Assembly (NCBI GenBank): GCA_022842065.1
Contig: JALHQH010000007.1
Coordinates: 116,115 to 180,114 of the forward strand
DNA: 64,000 nucleotides
Reading direction: 5' to 3'
Origin: Caldilineaceae bacterium
GTDB taxonomy: Bacteria; Chloroflexota; Anaerolineae; Caldilineales; Caldilineaceae
In this document: positions 1 through 64,000 of the stretch, piece by piece
Layout of the letters: every line of letters starts with the position of its first letter
How positions within the stretch are numbered: position 1 is the first letter of the stretch
Made by a program: the position numbers and the translations under genes
The notes under the pieces: generated by a model
What the model saw: the letters and a program-made list of their open reading frames with translations, nothing else
Databases searched by the model: none
What the model was told of the DNA's origin: nothing

Positions 1-591
1 CATGTCAAAACCCGTACGGTCATCGTCTGTGGTAGCAGCAACGAAAACATCACCGACGGCCCCTATGACCCGATCACGCAACAGTGGCAGGTCGATGATG
101 GGGCCAATGGGCATGAGCAGCTGACGATTGGCATCGCCGCCGAGGCAACGAGCTATTACAAGGCCGGCCTAGTCAACTCGCTGGTGGGCGTCTGGCAGAA
201 CGAGGCCTTTAACGCAGCCAGCTTCTACGACCCCGCCACCGACACCTTTGATCTGGTAAGCCCGGAAGGCATGTGGTTCGACTTTGGTGCTGATGGCACC
301 TATCGCTATGGGGAACGCAATCATGGCGATGGGGGTGCGCAAGGGTGTGTCAATCAGTGGTGGATCTACCAGGCAGGCACCTACCACATCGTCGGCGGCC
401 GCATCACGATCAGCCCAGCGTCCGGCGTGGTGCGCCAGCAGAATTCGTGCGCACCGACCCAGCCAACACAAGAACCTTGGTTAGACGAAGTGCGCGATTA
501 CACCTGGCTCTACCGCGACCGTACGACTGCGATCAAGCTGGTGCTGATTCCATTATCACCTTTTGTCGAGTTTATTTTTACCCGTCCATAA
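1..591 (+). CDS. hypothetical protein, 5'-truncated by window edge
   Basis: The reading frame is open from base 1 through the TAA at 589-591, so at least 196 residues are visible and the true start lies outside the window. A GTG at 184 is an internal codon of a longer frame, since codons upstream of it read sensibly without stops. The protein is rich in Gly, Asp, Tyr and Trp and has three Cys; no known catalytic motif is recognised. The composition suggests an extracellular beta-rich protein, but the signal peptide would lie upstream. It is 30 bp from the cytochrome c gene downstream on the same strand and may be cotranscribed with it. I do not recognise the family. Confidence 0.7.
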   Translation, partial: HVKTRTVIVCGSSNENITDGPYDPITQQWQVDDGANGHEQLTIGIAAEATSYYKAGLVNSLVGVWQNEAFNAASFYDPATDTFDLVSPEGMWFDFGADGTYRYGERNHGDGGAQGCVNQWWIYQAGTYHIVGGRITISPASGVVRQQNSCAPTQPTQEPWLDEVRDYTWLYRDRTTAIKLVLIPLSPFVEFIFTRP

Positions 592-621
592 ACGAAACAA
601 TTACGCAAAAAGGATTTCCCA

Positions 622-1542
622 ATGAGCAACAGTCTAAAGAAGATTTTCAAATGGATTGGGCTGGCCGTAGGGACGGTGATTGGCCTGCTCCTGGTTGCGC
701 TGGTCGCCATCTATCTGCTCAGCAGCCTGCGCCTCAACAAAACGTACACAATTCCCAGCGCCGCATTGACCATCTCCACCGATGCGGCAACCCTGGCCGA
801 AGGACAACGGCAATTTTCGACCCGTGGCTGTATAGATTGCCACGGCTCCGACGGTGGGGGCAAAATGGTAGTCGACGACCCGTTGGTTGGCACGGTCATG
901 GCGAGTAATTTGACCAGTGGGATAGGCGGTGTGGCCGGCCAATATCAAACCAGTAGGGATTGGGAGTGGGCGATTCGGCACGGGGTTGGTGCAGATGGCA
1001 AACCCCTGGTGATCATGCCTTCACAGGAATACTACCCCATGAACGACAGTGATTTAGGGGCGCTGATCGCTTACATTCAAGCATTGCCGCCGGTTGCACA
1101 CGAAGTGACTGCGATTACCGTTGGTCCATTGGGACGCATTTTACACGTTGTCGGTCTGGTCACCCTGCTGCCGGCCGAAGTGATCGATCACAATGCGCCG
1201 CGGCCCGCAGTCGTTGCGAAAGGCGCGACCAAGGAATATGGCGAATACCTGGCCAAGACTTGCACCGGCTGTCATGGTGCGACCTTGTCCGGCGGCCCCA
1301 TGCCTGGCGTGCCGGCCGCAGCGCCTTATCCACGCAACCTGACGCCCCATCTGGAAACCGGGCTGGGCAAGTGGCAGGAAGCCGACTTTGTGCAGGCAAT
1401 TCGCACCGGCATGCGTCCGGATGGCTCACCTTTGGCTGCGAGCATGCCGTGGCAGGCCTTTAGCGCCATGACCGATGAAGAATTGAGCGCACTTTGGCTT
1501 TATTTACAATCGGTGCCGGCCAAACCCTATGGCAATCGGTAA
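622..1542 (+). CDS. membrane-anchored dihaem cytochrome c
   Basis: Protein of 306 residues. Residues 11-36 form one N-terminal hydrophobic helix that anchors or exports the protein. Two haem-binding C-x-x-C-H motifs follow: C-I-D-C-H at residues 70-74 and C-T-G-C-H at 214-218, each in its own class I cytochrome c domain with a downstream Met-containing segment. Two-domain cytochromes of this layout transfer electrons at the outer face of the membrane, often to or from a dehydrogenase or oxidase. No partner enzyme is next to it here. It starts 30 bp after the preceding gene, so the two may form an operon. The electron donor and acceptor cannot be told from the sequence. Confidence 0.9.
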   Translation: MSNSLKKIFKWIGLAVGTVIGLLLVALVAIYLLSSLRLNKTYTIPSAALTISTDAATLAEGQRQFSTRGCIDCHGSDGGGKMVVDDPLVGTVMASNLTSGIGGVAGQYQTSRDWEWAIRHGVGADGKPLVIMPSQEYYPMNDSDLGALIAYIQALPPVAHEVTAITVGPLGRILHVVGLVTLLPAEVIDHNAPRPAVVAKGATKEYGEYLAKTCTGCHGATLSGGPMPGVPAAAPYPRNLTPHLETGLGKWQEADFVQAIRTGMRPDGSPLAASMPWQAFSAMTDEELSALWLYLQSVPAKPYGNR

Positions 1543-1603
1543 CAAGCCCCAAGAAGACGCGAAGGAAACCTTGGTTCGCCAGGCGTGTAGGTAGTGTAGT
1601 ACG

Positions 1604-1644
1604 CATCCCTCGCAAGTACCCGCCACGGGTACTTGCGAGGGATG
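1604..1644. terminator. perfect 18-bp hairpin between convergent genes
   Basis: Bases 1604-1621 and 1627-1644 are perfect inverted copies around a 5-base loop. It lies between the end of the cytochrome gene and the stop codon of the convergent regulator gene. There is no T-tract on either side, so it is a hairpin that could stop transcription or protect 3' ends rather than a textbook intrinsic terminator. It could also be one of the dispersed palindromes common in this window. Confidence 0.6.
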
Positions 1645-1646
1645 TG

Positions 1647-4538
1647 CTACAGGTCGGCGGCAAAATAAGCGCTGGCCTGGTTGAGCAATTCCTGATCAGG
1701 TAGCCGTGTCCCTGCGGCAATCTGGGCGGCCAACGACGCCTGCATGTCAGGCGGCAAAGTGGTCACCAGTTGGGCTAATTCTGCTCCGGCAACCTGTGTA
1801 AACCAAGTTGACTGCTGGACAAAAGCACTTTGGCGCAAGGCCACAATCAGTGGCAGCGCAAGCGCAACGGCCCCTTCATCAAAAGCAAGCAGCGCCAGAA
1901 TCGGTAAGACTGTCTGCACGGCGTTAAAACCACCAGTCTGCTGGACCAGTTGCACGGTTTCGCTAACTAACTGACGGGCCAGCTGTGGTTGCCCTTGCGC
2001 CCGCAGCACATAGAGTTGTACCGCCATTGCCCAACTCAACTCATCGGGATGGGCGATGGTGCGGTAGCGGGCAATGGCGGTGTTAATGCTGGCATCAGCT
2101 GCGGTCAGCTTGCCCTGGACCAATTGTGCGCTCGCCAGCAACAACTGGCCCAGGGCACCATCGCGGACATAACCAAGTCGAGCAGCGAGGGCCAGCCCTT
2201 CCTGAGAACGCGCAATAGCCTCGGCATCGTTCCCCAGATGGAGCGCGGCAAAACCAAGCAAAATCGTATTATGGACCATGTAATTGTGGTCGCCAACCGC
2301 TGTGCTGAGGCCAAGTGCGCGCTGCCATGCGGCGTGCCCATCATGAAAGCGACCACAAAAGGTGAGGACCACCCCAAGGTTGGTCAGAACGCTCGATGTT
2401 TTAGCCGGCTGGCGCGTCGCTTCGGCGGACGCGAGCGCCGCGCGGAAATGGGGTTCCGCTTCGGCAAAATGGCCCTGGTAGGTGAGGGTGAGGGCCAACC
2501 GTTCCATCGCCCCGATCAGCACCAGTTGATCACCGTGCCGGCGGCCAATGGCGATAGCTTCTTCGACCAGTGCAATCGCTTCGATATAGTTGCCGGTGAA
2601 ATGCATGATCTGGCTCAAACGGACCAGATTTTTGGCAAGATAGTGTGCCGTGCCGTGCCGGCGGTAGAGTGCCACACATTTTTGCTGCAACGCGCTGGCC
2701 CGTTCATAGTTACCGACGGTAATGAAGAGAAAGAGGGCATATTCACTCAGCAACATCGCCTGTGCGGGCAACACATCGTAGCCAGTCGCGGCCAACGTGG
2801 TCAAGCGCAGCTGGAGATCAGTAAAAAACGCTTCTCCACCGGGGACTTGGCCGATCTGAAGATAGAAACAGCCAACCCAGATCATCACCTCACAAGTCAG
2901 ATAAGCCACTTCGGCGGCGTTCGGCTGGCTGAGCGGTTGGGCCGCTAATGTGTTAGCAGTGGCTTGAAAGAGCGCCAACCCTTCATGATAGCGGCTACGC
3001 CATAAAAAGGTTTCGCCCAACCGGTTGATCATCTGCTGCACCAGCGTATAGCGACCAGCATCAAGGGCAAAGTGCCAAGCGCTGCGAATATTATCGAGTT
3101 CCTGCTCGAGTTGGGCCAGCACGGCCATCTGCTGCACCCCTGCGGTTGTGACCTGTTGCATGGCGGCCAGACCAGCAAAGTAGGTGGCGTGGCGGACGTG
3201 AACGACATGCGCCTGTTCGCCATCCAGCGCCAGTTGTTGCGCGGCGTATTGACGCGTAAGCTCGTGAAGATCGTAGCGGGCCTGCTCCGAACCTTCCCCC
3301 ATCCGCCGCACCAATGATTTGTCAATTAGGGCAGCAAGAATGGGCAGCGTGGCGTCGGCCACAGCCCGCGCGGCGGCGCGACTACAGCCGCCCCGAAACA
3401 CCGACATCGCCGCCAGCACCCGCTGTTCTGCGACCGTCAATAAGGCCCACGAGTGATCCAAGACGGCACGCATACTGTGGTGGCGCGTCGGCATGTCACG
3501 GTCAGCCAGCACGAGAAAATCAATACTCCGCTGTAACTCTTCAGCGATCTCCTGACAACGGAGCATGCGCACCCAGGTCGCGGCCAATTCAAGCGCTAAT
3601 GGCATCCCATCAACGAGCTGACAGATCAGGCTAACGGCCGCCTGATTCTCGGCGTTGAGGATAAAGTTACCATCGATCTGCTGGGCACGCGCCAGAAAGA
3701 GTAAGACGGCAGCCGCCTGTTGCAGTTCAGCCGTGGCCGCAGGCAAGGTCAGGCCGCCGAGTTCAAAGCTACGTTCGCCACTCAACCGCAGTCGCTCGCG
3801 CGAAGTCACCAGCAGTTGCAGACCGGGGAGGCGCAACCATTCATTGACCCAATGCGTGCTCTGCTCGTTACCCTCGCCCAACAGATGCTCAAAATTATCC
3901 AGCACGAGTAAGAGCTGGCGCGGGGCCAGATAAGCCAACAACTGTTCCTGCGTATCGCGTGCCCCCTGCAAGGTCAGTCCCAAGGCATCGGCCACCGCGC
4001 TCGGCAGTTGATGCGCATGTTGCAAGGGCGCGAGGGAGACAAAAACAACCCCATCAGGGAAGGCGTCCACCACGCTGTTCGCTGTTGTCAGCGCCAGTTG
4101 CGTCTTGCCCATCCCCCCGGCACCCAGCACAGTGACCAGCCGCGCCTGCTCAACCAGTAACAGGTGATGGAGCGCGTTGAGTTCACCGGCGCGTCCGATC
4201 AGGATGGTAAAAGCAGGTGGCCGATGGGGCGTAAGGGCAGGCAAGCTGTCAGTCGCCATTGGTGCGGGCGCAACGGGCGGGGCAGGCGCATCGGTTAGCA
4301 GGCTGTTGCGCGCAAGTTGAATAAATTGGGTGCGCTCATCAGCCGGTACGTTGAGCAATGTGGCCAGATGCTCCGCCATTTCCACCGAGGGACGGCGCCG
4401 ACCGCTTTCAAAGAAACGAATCGTCTGGACCGAGCAGCTCGCCAGCTCTGCCAGCCCTTCTTGCGTGAGATCCAACTGGCGGCGCAGCCGTTTGAGCCGC
4501 TCGCCAAAGGAGGTTGATCGTTCAAGTTCGGTTTGCAT
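1647..4538 (-). CDS. XRE-HTH / NB-ARC ATPase / TPR transcriptional regulator
   Basis: Protein of 963 residues. An XRE-type helix-turn-helix occupies roughly residues 8-65 (L-D-L-T-Q-E-G-L-A-E-L-A). A STAND-type NTPase follows: Walker A G-A-G-G-M-G-K-T near residue 140, Walker B L-L-L-V-L-D-N-F-E-H-L-L, and the T-S-R-E-R sensor. The C-terminal half is built of TPR-like helical repeats. Proteins of this architecture are signal-integrating regulators in which ligand or partner binding to the repeat domain triggers ATP-dependent activation. I chose the ATG at 4538 because a longer frame to 4574 adds 12 residues outside the HTH fold. Two TGTTACA repeats 12 bp apart lie about 100 bp upstream (see 4639-4657). 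It faces the next gene divergently. Its targets are unknown. Confidence 0.9.
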   Translation of the reverse strand: MQTELERSTSFGERLKRLRRQLDLTQEGLAELASCSVQTIRFFESGRRRPSVEMAEHLATLLNVPADERTQFIQLARNSLLTDAPAPPVAPAPMATDSLPALTPHRPPAFTILIGRAGELNALHHLLLVEQARLVTVLGAGGMGKTQLALTTANSVVDAFPDGVVFVSLAPLQHAHQLPSAVADALGLTLQGARDTQEQLLAYLAPRQLLLVLDNFEHLLGEGNEQSTHWVNEWLRLPGLQLLVTSRERLRLSGERSFELGGLTLPAATAELQQAAAVLLFLARAQQIDGNFILNAENQAAVSLICQLVDGMPLALELAATWVRMLRCQEIAEELQRSIDFLVLADRDMPTRHHSMRAVLDHSWALLTVAEQRVLAAMSVFRGGCSRAAARAVADATLPILAALIDKSLVRRMGEGSEQARYDLHELTRQYAAQQLALDGEQAHVVHVRHATYFAGLAAMQQVTTAGVQQMAVLAQLEQELDNIRSAWHFALDAGRYTLVQQMINRLGETFLWRSRYHEGLALFQATANTLAAQPLSQPNAAEVAYLTCEVMIWVGCFYLQIGQVPGGEAFFTDLQLRLTTLAATGYDVLPAQAMLLSEYALFLFITVGNYERASALQQKCVALYRRHGTAHYLAKNLVRLSQIMHFTGNYIEAIALVEEAIAIGRRHGDQLVLIGAMERLALTLTYQGHFAEAEPHFRAALASAEATRQPAKTSSVLTNLGVVLTFCGRFHDGHAAWQRALGLSTAVGDHNYMVHNTILLGFAALHLGNDAEAIARSQEGLALAARLGYVRDGALGQLLLASAQLVQGKLTAADASINTAIARYRTIAHPDELSWAMAVQLYVLRAQGQPQLARQLVSETVQLVQQTGGFNAVQTVLPILALLAFDEGAVALALPLIVALRQSAFVQQSTWFTQVAGAELAQLVTTLPPDMQASLAAQIAAGTRLPDQELLNQASAYFAADL

Positions 4539-4638
4539 GGGAGTAGTATAACAAAACGAACGGGCGGCTGACAACTGCTCAATCGGGATAGCCCATCCGT
4601 TAAAACGGGTTGGGACAGCCGGGCAGTGTAAAGCTTAT

Positions 4639-4657
4639 TGTAACACTTCTTGTAACA
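4639..4657 (-). promoter_or_regulatory. possible degenerate operator upstream of the XRE/NB-ARC gene
   Basis: Read on the minus strand, two TGTTACA copies begin 12 bp apart, and TACACT follows the second after 8 bp. This resembles the last two half-sites and -10 box of the seven TGTTACC promoters described elsewhere in this window. It lacks the well-spaced upstream pair, and the -10 spacing differs by one. I treat it as a weak possible member of that set. Confidence 0.35.
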
Positions 4658-4787
4658 GTTGGTTGCTGTCAATTAGGGTCACGCTATGGTGAAATAGAAC
4701 CAGCCAACTGCTCCCCTACGCGGTTCGCTTTACGGCTTACCAGCACCCATTTATGGGTATCCATTTCGTTAGCATAGGGAACTTAAA

Positions 4788-7667
4788 ATGAAAAGCTATC
4801 CACAAAGTTGTCGTACCGTTCTGAACATTTTCACGCTTTTTGCACTGTTGATCACGGCCATATTGGCACCGCTGCGTGTTCACGCAGCTGCACCAACTCA
4901 GCTGACCCCAACCACCGTCACCGCCACGGGCTGGGACACCCGCTTTGGTATGCCCGGCGTTGAGGGCAAGGTAACGGCGGTTGCGGTCGCCGACAATGGT
5001 GATGTCTTTGTCGGCGGCGACTTCACCGAGGCCGGCGGCATGGCGGCCCAACACATTGCGCGCTGGGATGGCAGCAGTTGGCAGGCGCTAGGCGATGGCA
5101 TTAGCGGTGATGTCACGGCCCTGGCGGTTGACGGCACCGATCTCTACGTCGGCGGTGATTTTGAAGTGGCCGGCAGCGTGATGACCAACGGGATTGCGCG
5201 CTGGGATGGGGCCAACTGGTTCACCGTGGGCGATGGCACCGGTGTGGCCGATGATTACTTTGGCACACCCGAGCGCGGCGAAGTCTATGCCATGCTCATT
5301 AGCGACGGCAAACTCTACATCGGTGGTGATTTCGTCGCCGTGGATGGGGTAACGGCCAACAGTGTCGCCGCCTGGGACGGCACCGCCTGGCAAGGTTTAG
5401 GCAGCGGCATGGGCGAGTTGGATTGGGAAGGCAAATTCGCGCCCGAGGCCGAAGTCTATGCGCTGGCGACCGATGGCACCACGCTCTATGCCGGCGGCGA
5501 ATTTCTGATTGCTGGTGACGTGACGGCCAACTCGATTGCCCAGTGGGACGGCAATAACTGGTCGGCGCTGGGTAGTGGCGTAACCATGACCGATGGTAAT
5601 GGGAATCCGCAATTTGGTAGCGTGCGGGCCTTGGCGGTCAACGGCGGGACGCTCTATGCCGGTGGTTGGTTTGATAAAGCCAATGGCAAAGCGGCCAACC
5701 ACATTGCCCAGTGGCAGAACAACAGTTGGAGCGCGTTAGGTGTCGGCGTGCGCGCCGAAGAGCATGCCACCGAACCACAGGTACGGGCTTTGGCAGTAGT
5801 AGGAAACACGCTCTACGTTGGTGGTCGTTTTGTCGGTGCCGGCAACCAGAACATCGACCTGATTGCGCAATGGGCCAACAACAGTTGGGCCGCAGTCGGC
5901 ATGGGCATCACCAATGGCGACCATGATTACGTCAATGTCTTGGTCCCTGGTCTGGCCGGCGACCTCTATATCGGTGGCGCTTTCCGCATTGCTGGTGAGC
6001 AGCGGGTTGATAATATTGCCCAGTGGCAGAATGAGGATTGGCACACCCTGGGCAGCGGTCTGCTGGAGAATGAATATGGTGATGGCCCCGCCAATCCCTA
6101 TGCGATTGCGGTGGATGATGCAGGTCGGATATTTGTGGGTGGCGAGTTTGCGGTGGCCGGCGGCGTGCGGCTGAGCAACCTGGCCATGTGGGATGGCAGG
6201 GGTTGGGTAGCGATTGGCAACGCTAACGCGCGGGTACGCGACATGGTCATCGCCGAGGGGGCGCTCTATGTGGTCGGTGAATTTACCCAGATCGGCAACC
6301 TGGCCGCCAGCCATGTCGCCCGGCTCGATCTCAACACGTTGACTTGGTCGGCATTGGGTGCGGGCATTAACGACAATGTCTATGCGGTTGATTATGCCGA
6401 TGGCATCCTCTATGTCGGCGGGGCCTTTAAGAGCGCCGGCAATGTGACAGCTGAAGATGTCGCCATGTGGGATGGCGCGGCCTGGCATCCTTTTGGCACG
6501 AAGGCGCGCATCTTCGAGGTTGGCGACCGTGGCAACGAAGTCGGCACCTATGTCAATGATTTAAAGATTCATGGCGACAGCGTCTTTATCGCCGGCCACT
6601 TCCAGGTGATCCAATATGGCACCAACACCGCCGACCTGAGCAGCTTTCAGGTAGTGCATAACCTCGTCGAGTGGCAGTCAAGCACGGACAGTTGGTTCTA
6701 CCTGGGCGATGCGGCGCAGCGAGGGGTTACCTTTAATGGCTACAGTGGTTATAGCATTGATGCCGAAAGTCTGGCGATTGTGGGCAATGAGCTCTATGTC
6801 GGTGGTAGCTTTAACCAGGCCGGTGGCTTAACCGCCGCCAGCCTCGCCCGTTGGGACATGGCCGCCGAGGCGTGGGTTTCGCTCAACACCAGCCTGGGCG
6901 GCAGTACGGATGAAACCAAGGTGTTGGCCTTGGCCGCCTATGGCGCGGATCTCTTTGTCGGCGGCAACTTCCTGAGCGCCGGCAATAGTACCGTAAATTT
7001 CGTCGCTAAGCTTGATACTGAGACGGACATCTGGTCCGACCTGGATGGTGGCGTCAAGTGGTACAACGACCGCTACACCAAAGTGATGGCGCTGACGGTG
7101 GATGAGACGGGGGTCTACATCGGTGGCGACTTTGATAAGGCGGGTGGCTTATCCGCCACGGGCTTTGCCCGTTGGACAGGTGGGTTAGATGGCGGGGCCA
7201 ATGTGACGCCCGAAGCCGGCGGTGAGGTTGCTGGGCCCAACGGCTTGACGATCAACTTTCCGGCGGGGGCGGTGAACCAACCGAGTATTGCCAGAGTATC
7301 GTTGTTGGTTGGTGTCCCCCAACCTTTGCCAACTGGACAGGCTGCGCTCTATAGCTTTCGCGGCACCGCAGCAACCTTGGGCGGGCAAGCGGTGGCGCAG
7401 TTTGCCAAAGCCTACACCTTGCGGGTGCCCTACACCGACGCCCAACTAGCAGCGCTAGGGATCACCGACCCGACCACGTTAAATCTGCTCTACTGGAATG
7501 GGACGGCATGGACCGGCCTGTTACCCTGCGGCGGCTGTAACATCGACACAGCGAACAAGACAGTGATTGTCACTGCTGCGCACTTCAGCGATTTCGCGCT
7601 GGTCGGGCCGTCGACAGTGGTGACACCGGTAGCGAAGTTGGTTTTCTTGCCGGTGGTGGTGCGGTAG
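4788..7667 (+). CDS. secreted beta-propeller-like repeat protein with C-terminal ZU5-like domain
   Basis: Protein of 959 residues. Residues 1-33 are a Sec signal peptide ending in V-H-A. From about residue 40 to 800 a unit of roughly 55-65 residues recurs a dozen or so times, each with L-Y-[VI]-G-G-x-F, then A-G-x, then [IV]-A-[RQ]-W-[DNQ], then W-x-x-[LV]-G-x-G. This is the pattern of blade repeats in extracellular propellers. Residues about 803-890 contain G-G-x-V followed by I-N-F-P-A-G-A-V, typical of a ZU5 domain. The chain ends in V-F-L-P-V-V-V-R, a hydrophobic-basic tail that may be a surface or export tag. Function is unknown; a cell-surface binding role is the simplest guess. An intrinsic terminator follows closely. 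Confidence 0.85.
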   Translation: MKSYPQSCRTVLNIFTLFALLITAILAPLRVHAAAPTQLTPTTVTATGWDTRFGMPGVEGKVTAVAVADNGDVFVGGDFTEAGGMAAQHIARWDGSSWQALGDGISGDVTALAVDGTDLYVGGDFEVAGSVMTNGIARWDGANWFTVGDGTGVADDYFGTPERGEVYAMLISDGKLYIGGDFVAVDGVTANSVAAWDGTAWQGLGSGMGELDWEGKFAPEAEVYALATDGTTLYAGGEFLIAGDVTANSIAQWDGNNWSALGSGVTMTDGNGNPQFGSVRALAVNGGTLYAGGWFDKANGKAANHIAQWQNNSWSALGVGVRAEEHATEPQVRALAVVGNTLYVGGRFVGAGNQNIDLIAQWANNSWAAVGMGITNGDHDYVNVLVPGLAGDLYIGGAFRIAGEQRVDNIAQWQNEDWHTLGSGLLENEYGDGPANPYAIAVDDAGRIFVGGEFAVAGGVRLSNLAMWDGRGWVAIGNANARVRDMVIAEGALYVVGEFTQIGNLAASHVARLDLNTLTWSALGAGINDNVYAVDYADGILYVGGAFKSAGNVTAEDVAMWDGAAWHPFGTKARIFEVGDRGNEVGTYVNDLKIHGDSVFIAGHFQVIQYGTNTADLSSFQVVHNLVEWQSSTDSWFYLGDAAQRGVTFNGYSGYSIDAESLAIVGNELYVGGSFNQAGGLTAASLARWDMAAEAWVSLNTSLGGSTDETKVLALAAYGADLFVGGNFLSAGNSTVNFVAKLDTETDIWSDLDGGVKWYNDRYTKVMALTVDETGVYIGGDFDKAGGLSATGFARWTGGLDGGANVTPEAGGEVAGPNGLTINFPAGAVNQPSIARVSLLVGVPQPLPTGQAALYSFRGTAATLGGQAVAQFAKAYTLRVPYTDAQLAALGITDPTTLNLLYWNGTAWTGLLPCGGCNIDTANKTVIVTAAHFSDFALVGPSTVVTPVAKLVFLPVVVR

Positions 7668-7690
7668 AGTTTGAGAAGTGCACAATTAGA

Positions 7691-7727
7691 AAGCCAGTTG
7701 CCATGCAAAGAGCAACTGGCTTTTTTA
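7691..7727 (+). terminator. intrinsic terminator after the propeller gene
   Basis: An 11-bp stem with arms at 7691-7701 and 7712-7722 is followed by a run of six T on the plus strand, 23 bp after the stop codon. This is a standard Rho-independent terminator for the gene ending at 7667. Confidence 0.85.
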
Positions 7728-7736
7728 TTGCAACAT

Positions 7737-8219
7737 CTACCGAATCTTCCAGATTGGCGACGCTGCCCACCGTATTGGAAAGCCCATTGCAGAGCGAGGG
7801 ATATCAGCATATTGATCAAGCAGAGCGAAGAGTCGTTTGTGCCATTCACTTTGGGGTGCAATCTCTTGCAATAGGAAACGTGAAAGCGTTAAGATTGCAA
7901 AGACACGGGTATTGTCTATTGAAATCGGTTGGTGCCAATCTGGATGATGGCGTTGTGCTGGAATTTTGGGCCGAATCGCTAATTCACGATTCCACAAACG
8001 CGCATGGTGTGCACATAAATTCCGAATGTAATGGAGCGTAAATAGCCATGACTCAAGCACCGGGGGATATAGATTGAAGCAATAAGCTATACGTTGCTGT
8101 TCAGCGCGATCCAGATAGCGAAAGAAAGTATAGGTTCCATCAAAAAGAAAACCCGCCACATTTGAGCTTGCTCCGAAGAGTAGAGGCTTGGCGGGTATAC
8201 TGTTTTTAGTATAGACCAA
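7737..8219 (-). pseudogene. Abi_2-family (AbiD/AbiF-like HEPN) abortive-infection protein, N-terminally truncated
   Basis: The 160-residue frame matches only the C-terminal half of Abi_2 proteins, usually about 300 residues. It has V-L-E-S-W-L-F-T-L-H-Y-I-R-N then C-A-H-H-A-R-L-W-N-R-E, the R-N-x-C-A-H-H HEPN RNase-like motif, and the closing M-G-F-P-x-x-W...P-I-W. The first 25 or so residues do not look like the family, and no N-terminal half is found upstream, where the DNA is AT-rich and non-coding. I infer a decayed phage-defence gene whose 5' half was deleted. A shortened functional protein is possible but less likely, since HEPN domains need the missing helices. Confidence 0.7.
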
Positions 8220-8340
8220 TTTGACACTTTGTCAAGGGGCCGCCGAGAAATTTTTCTTGATTTATATGCCAAATCTGAAAGCTATTATACGACAAAGACA
8301 GAAAAGGAAAAAGAAAAACTGTTACTTAAGATAGGTTCAT

Positions 8341-8383
8341 AAAAAAGACTGGCTACCCTGGAAAAGGGTAGCCAGTCTTTTTT
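8341..8383 (-). terminator. bidirectional intrinsic terminator
   Basis: A perfect 19-bp stem with a 5-base loop has A-runs on one side and T-runs on the other, so it works on either strand. It lies 30 bp past the stop of the small membrane protein at 8413-8703 and makes that gene a single-gene transcript. Confidence 0.9.
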
Positions 8384-8412
8384 ATTTCTATCGCGATGAA
8401 CGTTTACTCTTT

Positions 8413-8703
8413 TTACACCGAAGCGATATCAAGCACCAGCCGACCGGTCTGGTCAATGGCGTGGGCCTTGCTGGTGTTGCGTGATTGGCTAGAGGCGACG
8501 ACCGCAGGAAAATGAACGTAATCTTGGGCCGGGTAAACGGGATAACGATCATCCTGGCGTACGGCCGGATTATAGTCCCAATCCAGATCAGCGCCGGTGT
8601 ATGGTTCGAGTTTTTCAACAACCAGCACAAAATACATCACGACTAACATGGTTCCTGTCATCCAAGCCAGCGCTGTCAGTAATAGTAAGTTGTTGAGTAA
8701 CAT
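8413..8703 (-). CDS. small single-pass membrane protein with Y-V-H-F-P-A motif (paralogue 1)
   Basis: Protein of 96 residues with no Cys. Residues 3-29 form one transmembrane helix, followed by an acidic stretch with D-D-R-Y-P-V-Y-P and then Q-D-Y-V-H-F-P-A near residues 60-67. A second protein at 50807-51127 has the same plan: N-terminal helix, acidic linker, Y-P-Y-H-E-Y-V-H-F-P-A. The ATG is preceded by GAGGAG at good spacing. The gene has its own TGTTACC-array promoter and its own terminator, so it is expressed alone. No known family is recognised. The shared promoter type links it to the sulfur genes; a role as a small subunit or chaperone of an envelope complex is a guess. Confidence 0.85.
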   Translation of the reverse strand: MLLNNLLLLTALAWMTGTMLVVMYFVLVVEKLEPYTGADLDWDYNPAVRQDDRYPVYPAQDYVHFPAVVASSQSRNTSKAHAIDQTGRLVLDIASV

Positions 8704-8732
8704 GAGCTTTCTCCTCTATCGCCTAAATTCTG

Positions 8733-8768
8733 ATTGACTGAATCATTGACTGAGTCATTGACTGTGTC
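8733..8768. repeat. three tandem 12-bp repeats in the 5' UTR of the small membrane protein
   Basis: Three near-identical copies of ATTGACTGAGTC-like units lie at 8733-8744, 8745-8756 and 8757-8768, between the predicted transcription start and the ribosome site. They resemble the GACTGACTCACTG simple sequence near 15930. Confidence 0.7.
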
Positions 8769-8833
8769 ATCAGCCATTTATTTAGTCGTTACCCTGTGAC
8801 CGCTGTCCAGTGTAGTAACGTTGGGTTAAGCTC

Positions 8834-8889
8834 AGTATATCCCTAGGCGGTAACAGGCGGAATGCCAGAGCGGTAACAGATCGGTAACA
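8834..8889 (-). promoter_or_regulatory. TGTTACC-array promoter P1
   Basis: On the minus strand: TGTTACC at 8889-8883, TGTTACC at 8878-8872 (11 bp on), a degenerate copy at 8867-8861, TGTTACC at 8855-8849, then 9 bp and TATACT at 8839-8834. There is no good -35 box, so an activator probably replaces it. The geometry equals that of P2-P6. It drives the gene at 8413-8703. Confidence 0.85.
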
Positions 8890-8902
8890 AAGTCAGCTAT
8901 TT

Positions 8903-10408
8903 TCACCCAACATACGCTTCCAGCCCCAGGCGGACATATTGTTCCAGCGGGGCATCGTTGGCCTGCATGCGCGCCACCATCAGCTTGATCATGCGCTCCT
9001 CCAAGGCCGGATCTTGCAGTGGGTGTTGCTGCTGGGGGTCAGTAGCCAGATCAAAGAGCAAATGGCCAAAATCATGAGCACGGACCCAACTCTGGGCCGG
9101 GGTTTTGAGCAGCCCCATGCCTTTGGTAAAGGAGAAGGGTTCGACGAAGGTTGCGCCCTGTAATTCTTCCGCAATAAAGCGCCGCCGCATGCGAGTGGGC
9201 ATCAAGGTGTATTCATGCAACGGCGCGTTGTCCGGGTGGACCGGGGCGCGCATATAGACATAACGCCCATCGCTCACATTAACGTGGCCGCCATGAATCC
9301 CAAAGAGCACCGCCTCACGGGTCGGTGCGCCCGTGGCGACGGCCTCACGCAGGGGCTTCCCTTCCATCTGGGTCGGCAGCCCCACGCCAAAGAAATCGAG
9401 CAAGGTAGCCGGCAGATCGATCATTTGCGCCAAGCTATCGACCGCCGTGTTCCGCCGTTGACTGCGTGGATCCCAAATAAAAAGCGGGGTGCGCGCCAAC
9501 TCGGCATACCAGGGCTGGACCACCTTCGCCCACCACTCATGTTCACCGAGCAAAAAGCCATGGTCGGTGCAGACGATTAGCATAGTATCGTCCCAGAGGT
9601 TCAACTCATCCAGGAGATCAAGCACCTTGCCCAAATAGTCGTCACACATGGAGAGCAGCGCGGCATATTCATAGCGCATGTGCTGCACCGCCTCTGGCGA
9701 CTCTGTCACCCGGCTGTAGGGCGGCCAATCAAAGTGAGGGCCGGTATATTCGTGGGGATAGAGATCTTTGTATTGCTGTTGGGTGAAGAACGGCTCGTGG
9801 GGATCAAAGGTTTCGATTTGCAGGAACCACTGATCCGCCCCGGCGTTGGTGCGGATAAACTCTAGCCCATTTTTAAAGGTGCGCGGCTGTGGCTGATCCT
9901 CGACGGTCGTCATATAGGCACGGTTGACCCAATCCTGCCGCTCCATCACCTTGCGTGATTTGGATTGAAGTGTCCCCACCGGCGAAGCGCGGTTGGTCAA
10001 TGTGGCCGGGGTTTCAACTTCAGCAACCACCCCTTTCCAGTGGTCCCCTTCCTGGCCCCGCTCAAAATCCCAGGAGGTGTAGCGGTTGTGATAGGTCATG
10101 CCGCCATCTTCAAAGTAGTGGTAGTGATCGGTGGAAAGGTGGGTGTAGATCCCATGTTGATCGAGCAATTCAGGCATTGAGTCGTCAAATGGTTCAAGCG
10201 GTCCCCAGGCGCGATGCAGAAAATTATAGCGCCCGGTGTGCAACTCGCGGCGGGCAGGCATACAAGGCATACTGCCGATATAGCTGTTCTCAAAGCGGAC
10301 AGTGCGTTCGGCCAAACGGGCAAAGTTGGGGGCGTGGGTCCAGTCACAGCCATAGGGAGGCAACATGTGGCGATTGAGCGAGTCAAACATCAGCATGATG
10401 GCGCGCAT
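8903..10408 (-). CDS. sulfatase (formylglycine-dependent, alkaline phosphatase superfamily)
   Basis: Protein of 501 residues, usual for type I sulfatases, which hydrolyse sulfate esters to free sulfate. The metal-binding start is M-F-D-S-L-N-R at residues 7-13. The catalytic signature C-M-P-A-R at 49-53 fits C-x-P-x-R, in which Cys is converted to formylglycine. T-D-H-G-F-L-L-G-E-H later supplies metal ligands. No signal peptide is seen, so it probably acts in the cytoplasm on imported sulfate esters. AAAGGA lies upstream of the ATG. It lies downstream of the FAD oxidoreductase on the same strand and may share promoter P2 unless the two hairpins between them stop transcription. The maturase that makes formylglycine is not in the window. 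The exact substrate is unknown. Confidence 0.9.
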   Translation of the reverse strand: MRAIMLMFDSLNRHMLPPYGCDWTHAPNFARLAERTVRFENSYIGSMPCMPARRELHTGRYNFLHRAWGPLEPFDDSMPELLDQHGIYTHLSTDHYHYFEDGGMTYHNRYTSWDFERGQEGDHWKGVVAEVETPATLTNRASPVGTLQSKSRKVMERQDWVNRAYMTTVEDQPQPRTFKNGLEFIRTNAGADQWFLQIETFDPHEPFFTQQQYKDLYPHEYTGPHFDWPPYSRVTESPEAVQHMRYEYAALLSMCDDYLGKVLDLLDELNLWDDTMLIVCTDHGFLLGEHEWWAKVVQPWYAELARTPLFIWDPRSQRRNTAVDSLAQMIDLPATLLDFFGVGLPTQMEGKPLREAVATGAPTREAVLFGIHGGHVNVSDGRYVYMRAPVHPDNAPLHEYTLMPTRMRRRFIAEELQGATFVEPFSFTKGMGLLKTPAQSWVRAHDFGHLLFDLATDPQQQHPLQDPALEERMIKLMVARMQANDAPLEQYVRLGLEAYVG

Positions 10409-10478
10409 GAGCAGATCCTTTCGTGATGGCTAACCGATGAGGCAGCCAATGAGAAAAATATGAATAAGTAAAGCATGC

Positions 10479-10513
10479 AAAGACACACGAAGCATACTGC
10501 TTCGTGTGTCTTT
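10479..10513. repeat. 16-bp perfect hairpin upstream of the sulfatase gene
   Basis: Arms at 10479-10494 and 10498-10513 are perfect inverted copies with a 3-base loop. It is flanked by only short T/A runs, so it may weaken read-through from the FAD gene into the sulfatase gene or may simply be a repeat. Confidence 0.7.
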
Positions 10514-10576
10514 GGGGATGATTATTTTGTAATTACCCGCACAACTGTGCCTTATAGCGAAAGTAAATCGGGATAG

Positions 10577-10624
10577 CACGTTCGTGTACTGCGCATCGGG
10601 GGATGCGCAGTACACGAACGTGCC
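10577..10624. repeat. 22-bp-arm palindrome, dispersed family (also near 42731)
   Basis: Arms 10577-10598 and 10603-10624 are perfect inverted copies around GGGG. The core CTGCGCATC-N-GGGGATGCGCAG plus TACACGA recurs at 42731-42761, so this is a mobile or dispersed palindrome rather than a gene-specific terminator. Confidence 0.75.
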
Positions 10625-10644
10625 ATGTTAATCTGCGCTATCTA

Positions 10645-12177
10645 TTAGGCTAGTGCCAGTTCACGCACAGGCCACGTGGCAACTGGCAGCGGTTGCACTG
10701 CCGGTGCCAGTCGCCCAAGTAGTTGCTCGGCGACTGCCTCGGCCTGCTCACGCAGTTCCGGGACGGCGGTACATTCAAGCAATTCGCCTACCAACAGGGA
10801 ACCCAGCGGGTAAATCGCGCCGGGGGCATTGCCCGTGGCGCTCCCCTGGCGATCCGTTTCGACGCCAATCGCCAGCGGCCCCAGGGTGATCAATTCGCGG
10901 TTGCGTAGATTGGCCAGCAAGCCATCTTCGTCGGTGCTATCATAGGCCGGCCCCGTACAATTCAGGACGAGGGCGGCGTGGACAGTTACTTGTTCTGCAC
11001 TGTGACCAGGGCGATAGGCAAGCGTTAACCCCTGCGCGGTCGGTGTGATTTCGCAAACTTTGCCGGCCACTAATTTTAAGCGACCCACTTGTTGCAATGC
11101 CTCTAGCTGGTCATGGACTTCGTGCGCCATGCGGTGGCGATGCACATTCCACAAGGTAAAGAGGCGGCGCAAGAATTTGCGCTTTTCACCATTGTCAAGC
11201 CGTTTCCAGAGCGTCTGGGTTACGGGGCGCAGCGAGTCGATCACGCTACGCCAGTCGTAGCCCAAGGTGGCGGCGTGAGCAATTTCAGCGCGCAAGCCTT
11301 GGAACAACCCCAGCGCGGTTTGGGGGGCGGTTTCGGGATCAAGGGTCCAAGCCCAAGCGGGATAGGGTTTGCCGTGGGCATGGACCGCCGGCAACCAACC
11401 GTGGCGTGAGATCGCCGTGATCGACCCTTGGTAGCCGTGCGCTTGCAAGGTTAACACCGCATCGACCATGGTCAAGCCGGTGCCAACGATCACAATCTCG
11501 GCGTCGGGACCCAAGTCGGCCACGCGGTGGGGATAAAGCCCAGCGGGCTGTGGATGCCAGACATCGGCGACGAAATGGGCACCCACTTCATTGACTTGGG
11601 GTAGGAAGGCGGGGCGGCGGGCGCGATTGCCGGTGGCCAACACAAGCGCATCGACGGCAATTTGATCTTGGCGATTTTGAGCGGCGGCGGTGAGGATCAA
11701 GCGTTGATCAGGTTGCCGAGTGGGCTGGGCGTCGGTGATGGTAGCCTGGTGCAGGTGGACGGTGATACCTTTGGCTTTGGCCTTCTGCAATGTCTCGGCA
11801 AAAACCTGGCGTAGATAGCAGCCATAGAGTTGTCGCGGGGCATAACTATCTGCCTTCAGCGCAGTCGTCAGCCCGAGTTGAGTGATGGCTGCCTGCCCTG
11901 GCTCGCTCTGTAGCCAGCGGTAAAAACCATCGGGCTGGCCGGCAAAGGCCCCCATGCGCTCGGCCCGCACATTAAGCAAGTGGACCGTTTCCGTCGTACT
12001 GTAGGCAACCCCGGTGCCCGGAGTCTGCTCGGGTGCAAAGAGATCGACGACGAAACGATGATGGGCTTGTTCAACCAGGTTGGCAAGCACCAGGGTACCA
12101 CTAAAGCCACCACCAACAATCCCCACACGTTGCACTGGCTCATGCATGTGGTTTTTACAGTCCGGCAACTCATTCAT
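10645..12177 (-). CDS. FAD/NAD(P)-binding oxidoreductase (NAD_binding_9 type)
   Basis: Protein of 510 residues from the ATG at 12177, preceded by AAGGAG at 8 bp. A Rossmann dinucleotide motif V-G-I-V-G-G-G-F-S-G lies at the N-terminus, then G-V-A-Y-S-T and a second dinucleotide fold V-I-V-G-T-G-L-T-M-V-D-A mid-protein. These features match the FAD-NAD(P)-binding family often found beside sulfur-compound genes in environmental bacteria. The likely role is flavin-dependent oxidation or reduction of a small molecule in the cytoplasm. A longer in-frame start at 12279 (M-D-S-Q-R-R) also has a GGAG before it and would add 34 residues lying ahead of the fold. Promoter P2 lies upstream. The substrate is unknown. 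Confidence 0.8.
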   Translation of the reverse strand: MNELPDCKNHMHEPVQRVGIVGGGFSGTLVLANLVEQAHHRFVVDLFAPEQTPGTGVAYSTTETVHLLNVRAERMGAFAGQPDGFYRWLQSEPGQAAITQLGLTTALKADSYAPRQLYGCYLRQVFAETLQKAKAKGITVHLHQATITDAQPTRQPDQRLILTAAAQNRQDQIAVDALVLATGNRARRPAFLPQVNEVGAHFVADVWHPQPAGLYPHRVADLGPDAEIVIVGTGLTMVDAVLTLQAHGYQGSITAISRHGWLPAVHAHGKPYPAWAWTLDPETAPQTALGLFQGLRAEIAHAATLGYDWRSVIDSLRPVTQTLWKRLDNGEKRKFLRRLFTLWNVHRHRMAHEVHDQLEALQQVGRLKLVAGKVCEITPTAQGLTLAYRPGHSAEQVTVHAALVLNCTGPAYDSTDEDGLLANLRNRELITLGPLAIGVETDRQGSATGNAPGAIYPLGSLLVGELLECTAVPELREQAEAVAEQLLGRLAPAVQPLPVATWPVRELALA

Positions 12178-12309
12178 AGACAACTCCTTATCAACGCTTA
12201 CAGATGGGGAGAGCAGCTCTCCATAACGACCAACCGTCAACTTCCCGATGGCCCTTGCTTGGCGGCGTTGGGAATCCATGTAGGCTCCAGTCGTTGCGAT
12301 TGCCCTTTC

Positions 12310-12365
12310 ACAATAGCAGATGCTGGTAACAAGCATAGTGAGGGAGCTGTAACAGTCGGGTAACA
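12310..12365 (-). promoter_or_regulatory. TGTTACC-array promoter P2
   Basis: On the minus strand: TGTTACC at 12365-12359, TGTTACA at 12354-12348, a poor third copy, TGTTACC at 12331-12325, then 9 bp and TATTGT at 12315-12310. Spacings of 11 and 23 bp equal those of P1, P3, P4, P5 and P6. It heads the FAD oxidoreductase and perhaps the sulfatase. Confidence 0.8.
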
Positions 12366-12388
12366 AGTTGGGCCGTGCTACCCAAACG

Positions 12389-12493
12389 CAGTGGTTGGAA
12401 ACCACGCGCTACCCAAACAAAGCCTGCCTGCGCAGGCTAAAAATCCTAGTCCACGCAGGTGGACTTTGTTCGTGTTGCAGCGAATTCCATTCG
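12389..12493. repeat. dispersed ~105-bp palindromic element, copy A
   Basis: Nested short palindromes (GTGGTT/AACCAC, AGCCTGC/GCAGGCT, GTCCAC/GTGGAC) and the closing GCGAATTCxATTCGC occur in the same order at 60079-60188. The element sits between promoter P2 and the sugar permease genes. No ORF lies inside it. It looks like a REP/MITE-type element. Confidence 0.8.
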
Positions 12494-12499
12494 CCGCCA

Positions 12500-13465
12500 T
12501 CACCCCTTAATCCCAGTCAAGGCGATGCCTTGGGTAAAGTAGCGCTGACCGAGCATAAAGACGATCAAGATCGGAATGGTGGCGATCATGGTGCCGGCCA
12601 TGAGCAGGGTCCAATCAGTTGTCCCTTCGCGGCGGAATTGGGCGAGACCCACCTGAATGGTCTTCAATTCATCCGACCGGGCGATCACCAGCGGCCAGAC
12701 AAAGTCGTTGAACATACTCTGGAACGAGAAGATCGCGAGCGTCGCTAAGGCGGGACCGGAGAGCGGCAGGGCAATCCGCCAGTAGATGCCAAACTCGGAT
12801 GTGCCATCAATACGGGCGGCGTCTTCCAGATCAGCCGGCAGGGTGAAGAAGAATTGACGCAGCAGAAAGGTACCATAGGCGGTGGCAAACATCGGGACAG
12901 TCAAGGCCCAATAAGAGTCCAGCATGCCAAAACCGCCTTGCCCCCAGATGTCATTGTCACCAAGCAGCGGCCACTGTTTGACCAGGATAAAGAGAGGTAC
13001 CAGCGTGGCCTGTGACGGGACCATCAGGGTGGCGACGACGGCGACAAAAAGCAAGTTGCGCCCAGGGAAATGCAGCCGGGCAAAAGCATAGCCCGCAGTT
13101 GAGGCGAGGAGCAGGTGCGCAAGCGTAACAACCACCGAGACATAGATGCTGTTGAAGAGATAGCGCAGCAGATTGTACGAAAGGACCGCCTTGATATAGT
13201 TGTCAAAGTGCCAGACCGAGGGCAGGATCACCGCCTGATCAAAGACCTCGGCGTCGGACTTGACCGAGGTCAAGAACGACCAGATGAAGGGAAAGATGAA
13301 GAGCAGCGCCAGCAGGCTCAGGAGCAAGTAAAGGGCAACACGCCCAATCAGTTGGGCAGGCACGCGCAGCTCACTCACCTCATGGGTACGGACCGCCATG
13401 CCCACACCCGGTTGCTCATTCAGACCTGGTAGCGCCTCAATCGTATCAGTTGAAATGGGTTTCAT
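12500..13465 (-). CDS. carbohydrate ABC transporter permease, MalG type
   Basis: Protein of 321 residues with six predicted membrane helices. The EAA loop D-L-E-D-A-A-R-I-D-G-T-S lies about 110 residues before the C-terminus, with the G-x-x-x-x-x-x-x-L-P continuation typical of the MalG/UgpE family. It is the second permease of a sugar-type importer; its ATG overlaps the end of the first permease gene by 20 bp, showing translational coupling. No ATPase gene is in this operon, so a shared MsmX-like ATPase elsewhere is likely. The substrate may be a sulfated sugar given the neighbouring sulfatase, but that is inference only. Confidence 0.9.
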   Translation of the reverse strand: MKPISTDTIEALPGLNEQPGVGMAVRTHEVSELRVPAQLIGRVALYLLLSLLALLFIFPFIWSFLTSVKSDAEVFDQAVILPSVWHFDNYIKAVLSYNLLRYLFNSIYVSVVVTLAHLLLASTAGYAFARLHFPGRNLLFVAVVATLMVPSQATLVPLFILVKQWPLLGDNDIWGQGGFGMLDSYWALTVPMFATAYGTFLLRQFFFTLPADLEDAARIDGTSEFGIYWRIALPLSGPALATLAIFSFQSMFNDFVWPLVIARSDELKTIQVGLAQFRREGTTDWTLLMAGTMIATIPILIVFMLGQRYFTQGIALTGIKG

Positions 13466-14375
13466 AGCGGATAATCCGAGTGTTGAGATAGGTAATCAGC
13501 GTAATGAAGAGAAAGAGCACCACCGACATTGCCGCCGCGTAGCCCATCTTCAAAAATTCAAAGCCATTCTGATAGATCAGATAGACAACAGTCAGCGTCG
13601 AGTCGAGCGGGCCGCCTTGGGTCAGAATCCAGGATTGGACAAACATCTGCAGCGCGCCGATGAAGTAGACAATGAAGACAAAGAAGGTCGTCGGGCTGAG
13701 CATCGGCAGCGTAATGTGCCAGAAGCGTTGAACCGGGCCAGCCCCATCGATCTCGGCGGCTTCGTAGAGGTACTCGGGGATCCCTTGGAGTCCAGCCAGG
13801 AAGATGATCATGTTGTAGCCCGCATTCTTCCAGACCGAGAGGATCGCGATCGAGAGCAACGCGGTGCTGGGGTCGCGCAACCAGGCGAGCGTTGGCAATC
13901 CCGCCGCTTCCAGAATACGATTGAGAATACCAAACTGGGGCTCGTAGATCCAGAGCCAGATGAACGAGACTGCAACAAACGATGTGACGACCGGCAGATA
14001 GTATGCCGTGCGGAAGAAGAAGATGCCACGCAGCGGCAGGTTGATCAGCACCGCCAGCAACAGCGAGATAACGGTCCCAGCCGGCACAGTCATCAGCGCA
14101 AAGAGCAAGGTGTTACCGAGTGCTTGGAAGAAGCGCGTATCATCCACCAGCAACTGGTAGTTGAAGATCCCGTTCCAAACCGGCGGCTCCAGCAGTGTAT
14201 AGCGGTGTAAGCTCAGATAGAATGCGCTGAAGATCGGGTAGACGACAAAGATCGCCAGAAAGAGCAGTGAGGGCAGTACAAAGAGTAGGCCGGCCAAGCG
14301 CCGCTCAACCATATAGCCACGTCCCCACCGCCGCGCACGTGCAGTAACGCCAGTCGTCGCCATCGTTGTCTGCAT
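13446..14375 (-). CDS. carbohydrate ABC transporter permease, MalF/UgpA type
   Basis: Protein of 309 residues from the ATG at 14375, preceded by AAGGA; a longer frame to 14717 is only the reverse of the binding-protein gene. Six membrane helices are predicted and the EAA loop reads E-Y-L-Y-E-A-A-E-I-D-G-A. It pairs with the MalG-type permease downstream and the lipoprotein binding protein 8 bp upstream to form an importer in the cytoplasmic membrane. Upstream of the operon lie repeats rather than a TGTTACC array, so this operon may not belong to the same regulon. Confidence 0.9.
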   Translation of the reverse strand: MQTTMATTGVTARARRWGRGYMVERRLAGLLFVLPSLLFLAIFVVYPIFSAFYLSLHRYTLLEPPVWNGIFNYQLLVDDTRFFQALGNTLLFALMTVPAGTVISLLLAVLINLPLRGIFFFRTAYYLPVVTSFVAVSFIWLWIYEPQFGILNRILEAAGLPTLAWLRDPSTALLSIAILSVWKNAGYNMIIFLAGLQGIPEYLYEAAEIDGAGPVQRFWHITLPMLSPTTFFVFIVYFIGALQMFVQSWILTQGGPLDSTLTVVYLIYQNGFEFLKMGYAAAMSVVLFLFITLITYLNTRIIRYETHFN

Positions 14376-14382
14376 GAGATCC

Positions 14383-15702
14383 TTAGCCTCCCTGGATAAT
14401 TTTGAGCACAACATCATCCATATCAGCCAGCGCCTGTTGCACGGTTTTAACCCCGCGGATGGCTGCCTCGACCTCGCGGCCCATCGCCGGCTGGACATCG
14501 AAGTGCTGGGGCACGATCTGGCGCGGTTTGCCGTATTGGGTGTTTTTGATGAAAAGCTGCATGCGTGGGTCCTGATAGCTGGGCGCGCTTTCATGTGCCT
14601 TGCGCGCAGGGATGCCCCAGGTACCTTCGATCCCCAAGCGGATGCCTGCTTCGCCGGAGACCAGCGCTTGCACCAGCGCGACCGACTCATCCGGCACTTT
14701 GGTGCGGGCATAGACAAAGTATTTATCGACGAAGATCTGGTATTTCTGCACCTTGCCGGTCAACGGCGGTGCGACCAGCGTATCCTCCCAGATCTCAGGC
14801 GCATTCAGCTTGGTGTTGAGCATATCCTGGGGCCAACCGGGGAAGAGGGCGATCTTGCCCGCGGTGTAGGCATTCAGGTTCGGCACGCCCGAGTCCATGC
14901 CCTCTGGCGGGAGGATACCTTCTTCTACAAAGCTGACCCAGAAGTTCAGGGCAGCCTCGCCTTCAGGCGTATTGTTAAGCGGCTTGGTGCGATCCTCGTT
15001 GAAGTAGTTGCCGTCGGCCTGAAAGAGCGCATCTTCATATTGCTGCGTCAGATCAGGGGGCGTCATGACAATGTGCCAGCCGGCGACTTCGTATTTGTCA
15101 TCCTGCTTCTGCGTCAACTTGGCGGCCATCTCATGCGCTTCCACCCAAGTTGTCGGAGGCTTGTTCGGATCAAGACCAGCCTGCTCAAAGAGGCTCTTGC
15201 GGTAGATGATATTGCCACGCGCGTTCATCCGGTAAGGGATGGCATAGATCTTACCCTGATAGACAACATCCTGACGCGGGACTTCATGCCAGTCGCTCCA
15301 CTCCGACCAGTTCTCGATATAGGCATCCAGGTCGAGCGCGCCGCCCTTAGAGGCGATGACCGGCGTCCACAGACCACCCCCCATGAAGATATCCGGGGCG
15401 GTGCCACCGGCAATCCCCGTAGTGATCTTCTGGAAAGAACTGGGCCAATCGGTATAATCGATCTCGACGCTGACCTTGTTCGTGGCGTTGTAGTCGGCGA
15501 TAAAGTCATTCGCAAACTCTTGGCCGGGCGCGTCGATGCCGTTAAGGCGCAGCAAAATATCGGCACCGCTGCTGTTGGCCGCTCCTTGGCCGCCGGCCGC
15601 CGGCTGCGGCACCGTGCAAGCCGCCACGACCGCCGCGCCCCCAAAGAGGGCCATTCCCTGAAGCAGGGCGCGCCGGCTAAGTCGCGGTTGATAAGTGTTC
15701 AT
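14383..15702 (-). CDS. extracellular solute-binding protein family 1 (sugar-type), Tat-like lipoprotein
   Basis: Protein of 439 residues. The N-terminus has a twin-arginine-like S-R-R-A-L-L-Q, a hydrophobic core and the lipobox V-A-A-C at about residue 29, so it is a lipid-anchored binding protein possibly exported folded. The rest fits family 1 sugar-binding proteins (for example F-I-A-D-Y-N-A-T-N, G-L-D-P-N-K-P-P-T-T-W, P-Y-R-M-N-A). It delivers substrate to the two permeases downstream. The start ATG has GGAA upstream. The ligand cannot be told. Confidence 0.9.
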   Translation of the reverse strand: MNTYQPRLSRRALLQGMALFGGAAVVAACTVPQPAAGGQGAANSSGADILLRLNGIDAPGQEFANDFIADYNATNKVSVEIDYTDWPSSFQKITTGIAGGTAPDIFMGGGLWTPVIASKGGALDLDAYIENWSEWSDWHEVPRQDVVYQGKIYAIPYRMNARGNIIYRKSLFEQAGLDPNKPPTTWVEAHEMAAKLTQKQDDKYEVAGWHIVMTPPDLTQQYEDALFQADGNYFNEDRTKPLNNTPEGEAALNFWVSFVEEGILPPEGMDSGVPNLNAYTAGKIALFPGWPQDMLNTKLNAPEIWEDTLVAPPLTGKVQKYQIFVDKYFVYARTKVPDESVALVQALVSGEAGIRLGIEGTWGIPARKAHESAPSYQDPRMQLFIKNTQYGKPRQIVPQHFDVQPAMGREVEAAIRGVKTVQQALADMDDVVLKIIQGG

Positions 15703-15744
15703 GATAAGTTCCTTTCTGCACTAATTGATAATTCTAACGACTAA

Positions 15745-15833
15745 CCCCTCCCTAACCCTCCCCTGCTAGGGGAGGGGATTCTAGCTGGGAGGACCAGGTT
15801 CCCTCCCTTAGCAGGGGAGGGTTAGGGAGGGGT
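15745..15833. repeat. C-rich inverted repeat of the CCCTCCCTAACCCTCCCC family
   Basis: A C-rich arm and its G-rich inverse, about 33 bp each, flank a 23-bp loop. The same arms occur at 55968-56041, and related G-rich elements at 30738-30896 and 40812-40935. A dispersed palindrome. Confidence 0.8.
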
Positions 15834-15893
15834 GGCTTGGTAGTTGCATTCAATCGATAAATCAGTATGTGAGTACGTAGCGACCTCGGTGAG

Positions 15894-15977
15894 ACAGTGG
15901 ACAGTAGGACAGTAGGACAGTGGTTCAGTAGTCAGTGACTGACTCACTGACTCACTGTCTTACTGTCCACTGTCCTA
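15894..15977. repeat. GGACAGTA simple inverted repeat overlapping a stop codon
   Basis: Several AGTAGGACAGT units are followed by their inverse, ending at the TAG of the next gene. Similar GACAGTAGGACAGTGAGTCACTGACT sequence recurs around 20940. No coding sense is seen. Confidence 0.7.
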
Positions 15978-17126
15978 CTTCCCCAATGCCTGCTGTAGAT
16001 CGGCAATCAGATCCTCCCCCTCCTCAATCCCAACCGAGAGGCGAATCAGGTTGGCGGGCGCTTCTTGGGCCGAGCCCCGGGCACCCCCATGCGACATGGT
16101 GAGTGGCAATTCGATCAGACTTTCGACGCCCCCCAAACTGACCGCAAAGGTGAAGAGTTTGGTGCGGCCAACGACAGCGCGTGCCGCGGCGGCCCCGCCT
16201 TTCAGGGTAAAAGAGACCATACCACTGAAGCCGCGCATTTGGCGTTGGGCCAGTTCGTGCTGGGGATGGGTGGGTAGCCCTGGATAGTAAACTTGTTCAG
16301 TCGCCGGATGGTCTTCGAGAAAGTGGGCGACGGCCAGGGCATTTTCGGCATGGGCGCGCATCCGTACGGCCAGAGTTTTAATCCCGCGCAAAACTAACCA
16401 GGCATCGAATGGGCCTGGCACACCGCCAACGGCATTTTGGAGAAATTTCAAGCGTTCGTATAAGTCAGCGTTGGCGGTCACGATGGCACCGCTAATCACA
16501 TCGCTGTGGCCGGCATGATATTTGGTCGTGCTATAAAGGGTCAGATCGATGCCGAGATCAAGCGGCCGTTGAAAGTAGGGCGAGGCAAAGGTGTTATCGA
16601 CCAGCGTTAGAATGCCGCGGGCCTGGGCCAGCCGGGCAATCGCTGCCAGATCAGCCAGATTGAGCAAGGGATTCGTGGGCGATTCCAGCCAGATCAACTT
16701 GGTGGTGGGGCGGATGGCGGCCTCTACCTGCGCCAGGTCACGCGTATCAACAAAGTCAAAGGTCAGGCCATGACGGGCAAAGACTTTGGTAAAGAGGCGA
16801 TAGGTGCCCCCATAGATATTGTCGCCGATCACCACATGGTCGCCACTGTTGAGCGCCAGCAACACGGCACTTTCGGCGGCCAGGCCCGAAGCAAACGCTA
16901 AGGCGTAGGGCGCGTCTTCCAGCGCCGCTAGCGCTGTCTCTAGAGCCGTACGCGTAGGATTGCCACTGCGCGAATAATCGTAGGTCTGTGGTTCATCGAC
17001 CGAAAATTGGGCAAAGGTCGAAGTTTGGTAAATCGGCACCGTCACGGCACCGGTGAGCGGGTCCGGCGCTTGGCCGGCATGAATCGCGCGCGTGGCAAAG
17101 CCGTATTCGTTAATGGTATTTTCCAT
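15975..17126 (-). CDS. cystathionine gamma-synthase / gamma-lyase family PLP enzyme
   Basis: Protein of 383 residues, the standard length of the Cys/Met metabolism PLP family. S-R-S-G-N-P-T-R lies at residues 52-59, S-G-L-A-A at 80-84, and the PLP lysine is K202 in S-T-T-K-Y-H-A-G-H-S-D. The family makes cystathionine from an activated homoserine and cysteine, or cleaves cystathionine to cysteine. Together with CysE and the cysteine desulfurase downstream of the encapsulin it forms a cysteine-handling operon. The sequence alone does not separate synthase from lyase; a cystathionine gamma-lyase role is plausible beside CysE in encapsulin 2A operons. Confidence 0.9.
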   Translation of the reverse strand: MENTINEYGFATRAIHAGQAPDPLTGAVTVPIYQTSTFAQFSVDEPQTYDYSRSGNPTRTALETALAALEDAPYALAFASGLAAESAVLLALNSGDHVVIGDNIYGGTYRLFTKVFARHGLTFDFVDTRDLAQVEAAIRPTTKLIWLESPTNPLLNLADLAAIARLAQARGILTLVDNTFASPYFQRPLDLGIDLTLYSTTKYHAGHSDVISGAIVTANADLYERLKFLQNAVGGVPGPFDAWLVLRGIKTLAVRMRAHAENALAVAHFLEDHPATEQVYYPGLPTHPQHELAQRQMRGFSGMVSFTLKGGAAAARAVVGRTKLFTFAVSLGGVESLIELPLTMSHGGARGSAQEAPANLIRLSVGIEEGEDLIADLQQALGK

Positions 17127-17142
17127 GATCCACCTTGGTGAT

Positions 17143-17222
17143 GGTTATTGGGTAAATCGGTAGATAGGTAAATCGGTCTACCTATCTACTTATTTACCTG
17201 TCTACTTATTTACCGATTTACC
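17143..17222. repeat. GGTAAATCGGTAGATA simple inverted repeat
   Basis: Short units of GGTAAATCGGTAGATA are followed by their inverse up to 17222, filling the spacer between cysE and the cystathionine enzyme gene. It may form a hairpin in the mRNA. Confidence 0.65.
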
Positions 17223-17233
17223 CAAGCTCAGGC

Positions 17234-17977
17234 TTAAATATAGGCACCTTCATAGCCATGCTGCATTTCTTGCGCTTCGTCCCATTGTTCAGCGCGCAGC
17301 GTCGCAAGTTCCTTTTCGAGTGTTGCTACCCGTCCGTACAGCGTTTGCAACATTTCCACATTGACCAGATGAGGACTATCAGCCGCAGGGGCGATGGCCC
17401 CGATCTGGTCACTATAGCCATTAACGTGTACGGTACCAGGCGTTATTTCCACAGTCGGCAGCGCTTGACGCGGACGGGTGCGCCCCGGTACGCCAACAAC
17501 CACGGAATGGGGCGGCACATCCTTCACGACCACGGCATTCGCCCCAATGCGCGAGTGTGCACCAATCCGAATTGGGCCAAGGATCTGCGCACCGGCCCCG
17601 ACCACCACATGATCTTCCAGTGTCGGGTGGCGTTTGCCTTTGATCAGATCAACCCCACCCAACGTGACATTGTGATAAAGCAAGACATTACTGCCGATTT
17701 CGGCGGTTTCCCCAATCACAAGCGCCATGCCATGATCGATCACCAGGCCAGGGCCGATCTGCGCGCCGGGATGAATTTCGATCCCTGTCACACAGCGGCC
17801 GAGATGCGAAAGCAGCCGCCCCAGGAAGTAAAAGTGACGCACCCAGAACCAATGCGCCATGCGGTAAAACCAGAGCGCATGCAACCCGGGATAACAAAAG
17901 ACGATCTCCCACGGGCTGCGTGCCGCCGGATCATTTTCAAAAAAGCGTTGAATGTCACGACGCAATGTAGTGAGCAT
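17234..17977 (-). CDS. cysE: serine O-acetyltransferase
   Basis: Protein of 247 residues. It transfers acetyl from acetyl-CoA to serine, giving O-acetylserine for cysteine synthesis. The left-handed beta-helix is visible as hexapeptide repeats with [23 protein letters not shown] and N-V-T-L-G-G, including the catalytic Asp-His pair. The C-terminal 60 residues end in a predicted coiled segment (L-E-K-E-L-A-T-L-R). It lies between the desulfurase and the cystathionine enzyme. CysE genes are recurrent neighbours of family 2A encapsulins. No cysK is next to it, so cysteine synthase must be encoded elsewhere. Confidence 0.95.
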
Positions 17978-18062
17978 GGCCTAGATCCTTTTCACAGCGA
18001 AGCAGCGCGCTTCGCTATGCAGCGCGATTAGAATAGCTTTGGTATCACTCATTCACTCTGCC

Positions 18063-19937
18063 CTAGCGCCCATGATTGCGCTGGAGCTTAAACAGCGCAG
18101 CGACGAGCGCATCAATATCTTCACAGGTGTTATACGGCGCAAGCGAGGCGCGCACGGTGCTCTCCACACCGAAGCGACGCAGGATCGGCTGCGCGCAGTG
18201 GTGGCCGGAACGCACGGCGATCCCGTCCTGATCCAAGGCCGCGCTCAGTTCCTCGGTGCGCAGCCCATCCACGACAAAGGAGATGACACCGGCTTTTTCT
18301 TTGGCCGTCCCAATCATGCATAGCCTCGGCACGGTGCAGAGTTGTGTCGTGGCGTATTGCAGCAGATCGTGCTCATACCAGCCGATCTGCTCAATGCCGA
18401 TTGACGAAACATAGTCCAAGGCAGCACCCAAACCAACCGCATCAGCAATATTGCCCGTGCCGGCCTCAAAGCGCGTCGGCGGCGGCTGATAGACGGTCTT
18501 TTCAAAGGTGACATCAGCGATCATGTTGCCGCCGCCCTGCCAGGGGGGCATACGCTCCAGCACCGCCTTTTTGCCATAGACCACGCCGATGCCGGTTGGC
18601 GCAAAGATCTTGTGCCCAGAGAAGATGTAGAAATCGGTGTTGATCGCCTGCACATCCTGGCGCATGTGGGAAACCGCTTGCGCGCCATCCACCAGCGTGC
18701 GTGCGCCATAACGATGGGCGGCGGCCACCATCGCCGGGACCGGTGTAATCGTGCCCAACGCGTTGGAAACCTGGGTGATGGCAACAAGTTTGGTGCGCGG
18801 GTTGAGCAGCTTTTCATACTCGGCCAAGATCACCTGGCCGCTGTCATCGACTGGGGCCACGCGCAGGCGCGCGCCTTTTTCCGCGGCAAGCTGTTGCCAC
18901 GGCACGATGTTGGCATGATGCTCCAGCCACGTAATCACAATCTCGTCGCCCTGGCCGATGTTTTGGCGACCCCAGCTTTGGGCCACCAGATTGATCGCTT
19001 CGGTGGCCCCGCGCACAAAGATGATCTCTTGTGGCGACGCCGCGTTGAGAAAGCGCTGCACTTTGGCGCGTGCCCCTTCGTAGGCGTCGGTCGCCCGCGC
19101 CGCCAGCGTATGGGCGGCGCGGTGGACATTTGAGTTCTCATGCTCATAGAAATACTTCAAGCGCTCGATGACCGCACGCGGCTTTTGCGTCGTGGCCGCA
19201 TTGTCCAGCCAGATCAGCCGCTTGCCATGGACCTGCTCTTGCAGAATCGGGAAATCGCGGCGGATCGCATAAGGGTCAAAAAGCTGCGGCGCAAAGTGCA
19301 GATCCGGCACCCGCGCCGGATTATAGCTCACCGACTCCGGGGGGAAGGTCAGCGTTTCAACGTGGAAAGGGGCAGTGCCCACCTGCGCACGCGCCAGCGC
19401 CTCTTCGATAAAATAGAGGCCACCGGTGGGTGAAACAGTGGACGGTGCTGGGGGCACAGTGGGCGCACTGAGCGCGTGCGGCACAAACGCCATCACCCCG
19501 CCAAAGGTCACCGGCACGGCACTCAGATCAGCCACATGGTGGGGTGACAGTCCCACCGCAGGGACCGGTGCCGATTGGCCCAAGGCAGCAGTGGGCAACT
19601 GGGTGGGCGCGATGGGTAAAGGTGCAGATAGCGCGGCCCCCGGTGGGGTTGCCGACGGCAGGGGCAACACACCAGTGCTGGCCGGCAGCGTGGGTGACAG
19701 CACGGGTGGCACCGGGGTGGGAGCGCTGGCATGGCCCGGCAGCGCGGCAAAAAACTGGTTGGCCAGTTGTGCGATCAGATCGAGTGCCGGCGCACTTCCG
19801 CTCAACGCCGCGAATGCGCCCTGCACATCGCCCGCGGCGGGGCCGGACGTCGCCAGTAATTCCGTTATCCCTGGGTTAGACCCTGCGTTAGGCCCTAAAT
19901 TAGACCCGGGCTGGGTACCAAGCTTAAGCGTAGTCAT
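18063..19937 (-). CDS. SufS-type cysteine desulfurase with long disordered N-terminal encapsulin-targeting region
   Basis: Protein of 624 residues, about 200 longer than ordinary SufS. Residues about 215-624 are the PLP desulfurase domain: H-K-I-F-A-P-T-G-I-G holds the PLP lysine and R-S-G-H-H-C-A-Q-P the persulfide Cys at 581. It removes sulfur from cysteine as enzyme-bound persulfide. The first 200 residues are Pro/Ala/Ser/Thr-rich with two islands that look conserved, L-D-L-I-A-Q-L-A-N-Q-F-F near residue 52 and G-L-Y-F-I-E-E-A-L-A near 175. This matches the cargo of family 2A encapsulins, where the N-terminal region directs loading. The ATG at 19937 overlaps the encapsulin gene by 14 bp, indicating coupled translation. 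Confidence 0.93.
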   Translation of the reverse strand: MTTLKLGTQPGSNLGPNAGSNPGITELLATSGPAAGDVQGAFAALSGSAPALDLIAQLANQFFAALPGHASAPTPVPPVLSPTLPASTGVLPLPSATPPGAALSAPLPIAPTQLPTAALGQSAPVPAVGLSPHHVADLSAVPVTFGGVMAFVPHALSAPTVPPAPSTVSPTGGLYFIEEALARAQVGTAPFHVETLTFPPESVSYNPARVPDLHFAPQLFDPYAIRRDFPILQEQVHGKRLIWLDNAATTQKPRAVIERLKYFYEHENSNVHRAAHTLAARATDAYEGARAKVQRFLNAASPQEIIFVRGATEAINLVAQSWGRQNIGQGDEIVITWLEHHANIVPWQQLAAEKGARLRVAPVDDSGQVILAEYEKLLNPRTKLVAITQVSNALGTITPVPAMVAAAHRYGARTLVDGAQAVSHMRQDVQAINTDFYIFSGHKIFAPTGIGVVYGKKAVLERMPPWQGGGNMIADVTFEKTVYQPPPTRFEAGTGNIADAVGLGAALDYVSSIGIEQIGWYEHDLLQYATTQLCTVPRLCMIGTAKEKAGVISFVVDGLRTEELSAALDQDGIAVRSGHHCAQPILRRFGVESTVRASLAPYNTCEDIDALVAALFKLQRNHGR

Positions 19938-20850
19938 AATATTGATCGACCTCAACCTCTTGCAAGACAGCAATGGCATCCTCGGTCAACACGGCAGCAG
20001 AGCAATAGAGCGAGATGAGATAGGAGGCAATCGCTTTGCGGTCGATGCCCATAAAGCGGACCGAAAGACTCGGTGCGACTTCGCCGGGAATGCCCGGCTG
20101 GAAGATCCCCACCACCCCCTGTTTTTTCTCGCCGGTGCGCAACAGTAAAATATCGGTCTTATTGCCGTTGATCTGCAGCTTGTCGGTTGGCACCAATGGT
20201 AGTCCGCGCCAGGTGAGGAAAGAGGAACCAAACAGGTTCACCGTGGGCGGCGGCACCCCGCGGCGGGTGCATTCGCGTCCAAAGGCGGCAATGGCCCGTG
20301 GGTGGGCCAGGAAGAAGGCAGGCTCTTTCCAAACTTTCGTGATCAGTTCGTCCAGATCATCAGGCGTGGGACGGCCTTTGCGTGGTTTAACTTTTTGGGT
20401 ATCGACCACATTATTTAGCAAGCCATAGCTCGGGTTATTGATCAGTTCGCCTTCCTGTTTTTCTTTGACTTTCTCAATCAACAGCCGCAATTGCTCTTGA
20501 ATCTGATCGATTGGTTTGCTATAGAGATCAGAAACGCGGGTCTGTACATCCAGCACCGTGGTGATCGCATTCAACGAATACTCGCGCGGCGCTTCTTCGT
20601 AATTAATAAAGGTTTCCGGTAGATCATTATTATTTTTGGGGCTGCATTCGACATCAGCGGTCACATTGCCTTTGGCATCCTTGACGCGATTAAGGCGATA
20701 AATACCGGCCTCAACCGGTGTCCACGGCAAGAAAGCGACCAGCCAGCGTGGGGTAATGCCTGACCATTGGGCATGCGTCTTAGTGGCGTTGGCCAGTTGG
20801 CGCGCCGCTTGCTCGCCCAATGTTTGGCGAACTTCAATCTCTTGCGTCAT
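19924..20850 (-). CDS. family 2A encapsulin shell protein (SrpI-like)
   Basis: Protein of 308 residues with the HK97-like fold of family 2A encapsulins, which self-assemble into a protein shell about 25 nm wide. Recognised stretches include A-A-R-Q-L-A-N-A-T-K-T, I-T-P-R-W-L, P-V-E-A-G-I-Y-R, F-F-L-A-H-P-R-A-I-A-A-F-G and L-P-L-V-P-T-D-K-L. I chose the ATG at 20850: AAGGA lies 9 bp before it, but touches the alternative ATG at 20859. The gene downstream, overlapping by 14 bp, encodes the long-tailed cysteine desulfurase, the known cargo type of this family; CysE and a cystathionine enzyme follow. The compartment is thought to store or buffer cysteine-derived sulfane sulfur under sulfur limitation. 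Confidence 0.92.
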   Translation of the reverse strand: MTQEIEVRQTLGEQAARQLANATKTHAQWSGITPRWLVAFLPWTPVEAGIYRLNRVKDAKGNVTADVECSPKNNNDLPETFINYEEAPREYSLNAITTVLDVQTRVSDLYSKPIDQIQEQLRLLIEKVKEKQEGELINNPSYGLLNNVVDTQKVKPRKGRPTPDDLDELITKVWKEPAFFLAHPRAIAAFGRECTRRGVPPPTVNLFGSSFLTWRGLPLVPTDKLQINGNKTDILLLRTGEKKQGVVGIFQPGIPGEVAPSLSVRFMGIDRKAIASYLISLYCSAAVLTEDAIAVLQEVEVDQYYDYA

Positions 20851-20975
20851 TGGATTCATTCCTTCGTTTGGTGATGATGTTAGATATTAATGGCAAAAAC
20901 TGGCCCGAAGTGGCCGGTCTACTATGCAGCAGCCTAAGTAAGACAGTAGGACAGTGAGTCACTGACTAGCGTTGG

Positions 20976-22379
20976 CTACACGCCGCGCTCGACGGCAACG
21001 GCCTGTGACCAGCGCTCAACCCCGTCGCGCAGATTGACCACGTTGTCGAAGCCGCGGCTGCGCAAGAGGCTGGTGGCGATCTGCGAGCGATAGCCGCTGG
21101 CACAGTGGAGCACGACGGTTCGATCCCGCGCGATCTCGTCAAGCCGCGTGAGCAATGAGCCGATGTGGATGTGACGCGCGCCCTTAATGCGCACGCTGTT
21201 GTATTCACTTTTGTTGCGGACATCCAGCACGACCAGGCCATTTTGGGGCAGACGCGTCGCCAGTTCCTCGGCACTCCACTCGGGCAACTGGGCGAGCCGC
21301 CCACTGACCACTACGGGCAGCGCATAGCCGCCGATCTGATCCACACCAATGCTGCGCAGTGCGTTGACCAAAGCTGGCACTGCCGCGGCCGCAGGGGCAA
21401 TGAAGTAAAGGGGCTTGGTATAGTCGACCAGCCAACCGACAAAGGTATTAAAGTCTTTGCGTTCAGGCACGCTGACCGAGCCTGGAATGTGGCCGGCCAC
21501 ATAATCCCTGCGGCTGCGCAGGTCAATAACCAAAGCCCCGCCGGCGATCAAGTCATCGATGGCAAGCCGGTCAAACGCTTTCAGCGGCGGTAGTTCAGCC
21601 AGTAGCGCCGGACCGATTTTGTTCACCTGCTTCATCTGCGCAAAGTAGCGCGGCGCTTCGGGCTGGTCCGCTAGCAACCACTTGGCAAAGGCCGCCGCGT
21701 CGTCGATCTGAAAGGCGGGGTTGAAGCGTTTTTCATAGCCTAGCGTGGTCGATGGGATGGCGCCGAGCGCTTTGCCACAGGCGCTACCCGCGCCATGCGC
21801 CGGCCAGATTTGCAGATAATCGGGCATGGCCTTAAAACGCTGGACCGTCTCGAATTGGCGTTGTGCGCCGGCAACAGCCGTACCGGCCAGCCTCGCAACA
21901 GCCTCAAGTAGATCAGGACGCCCCACATCACCCACAAAGAGGGCATCCCCGGTAAAGATGCCGATGGGCTGATCCGCGTTGGCCGTGTCGGTAAGCAGAA
22001 ACGCAATATGTTCCGGGGTGTGTCCTGGGGTATGAAGCACTTCGACTTTGATTTTCCCCACCAGCCAACGCGTCTGATCTCGGACCAGCGTCACATTTGG
22101 TTGATTGGCAAATTGATATTTCCAGTTAGCATCACCCAGGTCGCTGAGAAAAATAGTGGCACCAGTGGCGGCGGCCAACTCGCGGCTGCCGCTGACAAAG
22201 TCCGCATGAATATGCGTCTCGGTGACGTGGGTAATGCACAGCCCTGCCTGTTCGGCCGCGGCCAAATAAGGGGCAATGTCGCGCGCCGGGTCAACCACCA
22301 GTGCTTCCCCCGTTTTGGCACAGCCAACCAGATACGAAGCCTGCGCCAGCCGCTCATCATAAAAATAGCGTAACAACAT
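20976..22379 (-). CDS. MBL-fold hydrolase fused to two rhodanese domains (persulfide dioxygenase-like)
   Basis: Protein of 467 residues. Residues 1-240 are a metallo-beta-lactamase fold with T-H-I-H-A-D-F at 55-61, G-H-T-P-E-H and F-T-G-D-A-L-F-V-G-D-V-G-R-P-D-L, the signature of ETHE1-like sulfur dioxygenases. Residues about 275-360 are a rhodanese domain that lacks the active Cys (L-Y-F-I-A-P where Cys should be). Residues about 375-467 are a second rhodanese domain with the active loop H-C-A-S-G-Y-R-S and Cys426. The family oxidises glutathione- or protein-persulfides to sulfite and moves sulfane sulfur. It is just upstream of the encapsulin gene, so it could receive or dispose of sulfur released by the compartment. 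Reaction inferred from family only. Confidence 0.9.
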   Translation of the reverse strand: MLLRYFYDERLAQASYLVGCAKTGEALVVDPARDIAPYLAAAEQAGLCITHVTETHIHADFVSGSRELAAATGATIFLSDLGDANWKYQFANQPNVTLVRDQTRWLVGKIKVEVLHTPGHTPEHIAFLLTDTANADQPIGIFTGDALFVGDVGRPDLLEAVARLAGTAVAGAQRQFETVQRFKAMPDYLQIWPAHGAGSACGKALGAIPSTTLGYEKRFNPAFQIDDAAAFAKWLLADQPEAPRYFAQMKQVNKIGPALLAELPPLKAFDRLAIDDLIAGGALVIDLRSRRDYVAGHIPGSVSVPERKDFNTFVGWLVDYTKPLYFIAPAAAAVPALVNALRSIGVDQIGGYALPVVVSGRLAQLPEWSAEELATRLPQNGLVVLDVRNKSEYNSVRIKGARHIHIGSLLTRLDEIARDRTVVLHCASGYRSQIATSLLRSRGFDNVVNLRDGVERWSQAVAVERGV

Positions 22380-22391
22380 GACCTTATTCCT

Positions 22392-22679
22392 TTATGCAGG
22401 GGGATCGAAATCCCACTTGAGTGCAGGGTAACCCTGCAGCGTTACCCATTCGGGCTGCATGGAAAAGCGCCGCAGGGCGGCGCTGATGGCATCAGAAAAT
22501 TGGGTGTCTATCCAGGCGGTTTGTGACGATGGCGACACAGCAAGGAGAGCAGTGCGCGCAAAAGACAAATCCCTGCGCTCTACAGGTGCAATAACAGGAG
22601 CGAAGCGTATGTGGTGAGGTTTGTTACAACATGCTTTTGCAGAATAGCAAGCAAAGCCAACAAATTGAGACTGACTCAT
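22392..22679 (-). CDS. small protein of unknown function, first gene after promoter P3
   Basis: Frame of 95 residues starting about 30 bp after the predicted transcription start of P3 and ending 12 bp before the MBL-rhodanese gene, a position that argues it is translated. The N-terminal third holds A-C-Y-S-A-K-A-C-C-N-K-P-H-H, three Cys within eight residues, while the C-terminus (W-V-T-L-Q-G-Y-P-A-L-K-W-D-F-D-P-P) looks like a folded protein tail. No good ribosome site is seen before the ATG. It may be a cysteine-sensing leader fused to or overlapping a small protein, or simply an unknown small protein. I do not recognise a family. Confidence 0.55.
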   Translation of the reverse strand: MSQSQFVGFACYSAKACCNKPHHIRFAPVIAPVERRDLSFARTALLAVSPSSQTAWIDTQFSDAISAALRRFSMQPEWVTLQGYPALKWDFDPPA

Positions 22680-22719
22680 CCAACCCTGTTATCTCTGTTT
22701 CGATAGGACTAGATAATTC

Positions 22720-22775
22720 AGTCTATCACCGTAAGGTAACAAGGTTGGTTCCAAGCTGATAACAAGCTGGTAACA
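22720..22775 (-). promoter_or_regulatory. TGTTACC-array promoter P3
   Basis: On the minus strand: TGTTACC at 22775-22769, TGTTATC at 22764-22758, degenerate TGGAACC at 22753-22747, TGTTACC at 22741-22735, then 9 bp and TAGACT at 22725-22720. It drives the encapsulin/cysteine desulfurase operon. Confidence 0.85.
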
Positions 22776-22784
22776 AATGGGCGC

Positions 22785-23441
22785 TTAGTAGGATAAATGG
22801 GTTTTGTGAATAAAATCGTTAAGTTGGTCGAGCAAGCCGCTGGCTGCACGTACGGCAAAGGCAAAGTGCTCTGGCTCGGCCATTGTATGCAGATCAGCCA
22901 GCGCCAGTTGACCGGGATATTGGTCAACCAGATAGCGGCTACAGACATCACCGGTGCCAAAGCCATCAATCTGCCCGGCCAGCAGCGCCGTTACAGCCTG
23001 CTCTTGCATGTCGTAGTAGACAAGATTGGCCGTCGCCGGTTTGCGCTGGCGGGTGTCAAGATCGGCGGTTGAGCCACGCGTAACGGCAAGGGTGTAGCCG
23101 GCAAAATCGGCCATTGTCTTGAACTTGTCCTGATCGCTGGCCCGAATCAGCAGCGAACGTTCGACGGTAAAATAGGGGTCGCTCCAGCGCACGCCAGGGG
23201 TTTGGCGTTCGGGCAAGGGGGCAATCCCGGCGGCGGCGATATCGACCTCATCCCGCCCTGGCCGTTCCCAGATGCGGTCAAAGCGAAAGATCTGAAACGC
23301 AATCGTTAGCCCCTGTTGCTGGGCAAACGCACGCAGAAAATCAATGTCGCGACCATAAACACCCTGCTCATCACTTGAACAGACGGGCGCAAAAGCCCCA
23401 TAGATGGCAACGGTTAATGTCCCTGGCTGAATGGTTGGCAT
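22785..23441 (-). CDS. family 3 solute-binding-fold protein without signal peptide
   Basis: Protein of 218 residues from the ATG at 23441, chosen because AGGGAGG lies 9 bp upstream. The fold of polar-amino-acid binding proteins is visible: G-R-D-I-D-F-L-R-A-F, I-A-A-A-G-I-A-P-L-P-E-R, W-S-D-P-Y-F, and G-x-T-L-A-V-T-R-G-S-T. There is no signal sequence or lipobox, so unlike its relatives it would stay in the cytoplasm unless the true start lies upstream. A frame extension to 23567 adds no convincing signal peptide. It is the last gene of the long unit 4 operon and ends 10 bp before the P3 operator. It may act as a cytoplasmic sulfur-ligand sensor; this is a guess. Confidence 0.75.
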   Translation of the reverse strand: MPTIQPGTLTVAIYGAFAPVCSSDEQGVYGRDIDFLRAFAQQQGLTIAFQIFRFDRIWERPGRDEVDIAAAGIAPLPERQTPGVRWSDPYFTVERSLLIRASDQDKFKTMADFAGYTLAVTRGSTADLDTRQRKPATANLVYYDMQEQAVTALLAGQIDGFGTGDVCSRYLVDQYPGQLALADLHTMAEPEHFAFAVRAASGLLDQLNDFIHKTHLSY

Positions 23442-23514
23442 TCGCTTAGTCCTCCCTGGCATTTTGCTTATCGGGAAAAAGATTAGCGGGGAAGAGCATG
23501 GCCGCAAAGCGTCC

Positions 23515-23715
23515 CTATGCGGCCATGTGCTGGTGAAGAAAGGCACTGCCTGCGCCGGCCGCGCCAATCATATACCCGATTTCACGGTTGATGAGATCGG
23601 GCAGGACAAGTTTAATCGTTTGTACAGTATTATGCAATGTGTCCACAGCAGCCAGCAGCCCGGTTTGGGTCAAAAACCGGGCTGCTGCGCTCGTCGCCGG
23701 TGGGGCCATCGGCAT
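23515..23715 (-). CDS. possible small protein between LLM and binding-protein genes
   Basis: A 66-residue frame fills most of the 280-bp gap between the LLM gene and the binding-protein gene. Its ATG at 23715 lies just after the LLM stop codon. It is rich in Ala, Leu and Ile (H-N-T-V-Q-T-I-K-L-V-L-P-D-L) and looks helical. No ribosome site is obvious and no family is recognised. It could be a spurious frame. Confidence 0.4.
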   Translation of the reverse strand: MPMAPPATSAAARFLTQTGLLAAVDTLHNTVQTIKLVLPDLINREIGYMIGAAGAGSAFLHQHMAA

Positions 23716-23720
23716 TAGGA

Positions 23721-24833
23721 TCAAGCAACGGCGACTGGTTCGGGGCGTGACACCGGACGGAATAGTGGTACAGCCTTACTGCCATTGGTATAGGGCAACG
23801 ACATTTCCACGCGGGGTGTTGCTTGCAGCCCAAAGACTTCCGCGACCAACTCGTAGGAACGGCGACGCAGGGCGTGGTCACCAATGCTGGTGACAATGAT
23901 CAGTTCATCGGCGCCCAGCCGCGTCACCAGTTCGGTCAATTCCTGATGAACACGATCAGGCGTACCATAGATGGGGCTGAAAGCACGCACCTTTTCTACC
24001 TCTTCCGGGGTAAAGTCATAGGCCAGCGCCTCTGCCACGGTTGGGGGCGCGCCCCGTTCTCCTTTCTGTCGCCGGAGGTTGGTCAAGTCACCGGCCAGCT
24101 TCAACCCTTCGGCGAGTTCCTCGGTTTCGGCGCAGATCACACCCACGCTCACAATGGCGTGAGGGTGGGCCAAATACGTAGAGGGTTGGAAATTTTCCTT
24201 GTAGGCCGGGATCGCCTTGGTCGCTTCCGCCGCGCTGAAATGATAGGCCGCCGCAAAGCCTCGGCCCCGTTCCGCCGCCAATTTGCCGCTAAGCTGCCCA
24301 GAGCCCAACAACCAGATCGGTGGGAAGGGCACTCCTTCCGGCGCGGCGATCACATCACGCAGCGGATCGCCTTCCGGGAAGGGGGAAGGGGCAACTTCGG
24401 CAAAACCTTCCAATTCGGCCAGCAAACGGGCAATATCATCAGCAGCCGTGAGCGCGGCCTCATTGCGCCGTAACGCGAGGGCGGTACGCTTATCTTGATT
24501 CGGCGCACGGCCAATCCCGAGATCGATGCGCCCTGGCGACAGTGCCTCCAGGGTACGGAAAGTCTCAGCGACTTTGAGTGGGGCATAGTTAGGCAACAGG
24601 ATGCCGCCCGACCCGACGCGGATACGCTTGGTTTCGCGGGCAATCACGCCGATCAGTACTTCGGGGGAGACCGCGGCCAGCCCGACAAAGTTGTGGTGCT
24701 CGGCCAGCCAGTAGCGATGATAGCCCAGTGCCTCGGCCAGTTGCGCTAGTTCCAATGTGTTATGTACAGCCTCAATCCCACCACCACCATTCGGAATGGG
24801 GATCAGATCAAGAATCGAAATGGGAAAAGTCAA
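23721..24833 (-). CDS. LLM-class flavin-dependent monooxygenase (LuxA-like)
   Basis: Protein of 370 residues. It starts at TTG 24833, with AAAGGAG well placed before it. The TIM-barrel luciferase-like fold is seen from L-D-L-I-P-I-P-N-G-G, Y-H-R-Y-W-L-A-E-H-H, I-R-V-G-S-G-G-I-L-L-P-N-Y-A-P-L and G-R-I-D-L-G-I-G-R-A-P. Such enzymes use reduced FMN and oxygen to attack sulfonates, sulfones, alkanals or other substrates. It is the last of four LLM genes in a row that appear to be one transcript with the YeeE, rhodanese and peptide-type importer genes. The reduced flavin could come from the nitroreductase at 33112-33900. The substrate is unknown. Confidence 0.9.
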   Translation of the reverse strand: MTFPISILDLIPIPNGGGGIEAVHNTLELAQLAEALGYHRYWLAEHHNFVGLAAVSPEVLIGVIARETKRIRVGSGGILLPNYAPLKVAETFRTLEALSPGRIDLGIGRAPNQDKRTALALRRNEAALTAADDIARLLAELEGFAEVAPSPFPEGDPLRDVIAAPEGVPFPPIWLLGSGQLSGKLAAERGRGFAAAYHFSAAEATKAIPAYKENFQPSTYLAHPHAIVSVGVICAETEELAEGLKLAGDLTNLRRQKGERGAPPTVAEALAYDFTPEEVEKVRAFSPIYGTPDRVHQELTELVTRLGADELIIVTSIGDHALRRRSYELVAEVFGLQATPRVEMSLPYTNGSKAVPLFRPVSRPEPVAVA

Positions 24834-24864
24834 GGTAAAGCTCCTTTATGCATTCAAACCTCTA

Positions 24865-26217
24865 TTACGCCAGAGTGTACTCATGCTGCGGGGTAAACCA
24901 GGGGCTGATGGGCCGGGCGATGCCTAGATTTTCGCGCAAGGTGTTGCCCGTGTATTCGGTGCGGAAGAGGCCGCGGTTTTGTAATTCCGGCATGACTAGA
25001 TCGACAAAATCCGCTACATCATTCGGGAAGAGGGTCGGGGTGAGCAGGAAGCCGTCACTGGCACCGGCCTCAAACCAATGTTGAAAGTGATCCGCAATCT
25101 GTACGGGTGAACCAGCAAGGGGTGTGCGCGGCATGATCAGGTCGGCGACTTGGCGGACGGTCAGGTTTTTCGCTGTGGCCTCTTGTTGCCACTTCTCGAT
25201 CAAAGGCACATTGGCGGCCGGGTTGGTCGTATCCAAGGCGGGTAAAGGGCCGTCCAGGTCAATCTCATGGAAATCCAGCCCGCTCTGTTCGCCCAGGAGA
25301 TAGCGCAGAATATCATCGGTCAGCAACAATTCGCGGTAGTAGGCCGCTTTTTCCTTGGCTTCGGCTTCGGTGCGCGCGGCAATCACCCCCAACCCCGGCA
25401 GCACGCGCAGTTGATCAGGGGCGCGCCCATACTTGACCATGCGCTGCTTGACATCATCGTAGTGGGCCTTGGAATCGTCGAGGTTGCGATGGGGGCTAAA
25501 GATCACATCGGCAATCCGTGCCGCCAGATCGCGCCCGTCGTCGGATTGACCGGCCTGGATGATGACCGGATGCCCCTGCGGTGAACGGGGCACATCCAGC
25601 GGCCCCCGGACATTGAACCATTCACCCTGGTGGTTGAGCGCATGGACTTTGCTACGATCCACTGCCCCATTGACAAAGGCATCATCCTCCCAGCTATCCC
25701 ACAAGTTTTTGATCAAGGCCACAAATTCACGCGCTCGGTCATAGCGCGTGGCATGATCCAGATGCTTTTCCCGGCTGAAGTTAAAGGCCACCTGGTCGCC
25801 GCCGGCGTCCTTGGCAATCGAGTTGCTAAAGGTGGTCACGACATTCCACGCCGCCCGGCCATTGCTCACATGGTCAATCGAAGCCAGTTGGCGCGCCAAC
25901 TCGTAGGGCTGGTTATAGGTCGAAGAGATCGTCGCGGCCAGCCCGACATGCTCGGTCACCGCGGCCAGCGCCGGCAGCAGGGCAATCGTATCCGGGCGCC
26001 CATTGACAATAGGGCCAAAAAATTTGTCACGATGCTCGCGTACGACCAGCCCTTCGCCAAAAAAGATAAAGTCTAATTTGCCCCTTTCAGCGAGTTGGGC
26101 AAAGCGGACATAGGTCTCGAATTCGGTAAATTTGGCATGTTCAGGATGGCGCCAGGCAATGCTATGGCCGACCCCCTGTAAGAAGACGCCAATGTGAAGT
26201 TGCTTTTGGTTGCTCAT
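24865..26217 (-). CDS. LLM-class flavin monooxygenase, NtaA/SnaA/DszA/SoxA type
   Basis: Protein of 450 residues from ATG 26217, preceded by AGAGGAAA. The long LLM subgroup is indicated by H-S-I-A-W-R-H-P-E-H, D-F-I-F-F-G-E-G-L, A-A-T-I-S-S-T-Y-N-Q-P-Y, R-A-A-W-N-V-V-T-T and G-Q-S-D-D-G-R-D-L-A-A. Members include nitrilotriacetate and dibenzothiophene-sulfone monooxygenases; in sulfur-starvation operons they cleave C-S bonds using FMNH2. It shares about the same layout with the next gene (26311-27471), suggesting an old duplication. The C-terminal segment has the family's P-L-A-G-S-P-V-Q-I-A-D-H-F-Q-H-W-F. Exact substrate not determinable. Confidence 0.92.
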   Translation of the reverse strand: MSNQKQLHIGVFLQGVGHSIAWRHPEHAKFTEFETYVRFAQLAERGKLDFIFFGEGLVVREHRDKFFGPIVNGRPDTIALLPALAAVTEHVGLAATISSTYNQPYELARQLASIDHVSNGRAAWNVVTTFSNSIAKDAGGDQVAFNFSREKHLDHATRYDRAREFVALIKNLWDSWEDDAFVNGAVDRSKVHALNHQGEWFNVRGPLDVPRSPQGHPVIIQAGQSDDGRDLAARIADVIFSPHRNLDDSKAHYDDVKQRMVKYGRAPDQLRVLPGLGVIAARTEAEAKEKAAYYRELLLTDDILRYLLGEQSGLDFHEIDLDGPLPALDTTNPAANVPLIEKWQQEATAKNLTVRQVADLIMPRTPLAGSPVQIADHFQHWFEAGASDGFLLTPTLFPNDVADFVDLVMPELQNRGLFRTEYTGNTLRENLGIARPISPWFTPQHEYTLA

Positions 26218-26227
26218 AAAGTTTCCT

Positions 26228-26343
26228 CTGTTTTTTGACGACGGACGACGGACCACCGACGACCGACGGCTGATCGGTGCGAAGCCGAAGAAAGGCGATA
26301 AACGTTGGTTTTAGCGGTCGTCCGTCGTCCGTCGTCCGTCGTC
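26228..26343. repeat. GACGGAC simple repeats in inverted arrangement
   Basis: GACGACGGACGACGGAC units at 26236-26271 face GTCGTCCGTCGTCCGTC units at 26318-26343. The right-hand block runs into the 3' end of the next LLM gene and encodes its last residues. Similar simple-repeat spacers of other sequence lie at 15894, 17143 and 63855. Confidence 0.7.
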
Positions 26344-27471
26344 GCTTGCTGCATATTGACTGATCGGTCGCGCCAAGCCTAGGTGTTCACGCAGGGTGCG
26401 TCCCGTATAGGCTTGGCGGAAGAGTCCACGCTCCTGTAACACCGGGACAAGATTGTGGGTTAGTTCTTCCAGCCCAGTCGGTAAGAGGGCGGGCAACAGA
26501 TGGAAACCATCGGCTGCTTGCGCCTCAAACCAGTGTTGGAGCAGATCGGCTAGTTGCTTGGGCGTGCCCACAAAGCGATAAGCATGAGGGATGTTGGCTT
26601 TCCCATTGCGCGCCGCGGCAATCACATCCAAGAGTGAGGCCCGTTCGTGTGCCAACTGCTCCGTTTCGCCCAGTACGGGCAGAATACTTTGCAGGATCTT
26701 GACGTCGCGCCCGATCGCGGCAGCATTCGCCTTAAGCCGTGCATAGTCATGCTGGGCGGCGGCAAGGGTATCGTGATGCAACACCAACAGATCAGCCACC
26801 TCGACGGAAAGGGGGAGCCCAGCATCACCCTGGTCAACCTGCACAACGACCACATGGCCCTGCGGCGGACGATAGGTGATCTGTGGGCCACGGATCTTGA
26901 AATGGGGGCCGACATGGTTGATGTGATGCAGTTTGGCGGGGTCGAGGTAAAAGCCGCGCACGCGGTCGGTGATGACAGCGTCATCTTCCCAACTGTCCCA
27001 CAATTTGCGGCTGACTTCGACAAATTCGGTTGCAATCGCATGGCGTTCACTAGCACTTGGCGCATGTTCACGGCTGTAATTGCGCGCTTCTGCATCAGTG
27101 GCGGATGTCGTGGCATGCCAAGCAGCGCGGCCACCACTGACGAAATCAAGCGTTGCCAATTCGCGCGAGACGGTAAAGGGTTCGCTATAGATGGTAGGTT
27201 TGCTGACAGCCAGCCCAATCGCTTTTGTCTCTGGGGCCAGGCGCGAAAAAACCGAAAGCGCATCAAGCCGCCCATAGCCATCGTCGGCGGGCACGGCACG
27301 CGCATCGTCCAATAAGACAAAATCAAGCAGGCCACGCTCACCCGTCTGTACCAGATGGCGATAGTAACCAACTTCGATCAAACGTTGTGCTTGGGTGGCG
27401 GGCGCGCCGGGGTGATAACCAAAACCGGCGATGGCAGCGCTCAGGATTAGCTGTTCGTTACGGGTAGGCAC
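26311..27471 (-). CDS. LLM-class flavin monooxygenase, NtaA/SnaA/DszA type
   Basis: Protein of 386 residues starting at ATG 27471. Shared family features are L-D-F-V-L-L-D-D-A-R, A-V-S-K-P-T-I-Y-S-E-P-F, L-D-F-V-S-G-G-R-A-A-W-H-A-T-T and H-V-V-V-V-Q-V-D-Q-G-D-A-G. It is about 65 residues shorter than its neighbour, with a reduced middle region. The last dozen residues (S-D-D-G-R-R-T-T-D-D-R) are encoded by the GACGGAC simple repeat, so the gene probably lost its original stop to repeat insertion. It should use FMNH2 and oxygen on an organosulfur substrate in the cytoplasm. Confidence 0.9.
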   Translation of the reverse strand: MPTRNEQLILSAAIAGFGYHPGAPATQAQRLIEVGYYRHLVQTGERGLLDFVLLDDARAVPADDGYGRLDALSVFSRLAPETKAIGLAVSKPTIYSEPFTVSRELATLDFVSGGRAAWHATTSATDAEARNYSREHAPSASERHAIATEFVEVSRKLWDSWEDDAVITDRVRGFYLDPAKLHHINHVGPHFKIRGPQITYRPPQGHVVVVQVDQGDAGLPLSVEVADLLVLHHDTLAAAQHDYARLKANAAAIGRDVKILQSILPVLGETEQLAHERASLLDVIAAARNGKANIPHAYRFVGTPKQLADLLQHWFEAQAADGFHLLPALLPTGLEELTHNLVPVLQERGLFRQAYTGRTLREHLGLARPISQYAASDDGRRTTDDR

Positions 27472-27486
27472 AAGTTACTCCTTGTT

Positions 27487-27583
27487 TGGATCAGCAACCT
27501 CATCCCGATCTCGTCTCCAAATTGGAGCACTACGCCCTGCACTCCGGTACGGAGCGGGGGTATGGGATGAAGTTGCTGATCGA
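27487..27583. repeat. inverted repeat in an LLM spacer
   Basis: GATCAGCAACCTCATCCC at the left is matched by GGGATGAAGTTGCTGATC at the right, with small internal palindromes (CTCCAAATTGGAG, CTCCGGTACGGAG). It lies between two LLM genes and may be a dispersed element or a processing hairpin. Confidence 0.65.
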
Positions 27584-27616
27584 CTGATTGATAGGGCAGA
27601 CCATCAGCGCCAAAGG

Positions 27617-28726
27617 CTAGACGGCAAAGATCGGTGATAACCCAGGCGCGGTAGCGACCGGAAAGGACGCTTCGGCCTGTGTTGGTGAACCAGTGTCCCA
27701 CACCGTACTCGGCAGCTCACGGCGCAACACGGGGGCAACTTCGGTCGCAAACCATGTGACCTGTTCCCGTTGCTCGGCCTCCGTCAAGCCATCAACACTG
27801 ATGCTGAGCACCTGATGCCCAAAGGCCCCGTGGTAGTGAAAGATCTTCTCAATCACATGTGCTGGGCTGCCAACCAAAATTGGGCCATTAGCAATATTAT
27901 CTTCCAGATCGGTAAAGGGGGGCCGGTTGTGTTGCGCAGCGGCCGTCGCCATAAATTTGTCATAATAAGGGCGGAACCGTTTGATCGCCGATTCGGTGGT
28001 GCGTGCCAGATAGAGACTACCGGCACCAGCGCCAACAACCGCAGCTTTTGGATCATGACCATAATGGGCCAACCGTTCCCGATAGTGATCGATCAGGGCC
28101 TTGTACTTGGTGTAATGATGAAAGGCATTGGCCGAAAAGATCGGCTCGCCATACTTGGCCGCCAACTCGGTGGAAAGGGTACTCGACGCGCTCCCATGCC
28201 AAACGGGAATGGGCTGCTGAAAGGGGCGCGGCTGGGTGGTTACCTTTTCTAATGGTGGCCGATAACGCCCTTGCCAAGTTACATCTTCCTCGGTCCACAG
28301 GCGTTTCAGTAATGCGTAGCGTTCGGCCATGGAATCCCACTGCTCCGCCTCGGTAATACCAAAGAGCGGATAGTGGCGCGGGTCATTGCCTTTGCCGATG
28401 ATCAATTCCAAGCGCCCGCCAGAGAGATGATCAAGGGTGGCATAATCTTCGGCCACGCGCACGGGGTCGAGCACGCTGAGCACGGTCACGGTAGTCAACA
28501 GGCGCACGCGTGAAGTACGGGCCGCAATGGCGGTGAGGATCACTGGGGGTGATGAGGAGAGAAAAGGTGCGCCATGCCGCTCACCGATGCCATAGGCTTC
28601 AAAGCCCAGTTCTTCAGCCAGGATCGCCTGCTTGATCACATTCTGAAATTTTTCCTGCTGGGTCAATATTTCTCCAGTGAGGGCATTCGGCAGATTCATC
28701 ACCAAGCTGAAGAGCGCAAATTTCAT
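27617..28726 (-). CDS. LLM-class flavin-dependent oxidoreductase
   Basis: Protein of 369 residues. I chose ATG 28726 because GAGG lies 8-9 bp upstream and it overlaps the end of the GNAT gene, as usual in coupled operons. F-E-A-Y-G-I-G-E-R-H-G-A-P-F, L-L-T-T-V-T-V-L-S-V-L-D-P-V-R and G-G-R-L-E-L-I-I-G-K-G-N-D place it in the bacterial-luciferase-like family. It is the first of four LLM genes after the GNAT gene. Its place among sulfur genes suggests C-S bond oxidation, but the substrate is unknown. Confidence 0.9.
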   Translation of the reverse strand: MKFALFSLVMNLPNALTGEILTQQEKFQNVIKQAILAEELGFEAYGIGERHGAPFLSSSPPVILTAIAARTSRVRLLTTVTVLSVLDPVRVAEDYATLDHLSGGRLELIIGKGNDPRHYPLFGITEAEQWDSMAERYALLKRLWTEEDVTWQGRYRPPLEKVTTQPRPFQQPIPVWHGSASSTLSTELAAKYGEPIFSANAFHHYTKYKALIDHYRERLAHYGHDPKAAVVGAGAGSLYLARTTESAIKRFRPYYDKFMATAAAQHNRPPFTDLEDNIANGPILVGSPAHVIEKIFHYHGAFGHQVLSISVDGLTEAEQREQVTWFATEVAPVLRRELPSTVWDTGSPTQAEASFPVATAPGLSPIFAV

Positions 28727-28727
28727 C

Positions 28728-29267
28728 TTATACCGCCTCTGGTTGCTGTACGTTGCTGCGCGCATAATGCACTTTGCCGTTCCCATTAGGCTGGACTAGA
28801 TCTTTCTGGTAGGCCAGCACCAGTTCCCAATTGCCTGCGAAACGCTGAATACGATAGTAACCAACTCGTTCATACAGCGCCGCGGCTTCGGGCTGCTTGG
28901 GGCCGGTCTGCAACTTGATGGTGGTGTACCCGAATTCACGCGATAAACGTTCAATTTCAGCGAGAATCGCCTGCCCCACGCCCTTACGGCGGTAGTCAGA
29001 TCGGGTGTACATGCGTTTGACCTCGACGGTAGTTTCATCAATGGGCCGCATAGCACCACAGCCGACCGGATACCCGTTGTGGCGTGCAACCAGAAAAGCA
29101 GCGCGCGGTACTTCGACATCTTCAGGTTTGAAACCGGCACTGCCATCGCTGGTTTGATAGAGTACCGCAAGTTCAGTGCTCAATTCGCGGATCAATTGGG
29201 TGGCGTCGGCACTGCGGACATCCTCCGCGGCAGCAGTGATGGTTACAATGGTGGTCGAAATCGTCAT
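28728..29267 (-). CDS. GNAT-family N-acetyltransferase
   Basis: Protein of 179 residues. The acetyl-CoA-binding motif A appears as Y-R-R-K-G-V-G-Q-A-I-L-A-E-I near residue 95, preceded by V-E-V-K-R-M-Y-T-R and followed by the Y-E-R-V-G-Y-Y-R-I motif B. Such enzymes acetylate amino groups of small molecules or proteins; in sulfur-source operons a GNAT may detoxify or trap an amine or amino acid sulfur compound. It lies between YeeE and the LLM genes and overlaps the next gene. Substrate unknown. Confidence 0.9.
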   Translation of the reverse strand: MTISTTIVTITAAAEDVRSADATQLIRELSTELAVLYQTSDGSAGFKPEDVEVPRAAFLVARHNGYPVGCGAMRPIDETTVEVKRMYTRSDYRRKGVGQAILAEIERLSREFGYTTIKLQTGPKQPEAAALYERVGYYRIQRFAGNWELVLAYQKDLVQPNGNGKVHYARSNVQQPEAV

Positions 29268-29405
29268 TCATTCCTCACTTTGATTATTTTCCATTAATGA
29301 TTAGATAGATCCGATAGGCCAAAATTGCGGTTGCCGACGGGGGAGCCGCCTCCGCGATCGTATCGTGCCGATCACCACAGGCAGGCGATTCTTGCCAAAT
29401 ATCGG

Positions 29406-30641
29406 TTATTCCTGGTCCAGCCGCAGTTTGAGCCCCAGCCAAACGCCGACAAAGACGGTTAGGGCAAAGAGCCAACCAGACAAGGCAAAGGCCGAGATCC
29501 CCGAAAGTAATGTCCCCACCGTACAACCCAACGCCGTCATCGCGCCCCAACCCATGAGCACGCCGCCGAACAGGGCCGTGCTGCTGTTCACGACCGTCAA
29601 TGGCGAGCGCTGGAAGCGGTTGCCCAACAGTGCTGCGGCGAATGCAGCCAACACTAGCCCGCTGATCAGCAGGCCATTGTCGGTAATCGTCTGTACCACC
29701 TGGGTAGCACAGCCGGCTAATGTATCCAAACCATGCAAGCGCACCGGCAACCAACCGGTATTAGCCAACGCGGTCCGGCTAAGGCTGCCCAACTGGGCGG
29801 TCACGCCCAGTGGCTCCACGCGCAGATAGGCAAAGACACCAACCAACCCAACCAATGCCCCCGTCACCAGGGGATGCCAACGCTCGACAAGCAACAGTTC
29901 ACGTACGCGGCGCACGGTGATTACCCGTACAGGTTGTGCCGGCAGAGCGGGTAACCGATGTAAAAGCAGCAGCGCCAGCAATCCCAATACCAGTAAGTGA
30001 ACGAGAAGCGCCCCACTATAGCCTAACCAGGCCGGCAACCAGAGAATCGGTGCCCGGACAATGGCACCGAGATAAAGGGAATTCCAGGTATAAAAGCCAA
30101 TGCCAAAACCGATCAGCGAACCAAAGAGCGCAAAGGGGGCCCGCGCATAGCCTTGACCCAACCGATAGAGATGACCGCTAAGACACGCGCCGGAAAGGAC
30201 CATCCCCAGACCAAAAACCAGCCCAGCCACCGCCAGTGGCCAACTCACCGGCCCAATATGTGCCCCCGGCGGCAACCGTCCACTCCAAGCATTGGGCAAA
30301 AACGCACCAAAAACGATAGCGTAGCCAATGCCGCCCACCGCTAGTGCCGCCAGAATGGCATACAGGGGGCCGCTGTTGCGCGCTTGGATGTAGTCACGGA
30401 GGATACAATAAAAACAAAACCGGCCGCGCTCAAAGAGAATGCCCAACGCGGTGCCGGTCAATAGCGAAAATGCGGCAGCGGCCCCGCGCCCCGGCGTGAT
30501 GTGCAGAAGATAGGCCCCCCCGCATAACGCCAGTAGCACGAGGACGGCAATGCTGTTGCGTTTCCCTCCCCCAGTCGCGCTAAGCACGGCAGCAGGTGCA
30601 TCCTCCTGAAGTGCACTACTTTTTACCACCCGTTCGGACAT
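29406..30641 (-). CDS. YeeE/YedE-family sulfur-compound transporter (TsuA-like)
   Basis: Protein of 411 residues from ATG 30641 with AGAGG 7 bp upstream. About ten membrane helices are predicted. The family's conserved Cys motifs are present: G-R-F-C-F-Y-C near residue 55, S-G-A-C-L-S-G-H and A-L-G-C-T-V-G-T-L. In TsuA these Cys residues line a path for thiosulfate across the inner membrane. The rhodanese lipoprotein gene upstream (30955-31983) would use the same sulfane-sulfur substrates, supporting thiosulfate or a related compound. No TsuB/TusA-like partner gene is adjacent. Confidence 0.9.
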   Translation of the reverse strand: MSERVVKSSALQEDAPAAVLSATGGGKRNSIAVLVLLALCGGAYLLHITPGRGAAAAFSLLTGTALGILFERGRFCFYCILRDYIQARNSGPLYAILAALAVGGIGYAIVFGAFLPNAWSGRLPPGAHIGPVSWPLAVAGLVFGLGMVLSGACLSGHLYRLGQGYARAPFALFGSLIGFGIGFYTWNSLYLGAIVRAPILWLPAWLGYSGALLVHLLVLGLLALLLLHRLPALPAQPVRVITVRRVRELLLVERWHPLVTGALVGLVGVFAYLRVEPLGVTAQLGSLSRTALANTGWLPVRLHGLDTLAGCATQVVQTITDNGLLISGLVLAAFAAALLGNRFQRSPLTVVNSSTALFGGVLMGWGAMTALGCTVGTLLSGISAFALSGWLFALTVFVGVWLGLKLRLDQE

Positions 30642-30737
30642 GCACAACCTCTTCTACCATTGCCGTTAATGCACACCTGGTGCAAAACTTGAGCACCGCG
30701 GCCGCAGTATTTTGTAAATTAAATTGTGATAGGTAAA

Positions 30738-30896
30738 TTCACTCCCTCCCGCGCCTAAAAGGCAACCGCTCCTAGGCGCGAATACCCCTTGGGTGCAGGC
30801 TGGGGGAGGAGCGTGATCTCCGCTCGCGGCGTGACGGTTCCCTCCCCAAGCTGGGGAGGGTTAGGGAGGAAACCGTAATCGTTCAGAACTTAGCTG
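30738..30896. repeat. G/C-rich palindromic element sharing a 15-bp end with 40812-40935
   Basis: This fills the 313-bp gap between yeeE and the rhodanese gene. It holds a hairpin around 30751-30780 and the GGGAGGGTTAGGGAGG motif, and ends in CAGAACTTAGCTGAC, the inverse of the GTCAGCTAAGTTCTG that starts the element at 40812. Both copies also carry GGGGGAGGAGC and GTGACGGT or ATGACGGT. This looks like a MITE-like element. I see no promoter in it. Confidence 0.7.
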
Positions 30897-30954
30897 ACAA
30901 AACAGTAGTTGCGACGAAGTGGACCGCGCGCCCTAATTCGTCGCACGCTTTGGC

Positions 30955-31983
30955 CTACTGGCCACCCCAGACGGTGCCGGCTGGGTTTTCAATCGGCACG
31001 CCGACGGTGTTACCCCACTCAGTCCATGAACCGTCGTAGAGGGCGACCTCGTACCCCAGAATCTCGCTCAATACAAACCAAGTGTGGCTGGCGCGCTCAC
31101 CGATGCGGCAGTAGACGACCACTGGTTTGGTGCCATCCACGCCGACAGAGGCATAGAGCGCACGTAACTCGTCCACCGACTTAAAGGTGCCATCTTCATT
31201 AACCGCTCTGCCCCACGGCACATTCTGTGCCGTGGGGATGTGACCGGCACGCACGGCCAGTTCGGCGCTACCTTCGGGTGCAAAGAGTTCACCGGCAAAT
31301 TCGGCCGGCGAACGGATATCCAGCAGTACTGCATCACGTTGCGCTTCGACAATTGCCTGTACATCAGGCAACAGCGCCCGCAAGCTCAGGCGCGGCGCGG
31401 CGACGGTGTAATTACCAACGGCCAAGCTTGGTGCGGTCGTGGAAAGCTCACGGCCTTCTGCTTCCCACTTGGCGCGACCACCGTCGAGGATGCGCACATC
31501 ATCCAGCCCATAAACGGTGAAGATCCAAGCGCCCCATGCGGCAAACCAATTGTTATTGTCGCCATAGAGCACCACCGTGGTATCGGTGTTGATACCGGCG
31601 GCTTGTGCCAGTTCTTGAAAACGTTCGGGCGAGATAATGTCGCGCTGCACGGTATCAACAAAGTCCGTATGCCAGACAAAATTGACCGCACCCGGCAAAT
31701 GGCCCCGTTCATAGACGCCAGGAACGACGCTCACCTCAATCACCCGCACAGTGGGATCATCCAGGCGCTCGGCTAGCCAATCGGTGGTGACCACCACTTC
31801 CTCGAAACCGCGTGGTCCCGTATCAGCCACTTCAATGGGGGCCGCAGCCTGGGGGTCAGTTTGGGCCGGCGCTTGTACGGTTACCCCTTGGGGCGTTACT
31901 ACACAACCGGCTACTAGCCCCAGCACCACAAATGACAACACCAAGAGCCCAAAGCTGCTGCGCCGACTTTTTTTCAACCACAT
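30955..31983 (-). CDS. lipoprotein thiosulfate/3-mercaptopyruvate sulfurtransferase (two rhodanese domains)
   Basis: Protein of 342 residues. The N-terminus is a lipoprotein signal with L-V-A-G-C at about residue 27, so the enzyme is anchored outside the cytoplasmic membrane. Two rhodanese domains follow; the second has the active loop C-R-I-G-E-R at Cys292, as in thiosulfate:cyanide sulfurtransferases of the S-H-T-W-F subgroup. It would move sulfane sulfur outside the cell and feed the YeeE/YedE transporter encoded next. A cytoplasmic relative with the same [12 protein letters not shown] loop lies at 48747-49601. Confidence 0.92.
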   Translation of the reverse strand: MWLKKSRRSSFGLLVLSFVVLGLVAGCVVTPQGVTVQAPAQTDPQAAAPIEVADTGPRGFEEVVVTTDWLAERLDDPTVRVIEVSVVPGVYERGHLPGAVNFVWHTDFVDTVQRDIISPERFQELAQAAGINTDTTVVLYGDNNNWFAAWGAWIFTVYGLDDVRILDGGRAKWEAEGRELSTTAPSLAVGNYTVAAPRLSLRALLPDVQAIVEAQRDAVLLDIRSPAEFAGELFAPEGSAELAVRAGHIPTAQNVPWGRAVNEDGTFKSVDELRALYASVGVDGTKPVVVYCRIGERASHTWFVLSEILGYEVALYDGSWTEWGNTVGVPIENPAGTVWGGQ

Positions 31984-32120
31984 AACAACTTCTCCTGTCT
32001 ATTATAATTTGCTGCGATTTAGCGCCTGAGTTTCTAGACGATCAAAACGCAACTTAATTCAACCGCACGATCAATAGGGTAACCACTGTGAATAAACAAA
32101 ACGACCAGCGCCGGTTCAAC

Positions 32121-32198
32121 ACTTGCCTGATCAACATGACACCGGTGTGCCGGCGTACGTGCAACCAGCCAAGTGCCATGTTGATCTGACTTGGCGAT
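32121..32198. repeat. imperfect inverted repeat after the DUF1684 gene
   Basis: ACTTGCCTGATCAACATG at the left pairs with CATGTTGATC and AGGCAAGT at the right. The AGATCAACATGGCAC edge resembles the sequence next to the palindrome at 10577-10645. A dispersed element is likely. Confidence 0.6.
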
Positions 32199-33079
32199 TA
32201 GGCAAGTTGTAACCCCGCGGCGGTCGTTGCATAAAATGCTTGCAGGCTGGATGTGTAAAGTTCGCCGGCTTCAATTGCCGGCGGGAGAATGTTTTCACGA
32301 GGTGGCAAGGGACAGGTCGCATAGGGCGAAAAGGCACAAGGTGGGTTCACCGCTTTGTTGAAATCGAGCACAACTGTGTCATCAGCCGCTAAATCCACCG
32401 TGAGAAAGCGCGCTGGGCCATACGTTTGCCGGCCGGAAGTACCATCACGGAAGATGACCGAAAGTTGATTGGGTACCCCGTAATCGGTCGCCAACAGGCG
32501 CAACGGCTGCCCTAACAAGTCGAAATCGATGGTGCCAACGCTCTGATATTTGCTGTTGGTATCCAGAATCGTTTTGATCGGAATTGAGCGCGGGGTTGCG
32601 TGGCGAGTGAAATGACCTTGCACGCGATAGGCCGGTTTCACCGCAAACCATTCGCGACCAGTAAAGGCAGCAATCGCCGGGCTGGTGCTATCTTTCACGC
32701 GGATCGCATATTGATCGCCAAAGTTATGCAGGAAGAAGGTGACTGTACCCACCGTCACCAAGGTGGGTTTTTGCCGATTATGGTTATCCACCAACGCTAC
32801 ACTTTCCACGGCGATACCATCGACCAACACCGGGACTGACGTGGTCACGTTCAGCCGGGCTTTGCCCTTGCGGAATTCGATAATCCCAAGTTCAGCAGGG
32901 ACACTTGGCGGCAAAACGATGTTATTGCTAAGCAGGCTGCCGATGGTGTGATAGCCATCGCTCAGGATATAGAGGTTAACCAACGAAAACCAACTGTCGG
33001 GGGCGCGCAACTCAACGTCGCGCTGCCTCCGCCAAGCATCAACTTGGGCAATATAGGCAGCCATAATTTCATGATGCAT
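32198..33079 (-). CDS. DUF1684-family protein
   Basis: Protein of 293 residues. W-F-S-L-V-N-L-Y-I-L-S-D-G-Y near residue 30 and the C-terminal F-N-K-A-V-N-P-P-C-A-F-S-P-Y-A-T-C-P-L-P-P-x-E-N mark the DUF1684 family, whose biochemical role is unknown. The two Cys in that closing motif are a family feature. There is no signal peptide, so it is cytoplasmic. It sits between the nitroreductase and the rhodanese lipoprotein in the unit 4 operon, which suggests a role linked to organosulfur breakdown. No catalytic assignment is possible. Confidence 0.88.
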   Translation of the reverse strand: MHHEIMAAYIAQVDAWRRQRDVELRAPDSWFSLVNLYILSDGYHTIGSLLSNNIVLPPSVPAELGIIEFRKGKARLNVTTSVPVLVDGIAVESVALVDNHNRQKPTLVTVGTVTFFLHNFGDQYAIRVKDSTSPAIAAFTGREWFAVKPAYRVQGHFTRHATPRSIPIKTILDTNSKYQSVGTIDFDLLGQPLRLLATDYGVPNQLSVIFRDGTSGRQTYGPARFLTVDLAADDTVVLDFNKAVNPPCAFSPYATCPLPPRENILPPAIEAGELYTSSLQAFYATTAAGLQLA

Positions 33080-33111
33080 AGAAATTTCCTCTTATTTAAC
33101 ACTTACACAAC

Positions 33112-33900
33112 TTACTGAAGTTCAAACCCTTGCTCATGCAGCACCTGGCGCAAGGCAACGCGCAGAGGCTGGGAGACGCGTCGCGCACTATGCTCCAGCC
33201 AGCCATAGGCTTCCACTTCGTCGGGTTTGCCGGGAACTGGCACCTGACGGTTGTCATAACTGCCGGTGGCGATCATGGTCTGGTCATACGCGTGCAGCGC
33301 CGCGTCCTCCTCAGCACGACTGTAATGCTCCCAGTGCAAAATCGCACGCTGGGGCAACTGAGGTCGAGGCAGCGCTTCAGCATCCGGCCAACCAAGGGTA
33401 AGCCCAGTTACAGGAAACATCAGCCGCGGCAGGCCCAACAGTTCAATGATTGCGCGCGGCTGGTTACGGATGCCACCGATGTAACAGGTGCCTAAACCAA
33501 GGGATTCAGCGGCTAACACCGCGTTCTGTGCAGCCAAGGCTACATCCACGGCGGCCATCAAGAAATTCTCGACATGTGTATGGCTGTGCGGCAGTTGGCG
33601 CAAGTCGGCCGCCCGATCTAATTTGCTCAGGTCAGCGCACCAGGCAAGAAAGACCGGGGCTTCGAGGATATGGGCCTGGTTGCCACAGAGGCGCGCCAAC
33701 TCGACGCGTGTAGCCGACGCAGTCACTGCGACCACTGCATAAGTTTGCAGGTTGGAAGAGGTCGCGGCCCGCTGCCCCGCGGCGACGATAGTCTCAATTA
33801 AGGCGGCGTCAACCGGCTCCGCTTTGTAGTGGCGGATCGATGCGTGGCGGTGGATCTGGTCAATCACAGGTGTTGTTATCGACGGTGTTGTTATCGACAT
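33112..33900 (-). CDS. nitroreductase-family NAD(P)H:flavin oxidoreductase (NfsA/NfrA-like)
   Basis: Protein of 262 residues with the nitroreductase fold: R-H-A-S-I-R-H-Y near residue 15, A-A-T-S-S-N-L-Q-T-Y, A-A-E-S-L-G-L-G-T-C-Y-I-G-G-I-R-N, and T-L-G-W-P-D. The NfsA/NfrA subgroup binds FMN and oxidises NADPH. In this operon, rich in LLM monooxygenases, it is the only evident candidate to supply reduced FMN, the job SsuE does in the classic sulfonate system. No SsuE-type flavodoxin-fold reductase is seen in the window. It follows the three CMD-like genes. Confidence 0.9.
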   Translation of the reverse strand: MSITTPSITTPVIDQIHRHASIRHYKAEPVDAALIETIVAAGQRAATSSNLQTYAVVAVTASATRVELARLCGNQAHILEAPVFLAWCADLSKLDRAADLRQLPHSHTHVENFLMAAVDVALAAQNAVLAAESLGLGTCYIGGIRNQPRAIIELLGLPRLMFPVTGLTLGWPDAEALPRPQLPQRAILHWEHYSRAEEDAALHAYDQTMIATGSYDNRQVPVPGKPDEVEAYGWLEHSARRVSQPLRVALRQVLHEQGFELQ

Positions 33901-33915
33901 GGCAAGGGTTATTCC

Positions 33916-34245
33916 TTAACGGTTTTTGGAGTCTGGCGGCAAATTGCCTTCAAAGAAATAGGGTAGCAGTAAGACCGGCTCGAAGGTCGCGCGCGACTGC
34001 TCCACAAACGTTTTGGCAGGGATGGGGGTTGTTTGGGCGCGATTACGCTGTTGCCAGTAGCTGAAGAGGTCAGCCAGTTTGATCACCTCGTGGATCTCCT
34101 CTTCCGCCAGGTTATAGGCGCGTAACCGTTCGCGCCTGGCCCCATTGGTTAGCGTGGTGGTGCTGATCTTAAAAGCAAGCTCAGCGATCAACTGTTCACG
34201 GGGTGACAGTGGGCCACTTTGGGGGTTCAAAAGTGTTGGTTGCAT
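33916..34245 (-). CDS. small CMD-like (AhpD-related) protein
   Basis: Protein of 109 residues from ATG 34245, preceded by GGAG at 6 bp. The stretch S-P-R-E-Q-L-I-A-E-L-A-F-K-I near residue 15 and the closing D-L-F-S-Y-W-Q-Q-R-N-R resemble the helical second half of AhpD/carboxymuconolactone-decarboxylase-like proteins. No C-x-x-C is present. It follows two CMD proteins and may form a complex with them. Alternatively it is an unrelated helical protein; the match is weak. Confidence 0.65.
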   Translation of the reverse strand: MQPTLLNPQSGPLSPREQLIAELAFKISTTTLTNGARRERLRAYNLAEEEIHEVIKLADLFSYWQQRNRAQTTPIPAKTFVEQSRATFEPVLLLPYFFEGNLPPDSKNR

Positions 34246-34281
34246 GAGAGCTCCATTCTCGTACATGACACGCAATCTACG

Positions 34282-34863
34282 CTAAACTGCTGCTGCCGGC
34301 TCGACCTCGCCAAGGGTGAGAAAGAGTTGATTGGCCCAGTTAAACATGCCGATGACATGGGTCAGATCCAGAATCGCCAAGTCGGACAAACCCACCTGGC
34401 GCAGCGGGATCAAGTCTTGGGCGGTGACAGCGGCGGGATCGAGGGAAAGCTTGACAGCGTAATCAACGATCGCGCGATTTTGGGGCTCCAGCGGCGTATC
34501 GATCCCTTCGTCCAGCAGCCGGCGGATCGTCACTTCGTCTTTGGTGAGTTGGGCATGCAGACGGGCATGGACCGAGGCACAGTGGACACAGCCATTAGCG
34601 CGCGATGCAGCGACCGCCGCTAGCTCGCGGTCAGCCCGCGTCGCGCCTTCTTGGCTGTACATGGCAAACTTCATCAGCGCGGTGCGCTCGCGCAATGCTT
34701 GCGGCTCATGCGCTAGCAGGGCATAGTAAGGGCGCCCCGTGGGCCGAGGCGAGACTTCTTCGACCAGTGCCTGTTGCTCAGGTGTGGCCTCGATTTCGTC
34801 AACGGTCGGTAGCCAGGGGTGCCAGAGGACAAGGTCAAGGGTAAAAGGGCGGCGCGTTGGCAT
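34282..34863 (-). CDS. alkylhydroperoxidase/CMD-domain protein with C-x-x-C
   Basis: Protein of 193 residues. N-G-C-V-H-C-A-S-V-H-A near residue 95 is the AhpD-like C-x-x-C-x-x-x-H redox centre, and T-L-D-L-V-L-W-H-P-W-L opens the sequence. It belongs to the CMD proteins that occur in pairs beside LLM and peptide-type ABC importer genes (the Avi_7169-type arrangement, from memory of that family). It probably reduces a peroxide made by the flavin enzymes or acts in substrate turnover. It overlaps no neighbour but lies 2 bp from the next CMD gene, giving tight coupling. Confidence 0.85.
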   Translation of the reverse strand: MPTRRPFTLDLVLWHPWLPTVDEIEATPEQQALVEEVSPRPTGRPYYALLAHEPQALRERTALMKFAMYSQEGATRADRELAAVAASRANGCVHCASVHARLHAQLTKDEVTIRRLLDEGIDTPLEPQNRAIVDYAVKLSLDPAAVTAQDLIPLRQVGLSDLAILDLTHVIGMFNWANQLFLTLGEVEPAAAV

Positions 34864-34865
34864 AA

Positions 34866-35402
34866 TTATTTTCCCTCTGCAAGGATACGCAGCCCAACAA
34901 GGGTCCGCACTTGAAAGCTCAGAAAGGCGATCAACTGGCTGATCACCACAATATCGCGCGCAGTCAAACCCACGGCGGTCAATTCGGCGATATGCGCTTT
35001 GGTCGCCGTCGCGGGTGCCGTGGTCAAGCGATCCACATGGTGCAGGATCGCTTGGATCCGCGGGGAGAGTACGTCAGCCGTAGGATTTTCGGCCGCTGTG
35101 GCCAGCACTTCTTCCGCCAGCCCAGCATAACGCAGCCGGGTCTGGTGCCAGCTAATCAGTGCGGCGCTGCTGGTGAGCACGCCGACGCGCAACGCAATCA
35201 GGTAGCGGTCGACGCGGCTGACATTCCCAAGATCCGCCGGCTCAAACAAGGCCCGGTAACTACCCTCGGCATAACGGACAACTTCCGGGCGTTGCGCGCG
35301 CAACGCGCCCAGGCCGGCCGCATGGCCGATCCCGGCCAAATGGTTGATCACATCATCATCGGTGACCAAGGTTGTCGCCGGCGCTTCGCATGTTTGCGTC
35401 AT
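34866..35402 (-). CDS. CMD-domain protein lacking the redox Cys pair
   Basis: Protein of 178 residues from ATG 35402 with GGGAGG upstream. Homology to the CMD fold is shown by the helical core and S-P-R-I-Q-A-I-L-H-H-V-D-R-L, A-H-I-A-E-L-T-A-V-G-L-T. Where the C-x-x-C would lie it has T-S-S-A-A-L-I-S-W-H, so it has no AhpD-type redox centre. It may be a structural partner of the following CMD protein, as in Avi_7170-type pairs. The only Cys is near the N-terminus. Function unproven. Confidence 0.8.
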   Translation of the reverse strand: MTQTCEAPATTLVTDDDVINHLAGIGHAAGLGALRAQRPEVVRYAEGSYRALFEPADLGNVSRVDRYLIALRVGVLTSSAALISWHQTRLRYAGLAEEVLATAAENPTADVLSPRIQAILHHVDRLTTAPATATKAHIAELTAVGLTARDIVVISQLIAFLSFQVRTLVGLRILAEGK

Positions 35403-35451
35403 TAATTCCTCCCTGCTCTCTAAAAACTGGTTATTGTAGAGGTAATCGTAC

Positions 35452-36654
35452 TTATAAACCGAGCGCCGCGCGCCCAATCGCCGTCAAGGCTACGTCATCC
35501 ATTGGGGGATTACCAAGGCCGGCACGCACATCGCGGAAGTAACGTTCCAAGGGAGTCGTCCGTGACAGCCCCGCAGAACCGACGACGCGCAGTGCCAGAT
35601 CGGTCACCTTGATCGCGTTATTGGTGGCGAGATACTTCGCCCCCGCCAATTGCCATGCCAGTCGGTCATGTTGATCAGGGTGGGCCAGCCAGCTTTCCGC
35701 CGTACTGTAGAGTACAGAACGCGACTGAAAAAGCAGCAGTTCGATCTCGGCAACGCGGTGTTGGATCGTCTGTAATTCGGCGATGGGACCGGGTAAACCG
35801 TTCGGTTGGCGCTCACGCGCATAGTTCACGGCGAAGTCACGCGCCGCAAAGGCAATCCCAGTGTAGACCGCACCTGTAACCAAGCCCCAGACGCGCGGGT
35901 CAGTGGGAATACGCGCCCCGGTTTCCGACAACAGGGCTTCATCCGGCAGTTCCAGATCGGTCAAGATGACATCGTGGCTGGCGGTGGCACGCATGCCCAG
36001 GTTGTCCCAAGTCTCTTCAATCTGCAGCCCTGGTGTACCAGCCGGCACAAGGAAGTTCGCCCGCCGTGGTAGCTGCCCTTCCTCGTGGACAGCCGCCATG
36101 ACGGTGAAATAGCGCAGGGCCGGTGCCAAACTGGCCCAACTCTTGCGGCCATTTAGCCGCCAGCCGGTGGCCGTGCGCGTGGCCGTGGTGCTGGGCAACC
36201 CGCCACGGGACGGGCTACCCAGATCCGGTTCACTGGCCGCGGCGTTGATCAAAGCCCCCTCCGTCACAATCTCGCGGCAAAGGCGCTCGAATAGTGCAGG
36301 CGGCCAGGCGCGCGTCTGAGCCAACATCCCCACATGGCCGATATGCATGGTTGCAGCCAACGCCACCGAGCCATCGCCGCGCGCCAGACGCTCCTGGGCC
36401 AGGGCAACCTCTAACACATCGGCCCCACAGCCGCCCCATTCCTTAGGCACGGTCAAGGCCAGGTAGCCGGATGTGTGCAGGTCGCGAAAGGTATCAAAGG
36501 GAAATGTATTCTCACGGTCGTGGACGGCAGCATTGGCGGCCGCGCTCACGGCCAGGCCGTCGGCCAAGTTCATAAACTCGGCTTGCCGTTCGGTGCGCGG
36601 GTAGAGCGGGAAGATGCCGTCTTGTTGTTTGAGTAGTGCGGATGGGTGAGTCAC
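35452..36654 (-). CDS. acyl-CoA-dehydrogenase-fold flavin monooxygenase (SfnB/DszC-like)
   Basis: Protein of 400 residues. It begins at GTG 36654, overlapping the upstream stop by 4 bp (GTGA). The three-part acyl-CoA dehydrogenase fold is recognised from Y-L-A-L-T-V-P-K-E-W-G-G, A-A-A-S-E-P-D-L-G-S-P, W-R-L-N-G-R-K-S-W-A-S and the C-terminal T-T-P-L-E-R-Y-F-R-D-V-R-A. The arrangement next to organosulfur genes matches SfnB/DszC enzymes, which use reduced flavin and oxygen to attack sulfur compounds, rather than fatty-acid dehydrogenases; the usual catalytic base for acyl-CoA is not evident to me. Substrate unknown. Confidence 0.85.
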   Translation of the reverse strand: MTHPSALLKQQDGIFPLYPRTERQAEFMNLADGLAVSAAANAAVHDRENTFPFDTFRDLHTSGYLALTVPKEWGGCGADVLEVALAQERLARGDGSVALAATMHIGHVGMLAQTRAWPPALFERLCREIVTEGALINAAASEPDLGSPSRGGLPSTTATRTATGWRLNGRKSWASLAPALRYFTVMAAVHEEGQLPRRANFLVPAGTPGLQIEETWDNLGMRATASHDVILTDLELPDEALLSETGARIPTDPRVWGLVTGAVYTGIAFAARDFAVNYARERQPNGLPGPIAELQTIQHRVAEIELLLFQSRSVLYSTAESWLAHPDQHDRLAWQLAGAKYLATNNAIKVTDLALRVVGSAGLSRTTPLERYFRDVRAGLGNPPMDDVALTAIGRAALGL

Positions 36655-38324
36655 TCGTGCTCCTCCAGATAGACGGTTTCAAAGCTCGGCGCATAGGCGA
36701 TGCGTTGGGTCAGCCCCTTAACCCACGGGCGGGCCGCAATGATCGTGCGTTGGTCAAAGAGTGGCGCAATCGGGGTTTCCACCACAGTGATCGCCTGGAT
36801 CTGGCGGTAAAGCGCCTGTTGCTCGGCCAGGTCGGTCGTTACAATGGCTTGATCGAGCAGTGCATCAACCTCTGGGTTGTTATAACCACCATTTTGGGTT
36901 GCGTGCAGGGCCGCTTTGGAAGAGGTGAGCCGGCGTAGGATGTAGTTTGGATCACCACTTGCCCAGCAGTTATTGGTGAGCGCCAGGTCAAACTCGCCCT
37001 GTGCGCGGGCATCGGTCAGCGCGGCAGCCTCTAGCTGTTTCAGTTCAATGTCCAAACCAAGCGGACTGAGCGTCGCTTGCAGGTAGGCGGCAATTTGGGG
37101 GAAGGGCCAGGCATTGATCCCTTCGCCCGGCGGGGTCAAGACCAACACCACCTTGGCGCGCGTGTCGCCCAGCACTTCTTTGGCTAACCGCTCGGCTTCG
37201 GGCAGGTCATAGCGCAGTTGGGCAGCGGGGTCGGTATTGAGCCAGAGCTTATTTGGACTGATCATGATACTTTGGGCCGGGGTGGCAAAACCATAGAGCA
37301 GGTCGCGGACCAAAGACTCACGATCCACGGCCAAACTCACCGCCTGCCGCAGCCGGGCATCGTTAAAGGGCGCCTTGACCCCGTTAAAGCTGAGCTGGCT
37401 GGAGCAGGCCGAAACATGGTCGCTGACCACAAATTCAGGGTCTTGGCTCAGTTCGCGCGCTTGGGCCGAGAGCACCGCGCCCAGTTCAACCAGGGCATCG
37501 ACCTCGCCGGACTTGAGCGCTGAGAGGCGTGAGTTGGCATCGGGATAGATGCGCAGCGTGATCTTGGTCAGTGCCGGTTTTTCGCCCCAGTAGTTCTCAT
37601 TGCGCTCCAAAATCGCATATTGATCGCGCTTCCAATCTACGAGTTTGTAGGGGCCGGTGCCGATGGGTAGACCGACGATGTTGCCATTTTCGGCAAAGAC
37701 TTTAGGCGAGAGCATGGCGCTGTAATGGTTGGCAATCGAATAGGGCAAGAGCGGGCGTGGCGTGGCATAGACAATGTGGAAGCTGAACTCGTCTACAACC
37801 TCAATCGCCGTCGGCTCGCCATAAATTTCGGGGAAGTTGATCCCGCCCAAGAAAATCGAAGGCCGGCCACTGACCACCGCAAAACGTTTGATGGCCGCGA
37901 CCGCCGCTTCCGCATTAAATGGCTCACCGTCAGAGAAATTCACATCTTGGCGCAGGTCAAATGTCCAGGTCAGGCCGTCGTCACTGAGCGTCCACTTTTC
38001 AGCTAAGCCGGGGTATGGTTTCAATTCATCATCATACCGAATTAATGGTTCCCAGACTTGCAGGCTGGCATGGGCGTAGATCCAGTCTTCTTCACCATTG
38101 ACCAAATTACGCGAAATGCCGGCGGTCAGTTCTTGGACTTCCGCTAATTTCGGTTCACCGGCCGTTGTCGCCGCCGCTGATTCGGCAGCCGGGGCCGTCG
38201 TCTCGGCCACAGGCGCAGCGGGTGCACAGGCTGTGACGAAGAGCAACAAAACGAGCAGCAGGTTAAAGCGCAAGAGTCGCGCACGCAACCGTTGCGGTGG
38301 CAAAACGTTAATGAAGGTTGTCAT
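36651..38324 (-). CDS. peptide-type ABC transporter substrate-binding lipoprotein (SBP family 5)
   Basis: Protein of 557 residues with a lipoprotein signal ending V-T-A-C at about residue 33. The family 5 features are P-Y-P-G-L-A-E-K-W-T-L-S-D-D-G-L-T-W-T-F, R-Q-D-V-N-F-S-D-G-E-P and P-I-G-T-G-P-Y-K-L. These bind oligopeptides, nickel, glutathione-like or other ligands outside the membrane. The two permeases of the importer are immediately upstream, but no DppD/DppF-type ATPase is in the operon. In the sulfur context a thiol peptide or a sulfur-containing ligand is plausible but not shown. Confidence 0.92.
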   Translation of the reverse strand: MTTFINVLPPQRLRARLLRFNLLLVLLLFVTACAPAAPVAETTAPAAESAAATTAGEPKLAEVQELTAGISRNLVNGEEDWIYAHASLQVWEPLIRYDDELKPYPGLAEKWTLSDDGLTWTFDLRQDVNFSDGEPFNAEAAVAAIKRFAVVSGRPSIFLGGINFPEIYGEPTAIEVVDEFSFHIVYATPRPLLPYSIANHYSAMLSPKVFAENGNIVGLPIGTGPYKLVDWKRDQYAILERNENYWGEKPALTKITLRIYPDANSRLSALKSGEVDALVELGAVLSAQARELSQDPEFVVSDHVSACSSQLSFNGVKAPFNDARLRQAVSLAVDRESLVRDLLYGFATPAQSIMISPNKLWLNTDPAAQLRYDLPEAERLAKEVLGDTRAKVVLVLTPPGEGINAWPFPQIAAYLQATLSPLGLDIELKQLEAAALTDARAQGEFDLALTNNCWASGDPNYILRRLTSSKAALHATQNGGYNNPEVDALLDQAIVTTDLAEQQALYRQIQAITVVETPIAPLFDQRTIIAARPWVKGLTQRIAYAPSFETVYLEEHE

Positions 38325-38448
38325 CTGTGTATCTGTCCTTCTGATTGTTTGTTACAGTTGTTGAAATATTGCTTTCTTCGATCATTGCGGCCGGCCTAGC
38401 GACTTGTCACGCCAGCCGTAATGACCGAAGGCTTTTGTGCTTTCAGCA

Positions 38449-39336
38449 TTAGTTATGGCCGCGGTCGGCCAGATCGCGAATGGCGTCGCCCAGCAAATTG
38501 CTGCCGAGGGCGACCAAGGTAATACAGATACCTGGGCCAAGAATCAGGAGAGGAACTTGGCCAAAGTAGGGGCGCGCATCGTTGAGCATCACACCCCAGT
38601 CTGGGTTGGGTGGCTGCACGCCAAGCCCCAAAAAGCTAAGACTACTAACAATCAAGAGCAGCGCCCCCAGATCGAGGGTAGCAAGCACAATGACCGTAGA
38701 GAGCAGGTTCGGTACCAGATGGCGCAGCACAATGCGGAAGGGACTACAGCCAATCCCGACGGCAGCCTCCACATATAACTGCTCACGTAGTGACAGGATC
38801 GAGGCACGGAAGATGCGGGCGTGGCCAACCCAACCGGCACCGATCAGGGCAATGAGCATACTTTGCGTGCCAGGCCCCAAGATGCCAAGAATCGCCAGTG
38901 TCAGGAGCAGGCTTGGCAGCGCTAGGAGCATCGTCAAGAGTGTCGAGATCGCCAGGTCAATCTGTCCACCAGCATAGCCGGCCACAACTCCGAACAAAAG
39001 TCCGATCAAGACAATCCCAATGGTGCTGACAAAAGCGAGTGACAGGGTTGTCCGCCCCCCATACAGTAAACGACTGAACATGTCCCGGCCCAGTTGATCA
39101 GTCCCCAGAGGATGTTCCAGGCTTGCTCCGGCCAGCAGATTGGTCATATCCAAGGTATTTGGGTCATAAGGTGCTATGACAGGTGCAAAGATGGATGCCA
39201 AGATGAATGCACCGAGGATGATGGTGGGCACGAGTGCTTGTCCAAAGCGCCGCAACGAGAGTCGCCGCAACCATGCACCCAGATCAAACCGGCGCGGTGC
39301 CAAAGGTTCCAACCGTATCATTTCCGTTGTACTCAT
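38449..39336 (-). CDS. peptide-type ABC permease, DppC-like
   Basis: Protein of 295 residues. It has an N-terminal cytoplasmic tail, six membrane helices, the N-terminal P-Y-D-P-N-T-L-D region and H-P-L-G-T-D-Q-L-G-R-D-M-F-S-R-L, the signature of DppC/OppC. The EAA-type loop holds L-R-E-Q-L-Y-V-E-A-A-V-G-I-G. Its ATG overlaps the TGA of the DppB-like gene by 4 bp. It forms the permease pair for the binding protein encoded downstream. Confidence 0.93.
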   Translation of the reverse strand: MSTTEMIRLEPLAPRRFDLGAWLRRLSLRRFGQALVPTIILGAFILASIFAPVIAPYDPNTLDMTNLLAGASLEHPLGTDQLGRDMFSRLLYGGRTTLSLAFVSTIGIVLIGLLFGVVAGYAGGQIDLAISTLLTMLLALPSLLLTLAILGILGPGTQSMLIALIGAGWVGHARIFRASILSLREQLYVEAAVGIGCSPFRIVLRHLVPNLLSTVIVLATLDLGALLLIVSSLSFLGLGVQPPNPDWGVMLNDARPYFGQVPLLILGPGICITLVALGSNLLGDAIRDLADRGHN

Positions 39337-40283
39337 TGTTGACTCCCGTTGGTTGCGCCCAACCGCACCCGTGGATCAAGCAAGCCGTAACTAATGTCAG
39401 TTAGTAGATTGACAATAACAAACGCTACCCCAGCCAGCAGGACATAGGCCCCGATCACAGGCAGGTCACGCCCAGAGATCGCCGCAATCAGGGCGGTACC
39501 CATGCCCGGCCAGGCAAAAATGGTCTCGATGACAATCGCCCCAGCCAAGAGCTGGCCAAACCGCAAGCCCAATACGGTGACAATTGGGAGCAAGGCATTT
39601 GGCAGGGCATGACGCAGGGTAACAATCCGCCCAGCCAATCCTTTGGCGCGCGCGGTGCGAATATAATCCAGCCGCCAGACCTCGATCACCGCACTACGGG
39701 TGAGACGCATCAGGCCTGCCGCCGGCCCGGCGGATAAGGCAAGAACGGGCAGAATCAGGTAACGCGGTCCGCCATAACCGGCCGGCGGCAAGCTATGCAG
39801 GATCTCGGCGAACAAAGTAATGAGCAACAGCGCCAACCAGAATGATGGGACTGCGGCCAGCAACAACGTTAGCCAACGCCCAGCTACATCCAGGAATGAA
39901 CCGGCCGTGAGCCCAAAGACTAGGCCTAACCCAATGCCAACTACGGTGGTAAAGGTGAAGGCAGTTAGCCCCAGGCGCAAGGTTGGCTCGATCCGTTCGC
40001 GGATAATGTCGTTGACAGTGCGCGCCGAAAGAAACGACGTACCCAGGTCACCGCGAGTCAACCCCACCAACCAGCGCCCATAGCGCACCAGAAAGGGGTC
40101 ATTCAAGCCAAGTTTTTCGCGGTAGGCGGCAATCGCTTCGACCGTGGGTTCTTGCCCCCCGGCGCGCAGTGCGATTTCAGCCGGATCGCCACGCGCGGCG
40201 GTCGTCAGAAAAAAGGCCGCCAGGGTGAGGAATAAGAGCGTCGGCAACATGACCGCCACGCGCCCTAGAATATAACTGCCCAT
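39333..40283 (-). CDS. peptide-type ABC permease, DppB-like
   Basis: Protein of 316 residues from ATG 40283 with GGGGAG 6 bp upstream; a longer frame to 40424 would add 47 residues outside the fold. Six membrane helices are predicted, and Y-I-R-T-A-R-A-K-G-L with R-H-A-L-P-N-A-L-L-P-I is the DppB-type EAA loop. It is the first full gene after promoter P4 and the Cys-rich leader at 40524-40685. It partners the next two genes. Confidence 0.93.
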   Translation of the reverse strand: MGSYILGRVAVMLPTLLFLTLAAFFLTTAARGDPAEIALRAGGQEPTVEAIAAYREKLGLNDPFLVRYGRWLVGLTRGDLGTSFLSARTVNDIIRERIEPTLRLGLTAFTFTTVVGIGLGLVFGLTAGSFLDVAGRWLTLLLAAVPSFWLALLLITLFAEILHSLPPAGYGGPRYLILPVLALSAGPAAGLMRLTRSAVIEVWRLDYIRTARAKGLAGRIVTLRHALPNALLPIVTVLGLRFGQLLAGAIVIETIFAWPGMGTALIAAISGRDLPVIGAYVLLAGVAFVIVNLLTDISYGLLDPRVRLGATNGSQQ

Positions 40284-40523
40284 GCATTGCTCCCCAATAA
40301 ATTTTGTCTGTACAGTTCTTGGGCAGTCGCTTTCCGCCCAGCCAGCCAGTGCCAGGATAAAAAGTGCCCATGATTGAGATGAAGCGTGGCTGAGAACGCG
40401 GGTTACCAGCGGTTGATTATCCAAGGTCGGTCAGCAGCATGGGTCATGGTGTTGGTTGTCCCAACGAGGACACACAACAGCGCTAACTTGAATTGCTGAC
40501 TTTGGACAGAGCGCAGGTTCCCG

Positions 40524-40685
40524 CTACCTACAGCAGCAGCGCGCATGCCGTGGCTGATCACATGCCAGACAGCCGGGAGGACAACAACAGGAGGTCGAAC
40601 AGTTGCGGTGGATGATGAAGGATTGGGGAAAAGCCGCATAGAAAAAAGGTGAATGAGTAGATTGACAACGACTGATTGACATCAT
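40524..40685 (-). CDS. cysteine-rich leader peptide (10 Cys in 53 residues) after promoter P4
   Basis: The frame starts at one of two adjacent ATGs (40685 or 40682) after AAAGGGGGA, and has 53 codons ending in TAG at 40524-40526. Ten codons are Cys, including T-S-C-C-C-P-P and a closing H-A-R-C-C-C-R. The start is about 36 bp after the predicted transcription start. The 3' end TGCTGCTGTAGGTAGCGGG is almost the same as in the 63314-63397 leader. Runs of Cys codons just ahead of sulfur genes are the hallmark of attenuation by charged tRNA-Cys. About 240 bp of further leader separate it from the DppB-like gene; I see no clear T-run terminator there. Confidence 0.8.
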   Translation of the reverse strand: MMSISRCQSTHSPFFYAAFPQSFIIHRNCSTSCCCPPGCLACDQPRHARCCCR

Positions 40686-40727
40686 TCCCCCTTTCTAAAC
40701 CAACAGAATTACAACAAATACCGATAC

Positions 40728-40783
40728 ACTATACCAGCCCTTGGTAACAGGCGTAGTGGCAAGGGCGTAACAGTCAAGTAACA
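40728..40783 (-). promoter_or_regulatory. TGTTACC-array promoter P4
   Basis: On the minus strand: TGTTACT at 40783-40777, TGTTACG at 40772-40766, a degenerate third copy, TGTTACC at 40749-40743, then 9 bp and TATAGT at 40733-40728. It heads the leader peptide at 40524 and the 17-kb unit 4. Confidence 0.85.
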
Positions 40784-40811
40784 AAATTGCCGCCCAGATA
40801 ACCGACCAATA

Positions 40812-40935
40812 CAGCGTCAGCTAAGTTCTGCAGGGTAAAATCTGCCCCCTCCCAGCCTCCCCCTTGGGGGAGGAGCCCTTGTCGCGGCATGACGGTCCCC
40901 TCCCCTTGGGGAGGGTTAGGGAGGGGCTAAACTAG
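40812..40935. repeat. G/C-rich palindromic element sharing a 15-bp end with 30738-30896
   Basis: Starts with GTCAGCTAAGTTCTG, then C-rich and G-rich palindromes and GGGAGGGTTAGGGAGG. It lies between the aldolase gene end of unit 5 and the P4 operator of unit 4. Confidence 0.7.
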
Positions 40936-40979
40936 CAGAACTGCCTTGACACTGGACTCGATCCTAAGCGGCCAAGCCA

Positions 40980-41651
40980 CTAAGCCGAACGGAAACGCTG
41001 CATATGGGCGCGCTCCCGTTCCAGCGCGTCGGGCGGGAAAGGCTGCGCACCACCCAGGGTTTGCGCGTCCAACAATAGCTCAGCCGCCTCTTCCATAATC
41101 ACAATGATCTGGGCCGCCGCCGCCGGATCAACACCAAAGGCAAGCACGCCATGATTGCCCAGTAGGACCGCCGGCACCAGCGGGTGTTCGCGCAGTTGTG
41201 CGGTGATATTGGCCACAGATTCGGCGGAACCGCGCGGCGCCCACGGGGCAACGGGGATGGCGTCCACAATGCCAAAGCGCAAAAACGCTTCATAGACGAC
41301 CGGCAACGGCTTGTTCGCAATCGCAAAACTGGTCGCCCGCGGGGAGTGGGTGTGGATCACCGCGTTGACATCGGGCCGCTCACGGTAGACCCCGGCGTGC
41401 ATCCCCACGATCTCACGGGCAACCGCCGCGATCTCCCCTTCCACCAGTTCGCCGTCGAAGGTGACCACGACAAATTGCTCCGGCGTCAAATGGTCAATGT
41501 GACCACCGGCGGTCAGGAGAAGTCGATCTGATTCGGGCAGGCGCACACTCAGGTTGCCGTGGCCGCTGTGCGACATGACCGCGGTCTCGAACAGGCGGTT
41601 GGCCGCCCCGATCAACTGTTGGCGTTGGGCAAGATAACTCAGATTGCTCAT
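40980..41651 (-). CDS. class II aldolase/adducin-family protein
   Basis: Protein of 223 residues. S-G-H-G-N-L-S-V-R near residue 32, the zinc ligands in I-H-T-H-S-P and the late H near L-L-G-N-H-G-V mark the class II aldolase/adducin family (FucA, AraD, MtnB). They cleave sugar phosphates, or dehydrate or epimerise related compounds. In sulfur scavenging, a class II aldolase can release a two- or three-carbon fragment from a thio-sugar phosphate; the sequence does not decide. Its start overlaps the amidohydrolase stop by 4 bp (ATGA). Confidence 0.9.
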   Translation of the reverse strand: MSNLSYLAQRQQLIGAANRLFETAVMSHSGHGNLSVRLPESDRLLLTAGGHIDHLTPEQFVVVTFDGELVEGEIAAVAREIVGMHAGVYRERPDVNAVIHTHSPRATSFAIANKPLPVVYEAFLRFGIVDAIPVAPWAPRGSAESVANITAQLREHPLVPAVLLGNHGVLAFGVDPAAAAQIIVIMEEAAELLLDAQTLGGAQPFPPDALERERAHMQRFRSA

Positions 41652-42589
41652 AGGTTGGTTCCTTTGGGCTGGGTTAATAAACGGATGGTATTATCGTGCA
41701 GAATCGCGGCTTGATCGGCCTGATTCAAATCCAGTGCAGTCAGCAAAGCGGTCACTTCGCTGCGAAGGGCAATCGGCATGATCGGCCAATCACTGCCCAA
41801 GAGCACTTGTTTTGGGCCAAGGAGATCCAGGGCAAAGCGGATGGCGGCGGGGTCAAAGCCCATCGTGTCGATGTACAGCCGCTGCCGCGTGAGGCTGGGC
41901 GGTGTGCCCTGCCAACCATCCTCACGCAGCCGCTCCGGATCACTGATGCCGGCAAAGAGCAGGGCCGCGACGCCGATCATCGGGATCACCACTTTGAGAT
42001 CAGGCAGTTCATCAAAGAGACCACTACGCAACATCGCCAAAATGCTCACCGCATCCTCCGTACCGCGCGCCAAGAGGACGCCACTATGCCCCAGGCGGCC
42101 ATAACGCTCAGTCAATCCCGCCGGGCTGATCGGGTGGACAAAGACGGGGACACCGAGCGCTGCGGCCGCGGCAAAGGTGGGTCGCGCTTGGGGCGCATCG
42201 AGCCAGCGATCCCCCAGCGCGCAATCGACACAGATCCCACCCAGGCCCAAGCTTTGCACGGCACGTTCGACTTCGCGCGCCGCCACCTCGCCTTGAAACG
42301 CGTCAATCGTCGCCAGCGCCAACAGCCGCCCAGGGTAACGATCCACCAGCGTGGCAAAGTGATCGTTGATCTGTGCGATCAACCCGGCACTTAACTGTTC
42401 ACCCGGTGCGACCAGCGAAGCAGTCGGCGCGCTCAGCACTTTGGCATCGACCCCAGCTGCGGCTAGCGCGTCCAGTTGCGCCTCAATGTTGGTGATCAAC
42501 GGCCAGACGCGCGCCAGGCCACGCAAGCCAGGGGCCGACGGGGTTGCTGCCCAAGCCGCATCATAGTAGTGACTGTGAAAATCGATCAA
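41648..42589 (-). CDS. amidohydrolase (ACMSD-like TIM barrel)
   Basis: Protein of 313 residues from TTG 42589; AAAGGAG lies 8 bp upstream. The start I-D-F-H-S-H-Y-Y gives the metal-binding H-x-H of the amidohydrolase-2 / ACMSD group, and G-S-D-W-P-I-M-P near the C-terminus gives the metal Asp. The family decarboxylates or hydrolyses carboxylated substrates with a zinc or similar ion. It lies between ATC hydrolase and a class II aldolase, suggesting one breakdown path for a carbon-sulfur compound. Substrate unknown. Confidence 0.88.
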   Translation of the reverse strand: MIDFHSHYYDAAWAATPSAPGLRGLARVWPLITNIEAQLDALAAAGVDAKVLSAPTASLVAPGEQLSAGLIAQINDHFATLVDRYPGRLLALATIDAFQGEVAAREVERAVQSLGLGGICVDCALGDRWLDAPQARPTFAAAAALGVPVFVHPISPAGLTERYGRLGHSGVLLARGTEDAVSILAMLRSGLFDELPDLKVVIPMIGVAALLFAGISDPERLREDGWQGTPPSLTRQRLYIDTMGFDPAAIRFALDLLGPKQVLLGSDWPIMPIALRSEVTALLTALDLNQADQAAILHDNTIRLLTQPKGTNL

Positions 42590-42633
42590 GCGCAGTGCTC
42601 CTTTGGTCGTTACAGAGAAATAGAAGGGTACTA

Positions 42634-42697
42634 GGTGACAGTCACTGTCCACAAGGATCGGGCAGCACAAAACATTTTGCGGACAGTGACTGTCACC
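42634..42697. repeat. 17-bp perfect inverted repeat GGTGACAGTCACTGTCC
   Basis: Arms at 42634-42650 and 42681-42697 are perfect inverted copies, each with its own inner palindrome GTGACAGTCAC. It lies between the amidohydrolase start and the ATC hydrolase gene. A dispersed element or operator is possible. Confidence 0.7.
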
Positions 42698-42730
42698 TTA
42701 TAGATAACACAAATAGAGGTGACACAAAGT

Positions 42731-42775
42731 GGGCTGCGCATCAGGGGATGCGCAGTACACGATTGTGCAATCTTT
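42731..42775. repeat. second copy of the CTGCGCATC/GATGCGCAG palindrome
   Basis: Shares CTGCGCATC-N-GGGGATGCGCAG and TACACGA with the 10577-10624 palindrome. Its outer arms are poorer. No coding sense is seen. Confidence 0.65.
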
Positions 42776-42794
42776 ATTTGTTTCCTCTATTAGA

Positions 42795-43313
42795 TCATGG
42801 CGTAGACGTAGCCGGCACCTTGCTGTAGCGGAAGGTACAACAGGGGGCACCTTGCATGATCGTCTGCTCACGCACCAGTTCGATCTCCGGATTGAAGCCT
42901 TCGATCAACGAATAGTCGCGATTGCAAGAGAGCACCGCACCCAGATCAGCCAGGCCGAGCGATTGATACATCTCGGCATAACGACAGCGGGTCACGTTGA
43001 AGAAATAGTGCTCCTCATTCTGTTCGAGCACTTCAATTTCCAGCGCGTTCCCTTTGCGCCAGTCGCCGGCCGAGTTAGAGAAGGCGAGCAGCGAATTGTC
43101 ACCCACTTGCGCAGCCCGTTCAGCGCCCTGTTGCTGGGCGACGTTGATAATCGTCTCACGCAGGATCGCAACGACCCGCGCGCGGTCAAACTCTGTGGCC
43201 AGGGCATTGACAAAGGAGCTGATGATGCGCGCTTCGATCTCGCGACGTTTTAAGACGCCAATTTCATTCAGCGTGTCGGGGGGCAATTCGGGAACCAGTG
43301 GGATAGCGGTCAT
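42795..43313 (-). CDS. L-2-amino-thiazoline-4-carboxylic acid (ATC) hydrolase family protein
   Basis: Protein of 172 residues, the usual length. The signature [12 protein letters not shown] near residue 100, L-S-C-N-R-D and [12 protein letters not shown] at the C-terminus define the ATC hydrolase family. The known reaction opens the thiazoline ring of 2-aminothiazoline-4-carboxylate to a carbamoyl-cysteine, from which cysteine is made. This fits a role in scavenging a cysteine precursor. The C-A-C pattern and double Cys late in the protein are family features. It is the middle gene of unit 5 and lies 10 bp past an LLM gene. Confidence 0.93.
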
Positions 43314-43323
43314 GATAACTCCT

Positions 43324-44361
43324 TTAGGCGGTAGCTAATAATGCTTGAGATAAAATGTGTTCATTTTGTCGCGGCTGCCAACCGAGCGCCGGGGCGATCT
43401 GGGCGGCGATTTGTTCAAACATCTGAATGGCCCGATCCAACGGCGGCGTGGCCGGATTGAATTGTAGAATCAGATCGGTTGCATAGGGCAAGACGCGGTC
43501 GGCCAGCAGAAACTCGGCAATCTCATCAGGGTGCCCATAGGCGATATGCATACGCGCACAATAGGCTTCGAGCGAAAGGCCGGCGGGGAATTGCCCCTTC
43601 TGGACCATCAGCTCGGCAAAGCGGCCAACCCCCTCGCGCAATTCAGCCAGTGCGCTCCGTTTATCGGCCGCAGGATAGATGCCGCGCGAGAGGGCGATGC
43701 GTGCGCGGCCTGAAGTACCCGGCCAACTTTCCACAAATGCCTGGGCAACTGGCAGTTGATTTTCATCCGTCGGCAAATCACTTTCCCAGGCCGACCGCGC
43801 CAGCAGCAGCCCGGCCCCCTGGCGGGCCACGTATTGGGCACCGGGCACGCTAAGCGCGCTCTGCCAGAGCCGATCAGTCAGGGTCGGAGCCGGTGGTTGG
43901 AGCAGTTGACCTTGAGTTCCCAACGGCTCACCCGCAAAGGCACGCTGTAGAGTCGCGACCGCCGCTGTCGTCGCCTGGTGACGGTTGGTAATGTCAACGC
44001 CAAAGGCTTCAAACTCCAGCGGGTCACCGCCGCTACCCACGCCCAATTCCAGCCGGCCATTGCTCAGCGCATCCACCACCGCCGCATCTTCCGCCACGCG
44101 CACAGGGTGCATGAAAGGTAATAGGATCACCGATGCACCCAGGCGGATCTGGCGGGTCCGCTCTGCGGCGACGGCTAACAACGGAAGAAGTGACGGGAGC
44201 CGTCCCGCCACTTCTTTGAAATGATGTTCAGCCAACCAACCGACGTCAAAGCCCAGTTGATCAGCGACGCAAAAGAGTTCCAAGGTCTCTTGATAGATCT
44301 GCCGCGGATTACCGTGACCTTCACTGTGCGTTAAAAACCCAAGGCGAATGCGTTGGCTCAT
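43324..44361 (-). CDS. LLM-class flavin-dependent oxidoreductase
   Basis: Protein of 345 residues from ATG 44361, chosen by [15 protein letters not shown] near residue 45, [15 protein letters not shown] and [10 protein letters not shown] place it in the LLM family. The middle and C-terminal parts differ from the four LLM proteins at 23.7-28.7 kb, suggesting another substrate. It follows the permease gene of unit 5. It would depend on reduced FMN from a reductase encoded elsewhere. Confidence 0.88.
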
Positions 44362-44388
44362 GCAAGTTCCTTTCAAAGAGCGCAGAAA

Positions 44389-45366
44389 TTACTGGCTGCG
44401 TAGTTGCGGATCAAGGGCATCACGCAGACCGTCGCCGATATAGTTAATACTCAGCACGGTGACAAAGATAAAGAGCCCAGGAAAGAGGGCCATCGAGGGG
44501 GTAAATTCGACAAAATTTTGTGCCTCAAAAAGCATGCGCCCCCACGTTGGCGTGTCGGGTGGGAAGCCCAGCCCGAGAAAGCTCAAGCTCGATTCGGTGA
44601 TAATCGCCGAGCCGACCGCCAACGTTGCCGCGACGATTACGGGGCCGAGGGTGTTGGGCAGGAGATGGCGAAGGATAATCTGGTGCTGCGGCACCCCTAC
44701 TGCATGGGCCGCGGTGACAAATTCTGCCTCGCGCAAAACCAGAAAGTTGGCGCGCACTAATCTGGCCACCGACATCCAGTTGAGGCCGCCAATGATCAGC
44801 ACGATCAAGAGAAAGACCCCCAGTTCTGGCCCCACCAGGCGCGTGATCGCTTCACGAAAAAGATAGATAATCAGCAGCAACAGTGGCAATTGGGGCAGCG
44901 AGAGAAAGACATCGGTGATCCGCATCAGCCACGAATCCAGGGCACCGCCGAAAAAGCCGGCCAGTGAACCCAGCAGCGCGCCCAGCCCGATAGCGACTAA
45001 CATGGCAAAGAGACTCACCGCCACCGAAATGCGCCCGCCCCAGAGCACACGTGCCAGCAGATCCTGGCCCAAATCATTGGTGCCAAAGGGATAATCCCAG
45101 CTTGGGCCCTGCGATGAGACCGCAAAGTCCACTTTATTGTAAGGGGTCGCATAGAGCAACGGGCCAAAGAGCGTGCTGAGGACAATCGTCAGGAGCGCCA
45201 ACAGCCCGGCCATCGCCAGCCGATGGCGGCGGAATTGTCGCCAAGCCGTACGCCACGGCGAGCGCGCGGCACGGTCCAAGACATCAGGTTGAACGGTCGG
45301 CGGCGCGACTGATGCGACCGCTTTGGGCCGCCGGGCGGCCAAGTTTTTGGTGAGTTGATTAGCCAT
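44389..45366 (-). CDS. peptide-type ABC permease, DppC-like (second system)
   Basis: Protein of 325 residues from ATG 45366, preceded by GAGG. Six membrane helices, F-G-T-N-D-L-G-Q-D-L-L-A-R-V-L-W-G-G and L-R-E-A-E-F-V-T-A-A-H-A-V-G place it with DppC/OppC. It is separated from the DppB-like gene by the DUF4395 gene, an unusual order. Its start overlaps or abuts the DUF4395 stop, so translation is probably coupled. Confidence 0.92.
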   Translation of the reverse strand: MANQLTKNLAARRPKAVASVAPPTVQPDVLDRAARSPWRTAWRQFRRHRLAMAGLLALLTIVLSTLFGPLLYATPYNKVDFAVSSQGPSWDYPFGTNDLGQDLLARVLWGGRISVAVSLFAMLVAIGLGALLGSLAGFFGGALDSWLMRITDVFLSLPQLPLLLLIIYLFREAITRLVGPELGVFLLIVLIIGGLNWMSVARLVRANFLVLREAEFVTAAHAVGVPQHQIILRHLLPNTLGPVIVAATLAVGSAIITESSLSFLGLGFPPDTPTWGRMLFEAQNFVEFTPSMALFPGLFIFVTVLSINYIGDGLRDALDPQLRSQ

Positions 45367-45370
45367 TGCC

Positions 45371-45820
45371 TCAGCTCTGCGGTTTGAATAACGGAAAGAC
45401 GAGATAACTATAGACCCAACAACCGACACAGATGTTAAAAAACGCTTCCAGCGCAGCAAAGCCGATCAGCACAAAGGCGATCACGATGCTGCTCAGCGGG
45501 TGGATATAGCTGAGCAGCAAGATGGCCAGCGCGAAGAGCAGGCCCACACGTGCCGCAAAAATTTTGGGCGCTTTATCAATCCGGATCTCACGTAAGCCGC
45601 TCAACGTACTGATCTGTTTAGCCGTCCAACTTAGGGGGCTAAATTTCAGATTGGTAAAAGCACGAATGTAAAAGTCGCCAATCAGCAGCAAGATAATATA
45701 GGGACTGCCAGTGTAGATATAGAGGGCCACCGATAAAATCACCAGCGCGGCTACCAGCCGTACCACATTTTCATTGACGCGCAACGGCGAAATCGGACAG
45801 ACCAAATTCTCTAAAAGCAT
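45371..45820 (-). CDS. DUF4395-family membrane protein
   Basis: Protein of 149 residues. V-C-P-I-S-P-L-R-V-N-E-N-V-V-R-L-V-A at the N-terminus and C-V-G-C-W-V-Y near the C-terminus mark DUF4395. About four membrane helices are predicted. The two C-x-x-C-like sites suggest a redox or sulfur-relay role at the membrane; the family is often found with thioredoxin-like or rhodanese proteins. Here it is inserted between the two permease genes of the second peptide-type importer, which suggests it works with that import. Confidence 0.88.
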   Translation of the reverse strand: MLLENLVCPISPLRVNENVVRLVAALVILSVALYIYTGSPYIILLLIGDFYIRAFTNLKFSPLSWTAKQISTLSGLREIRIDKAPKIFAARVGLLFALAILLLSYIHPLSSIVIAFVLIGFAALEAFFNICVGCWVYSYLVFPLFKPQS

Positions 45821-45956
45821 CTTCCCCTCCTTGATTAGGTAACTTTTCTACGATCTATCAACAAATCATAGAATTTAATAGGGTAAACCGTCAAATCATC
45901 GAAAAGCGCGCCGCTGGCTGAGAAGCTATCTTTCTCGTAGGGCTTACACAAACGGC

Positions 45957-46004
45957 GATTCAGGGTAGTGGGAACTGCTGCCGCCGTACCCACTACCCTG
46001 AATC
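45957..46004. repeat. 16-bp perfect hairpin between DUF4395 and the DppB-like gene
   Basis: Arms 45957-45972 and 45989-46004 are perfect inverted copies with a 16-base loop, touching the stop codon of the upstream permease gene. There is no T-run, so it may be a processing or stabilising hairpin. Confidence 0.7.
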
Positions 46005-46006
46005 AG

Positions 46007-46966
46007 TTAGCCATAACGCACCCGCGGATCAAGCACCCCGTAGAGCAGATCGGCAACCAGATTGAAGGTCACGATCAGAATCGCATAGATAAAGGTGATC
46101 GCCATCACGACTGGTGTATCGCTGGCCAGGATGCTGTTAACCAGCAACGCGCCAATCCCCGGCACACGGAAGACCTGTTCGGTGATCAGCGCACCAGTAA
46201 AGACGTTGGGAATGCCCAGCGCAATCAAGGTGACAATCGGGATCAACGCGTTGCGTAAGATATGGCGATTGATGACCAGCGATTCGCGCAAGCCTTTGGC
46301 GCGCGCCGTGCGCACATAGTCACGGCGAATGTTTTCTAACACCGCCGAACGGGTATAGCGCATCAGCGCCGCGGTCTGAAAGAGTGCCAACACACCGATC
46401 GGCATCACCGACTGGCGCACCTGAGCGACCAGGCTGTGCCAGTCGGTGACCTCCAGCGTACTATTATAGATAAACGGAAACCAGCGCAAGCGCACGCTGA
46501 AGACGATAATCAACAAGAGTCCCGTAAAAAAGGTCGGCAACGAAAAGCCGATAAAGGCCAACGTTGTCGTGATTTGGTCAAAGAGCGAATAGGGTCGCAT
46601 CGCCGCTAAGAGCCCAATCGGGATAGCCAGCACGACACTGATCAGATAGGCGATACCAACCACCGAGAGCGTCGTGGTCAGGCGTTGGCCCAGCAACCCG
46701 CTCACAGGGCTGCGGCTAGCGAAGGAGTAGCCCATATCGCCATTGATAAAGGCCCAAATCCACTTGGCATAACGCACGTAGAGGGGCGCATCCAGCCCTA
46801 GCGTCCGGCGAATATTTTGCCGTACCTCCTCCGACATTGAGGGATCGGTCGCAAAAGCACTCATCGGGTCGCCGGGCGCCAGGGCTAGAATCGTAAAGAT
46901 CAGTGCGCTGATCACGAGCAAGATCGGCAGCGCGAGCAGCAGTCGTCTGATCAGGTAAGGGGTCAT
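46007..46966 (-). CDS. peptide-type ABC permease, DppB-like (second system)
   Basis: Protein of 319 residues with six membrane helices. It begins M-T-P-Y-L-I-R-R-L-L-L-A and has Y-V-R-T-A-R-A-K-G-L with R-H-I-L-R-N-A-L-I-P-I, as in DppB/OppB. Its ATG overlaps the binding-protein stop by 4 bp. Together with the DppC-like gene and the binding protein it makes an importer without a local ATPase. Confidence 0.93.
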   Translation of the reverse strand: MTPYLIRRLLLALPILLVISALIFTILALAPGDPMSAFATDPSMSEEVRQNIRRTLGLDAPLYVRYAKWIWAFINGDMGYSFASRSPVSGLLGQRLTTTLSVVGIAYLISVVLAIPIGLLAAMRPYSLFDQITTTLAFIGFSLPTFFTGLLLIIVFSVRLRWFPFIYNSTLEVTDWHSLVAQVRQSVMPIGVLALFQTAALMRYTRSAVLENIRRDYVRTARAKGLRESLVINRHILRNALIPIVTLIALGIPNVFTGALITEQVFRVPGIGALLVNSILASDTPVVMAITFIYAILIVTFNLVADLLYGVLDPRVRYG

Positions 46967-48720
46967 TGTGCTTTACGCACCCAATCTTTCAGCAGCCAGA
47001 GTTGCGAATCCCACGGGGTCAAAACAACCCCATCGAGCGTATTGCTCACCCCATTCGGGAAGGTGCGATGGACCACCGGAATGATCACGACATCGTTGAT
47101 CAGGAGGTCATTTAGCTGGATGTAGATCGCTTGACGCTTAGCCGGATCCAACTCAGTTTTCGCCTGGGCGACCAGGGCGTCATAGGCAGGATCACACCAA
47201 CGGGTCAGGTTGCCTTTGGACCACTCATTCGCTTTTGACACAATTTCAGCGCAGGTAAAGTCTTCCAGATAGTCGCCGGGGTCGGGGCTGCTGCTGCCAG
47301 TGGTGTATAACTGCGCATCGGCATAAAAGTGCTTAAAAGTGTCGGGGTTAGCCGGATCGTTATTGAAGAAGACGGTGCTATCCACACTCTTCAACTCCAC
47401 ACCAAAGCCGATTGATTCGAGGGATTGTTTGATAATCTCCTGCGTCTTTTGCCGCACGGGGTTGACCGAAGATTGGAAAAGAATTTGGAGCTTAACGCCG
47501 TCTTTTTCACGGACCCCATCACCATCGCTGTCGGTCCAACCGGCCTCATCGAGCAGGGCGGCGGCCTTTTCGAGATTAAACTCGAAGGAAGTACTGGGGG
47601 AAACCACGGTAGGCGGCGCCACGACCGCATTGCTGGTTACCTGCCCGGCCGGGCCATAGAGTTGATCAACAATGGTTTGGCGGTCAACGGCGAGACTAAA
47701 GGCTTGGCGCACTTTCAGATCGGTGAAGAAGGGATGGGGTGATTGCACGCTGGCCCGTTCGCCGTCGATCTCCTGGTTGGGATCAGCGCGATTGAGTTCA
47801 ATGCGTTCGGAATTGCCGCCGGGGTTGAGCAATAGATAGCCTTGGCCTTCCTTCGCCAGTTGATCAAGCACCTGTGCTTCCACTTGCAGATTCCAGGCAT
47901 AGTCAGCGTCACCGGTTTGCAATACGGCCCGTGCGGCGGAGGTGGCATCACCGCCACCCTTTAACTCGACCCGGCTGAAGTAGGGCTTGTCGGCCTCGCG
48001 GAAATTCGGGTTTGGTTCCAGCACGATAATATCACCTGGCTTGAACTCAACTACTTGATAGGCCCCCGTGCCGACCGGCTGCAGGTTAGCCGGCGCTTCG
48101 CTCGACTTGGCCCCGATAAAATCTTTGAAAATGTGCTGCGGAATGATCGGCCCGTTGGCCCCCACAAAGGGCCGTGCCCAGACGGGGGTGACCTCTTTAA
48201 AGCTCACCTTTACCGTCGTCGGGTCGATGACTTCGACGCGCTCGATCCCACTATAGGCGCTGCCGCTAGTCGCCCCGGTCGCCGGATCAGCAATGTAGTC
48301 ATAGGTGAATTTGACATCTGCCGCCGTAAAGGGCTCACCGTCCGACCACTTGATATCGGCGCGCAGCTTCCAGGTGACCGCTTTGCCATCGGCGGCGACA
48401 TCACCATTTTCTAGCGAGGGAATTTCAGCAGCCAAGAAGGGCACCAACTCGCCATCGGCGTTATAGGAAGCCAGCGGCTCATAGACAATGCGGCTGGCAT
48501 CAGTGTCTTTACCACCAGTGGCCAGGTGCGGGTTGAGGATCGTCGGGGCCTGCCACCAGATCAAACGCAGTGTATCGCCCGCCCCGCGCCCAGTCGCGGC
48601 GGGAGCGACACTGGCTTCGCCCCCAGTAGCGGCTGGTGACACAGTAGCCGGCGCACAACTGCTGATCAAGGCTGCCAAGACCAAAAGCAGGCTAACGATA
48701 CGAATAGTTCGCAGATGCAT
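46963..48720 (-). CDS. peptide-type ABC substrate-binding lipoprotein (SBP family 5, second system)
   Basis: Protein of 585 residues from ATG 48720 (GGAG 11 bp upstream). Lipoprotein signal with I-S-S-C at about residue 22, followed by a Thr/Ala-rich linker. W-K-L-R-A-D-I-K-W-S-D-G-E-P-F-T, P-V-G-T-G-A-Y-Q-V and N-P-V-R-Q-K-T-Q-E fit family 5. It is more like the sugar-peptide subgroup than the protein at 36651-38324, so the two systems probably carry different ligands. Both lie behind TGTTACC promoters with Cys-rich leaders. Confidence 0.92.
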   Translation of the reverse strand: MHLRTIRIVSLLLVLAALISSCAPATVSPAATGGEASVAPAATGRGAGDTLRLIWWQAPTILNPHLATGGKDTDASRIVYEPLASYNADGELVPFLAAEIPSLENGDVAADGKAVTWKLRADIKWSDGEPFTAADVKFTYDYIADPATGATSGSAYSGIERVEVIDPTTVKVSFKEVTPVWARPFVGANGPIIPQHIFKDFIGAKSSEAPANLQPVGTGAYQVVEFKPGDIIVLEPNPNFREADKPYFSRVELKGGGDATSAARAVLQTGDADYAWNLQVEAQVLDQLAKEGQGYLLLNPGGNSERIELNRADPNQEIDGERASVQSPHPFFTDLKVRQAFSLAVDRQTIVDQLYGPAGQVTSNAVVAPPTVVSPSTSFEFNLEKAAALLDEAGWTDSDGDGVREKDGVKLQILFQSSVNPVRQKTQEIIKQSLESIGFGVELKSVDSTVFFNNDPANPDTFKHFYADAQLYTTGSSSPDPGDYLEDFTCAEIVSKANEWSKGNLTRWCDPAYDALVAQAKTELDPAKRQAIYIQLNDLLINDVVIIPVVHRTFPNGVSNTLDGVVLTPWDSQLWLLKDWVRKAQ

Positions 48721-48746
48721 AATTTCATTCTCCAAGTTGTACATTT

Positions 48747-49601
48747 TTATTTTTCCACCGGCAATCTGACCCCGTTGCCCCATTCGGTCCACGAGCCGTC
48801 ATAGTTGCGGACATGGGGATAGCCCAACAGGTAGGTCAATACAAACCAAGTATGACTACTGCGTTCGCCGATACGGCAGTAGGCGATCACATCATCGGTG
48901 GCGCGCAACCCCTGCCCTTCTTCGTAAAGCTCACGCAAATCAGCCGCGCTTTTGAAGGTGCCGTCCGCATTTGCCGCCCGTGCCCAGGGGACACTTTTCG
49001 CACCGGGAATATGGCCGCCGCGCAAGGAACCTTCCTGTGGATAGTCGGCCATGTGGAGCAGTTCGCCTCTGTATTCGGCTGGGCTGCGCACATCGACCAG
49101 CGGGCCTTTCTTTTGCAGATGGGCGAGGACATCATCACGGAACGCGCGGATCGGGCGGTCATGGCGCGGTTGGGCGAGATAGGCAGTTGGCCCGTATTCG
49201 GGTTCAACTTGGGTTAATGCCCGCCCCTCAGCGATCCACTTGGCGCGGCCGCCGTTGAGGATCTTGGCATTCGTGTGGCCAAAGAGTTGAAAGACCCAAA
49301 AGGCATAGGTAGCCCACCAGTTGTTCTTGTCCCCATAAAAGACGATGGTGGTGTCGTTGGCAATACCCTTGCGGCGTAGCAACGCTTGGAATTGCGCCTG
49401 ATTAATGTAATCGCGCACGGTCGGGTCGTTTAGATCTTGATGCCAATCGATCTTAACCGCGCCCGGAATGTGGCCGGTGTCATAGAGCAGGATGTCTTCG
49501 TTGCTCTCGACTAGCCGCACGGTGGGATCGTTGAGATGTTGGGCAACCCAGTCGGTGCTGACCAGGGCATCGGGGCGGGCATAACCATTCGTGTCACTCA
49601 T
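48747..49601 (-). CDS. cytoplasmic sulfurtransferase with two rhodanese domains
   Basis: Protein of 284 residues, the classical rhodanese length. Residues about 12-130 are the inactive domain; residues about 165-284 hold the active loop [12 protein letters not shown] with Cys242. It transfers sulfane sulfur from thiosulfate or 3-mercaptopyruvate to thiol acceptors. It lacks a signal peptide, unlike the relative at 30955-31983. It begins with ATG 49601 after GGAG. It follows OsmC in unit 5. Confidence 0.93.
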
Positions 49602-49648
49602 TGTTGATACTCCTAATAAATTTCGTTAATTTTTGTGCCGCCCATCGA

Positions 49649-50185
49649 TCACGCAGTTTCCGCTGGCGTATGTACCAGCGTACCTTTGATGTTCTGGGGG
49701 TGAAGCAGCAAGTTGAAGATCGGGCAGACACGCTCGACGGTTTGATGCAGATCAGCCAGCACTTCTGGTGACGCCGATGATTTGATATGCACCGTATAAG
49801 CAATGTTGTGGGGGTAGACCGGAATCGCTTCGTTGCCGGGGGTGCCGGCGCGTGGATCCAATTGACCGGTCACTTCCACTTCCAATTCATCGAGCGGCAC
49901 CTGCTTGTCAGCCGCTTGAATCAAAAAGATATGGGTCAGGCAACTACCCAAAATGCCCAGTTGTAGTTCGGGCGAACCTGGCCCTAAATTGTAACCGGCA
50001 AAATCATAGGGACTATCGCTGATCACATGATGCTCACGGATGCGAATATGGCGAATTCCGCTGCGCCCTTCCGCTTTGACCTGGGCTTTAAGTTGGTGAG
50101 GCTCACTGTTGCCGGCAGCAGTTTTGGCCCGGCGGGCGAGCAGTGCAGCGCGTTTTTGGCCTAAATATTCGTTAAGAGTGCTCAT
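49649..50185 (-). CDS. OsmC-family peroxidase-like protein
   Basis: Protein of 178 residues. The two redox Cys of OsmC/Ohr-like proteins are visible in G-S-C-L-T-H and V-C-P-I-F-N-L-L, within the swapped-dimer fold. The family reduces organic hydroperoxides or acts on thiol/persulfide species. It is the first gene of unit 5 after promoter P5, the leader peptide and an intrinsic terminator. Members of this family are common in sulfur-starvation operons. The ribosome site (AAGGA) lies unusually far, about 14 bp, from the ATG. Confidence 0.9.
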   Translation of the reverse strand: MSTLNEYLGQKRAALLARRAKTAAGNSEPHQLKAQVKAEGRSGIRHIRIREHHVISDSPYDFAGYNLGPGSPELQLGILGSCLTHIFLIQAADKQVPLDELEVEVTGQLDPRAGTPGNEAIPVYPHNIAYTVHIKSSASPEVLADLHQTVERVCPIFNLLLHPQNIKGTLVHTPAETA

Positions 50186-50271
50186 AGGTTTACGTCTTTA
50201 TCCTTGTTTGAATTGTTGCAGCATAACGCTTGAGGCGGCTGCTTTGTCTCAGGTGCGCCAAGCGCTTTGGC

Positions 50272-50307
50272 AAATAAAAAGCGCCACCGCGCGAATCCGG
50301 TGACGCT
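50272..50307 (-). terminator. intrinsic terminator in the leader of unit 5 (attenuator)
   Basis: Read on the minus strand, a 10-bp stem (arms 50307-50298 and 50289-50280, one G-U pair) is followed by TTTTTATTT. It lies about 145 bp after the Cys-rich leader peptide and 87 bp before the OsmC start codon, inside the same transcript. Its position makes it the likely attenuator. Confidence 0.8.
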
Positions 50308-50449
50308 TCTACAACTGACCAACCTAAAAATTGAGACTTGGTCACTGCTTGCACCGCATTCCGTTAGGAAGTAAAGCGGAAGCAGTGTGGGCCAATGTTA
50401 TCTCGTTGCTGTCATGCTACCAACGCGGTTGGTAAGCCAGAGATACAGG

Positions 50450-50512
50450 TCACTGCCTCCGCTCTCTACATGGACAACAACAAGTTAAGTGGTCTAAGTC
50501 TGGTGAAAACAT
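50450..50512 (-). CDS. cysteine-rich leader peptide after promoter P5
   Basis: Twenty codons from ATG 50512 to TGA 50450-50452, with C-C-C-P-C-R at residues 11-16, encoded by TGTTGTTGTCCATGTAGA. The start lies about 60 bp after the predicted transcription start. There is no strong ribosome site. The following TGTAGAGAGCGG matches the TGTAGNKAGCGG seen at the end of the leaders at 40524-40685 and 63314-63397. An intrinsic terminator follows at 50272-50307. It is too short for a functional protein and fits a leader for cysteine attenuation. Confidence 0.75.
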   Translation of the reverse strand: MFSPDLDHLTCCCPCRERRQ

Positions 50513-50580
50513 ATTGATAGAGTTGGTTGCTACCGATGGTTGGTAAGTTACGCCTGCCAGTGGCGTTGGCATGCTAGCTT

Positions 50581-50636
50581 AGCATAACAGGTGATCGTAA
50601 CAAGCATGGTGCGCATCCCGTAACAACGAGGTAACA
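50581..50636 (-). promoter_or_regulatory. TGTTACC-array promoter P5 (minus strand)
   Basis: On the minus strand: TGTTACC at 50636-50630, TGTTACG at 50625-50619, a degenerate third copy, TGTTACG at 50602-50596, then 9 bp and TATGCT at 50586-50581. It drives the leader at 50450 and the OsmC-to-aldolase unit. It lies back to back with P5' on the plus strand. Confidence 0.82.
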
Positions 50637-50663
50637 TTTTTTGCCTTAAAAACAGCCTATAGT

Positions 50664-50718
50664 TGTTACCAACTTGTTACACGCCTGTGGCCGTTTTGTG
50701 ATGGACATCGCCTATACT
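50664..50718 (+). promoter_or_regulatory. TGTTACC-array promoter P5' (plus strand)
   Basis: TGTTACC at 50664, TGTTACA at 50675, TGTGGCC at 50686, TGTGATG at 50697, then 9 bp and TATACT at 50713-50718. Here all four half-sites are 11 bp apart; in the other promoters the last gap is 12. It drives the small membrane protein at 50807-51127. Confidence 0.82.
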
Positions 50719-50806
50719 GAGGACAGCCACAAATCTCAATCCCCCCAACAGCAGTAGAAGCGAGCGTAGCGTATCGACAACAATCAACTTTGCTAAGGAG
50801 GACAAC

Positions 50807-51127
50807 ATGTTATTCGAAATTCTATTTTCTGTGGGTGCAGCAGTGCTAACCCTGGCCATGCTCCTGACGATCATCTACTACACTCTCTTTACGCCCCCGG
50901 TAAAAGTACCAAGCACCGCAGTGCAAACCCAACCGGGGGAACCAACCTTCGATGATGACATGGCCTACCTGGTTTTCTCCATGTATCCCTATCACGAGTA
51001 TGTTCATTTTCCCGCCATGCCGATGAACTTGGGACAACCGGATGCAACACAACCGCCCCAAGCCTATAATCAGCTCGCAATGCCGCCCTTTACACTCGAA
51101 CGGCAGGATGCCCCCCAACTCGCCTAA
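50807..51127 (+). CDS. small single-pass membrane protein with Y-V-H-F-P-A motif (paralogue 2)
   Basis: Protein of 106 residues with no Cys. Residues 3-28 form a transmembrane helix; then comes a Pro/Thr-rich linker, D-D-D-M-A-Y and S-M-Y-P-Y-H-E-Y-V-H-F-P-A at about 58-71, followed by a Pro/Gln-rich tail. Paralogue 1 at 8413-8703 shares the layout and the Y-P-x-x-x-Y-V-H-F-P-A core. AAGGAGG is placed ideally before the ATG. The gene is alone on the plus strand, opposite unit 5, and has its own TGTTACC promoter. No known family is recognised; the conserved His, Tyr and Pro residues hint at a binding motif outside the membrane. Confidence 0.87.
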   Translation: MLFEILFSVGAAVLTLAMLLTIIYYTLFTPPVKVPSTAVQTQPGEPTFDDDMAYLVFSMYPYHEYVHFPAMPMNLGQPDATQPPQAYNQLAMPPFTLERQDAPQLA

Positions 51128-51185
51128 ACAAACACGCTGCCGGTATTTGCCCGATCCGAGGGTTAATGGAGATTAAAAATTTAAT

Positions 51186-51285
51186 TCGGTGTATAACGAC
51201 CGCTGAAGCGAGCTTTCCCCGGTTATAGCCCGCTTCAGCGGGCGCTGTTATTTAGCCGTGGGGCTTTAGCCCACGGCGGACCGGG
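51186..51285. repeat. REP-like palindromes after the plus-strand small gene
   Basis: GCTGAAGCGAGCT pairs with AGCCCGCTTCAGCGGGC, and GCCGTGGGGCT with AGCCCACGGC, as two successive hairpins in the 299-bp gap between convergent genes. They may end transcription from both sides. Confidence 0.7.
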
Positions 51286-51426
51286 TATACCGAACTATTT
51301 TATTGACGCGCATAAACCCTCGGCTACCATCTGCCGTCACGCCGTGACTGATACAAATGCTAATCCCGCAAAACTTTCCTGACACTGCACGAGGTACGGA
51401 ACCGCTTTTTATTTGCGCCGACTCCT

Positions 51427-52254
51427 TTACACCTTCCCCCGCCACGGCACTAGCGTGCGATCCAGCCAACGCACCCCCGCATCAAGCAGCGCCCCAGTCA
51501 TCCCCATCAAAATAATCCCCACAAAAATGACATCGCTCTGCAGGAATTTGCTCGCATCCAAAACCATCCAGCCGACACCGTCAACCCCCGCCACCATCTC
51601 GGCGGCGACCAGGGTGGTGTAGGTGAAACCGATTGAGACGCGCAGCCCGGTGAAAATGTCGGGCAGCGCAGCGGGAAAGATCACATGGCAAAAGAGTTGC
51701 CAGCGGCTTGCCCCCAAGGATTGGGCACCGTGAATGTAATCACCGCGCACCGAGCGCACCCCGGTGGCCGTGGCAATCACCACCGGCGGCAGCGCGGCCA
51801 GAAAGAGCAGGGCAATTTTCGAGGCGTTGTCGATCCCCAGCCAAATCACCAGCAGGGTGTAATAGGCTAGTGGTGGCAAGGGGCGGTAAAACTCAATCGG
51901 CAGGTCAAAGATCGCGGCGATGCGCCGGTCACTGCCCATTGCCAACCCCAGCGGCACGCCGATCAACGCGCTTGCGCCATAGGCGATCAACACCCGCGAC
52001 AAACTGGCCCAAAGATGGGCCCAGATTGTATGGCCACGGTAGCCCTCGCTAAGAATGCGCAGGAAAGCTTGCCAGGTCTGCATGGGGGTGGGGACAAAGT
52101 AGGGTGGCACCAGACCACTGGCCGAAACCCCGTACCAGAGCAGCAGGATCACCAGAATGGTGAGCAGGGTAATCACCCTTTCTGGTTGGATGCGCCAGCG
52201 CCAAGTTGTGGCAGTCTCAGGTTGTGACTCAACGACCGAAGTGTCTGTAACCAT
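51427..52254 (-). CDS. ssuC: aliphatic sulfonate ABC permease
   Basis: Protein of 275 residues with six membrane helices. L-S-R-V-L-I-A-Y-G-A-S-A-L-I-G and the EAA-type loop Y-I-H-G-A-Q-S-L-G-A-S-R-W-Q-L-F are typical of SsuC/TauC. With the SsuA, SsuB and SsuD genes on the same strand it forms the classical sulfonate uptake and desulfonation set. It lies last in unit 6 and starts 2 bp after ssuD. Taurine or nitrate-type substrates cannot be fully excluded, but the SsuD gene favours alkanesulfonates. Confidence 0.92.
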   Translation of the reverse strand: MVTDTSVVESQPETATTWRWRIQPERVITLLTILVILLLWYGVSASGLVPPYFVPTPMQTWQAFLRILSEGYRGHTIWAHLWASLSRVLIAYGASALIGVPLGLAMGSDRRIAAIFDLPIEFYRPLPPLAYYTLLVIWLGIDNASKIALLFLAALPPVVIATATGVRSVRGDYIHGAQSLGASRWQLFCHVIFPAALPDIFTGLRVSIGFTYTTLVAAEMVAGVDGVGWMVLDASKFLQSDVIFVGIILMGMTGALLDAGVRWLDRTLVPWRGKV

Positions 52255-52256
52255 CT

Positions 52257-53441
52257 TTAGTCCCCACTGGGTTCAAGTTGTAGCTGTTTAGCTACCTGCG
52301 GGCTAGTCGTGACCAACGTTTCCGGGCGGAAGTCATTTGCCACCACTTCGCCGACAAAATGTTGCGACTGGCCGGCGGTGGTCCCTGCGGCTGTCTCTAA
52401 GGGCAAGTGGGGAAAGAGCAATTCGGCCACGCGGTACGCTTCTTCCAGGTGCGGATAGCCGGAGAAGATAAAGGTCTCGATGCCCAGTGCGGCATATTCG
52501 CGCATACGCTGGGCCACCGTTTCTGGGTCGCCGACCAGGGCCGTCCCAGCCCCGCCGCGAACCAGGCCGACGCCGCGCCACAGATTCGGGCTGATTACCA
52601 ACGACTCGTGGCTGTTCTGAATCGCCACCATACGCTGTTGGCCGTGCGAATCATAACGACTCAAGACCTTTTGTGCCTTTGCGATGGTCGCCGGCTCAAC
52701 ATATTTGATCAGATCATCGGCGGCCTGCCAAGCTTCGGCGTCAGTCCGACGCACGATCACATGTAACCGAATACCAAAGCGCACCTGTCGTCCCTCCAAG
52801 GCTGCGCGGTGGCGCACATCGGCGATCTTTTCGGCCACCTGTGCCGGCGTTTCACCCCACGTCAGGTAAACATCAGCATGGCGGGCGGCAACCTGATGGC
52901 CCGCCGGTGACGAGCCGCCAAAGTAGAGGGGTGGGTGGGGCCGTTGTAGCGAGGGCAGGATCAACTGCCCATCATCCAGGCGGAAATAGTCACCCCGAAA
53001 GTTCACCGCCGCGCCACTCGTCAATTGGCGCCAGACCGTCAGAAACTCATCGGTGACCGCATAGCGAGTGTCGTGGTCATAGTGGACCCCCTCACCGGCC
53101 AGTTCAACCGGGTCACCGCCGGTAACGACGTTGATCAACAGCCGCCCGTTGGAGAGACGATCAAAGGTAGTCGCCATCTGTGCGGCCAGCGCGGGGGAGA
53201 TCAAACCGGGGCGCAGGGCCACCAGGAATTTCATCCGCTGGGTCACCGGCAGCAGCGAGGCGGCCACCAACCAGGCATCTTCACAGCCGCGCCCGGTGGG
53301 CAACAGCGCGCCGGCAAAGCCCAACTCATCGACCGCCTGCGCGATCTGACGCATATAGGCTGGAGTGAGAGGGCGGCCGCCCGTGCTTGTCCCTAAATAA
53401 TGGCCATCGCCATGGGTAGGAATAAACCAGAAAATATTCAT
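52257..53441 (-). CDS. ssuD: FMNH2-dependent alkanesulfonate monooxygenase
   Basis: Protein of 394 residues from ATG 53441. [15 protein letters not shown] near the N-terminus, [24 protein letters not shown] and Y-F-G-G-S-S-P-A-G are close to SsuD. It cleaves C-S bonds of alkanesulfonates to an aldehyde and sulfite with FMNH2 and oxygen. No ssuE reductase gene is next to it; the nitroreductase at 33112-33900 may substitute. The AAAGG ribosome site is about 10 bp before the ATG. Confidence 0.95.
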
Positions 53442-53467
53442 AACCAAGTTGCCTTTCATTTTTTGCT

Positions 53468-53572
53468 CGTCACCACGCTCCGCGTGGTGATGCCTACAGG
53501 ACGCTCTGCGTCCTCACTTGGACGCAGAGCGTCCTGTGGGCATTCCGCCGGAGACCGGCGGAACGAGCGTTA
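53468..53572. repeat. CACGCTCTGCGTGG-type palindromic element, copy A
   Basis: Nested hairpins (CACGCTCCGCGTG; GGACGCTCTGCGTCC and its inverse; CCGCCGGAGACCGGCGG) lie between the ends GCTCGT and ACGAGC. Copy B at 61268-61371 has the same order and ends. Elements of this type are common in bacterial genomes. Confidence 0.8.
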
Positions 53573-54334
53573 TTATTCGCGCCAGATGTAGTTCAAGATC
53601 GCTTCGCGTTTGGCGACAAAATCAGGGCGTGATTTGATAGCGCGACTATCCCCCGCCTCGAGCGAAAAAGGCACCGCCACATCGGCCACCACGCGGCCAG
53701 GGCGCGGCGACATCACCAGGATACGCGTGCCCAGGTAGACCGCCTCTTCCACGCTGTGGGTGATCAAAATAATCGTCGTTTGGGTGGTGCGCCAGATTTT
53801 TAGTAACTCTTCCTGCATATGTTCACGGGTCAGCGCATCAAGCGCGCCAAAGGGTTCATCCATCAACATAATGCGCGGCTCGTTGACCAAGACGCGCGCA
53901 ATCGCCGCGCGCTGCTGCATCCCCCCCGAAAGCTCATAGGGAGCGCGGCGGCTGAATTCACGCAGCCCCACCAATTGCAGCAAGGCGTCCACCCGTTCAC
54001 GCTGCACCCGGCGGGCGACATGGCGCATCTGCAGCCCAAAAGCCACGTTATCCGCTACGGTGAGCCAGGGATAGAGCGCCGGCTGTTGAAAGACAATCCC
54101 CCGATCCGCCGCCGGGCCGGTGATGGGTTTACCGTCAATCAATGCTACGCCGTGTGTGGGAAAGAGCAAGCCGGCAACAAGTTTGAGCAACGTCGTTTTG
54201 CCGCAGCCCGACGGCCCCACCACGCAGACAAATTCACCGGCGTCGACGGTGAGGGAGATATCAGAAAGGGCGTGAACCAGACCATCGCGGCTAGGATAGG
54301 TTAGGTCCAACTGTTGTAACTGGAGAATTGACAT
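53573..54334 (-). CDS. ssuB: sulfonate-type ABC ATP-binding protein
   Basis: Protein of 253 residues. Walker A G-P-S-G-C-G-K-T-T, signature L-S-G-G-M-Q-Q-R, Walker B I-M-L-M-D-E-P-F-G-A-L-D and the switch His in T-H-S-V-E-E-A are intact. The family drives SsuC/TauC-type permeases. I placed the start at ATG 54334; another ATG at 54343 is also possible. It is flanked by an 38-bp palindrome upstream and the repeat element downstream. The organisation ssuA-ssuB-ssuD-ssuC is one transcription order. Confidence 0.93.
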   Translation of the reverse strand: MSILQLQQLDLTYPSRDGLVHALSDISLTVDAGEFVCVVGPSGCGKTTLLKLVAGLLFPTHGVALIDGKPITGPAADRGIVFQQPALYPWLTVADNVAFGLQMRHVARRVQRERVDALLQLVGLREFSRRAPYELSGGMQQRAAIARVLVNEPRIMLMDEPFGALDALTREHMQEELLKIWRTTQTTIILITHSVEEAVYLGTRILVMSPRPGRVVADVAVPFSLEAGDSRAIKSRPDFVAKREAILNYIWRE

Positions 54335-54371
54335 TTTAGTCATCAAACTGCTTAAAATTTGCACAGACCTC

Positions 54372-54409
54372 CATGTGTAGCGGCACGGCATGCCGTGCCG
54401 CTACACATG
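54372..54409. repeat. 38-bp perfect palindrome between ssuA and ssuB
   Basis: Arms 54372-54390 and 54391-54409 are perfect inverses without a loop, right at the end of the ssuA gene. It could lower expression of ssuB relative to the binding protein or protect the ssuA message. Confidence 0.75.
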
Positions 54410-55663
54410 TTATTGGCCCACGGCCAGTTGGAGGAACGTGGGATTGGCACCTTGCTGGAAGACTTCCAGATCGGGCGCAGTCGTGAGTACGCCCTGCTCG
54501 ACCAGGAAATCGGCAGTGGTTTTGAAGGCCTCGCCCAAAGCACCTGGTGTGTCGGTCGTGCCGAAATAGTCAGGGCTGATCTGCTCGGCAGCGGTGAGCC
54601 AGATGAGACCGGCGGCTTGCGTCGCGGCTTCCGCCGGGGTGATGCCCAATTCGGTAGCAATCAGTTCGGCAGCCTGCGCCGGGTCACTGCGATAGAGGTC
54701 AACGCCTTTCGAGAGATTTTGCAGATAGACTGCCACGACTTCGGGGTATTGGCTGGAAAAGTCGCGGGTCGCTACGGCCACATCAAAGGTGGGGAAGCCC
54801 TGCGCGGCGACCTCATCGCTACCAATCAGTTTGGTGCCGCCGTCGTCGTAGAGCTTCTGCAAGGTGGGTTGCCAGACATAGGCCGCGTCGATGTCACCGC
54901 GCGTCCAGGCCGCCAACAGGTCAGAGGGATTAAAATCGAGCAAGGTCACTTCATCCTGCCCAATGTTGTTAAGTTTGAGCACTTGCAACAAGGAATAGTG
55001 CGTGGTTGAGCCAAAGGGTGCAGCCAATGTCTTGCCTTTGAGATCGGCAAAGGTCGCAATCGAATCGCGCACAGCCAACGCCTCGCTGTCACCGATGACG
55101 TCGTAAAAGGCAATGACATCATAGGGCAAACCCTGGGCTAAACCGGCGGCAGCAGGGCTACTCCCGACCAGACCAATGTCAATGCTGCCGCTGGCAATCG
55201 CCGTGTTAACATCACGACCGCTCTCGAATTGGCGCCATTCAATCGTCGTTCCTAACGCCTGTTCATGCCACTGTAATTGTTTGGCGATCAATTCCGCATT
55301 TGGAATTGCCTGGTAGCCGATGCGCACCACATCAGGTTTGTTCGTGATCGTGATGGTTGGATAGCTGCTACTCGACGCGGCGCTATCGGTTGTGGTCGCA
55401 GTAGCGGTTGTAGCCTCAGTGGCGGTTATTGGCTCGGTGGCGGTCACGCTTTCGGTCGCGGTAACGGCGGACGTGGTCGTGACAGCAGTTGTATCGGTCA
55501 CCGGTGCTGCGGCCGGCGCTTCAGTTGGGGCGGTCGTCGCGACTGGTGCGGTTGGTGGCGCAGTCGGTGCGTCACTGCCACAACTGGCGAGCAGCAGCGC
55601 CAAGAGCAGGGTAAAGAGCAAGAGCAGTACAGTGGTCATTTTTGCGCTAAATCGCTGAAACAT
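54410..55663 (-). CDS. ssuA: sulfonate-type ABC substrate-binding lipoprotein
   Basis: Protein of 417 residues from ATG 55663 (GGAG 8 bp upstream); a longer frame runs through the tRNA-Cys gene and is not real. Lipobox L-A-S-C near residue 28, then a Thr/Ala-rich linker of about 75 residues with repeating T-A-T-E. The binding domain has V-R-I-G-Y-Q-A-I-P-N-A, S-I-D-I-G-L-V-G-S-S-P and the L-K-G-K-T-L-A-A-P-F-G-S family pattern of SsuA/TauA. The long linker is longer than in typical members. Confidence 0.93.
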   Translation of the reverse strand: MFQRFSAKMTTVLLLLFTLLLALLLASCGSDAPTAPPTAPVATTAPTEAPAAAPVTDTTAVTTTSAVTATESVTATEPITATEATTATATTTDSAASSSSYPTITITNKPDVVRIGYQAIPNAELIAKQLQWHEQALGTTIEWRQFESGRDVNTAIASGSIDIGLVGSSPAAAGLAQGLPYDVIAFYDVIGDSEALAVRDSIATFADLKGKTLAAPFGSTTHYSLLQVLKLNNIGQDEVTLLDFNPSDLLAAWTRGDIDAAYVWQPTLQKLYDDGGTKLIGSDEVAAQGFPTFDVAVATRDFSSQYPEVVAVYLQNLSKGVDLYRSDPAQAAELIATELGITPAEAATQAAGLIWLTAAEQISPDYFGTTDTPGALGEAFKTTADFLVEQGVLTTAPDLEVFQQGANPTFLQLAVGQ

Positions 55664-55710
55664 AGAAATTTCTCCAGAAACTTTTGTGAATAACACGAAA
55701 TTAAAACGAG

Positions 55711-55782
55711 AGGCGACGGCCGGATTCGAACCGGCGCATAAGGATTTTGCAGATCCCGGCCTTACCACTTGGCGACGTCGCC
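55711..55782 (-). tRNA. tRNA-Cys (GCA)
   Basis: On the minus strand GGCGACG at 55782-55776 pairs with CGTCGCC at 55718-55712, forming the acceptor stem, with U as discriminator. The anticodon loop is CTGCAAA, giving anticodon GCA. The T arm reads GCCGGTTCGAATCCGGC. CCA is not encoded. It lies 48 bp before the ssuA start codon, in the same direction as unit 6 genes, so it could be cut from their transcript or have its own promoter. Confidence 0.95.
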
Positions 55783-55967
55783 GTACATAGAGTGGGGGAT
55801 TGCCCGGGATGACGGGTGACGTCAGTGCCCGGGCCGGACCAAAAGAAGAAGAAGAGAAGAACTGAGGCCGGAACAACGAGCAGGCTCCCCAACCGCTCGT
55901 TGCCCCCCACACGGTCGGATCGGCGAATCCGGCGTTGAAGGGGATACCTGCGTCATAGCAACTCACC
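55783..55967. other. gap with no feature found
   Basis: I see no coding sequence or strong signal between the tRNA and the C-rich repeat. A small palindrome lies near 55804-55838 (GCCCGGG repeats). Confidence 0.5.
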
Positions 55968-56041
55968 CCACCCTAACCCTCCCCTGGTAAGGGAGGGGAT
56001 CTAGTTCCCTCCCTTACCAGGGGAGGGTTAGGGTGGGGTAA
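55968..56041. repeat. C-rich inverted repeat overlapping the end of the livF gene
   Basis: CACCCTAACCCTCCCCTGG and its inverse flank a short loop. The copy at 15745-15833 is almost the same. Its right arm encodes the last residues (T-V-T-P-P) and stop of the LivF protein, so the element inserted in the 3' end of that gene. Confidence 0.8.
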
Positions 56042-56774
56042 CGGTCTGCGCCCCCAAATAGGCGTCTTGAATTTGTGGGCTGTCAAGCAAAGTCTGGGCC
56101 GGGCCACTGAGGACGATGCGCCCATTCTGCAAAACATAGCCGCGGTGGGCGATCTGTAAGGCAAGGTTGGCATTTTGCTCGACCATAAAGATCGTGATGC
56201 CCTGGCGATTGATTATCTCGATCTGTTCGAGCACCCGATCGACAAAGAGCGGCGAGAGCCCCATGGTCGGCTCGTCCATACAGATCAAGGTCGGTCGCCC
56301 CATCAGGGCGCGGCCGATCGCGAGCATCTGCTGCTCACCACCGCTGAGCACGCCACCTGGCTGGTTGAGCCGCTCTTTTAGGCGCGGAAAGATCGCCAGG
56401 GTGCGCTCATAATCGAGGGCAATTTCAGCTTTATCATTGCGCTTGTATGCACCCATCAACAGGTTTTCGCGTACCGTCATGTTGGCAAAGATCCGCCGCG
56501 CTTCGGGCACCGAGCCGACGCCCAAGCGGATCACCTTGGGCGTTGCTAAGCCGGTGATCTCGCGGCCAGCCAAGAGCACCTTGCCGGAGCGTGGCTTGAC
56601 CAAACCGAGAATCACTTTCATCGTGGTACTTTTACCGCTGGCATTACCGCCCAACAAGCAAACAATCTCTCCCTGTTGCACCTGTAGGTCGAGCCCAAAG
56701 TGGACCTGCATCGAACCGTAAAAGGTGTCGATCTGTTGTAAGGCTAAGAGCGGTACGGCCTGATTTTGTGTCAT
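56028..56774 (-). CDS. livF: branched-chain-type ABC ATPase, LivF-like
   Basis: Protein of 248 residues. Walker A is G-G-N-A-S-G-K-S-T, signature L-S-G-G-E-Q-Q-M-L, Walker B L-I-C-M-D-E-P-T-M-G-L. It energises the LivK/LivHM/LivG importer encoded upstream. Its stop and last few codons come from a C-rich dispersed repeat. Substrate specificity is not defined by the ATPase; the surrounding rhodanese and URO-D-type genes suggest a sulfur-containing solute. Confidence 0.93.
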   Translation of the reverse strand: MTQNQAVPLLALQQIDTFYGSMQVHFGLDLQVQQGEIVCLLGGNASGKSTTMKVILGLVKPRSGKVLLAGREITGLATPKVIRLGVGSVPEARRIFANMTVRENLLMGAYKRNDKAEIALDYERTLAIFPRLKERLNQPGGVLSGGEQQMLAIGRALMGRPTLICMDEPTMGLSPLFVDRVLEQIEIINRQGITIFMVEQNANLALQIAHRGYVLQNGRIVLSGPAQTLLDSPQIQDAYLGAQTVTPP

Positions 56775-57691
56775 TGCGTTACCGCCTTTTCACTCGGTAG
56801 GACAGGTAAAGTTGCCGTAGTCGTTCCATTCGGCGTTCCATTCGGGACCTCAGCGCGCACCGCAGAGGTTACCGTTGCCGCCGGCGGGCGCTGCTTATGG
56901 CCCAGATAAGCTTCGATCACACGGGGGTCGTTGCGAATAAGTTCCGGTGGGCCTTCGGCAATTTTCTGGCCGTTGTCCATCACGATGACGCGGTCCGACA
57001 GTTGCATCACCAGCGATAACTTGTGTTCGATCAACAAAATTGTTAACCCCCGCCCTTTGAGCAGCCGGATAAATTCCAACACTTCGGCAGTCTCGGTGGG
57101 GTTCATCCCGGCGGTTGGCTCGTCGAGCAACAAGAGCCGGGGTTGCAGCGCTAAGGCCCGGGCCATTTCCACTCGCCGCCGGTTGGCATAAGAGAGGCTA
57201 AACGCCGGCTGATGGAGCCGTGGGGTCAAGCGTTCGCCAAAGAGCGCAATAATCGCCTCAGCCTCAGTGCGCAACTGCGCTTCTTCGCGCTTGACAGCCG
57301 CCGGACGGAGCAACGCGCTGACCAATTCCTTAAAAAGTCCCACCAACGGCAACGAGGCATTAGCCGTCTGCCGGCGCGCATGGGCACCGATCAAGACATT
57401 GTCGAGCACACTCAAATTGCCAAAGACGCGCCCATGTTGAAAAGTGCGCGCAATGCCACGTGCCGCAAAACGATCCGCCGGCACCCCAAGCAACGATTTG
57501 TCGGCAAAGATAATCTCACCCGCTGTCGGCTGATCAAGACCGGTGATCAGGTTAAAGAGTGTCGTCTTACCCGCGCCATTCGGGCCGATCACACTGACCG
57601 TTTCGCCTTCCGCGACGGTGAAGCTAATAGCATCGACCGCTAACACACCATCAAAATTACGGGCAACCTGTTGGATTTGCAAGAGGGTCAT
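56771..57691 (-). CDS. livG: branched-chain-type ABC ATPase, LivG-like
   Basis: Protein of 306 residues, about 40 longer than standard LivG because of a C-terminal tail. Walker A G-P-N-G-A-G-K-T-T, signature L-S-Y-A-N-R-R-R as usual in LivG, Walker B L-L-L-L-D-E-P-T-A-G-M-N. It starts two bases after the LivHM fusion gene and overlaps livF by 4 bp. It is a partner of LivF. Confidence 0.93.
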   Translation of the reverse strand: MTLLQIQQVARNFDGVLAVDAISFTVAEGETVSVIGPNGAGKTTLFNLITGLDQPTAGEIIFADKSLLGVPADRFAARGIARTFQHGRVFGNLSVLDNVLIGAHARRQTANASLPLVGLFKELVSALLRPAAVKREEAQLRTEAEAIIALFGERLTPRLHQPAFSLSYANRRRVEMARALALQPRLLLLDEPTAGMNPTETAEVLEFIRLLKGRGLTILLIEHKLSLVMQLSDRVIVMDNGQKIAEGPPELIRNDPRVIEAYLGHKQRPPAATVTSAVRAEVPNGTPNGTTTATLPVLPSEKAVTQ

Positions 57692-57693
57692 GG

Positions 57694-59529
57694 TCAGATC
57701 GATCCCAACAAACCTTGGGGCCGGAAGCGAATCATCACCAGCAGCGCCAGCCCATAGAAGATATACCGATAGTCAACCAGCCCCCGAAAGAGTTCCGGCA
57801 ACACTGTCAGTGACACCGCGCCAAAGACCGCGCCGACCATGTTGCCCATGCCGCCGAGAATCACCATCGTCAAGGCGAGAATCGAGGTGGTGTTGGTAAA
57901 GGTTTCATGGTTGATGTAGGTATACATATGACCGGTAAACGCACCACTGATCCCAGCGATAAAGGCACTAGCCCCAAAGGCCAATGCTTTGTAGCGGTTG
58001 AGATTGATGCCATAGGACTGTGCGGCCACATCATCCTCGCGCAGCGCCCGCCAGGTCCGGCCCAGTGGGGAGCGCACCAGTTGCCACTGAAACAGCAACG
58101 CCAACAACAGTAAGCCGAGGGAATACCAATAGATCTCACGCGGAAAGATCGCTTCCAGACCGAAGAACGAGGGTGGCGGCAGATTGGTAATGCCCATCAC
58201 CCCTTGGGTCAGGCTGTCCCAATTTAAGATCACCTGGCTGACGATTTCCCCAATGCCCAGGGTGGCAATGGCGACATAGTGCGCCCGTAGCCGAAAAGCG
58301 GGCAGCACCAGCAAGGTGCCCAAGAGCGCCGTAATTAGCCCTGCGGTTAGCAACGCAAGTTCAAACGGCCACTGCAAGCGGATCATCAACAAGGCCGAGC
58401 TATAGGCACCAATCGCCAGAAAACCAGCGTGGCCAAGTGACATCTGCCCAGCGGTGCCCGTCACTAAGGTCACACTGATCGCCACCATTGCCAGCAACCA
58501 GGCGTTGGTGAAGATCTGTAAAATATATGGATTACGCACGAAAAGCGGCAAGAGCAGGGCCGCACCGACCAGGCTCAGGAGTGCCCAGCGCGGCAAGGTC
58601 AACGCTTTGTTATTGGGCACAAAGGTGCCGGTGAGCGGTTCGGGTGGCGTTTTGCGCTTACGACTAAAGAGCCCATTCGGTCGCCAAACCAGGGCGACAA
58701 TCAGAATCACAAAGGCAAAAAGATTACGATAGGTGGTCCCAAAGAGCGCCACCCCATAACTCTCGACTAACCCCAGCACCAACCCGCCGATGATCGAGCC
58801 AGGAATATTACCCAACCCGCCCAGCAAGTTGGCCGCAAAGCCCTTCAAGCCGGCCTGAAAGCTCATCGTCGGGTAGACAGTGCTAAAGTAGATCCCGACC
58901 AACATGCCGGCGATCCCACCGAGGATGGCGGCCAACGCAAAGGCGGTCTGGTTGACCAGGTTGACATCGACGCCCATCTGCTGGGCGGCATCACGATCCT
59001 GCGCGGTGGCGCGCAACGCCCACCCCAGCTTGGTGAAGCGCAAGAAGCAAAAGAGCAGCAACGCCACCGTGACGCCCGTGGCCGCAATCAAGATGTCGGC
59101 CATGCCAATGCTGACACCCCCCAACTGAAAACGCGTCGGCGGCAGCGGATTGGGAAAGGATTGTGGGTTGGCCGTAAAGAGAATTTGCGTCAGTTGGTCG
59201 AGCACAAAGCTGATGCCGATGGTCGCCAGCAAGGGGGCAATCCGGGCCGAGTTTTGCAAGCTACGCAAGCCCAGCCGTTCAATCGCCATGCCCAGCAGGG
59301 CGCAGACCACGGCCACGACCACAAAGGTCAACGCCAATGGGATGTGCAGCCAGGTCACACAGACCCAGCCGACATAGGCCCCGATCATGTAGACCGAACC
59401 ATGCGCAAAGTTGATTAGGTTACCTACGCCAAAGATCAAGGCGAGGCCAACCGCGGTCAGGGCGTAAATATTGCCGATCACCAGGCCATTGATCGTCTGA
59501 TCAAAGAACGTGGGCCAGAAATGGCTCAT
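57694..59529 (-). CDS. fused LivH-LivM branched-chain-type permease
   Basis: Protein of 611 residues from ATG 59529, twice the length of a normal LivH. Residues about 1-300 match LivH ([17 protein letters not shown]). Residues about 320-611 match LivM ([17 protein letters not shown]). At least 16 membrane helices are predicted. The fusion leaves no separate livH or livM. It overlaps the UspA gene by 29 bp, so translation is probably coupled. It forms the channel for the LivK-type protein encoded upstream. Confidence 0.9.
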
Positions 59530-60043
59530 AATGGATCGTTTCCGACTGGGCAAGCATTGGCGCTTGCGCTGGTTTAATAGGTTCGGGGTGCAGCAACAAA
59601 ACCGGCAGCGCCGCCCGCCGCAGTAGCCGCTCGGCGATACTGCTCGATAACAGTCGTGCCAGCCCGGTTTGCGGCCGCGTCGCCAGGGCGATCAGGTCAT
59701 AGGTGCCGCGCTGCACCGTGGCCAGGATCGTTTCGACCGGCTCCCCCACCCGCACCAGCGTATGCACACGATAACCGGCAGTGCGCAGCGGCATGGCCAG
59801 CGCTTTTAAGCCGACTTCAAAGCGCTGGCGATAGATCTGCCACTCCTCATCCGTGCAGGTGACCAGGTGACTGGCGTGGGTGACATCGCCCACATAGGCC
59901 CCGACGGTCATATTGCTTTCGGGCCGCTGGGTGATCCCTAATAGAATCAATTCGACCACCCCTGGGGCGAAGAGATGACGCACCACGGGCAAAATTTCCA
60001 CACCGATCTCGGCAACGTGCAGTGGAATCAGAATGCGACGCAT
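59501..60043 (-). CDS. universal stress protein (UspA family)
   Basis: Protein of 180 residues from ATG 60043 with AGGAGG upstream. M-R-R-I-L-I-P-L begins the fold; the closing segment D-L-I-A-L-A-T-R-P and [17 protein letters not shown] fits the ATP-binding Usp group. It may sense adenylate or regulate the importer, in whose operon it sits and whose permease gene it overlaps. Role unproven. Confidence 0.9.
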
Positions 60044-60078
60044 AGGCTTACCCTCCTGGCCATACGGGCCGATGGCAG

Positions 60079-60188
60079 CAGTGGTTAGAAACCACGTGCT
60101 ACCCAAACAAAGCCTGCCTGCGCAGGCTAAAATCACAGGCCTAGTCCACCGCGGTGGACTAGGCCTGTGTTGCGGCGAATTCATTCGC
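60079..60188. repeat. dispersed ~105-bp palindromic element, copy B
   Basis: Same order of nested palindromes as copy A at 12389-12493 and the same closing GCGAATTCATTCGC. It lies between the UspA gene and the URO-D-type gene and overlaps the stop of the latter. Confidence 0.8.
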
Positions 60189-61231
60189 TACACGACAGCC
60201 TGCCGTAACGCATATAGATTGGCGACCGGCGTGTCTATACCGGCACCACAGCCAGGGGTCAGCAAGAAATGGCGACCTTGGGTGGCCTGGATCGCCGCCC
60301 GCGCTTCACGCATCACCGCCTCTGGTGCGCCGTGGTGCAGCGTCCCCGCTTCATCGACGCCACCGACAAGGGCATGTTGGCGATGCCCGTTAGCCGCAGC
60401 CCCTTTAGCCTCGGCTAAAGTCGGATTGTGTTGGCCAATCGCCGCCCAGTTAATCGCATGGACAGGATAATCAGCCACCGCATCAAAGTAAACAGCCGGC
60501 CCGCAGATGTGCAGCAGGTTGAAAGGCGCGCCTTGCACCGCCTGCAAAACCTGTAGATCATAAGGCTTGCCAAACTCTTTATATTCGGCCGCAGTTAGGA
60601 TCCCCTGGCGCGCCAGCCTGACAATCGCATAAAAGAGCCCACTGGCACCGGCCTCAACCAAGGCGGCCCCATAGGCAGCCAAGGTGGTCGTGATCGCTTG
60701 CAACGCGGCGTGAACACCCTGCGGATCGGCTTGCAGATAACGGCGCAAATCATCATACTGGGCTTGCACCGCTGCCGCAGCACTATGCTGCGCTGGACGG
60801 GCAACTAAGAAAGCCAACACCGACAGCGGCGAAAAAACAGTTTGCAGAAAGTGTACGTCCCCGATGCCGGCCTTGATCAGCCGTACCAGTTCAATCTGCT
60901 CGGCAAAGACACCAGCCGTTGGATTGACCGCGGCGATCTTGCCCAGATCAGCCGGGGTATGGAGGGGGCCATCAATGAACTTGGGTAAGACACCCTCATA
61001 CTGATCATAGTCATATTGATTACCCCATGCTTCAGCATAGTAAGTCGCCCGTGGGTTCACCTTGAGCCAGTCCCAGTCAAAGTCATAAAAGTGGGCCAGG
61101 CTAATCTGCGCCAATGCATCAGGTTGGCGTTCTTCCGGAATAAAGTGCCGCCAGGCCGAGACGGGGACACGGTCAACTGGTTCACCGGCAAGCGCGGCCT
61201 CGACCCGTGCACGTTTTGTAAGTTGTGTCAT
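60188..61231 (-). CDS. URO-D-superfamily methyltransferase-like protein
   Basis: Protein of 347 residues with the uroporphyrinogen decarboxylase fold. H-I-C-G at residues 241-244 and T-P-G-C-G at 325-329 give the H-x-C...C zinc site of MtaA/CmuA-type methyltransferases, rather than true UroD, which lacks it. Such proteins move a methyl group between a corrinoid or methyl donor and a thiol. In this operon (LivK, rhodanese) it may demethylate a methylated sulfur compound taken up by the importer. No corrinoid protein gene is adjacent, so the methyl acceptor is unknown. Confidence 0.88.
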
Positions 61232-61267
61232 AAGATCGATCCTCTCCTCATTGAGATTGTTTTTGGG

Positions 61268-61371
61268 CTGGCTCCCACGCTCTGCGTGGGAGCAGCATTG
61301 GACGCTGGGCGTCCCATAACGCGGAGCGTCATAGAGCGCATTCCACGCAAAGCGTGAAACGAGCCGGTCAA
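61268..61371. repeat. CACGCTCTGCGTGG-type palindromic element, copy B
   Basis: CCCACGCTCTGCGTGGG and related hairpins in the same order as copy A at 53468-53572, ending in GAAACGAGCC. It lies in the spacer between the LivK-type and URO-D-type genes. Confidence 0.8.
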
Positions 61372-61372
61372 T

Positions 61373-62563
61373 TTACTGGCTGGCGATCGGGCCGTCCCAG
61401 ATGACGAAGGCACCATCTTTGACCTGTAGATCCACAAAATTGGGATTCAGCACCCGGCGGGTTTCCGGATCGAAGGTCGCCGTGCCATAGATCACACTGG
61501 GCACATCCTTGAGTTGGGGCAGCGCGTTATGGACCCCTTCCCGCGTCGGACCGCCGAGTTCAATCGCTTTGGCGATCAGGTGAATCGTGTCATAGGCGTG
61601 GATGGCAAAATAGTCAGGCGTTTCGTTGTACTTGGCCTTGTAGGCATCGACCACCTGCTTGACTTCAGGCCGCGGATCATCGGGCAAGAATTGCCCACGG
61701 ATCAACACCCCTTCCACATCGGCCCCGCCTAGTTTGAGAAAGTCCGGTGACTGCAATGAACCAGGGCCGATCAAGGGCAATTTCAGCCCATTCTGGCGAA
61801 TCTGCTGCACAATCAAAGCACCATCGGCCTGATACGAGATCAGGACGACTGCTTCTGGGTTAGCATCGCGGACACGCGTTAGCGCAGAGCGGAAATCTTT
61901 TTCTTCGGCCAGGTACGCTTCGGTAGCGACCACTTCGCCGCCCAATTCTTGCACCCGTGCCGCAAAGAGATCATAGGTGGTCTTACCCCAGTCGGTATTG
62001 AGATGGAGCGCAGCCAATTTCTTTTGGCCGAGGGTGGTGACGGCGAAATCGGCCAGGGCCGGCGCAGCTTGGGCTTGCGTCACCGAATTGCTCCAGGTGT
62101 AATCCCCGCCCGCGCTGGTAAAATCGGGGTGCGAATTGGTAAAGCCAAACTGGACCAGGCCACCGCGCTGATAGATGGGCGAGGCCGCCATCGAGGCACC
62201 ACTGCTAAAGTCGCCCAATTCGACAATAATGCGTTCATCAGCGACAAACTTCTGGGCCACGACCACCGACTGTTTCGGGTCGCTCTGCGAATCTTCAAAG
62301 ATATATTCTAGCGGCCGCCCGTTAATGCCGCCGGCCCCGTTGATCTCGGCCAGTGCCAGATCAAAGCCTTTCTTCCACTGCTCGCCATAGCGTGCATTCT
62401 GGCCGGTCAACGGACCGCTGACGCCGATATAGATGGGGTCGGCGGCCGCATTGTCCCCATCGGTGGCCGGCGCGACGGGCACCACACACGCACTCAACAG
62501 GGTGATCAGTAAAAGCGTCAAGAAAAGCAATTGTTTGTGCCGAATCAGATTTATAAGTTTCAT
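61373..62563 (-). CDS. branched-chain-type ABC substrate-binding lipoprotein, LivK-like
   Basis: Protein of 396 residues with lipobox L-S-A-C near residue 25. The two-lobed type I fold is shown by I-G-V-S-G-P-L-T-G-Q-N-A-R-Y-G, the family motif G-G-I-N-G-R-P-L-E, and Y-F-A-I-H-A-Y-D-T. Amino acids, amides, urea or sulfur-containing compounds are bound by this family. Its operon (permease fusion, two ATPases, rhodanese, methyltransferase-like) suggests the ligand is a sulfur source, not leucine. Confidence 0.92.
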   Translation of the reverse strand: MKLINLIRHKQLLFLTLLLITLLSACVVPVAPATDGDNAAADPIYIGVSGPLTGQNARYGEQWKKGFDLALAEINGAGGINGRPLEYIFEDSQSDPKQSVVVAQKFVADERIIVELGDFSSGASMAASPIYQRGGLVQFGFTNSHPDFTSAGGDYTWSNSVTQAQAAPALADFAVTTLGQKKLAALHLNTDWGKTTYDLFAARVQELGGEVVATEAYLAEEKDFRSALTRVRDANPEAVVLISYQADGALIVQQIRQNGLKLPLIGPGSLQSPDFLKLGGADVEGVLIRGQFLPDDPRPEVKQVVDAYKAKYNETPDYFAIHAYDTIHLIAKAIELGGPTREGVHNALPQLKDVPSVIYGTATFDPETRRVLNPNFVDLQVKDGAFVIWDGPIASQ

Positions 62564-62651
62564 GTCCGTTGCTCTTTCGATTACAGGTTGATAAAATCAA
62601 GCAGCGCAGAGTGCGCGTTTGTGTGCTTTTCAGCGAGCGACCAGCTCACCG

Positions 62652-63047
62652 TCAGGGCGAGGCAGTCGCTTCATCAGTACCGTTGCTGACGGGTAACGCC
62701 GCGGCCACCCAGCCATTAAGCCCACCCGCCACGGAAACCACATTGGTGTAGCCCATCTTTTGCAAGCTCTCGGCGGCCAGGGCACCACGGTTACCACCGC
62801 TGCAATAACAGATAATCGGGGTTGCGAGATCGGGGGCCAGCGTTTCGATTTGGCTTTCCAAAACACCTCGGCTGAGGTGCACAGCCGCCGGAATATGGGC
62901 AGCGGTAAACTCTTTTTCCTCGCGCACATCGATCACGACCGCGCCGGTCGCCTGTTGCGTGGCCGCCTCTGCTGGTGTGATCTCTGTAATACGCGTCTTG
63001 GCATCGGCGGCTAATTTCAAGAAGCGCTCAGAATGGTGCTGGCTCAT
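62652..63047 (-). CDS. single-domain rhodanese
   Basis: Protein of 131 residues. The active loop C-Y-C-S-G-G-N-R-G has the likely catalytic Cys at residue 82; G-Y-T-N-V-V-S-V-A-G-G-L-N-G-W closes the fold. The G-Y-x-N-V-x-x-L/V-x-G-G pattern is typical of GlpE/PspE-like rhodaneses. It shuttles sulfane sulfur in the cytoplasm. It is the first protein-coding gene of unit 6, following promoter P6 and a very Cys-rich leader. Confidence 0.93.
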   Translation of the reverse strand: MSQHHSERFLKLAADAKTRITEITPAEAATQQATGAVVIDVREEKEFTAAHIPAAVHLSRGVLESQIETLAPDLATPIICYCSGGNRGALAAESLQKMGYTNVVSVAGGLNGWVAAALPVSNGTDEATASP

Positions 63048-63313
63048 GGTTTTTCCTCGCTCCTACTTTGGGCAATAACAATACAACGCGAGCAATAGCA
63101 CAGAGTGCAGCCAAAAGGTCAGCTTGCCGCCCAGCAGACAACATATAGGGTAATGCAGAGTTTGGCCGGACGTAACGAAAATGGTTGATGAGACGCGGGC
63201 AGCGCGCTGTCAAGCGTAATCTGCGTTTGCTTTAACTTACCCAGGCGCTAATCATCGCTTTTGCGAACTTAGACGCGCCAGCCACAAACGCAATCTACAC
63301 AGGCGGGCGCCCG

Positions 63314-63397
63314 CTAGCTACAGCAGCAGGCCCGACGCACAGCGCAGGCAGAGGAACAACAATAGGAGGTACAACAAGGGCAGGTATGGAAAATCAT
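63314..63397 (-). CDS. cysteine-rich leader peptide (9 Cys in 27 residues) after promoter P6
   Basis: The ATG at 63397 opens a 27-codon frame ending in TAG at 63314-63316. Nine codons are Cys: T-C-P-C-C-T-S-Y-C-C near the start, A-C-A, and the closing R-R-A-C-C-C-S. The end TGCTGCTGTAGCTAGCGGG matches the leader at 40524-40685 at both DNA and peptide level. It starts about 52 bp after the expected transcription start. There is no strong ribosome site. The 266 bp between its stop and the rhodanese gene have possible competing stems (TGCGTTTG at 63285-63292 pairs with CAAACGCA at 63222-63229), but no clear T-run terminator. Confidence 0.8.
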   Translation of the reverse strand: MIFHTCPCCTSYCCSSACAVRRACCCS

Positions 63398-63455
63398 AAA
63401 AATCAATTTAAACTAGTTGACAAAATGCGCAACAGAATTTTATTGCATGATGGAT

Positions 63456-63511
63456 AGTATACGCCATGCTGGTAACAGCACTGGTTATACGCCGATAACA
63501 AGCTGGTAACA
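63456..63511 (-). promoter_or_regulatory. TGTTACC-array promoter P6
   Basis: On the minus strand: TGTTACC at 63511-63505, TGTTATC at 63500-63494, degenerate TATAACC next, TGTTACC at 63477-63471, then 9 bp and TATACT at 63461-63456. It drives the leader and unit 6. Confidence 0.87.
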
Positions 63512-63521
63512 AGATCATGCT

Positions 63522-63830
63522 TTAGCACGGGAGCGCAACGACAAAATGATCAATGCCCTCAGTCGAGCGGCTATAGGCATCAGCGGTGCGGTCAGTCGTC
63601 CAATCACGGCCATTGAGCAGATAGCGGAAGTGATAAGCGCGCCCAGGTTGCAACTCGACCGTCAGCCGCCATTCGCCCTTGCGATGATAGTGAAACGGGT
63701 GCGAAGCCTGATCCCAATCATTGAAATCTCCCACCAAGTGGACCGTATCGGCCCACAGACCGTCGGGCAGGACAAAGGTCACCTGGGCCGTCGCCGCGCC
63801 ATTTTGTTCGGTAAGCGATTTTTGAATCAT
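63522..63830 (-). CDS. stand-alone CBM48/isoamylase early-set domain protein
   Basis: Protein of 102 residues. F-V-L-P-D-G-L-W-A-D-T-V-H-L-V-G-D-F-N-D-W-D near residue 20 and F-H-Y-H-R-K-G-E-W and Y-H-F-R-Y-L-L-N-G-R-D-W are the glycogen-binding (E-set/CBM48) features of starch-branching enzymes and AMPK-beta-like proteins. It consists of this domain only, so it probably binds glycogen or guides another protein. It has no clear tie to sulfur metabolism. A tandem repeat lies upstream. Confidence 0.87.
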   Translation of the reverse strand: MIQKSLTEQNGAATAQVTFVLPDGLWADTVHLVGDFNDWDQASHPFHYHRKGEWRLTVELQPGRAYHFRYLLNGRDWTTDRTADAYSRSTEGIDHFVVALPC

Positions 63831-63854
63831 CTTTGGTCTCCCTTTGGAACAAGG

Positions 63855-64000
63855 TAAAACGTGAAACGTGAGGCGTAAAACGTGAAACGTGAGGCGTAAA
63901 ACGTGAAACGTGAGGCGTAAAACGTGAAACGTGAGGCGTAAAACGTGAAACGTGAGGCGTAAAACGTGAAACGTGAGGCGTAAAACGTGAAACGTGAGGC
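63855..64000. repeat. 21-bp tandem repeat running off the window end
   Basis: About seven near-perfect copies of TAAAACGTGAAACGTGAGGCG occur without spacers. There are no unique spacers, so it is not CRISPR. It lies upstream of the CBM48 gene and continues beyond the window. Confidence 0.9.

What the first reader, a model, noticed from the sequence alone, without database searches (positions are those of the whole stretch)
8834..63511. Seven promoters share one rigid TGTTACC direct-repeat operator: a sulfur-linked regulon with a PHO-box-like geometry
Sites at 8834-8889, 12310-12365, 22720-22775, 40728-40783, 50581-50636, 63456-63511 (all minus) and 50664-50718 (plus) have TGTTACC, then another at +11, a degenerate copy at about +22, a last copy at +34 (33 in the plus-strand site), and exactly 9 bp later a TATACT-like -10 box with no -35. 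The six minus-strand spacings are identical (11 and 23 bp). Direct repeats one helical turn apart, replacing the -35 and ending 9-10 bp before the -10, are the binding mode of OmpR/PhoB winged-helix regulators. Here they precede sulfur-acquisition units, so an unidentified response regulator probably controls them. The base matches are read from the sequence; the regulator type is inference.
Basis: partly seen in the sequence, partly recalled or inferred. Interest (0 to 1): 0.93.

Follow-up and report, generated by a model that had tools for sequence, protein, structure and literature searches.

The report
Sulfur-starvation switch in Chloroflexota bacteria
Seven promoters in a sulfur-scavenging gene island of a likely Chloroflexota bacterium carry the same four-copy DNA repeat; in related genomes this repeat sits beside one two-component regulator whose DNA-reading helix changes in step with the repeat, so that regulator is predicted to switch these genes on when sulfur is short, and at least one operon also carries a predicted second, cysteine-sensing brake.

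Summary
In detail: all seven sites are where stated, and a 20-base description of them has 6 exact window matches against 0 in 100 shuffles. The 56-bp form is specific to Chloroflexota: 33 of 34 exact matches in about 85,000 species genomes. One clade of OmpR/PhoB-type response regulators is present in 26 of 27 Chloroflexota genomes with the operator, within 8 kb of a site in 22 of 27. Members with helix LKQL-x-YRLR go with TGTTACC repeats; members with LRQL-x-[RH]RLR go with TGTCACA repeats of the same geometry. Targets in relatives include sulfate and sulfonate uptake, tRNA-Cys and a Pst-like transporter; one branch is hydrogenase-linked. The island itself holds tRNA-Cys, and three operator leaders hold cysteine-rich leader peptides; one folds in silico as a complete cysteine attenuator, with two relatives in another species. 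Binding, activation, signal and attenuation are untested inferences; the window's own regulator was not seen, and a phosphate or general-stress role is not excluded.

The parts
8834..8889 (-). Operator 1, then small membrane-protein ORF 8413-8703
12310..12365 (-). Operator 2, 30 nt before FAD/NAD(P)-binding protein 10645-12279, sulfatase 8903-10408 follows
22720..22775 (-). Operator 3, before MBL-rhodanese, encapsulin, cargo desulfurase, CysE-like and Cys/Met PLP genes
40728..40783 (-). Operator 4, before ABC transporter / SfnB-like unit 34282-40424
50581..50636 (-). Operator 5, before OsmC and rhodanese; divergent from operator 6
   Evidence: divergent pair also in G016 (L131)
50664..50718 (+). 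Operator 6 (plus strand; last copy degenerate, at +33)
   Evidence: not matched by the strict pattern
63456..63511 (-). Operator 7, before rhodanese 62652-63047 and a LIV-type ABC unit
50450..50572 (-). Cys-rich leader ORF (4 Cys), ending in segment A of the attenuator (50450-50462)
50348..50387 (-). Attenuator segments B (50376-50387) and C (50348-50362)
   Evidence: in silico
50278..50310 (-). Attenuator terminator hairpin D:E with T run
   Evidence: hairpin of -20.3 kcal/mol; relatives with both-side changes at 3 of 12 pairs; generic terminator scan found none
40524..40685 (-). Cys-rich leader ORF behind operator 4 (10 Cys in 53 codons), purine-rich start region
   Evidence: 19 of 300 shuffles reach its Cys clustering
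63314..63406 (-). Cys-rich leader ORF behind operator 7 (9 Cys in 30 codons)
   Evidence: 48 of 300 shuffles reach its Cys clustering
55710..55782 (-). tRNA-Cys (GCA) inside the island
   Evidence: ARAGORN, Rfam tRNA 61 bits
8413..8703 (-). Small membrane-like ORF, weak paralogue of 50807-51127
   Evidence: 27% over 89 aa, E=1e-5; no Pfam match
50807..51127 (+). Small membrane-like ORF under operator 6
   Evidence: 36% homologue under an operator in G016
18063..20859 (-). Family 2A encapsulin shell and cysteine desulfurase cargo, downstream of operator 3
   Evidence: NCBIfam over cut-offs

Best explanation
The seven sites likely are operators of one Chloroflexota sulfur-limitation regulon, and an OmpR/PhoB-type response regulator with the recognition helix LKQL-x-YRLR, found beside the same operator in related genomes, likely binds the TGTTACC copies and would activate these promoters when sulfur is short. 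By analogy with PhoB, tandem dimers would bind the copies, take the place of the missing -35 box and hold RNA polymerase on the -10. Two helix positions probably read two bases of each repeat: Tyr goes with T and Arg/His with C at base 4; Lys goes with C and Arg with A at base 7. Behind the operators a second layer is predicted, made of cysteine-rich leader peptides. In the 50581 leader a ribosome that reaches the stop codon would leave B paired with C, so the terminator forms; a ribosome stalled at the first Cys codons would let A pair with B and C with D, so transcription runs on into the OsmC operon. Shown by calls: sites, neighbours, co-variation, leader ORFs and alternative pairings in silico. 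Inferred: binding, activation, the sulfur signal, attenuation, and that the window's own genome encodes this regulator.
For: 33 of 34 exact 56-bp-form matches are in Chloroflexota. Regulator clade in 26 of 27 of those genomes and in none of 4 genomes without strict sites; site within 1 kb of it in 17 of 27, within 8 kb in 22 of 27. In 346 class genomes: operator 18, clade 37, both 13, p=2e-10; leaving out 7 operator-chosen genomes 11, 31 and 7 of 339, p=7e-6. Helix and operator change together: n=21 sites by Y-type regulators (base 4 T 58/63, base 7 C 32/42), n=8 by R/H-type (base 4 C 23/24, base 7 A 15/16). Sulfate ABC, Ssu genes and tRNA-Cys at the operator in other genomes; tRNA-Cys in the island. 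Cys leader peptides and switchable pairing.
Against: No regulator is in the window and its genome is not held. Helix types fall in few branches of the tree, so the co-variation may rest on two or three changes. G174 has a Y-type helix without operator; G017 has the operator and only a 43-residue regulator-like fragment; 5 of 18 operator genomes in the class draw have no clade member. The operator also precedes Pst-like and hydrogenase-like operons. The generic terminator scan found none in the 50581 leader, a stall at the last Cys codon does not flip the fold, and in one of the two G016 leaders the predicted switch does not change C:D. Cys clustering per leader is modest against shuffles. G002 and G027, two of the tRNA-Cys cases, are close relatives.
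Confidence: 0.72

Rival explanations
1. The operator is the PHO box of Chloroflexota: a PhoB/RegX3-type regulator answers phosphate shortage, and sulfur genes are side targets.
For: Same layout as E. coli pstS; closest solved regulator is RegX3; Pst-like operons follow the operator in many genomes and a Na/Pi-cotransporter family protein in G010.
Against: Other pst operons in the five genomes with PstC over cut-off (G016, G020, G027, G028, G345) lie on contigs without operator matches. The operator-linked PstS scores under both PstS cut-offs and lacks Ser/Thr residues of the aligned phosphate-protein motifs. Sulfate and sulfonate genes and tRNA-Cys are at the operator; the island has no phosphate genes that I recognised.
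Confidence: 0.13
2. The regulator family answers a general nutrient or energy signal; sulfur is one output among transport and hydrogenase outputs, and the signal is not sulfur itself.
For: A hydrogenase/Nuo-linked regulator branch and a branch before an unknown protein share the operator; universal stress protein and MshEN domains recur in the targets.
Against: Regulators linked to Cys, Ssu and Pst-like operons form their own branch (support 100/95); the window and G016 targets are mostly sulfur genes; all 3 tRNAs found at these loci are tRNA-Cys.
Confidence: 0.2
3. In the window organism a different, unrelated regulator uses these repeats.
For: The window shows no response regulator and its genome cannot be searched.
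Against: Adjacency in 22 of 27 genomes and helix-operator co-variation.
Confidence: 0.05
4. The cysteine-rich leader ORFs are chance and the leaders are plain 5' untranslated regions.
For: Modest shuffle statistics: 2 to 48 of 300 shuffles reach the observed clustering in the three leaders; no Rfam family; no terminator in the generic scan.
Against: 3 of the 4 such intergenic ORFs in the window sit directly behind operators; G016 has two related leaders with Cys codons in register, conserved segments and a co-varying hairpin.
Confidence: 0.25

Closest known systems
PhoB / pho box of E. coli (pstS promoter)
   Same: Four copies at 0, 11, 22 (degenerate) and 33, -10 at +16 from the last copy
   Different: Repeat TGTTACC instead of TGTCAT, last spacing mostly 34, helix differs, targets largely sulfur genes
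SenX3-RegX3 and MtrA (actinobacterial OmpR-type regulators)
   Same: Closest solved relatives of the regulator, 167 and 164 bits
   Different: Different recognition helix and operator; sulfur-linked neighbours
M. tuberculosis PhoP and S. coelicolor PhoP operators (PMC4832192, passages read)
   Same: 7-bp direct repeats with 4-bp spacer
   Different: Two copies described there, other repeat sequence
Cysteine leader peptides of Mycobacterium, P. acnes, B. longum (PMC1262725, passages read; Canestrari 2020 seen only as a reference in PMC9031893)
   Same: Short ORFs with runs of Cys codons near the stop, before sulfur genes
   Different: In Mycobacterium no conserved terminator hairpins were found; here the 50581 leader and two G016 leaders have alternative hairpins and a terminator, and an operator upstream
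NblS-NblR of cyanobacteria (PMC2491639, passages read)
   Same: Two-component system tied to nutrient limitation
SrpI encapsulin / cysteine desulfurase of S. elongatus (PMC8049743, search listing only)
   Same: Shell 67% identical, cargo over cut-off
   Different: Placed behind this operator here; two relatives with cargo at 70% and 61% identity lack the operator

Membership tests
OmpR/PhoB-type response regulator with operator | Receiver plus Trans_reg_C winged-helix domains | tested here: met
   PF00072 and PF00486 in both helix types, in relatives only
OmpR/PhoB-type response regulator with operator | Partner histidine kinase next door | tested here: met
   HisKA/HATPase_c proteins beside it
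OmpR/PhoB-type response regulator with operator | Direct-repeat operator one helical turn apart, in place of -35 | tested here: met
OmpR/PhoB-type response regulator with operator | Regulator binds these repeats | not testable with these tools
   Adjacency and co-variation only
OmpR/PhoB-type response regulator with operator | Encoded in the window's own genome | not testable with these tools
   Genome not held
Phosphate (Pho) regulon | Operator precedes the ordinary pst operons | tested here: not met
   Five genomes: other pst operons on contigs without operator matches
Phosphate (Pho) regulon | Phosphate-type binding protein at the operator | tested here: inconclusive
   PstS family match under cut-off, pocket motifs changed
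Classical transcription attenuator (trp type) | Leader peptide with codons for the sensed amino acid | tested here: met
   Cys clusters in register in three leaders
Classical transcription attenuator (trp type) | Mutually exclusive hairpins that switch with ribosome position | tested here: inconclusive
   Clear in the window leader with a stall at the earlier Cys codons, partial in one G016 leader, no C:D change in the other
Classical transcription attenuator (trp type) | Intrinsic terminator before the structural gene | tested here: inconclusive
   Hairpins of -20 to -23 kcal/mol with T runs in 3 of 3 leaders; generic scan found none in the window leader

The most novel reading that the evidence does not exclude
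A dedicated two-component system for sulfur and cysteine shortage runs through the Anaerolineae, with a two-residue, two-base recognition code that has rewritten regulator and operator together; in the window's branch it is stacked with trp-style cysteine attenuators and takes tRNA-Cys into the same regulon, so that both the sulfur supply and the tRNA that reports cysteine are under one switch.
Probability: 0.5. Interest if true: 0.88.

Novelty: new variant of a known kind. Interest (0 to 1): 0.82.

Why it matters
The sulfur regulons that I can recall use one-component regulators; a two-component system for sulfur genes would be unusual, and no title or abstract in my listings described one, though most of those papers were not opened and subscription journals are mostly not held. 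The matched change of helix and operator gives a directly testable recognition code for the OmpR/PhoB family, with a natural two-regulator, two-box case inside one genome (G018). Two stacked layers, promoter activation and cysteine-codon attenuation, with tRNA-Cys in the island, would be a compact model of how a bacterium tells outside sulfur from cysteine status. It also offers a handle on sulfur genes, and perhaps on the anion carried by the Pst-like transporter, in a group with few genetic tools.

Tried and rejected
PHO-box reading: followed first because PstS-like genes appeared; set back and by tRNA-Cys, but kept as a rival. Encapsulin as a guide to relatives: the two best cargo relatives (G157, 70%; G295, 61%) have no operator, so the encapsulin does not track the regulon. 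Cys+Met sparing: island proteins median 2.0% (n=46) against 2.8% in 81 called ORFs of G016, p=0.0007; the background is another species, so I give it no weight. Cys clustering by shuffling: weak per leader. Rfam has no family for the leaders at gathering cut-offs. A relaxed window scan (up to 6 of 20 mismatches) found one further place, at the start of gene 20976-22379, which I take as chance. The A-B hairpin pattern was found in 1 of 46 family genomes, G016. A class label in the script is mis-indexed: it prints KR and RR where the rows show Lys with Tyr, and Arg with Arg or His; I used the rows. In one search the script's printed copies start at the wrong TGTCAT; the right ones were printed.

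Literature: searches listed nothing on this operator, on two-component control of a sulfur-gene operator, or on cysteine attenuation in Chloroflexota; I judged by titles and abstracts and opened passages of four papers only.
Full report
WHAT IS THERE. All seven sites are present as described. The 20-base description TGTTACN5TGTTAN18TGTTACN10TANNNT has six matches in the 64 kb, all exact, with up to 3 mismatches allowed, and none in 100 shuffles. The seventh, plus-strand site keeps the first two copies and the -10 but has a degenerate last copy at +33. A scan with up to 6 mismatches gives one further place, at the start of a gene. The window is a sulfur-scavenging island: sulfatase, family 2A encapsulin with its cysteine desulfurase cargo, rhodaneses, OsmC, a Sulf_transp protein, an ATC hydrolase, luciferase-like monooxygenases (one an alkanesulfonate monooxygenase over its cut-off) and several ABC systems. 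Its own genome is not held, and no response regulator was seen among the proteins scanned. That the organism is a Chloroflexota is inferred from the relatives below.

WHERE THE OPERATOR OCCURS. A scan of genome contigs (84,980 species genomes) with 17 or 18 bases in the long gap gave 45 matches in 44 stretches. Of the 34 with the window's 56-bp form, 33 are in Chloroflexota records and one in an AT-rich Ignavibacteria contig. Of the 11 with the 55-bp form, 3 are in Chloroflexota records. In columns that the pattern left free, the 33 sites show a third copy TGTnACC at +22 and mostly C at base 7. For 22 of the 33 a same-strand ORF start lies within 130 bp and for one at 263 bp; for 10 it was over 400 bp away or not seen in the locus held; 2 sites lie inside a called ORF (simple ORF caller).

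THE REGULATOR. Reading the neighbourhoods showed the same OmpR-type response regulator and kinase at many sites. Used as a query against 31 genomes, the G016 regulator finds its clade at 52-75% identity (E<=1e-68), with a gap to the other paralogues listed (48% and below, E>=1e-54). The clade is in 26 of the 27 genomes that gave 56-bp sites; the exception, G017, has only a 43-residue regulator-like fragment near its site. It is absent from the four genomes of that call without strict operator matches (G021, G024, G157, G295). A site lies within 1 kb of the clade gene in 17 of the 27 genomes, within 2.1 kb in 19 and within 8 kb in 22; in the other five no clade gene was seen on the site's stretch.

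A draw of 346 genomes of the class gave the operator (up to 2 mismatches) in 18, the reversed-pattern control in 1, and the clade (E<=1e-60) in 37; both in 13 (Fisher p=2e-10). Seven of the 346 had been found through the operator; without them the counts are 11, 31 and 7 of 339 (p=7e-6), and in four of those 11 (G064, G096, G345, G352) the site lies 27-170 bp from the regulator. Five of the 18 operator genomes had no clade member (G017, G105, G199, G333, G364); with two mismatches some chance hits are expected. In the 46 genomes of G016's family the operator is in 6.

HELIX AND OPERATOR CHANGE TOGETHER. Clade members beside TGTTACC operators have the recognition helix LKQL[VIM]YRLR; most members in genomes without that operator have LRQL[VM][RH]RLR or close forms. 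Looking near those for any direct repeat of the same geometry showed TGTCACA-N4-TGTCACA, a TCACA-type third copy and TGTCA[CT] at +34, in front of sulfate ABC operons and MshEN or Pst-like operons. A scan with base 4 left free over 71 genomes (57 with the clade, 14 without) found sites in 43 of 57 and 1 of 14; the reversed control found none. For sites within 1 kb of a Y-type regulator (n=21), base 4 of copies 1, 2 and 4 is T in 58 of 63 and base 7 of copies 1 and 2 is C in 32 of 42. For sites within 1 kb of an R/H-type regulator (n=8) the figures are C in 23 of 24 and A in 15 of 16. Two genomes with Lys plus Arg (G063, G266) have TGTCACC-type boxes with a 33-bp last spacing, with T at base 4 in one copy of G063. 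That separates the two positions: Lys/Arg with base 7, Tyr/Arg with base 4. Genome G018 has both kinds, each with its own box, at 18 bp and 6.1 kb.

Of the 37 clade-bearing genomes of the class, 10 of 11 with the Y-type helix have the TGTTACC operator against 3 of 26 others (p=8e-6); without operator-chosen genomes 4 of 5 against 3 of 26 (p=0.005). Misfits: G174 (Y-type, no operator) and G165 (diverged helix ending YRLR, none). The tree puts the helix types in few branches, so the co-variation may rest on two or three changes; sequences are not independent. In the mycobacterial PhoP-DNA structure (PMC4832192, passages read) the residue that I align with our Lys/Arg contacts the bases that pair with motif positions 6 and 7, and the residue that I align with our Tyr/Arg bonds a backbone phosphate at position 5. 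That alignment is mine, by eye.

WHAT IT CONTROLS ELSEWHERE. In G016, sites precede SsuE-SsuD-SsuC (76% identity to the window's SsuD and SsuC) directly beside the kinase-regulator pair, an OsmC gene (86% over 69 residues at a contig end), and CysA-Usp genes, one of them followed by Sbp; in G020 one site precedes an SsuE-like gene on a contig with homologues of window genes at 34-40 kb and 50 kb at 62-87% identity. The divergent operator pair between OsmC and a small ORF is seen in both the window and G016. In G002, G003, G011 and G017, and in the R/H-type genomes G137, G156, G237, G269, G303 and G328, a box lies before a CysA-Usp gene, in most of them with Sbp and CysT/W nearby. In L150 Sbp and the two permeases score over their subfamily cut-offs; CysA-Usp does not. 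A Pst-like operon follows the operator in many genomes, but its PstS scores under cut-off with changed motifs, and the other pst operons of the five genomes checked lie on contigs without operator matches. In a separate regulator branch the operator precedes pentapeptide and Nuo/hydrogenase-like clusters, and in another an unknown protein.

ARAGORN found 3 tRNAs in 88 regulator and operator loci (some overlap), all tRNA-Cys: 11 nt after an operator's -10 place in G002, 51 nt after one in G027 (both sites with one -10 mismatch, close relatives), and about 0.1 kb from the regulator gene in G028. In 36 comparison loci, mostly shorter, it found one, tRNA-Gln. The window's only tRNA is tRNA-Cys, at 55710-55782. 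In G016 a tRNA-Cys-like stretch follows the operator at L135:6596 by my reading, but neither ARAGORN nor Rfam calls it.

THE SECOND LAYER. Four operators (22720, 40728, 50581, 63456) have 303-408 nt before the first called gene. Three of these leaders hold short ORFs rich in cysteine: 10 of 53, 4 of 40 and 9 of 30 codons. In the 7,624 intergenic bases of the window (my gene list) there is one other such ORF, at 63-134; 14 more overlap genes. The 22720 leader has a weaker candidate that shuffles match easily. The 50581 leader aligns with two G016 leaders behind operators (L131 OsmC, and L134:8089). All three peptides end in a Cys cluster and a basic end that runs into an almost invariant GCGGAG[GA]CAGTGA holding the stop codon, then CAC[TC]GCTTCCGC, then a hairpin with a T run. 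A Cys codon lies 8 nt before segment A in all three. Duplex energies are A:B -19 to -28, B:C -11 to -18.5, C:D -12 to -18 and D:E -21 to -23 kcal/mol.

Folding the transcript before E with a ribosome footprint at the stop gives 12.7 expected B:C and 0.1 C:D pairs in the window leader; with the footprint at the earlier Cys codons it gives 13.8-14.7 A:B and 13.6 C:D. That is the right sense for relief by cysteine shortage. A stall at the last Cys codon does not flip it, and without any ribosome B:C wins. The same test gives C:D 3.1 to 6.0 in one G016 leader and no C:D change (11.0 to 11.1) in the other. The hairpin has both-side changes at 3 of 12 pairs among the three sequences. Against it: the generic terminator scan found none, and Cys clustering in single leaders is modest against shuffles.

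MECHANISM. Shown: sites, geometry, neighbours, co-variation, leader ORFs and pairings in silico. Inferred: the regulator binds the repeats as tandem dimers and activates from the -35 position as PhoB does; the signal is sulfur or cysteine shortage; ribosome stalling at Cys codons releases the second brake; the window organism encodes the Y-type regulator. The G016 kinase beside the Ssu genes has HAMP at residue 88 against 285 in the G027 kinase, so it lacks about 200 residues ahead of HAMP, and its signal may be read inside the cell.

COMPARISON AND NOVELTY. The operator works like a pho box: E. coli pstS has copies at 0, 11, 22 and 33 and its -10 at +16 from the last copy. It is not filed in the phosphate regulon, because the operator is missing from the other pst operons checked. 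Cysteine leader peptides are known in Actinobacteria; in Mycobacterium no conserved terminator hairpin was found (PMC1262725 passages). Two-component systems have been tied to nutrient acclimation in cyanobacteria (PMC2491639 passages). I rate the whole a new variant of a known kind: known regulator family, known attenuation principle, with new targets, a new operator code and a new combination.

Noticed in passing
window 7737-8219 and 8151-8195 (-): Abi_2-domain ORF fragment with an Rfam abiF RNA match just over its cut-off (37.2 against 37 bits), at the edge of the island.
   Followed up: no
window 1647-4574 (-): 975-aa protein with HTH, NB-ARC/NACHT-like and TPR matches next to the island; possibly a signalling or defence protein.
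   Followed up: no
window 54410-55966 (-): The called ORF of the SsuA-like protein runs over the tRNA-Cys gene at 55710-55782; the true start is probably downstream of the tRNA.
   Followed up: partly
L026, L034, L037, L044: Sulfurovum/Nitratifractor contigs hold the 55-bp form with TGTTACC- or TGTTACA-type tandem copies; a separate, Campylobacterota operator may exist.
   Followed up: no
L150:7902-9839, L145:9936-11069: Operator-linked CysA-like ATPase fused to a universal stress domain, and a MshEN-Usp protein: possible nucleotide-controlled transporters.
   Followed up: partly
L002:208-1254 and homologues: PstS-like protein with Ser/Thr of the aligned phosphate-protein motifs replaced (GAFALFP, GAGKGM); it may carry another oxyanion.
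   Followed up: partly
L007, L013, L028, L033: A family of about 200-aa proteins of unknown kind behind the operator in one regulator branch; the L007 member has no Pfam match.
   Followed up: no
L133:2627-2682 (-): An exact site points away from the G016 kinase-regulator genes with no clear target gene; it may serve autoregulation or an RNA.
   Followed up: no
window 8413-8703 (-) and 50807-51127 (+): Two weakly related small membrane-like ORFs, each directly under an operator, with a homologue under an operator in G016.
   Followed up: partly
L075 (G157) and L076 (G295): Relatives with encapsulin-type cysteine desulfurase cargo at 70% and 61% identity but neither operator nor regulator clade.
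   Followed up: partly
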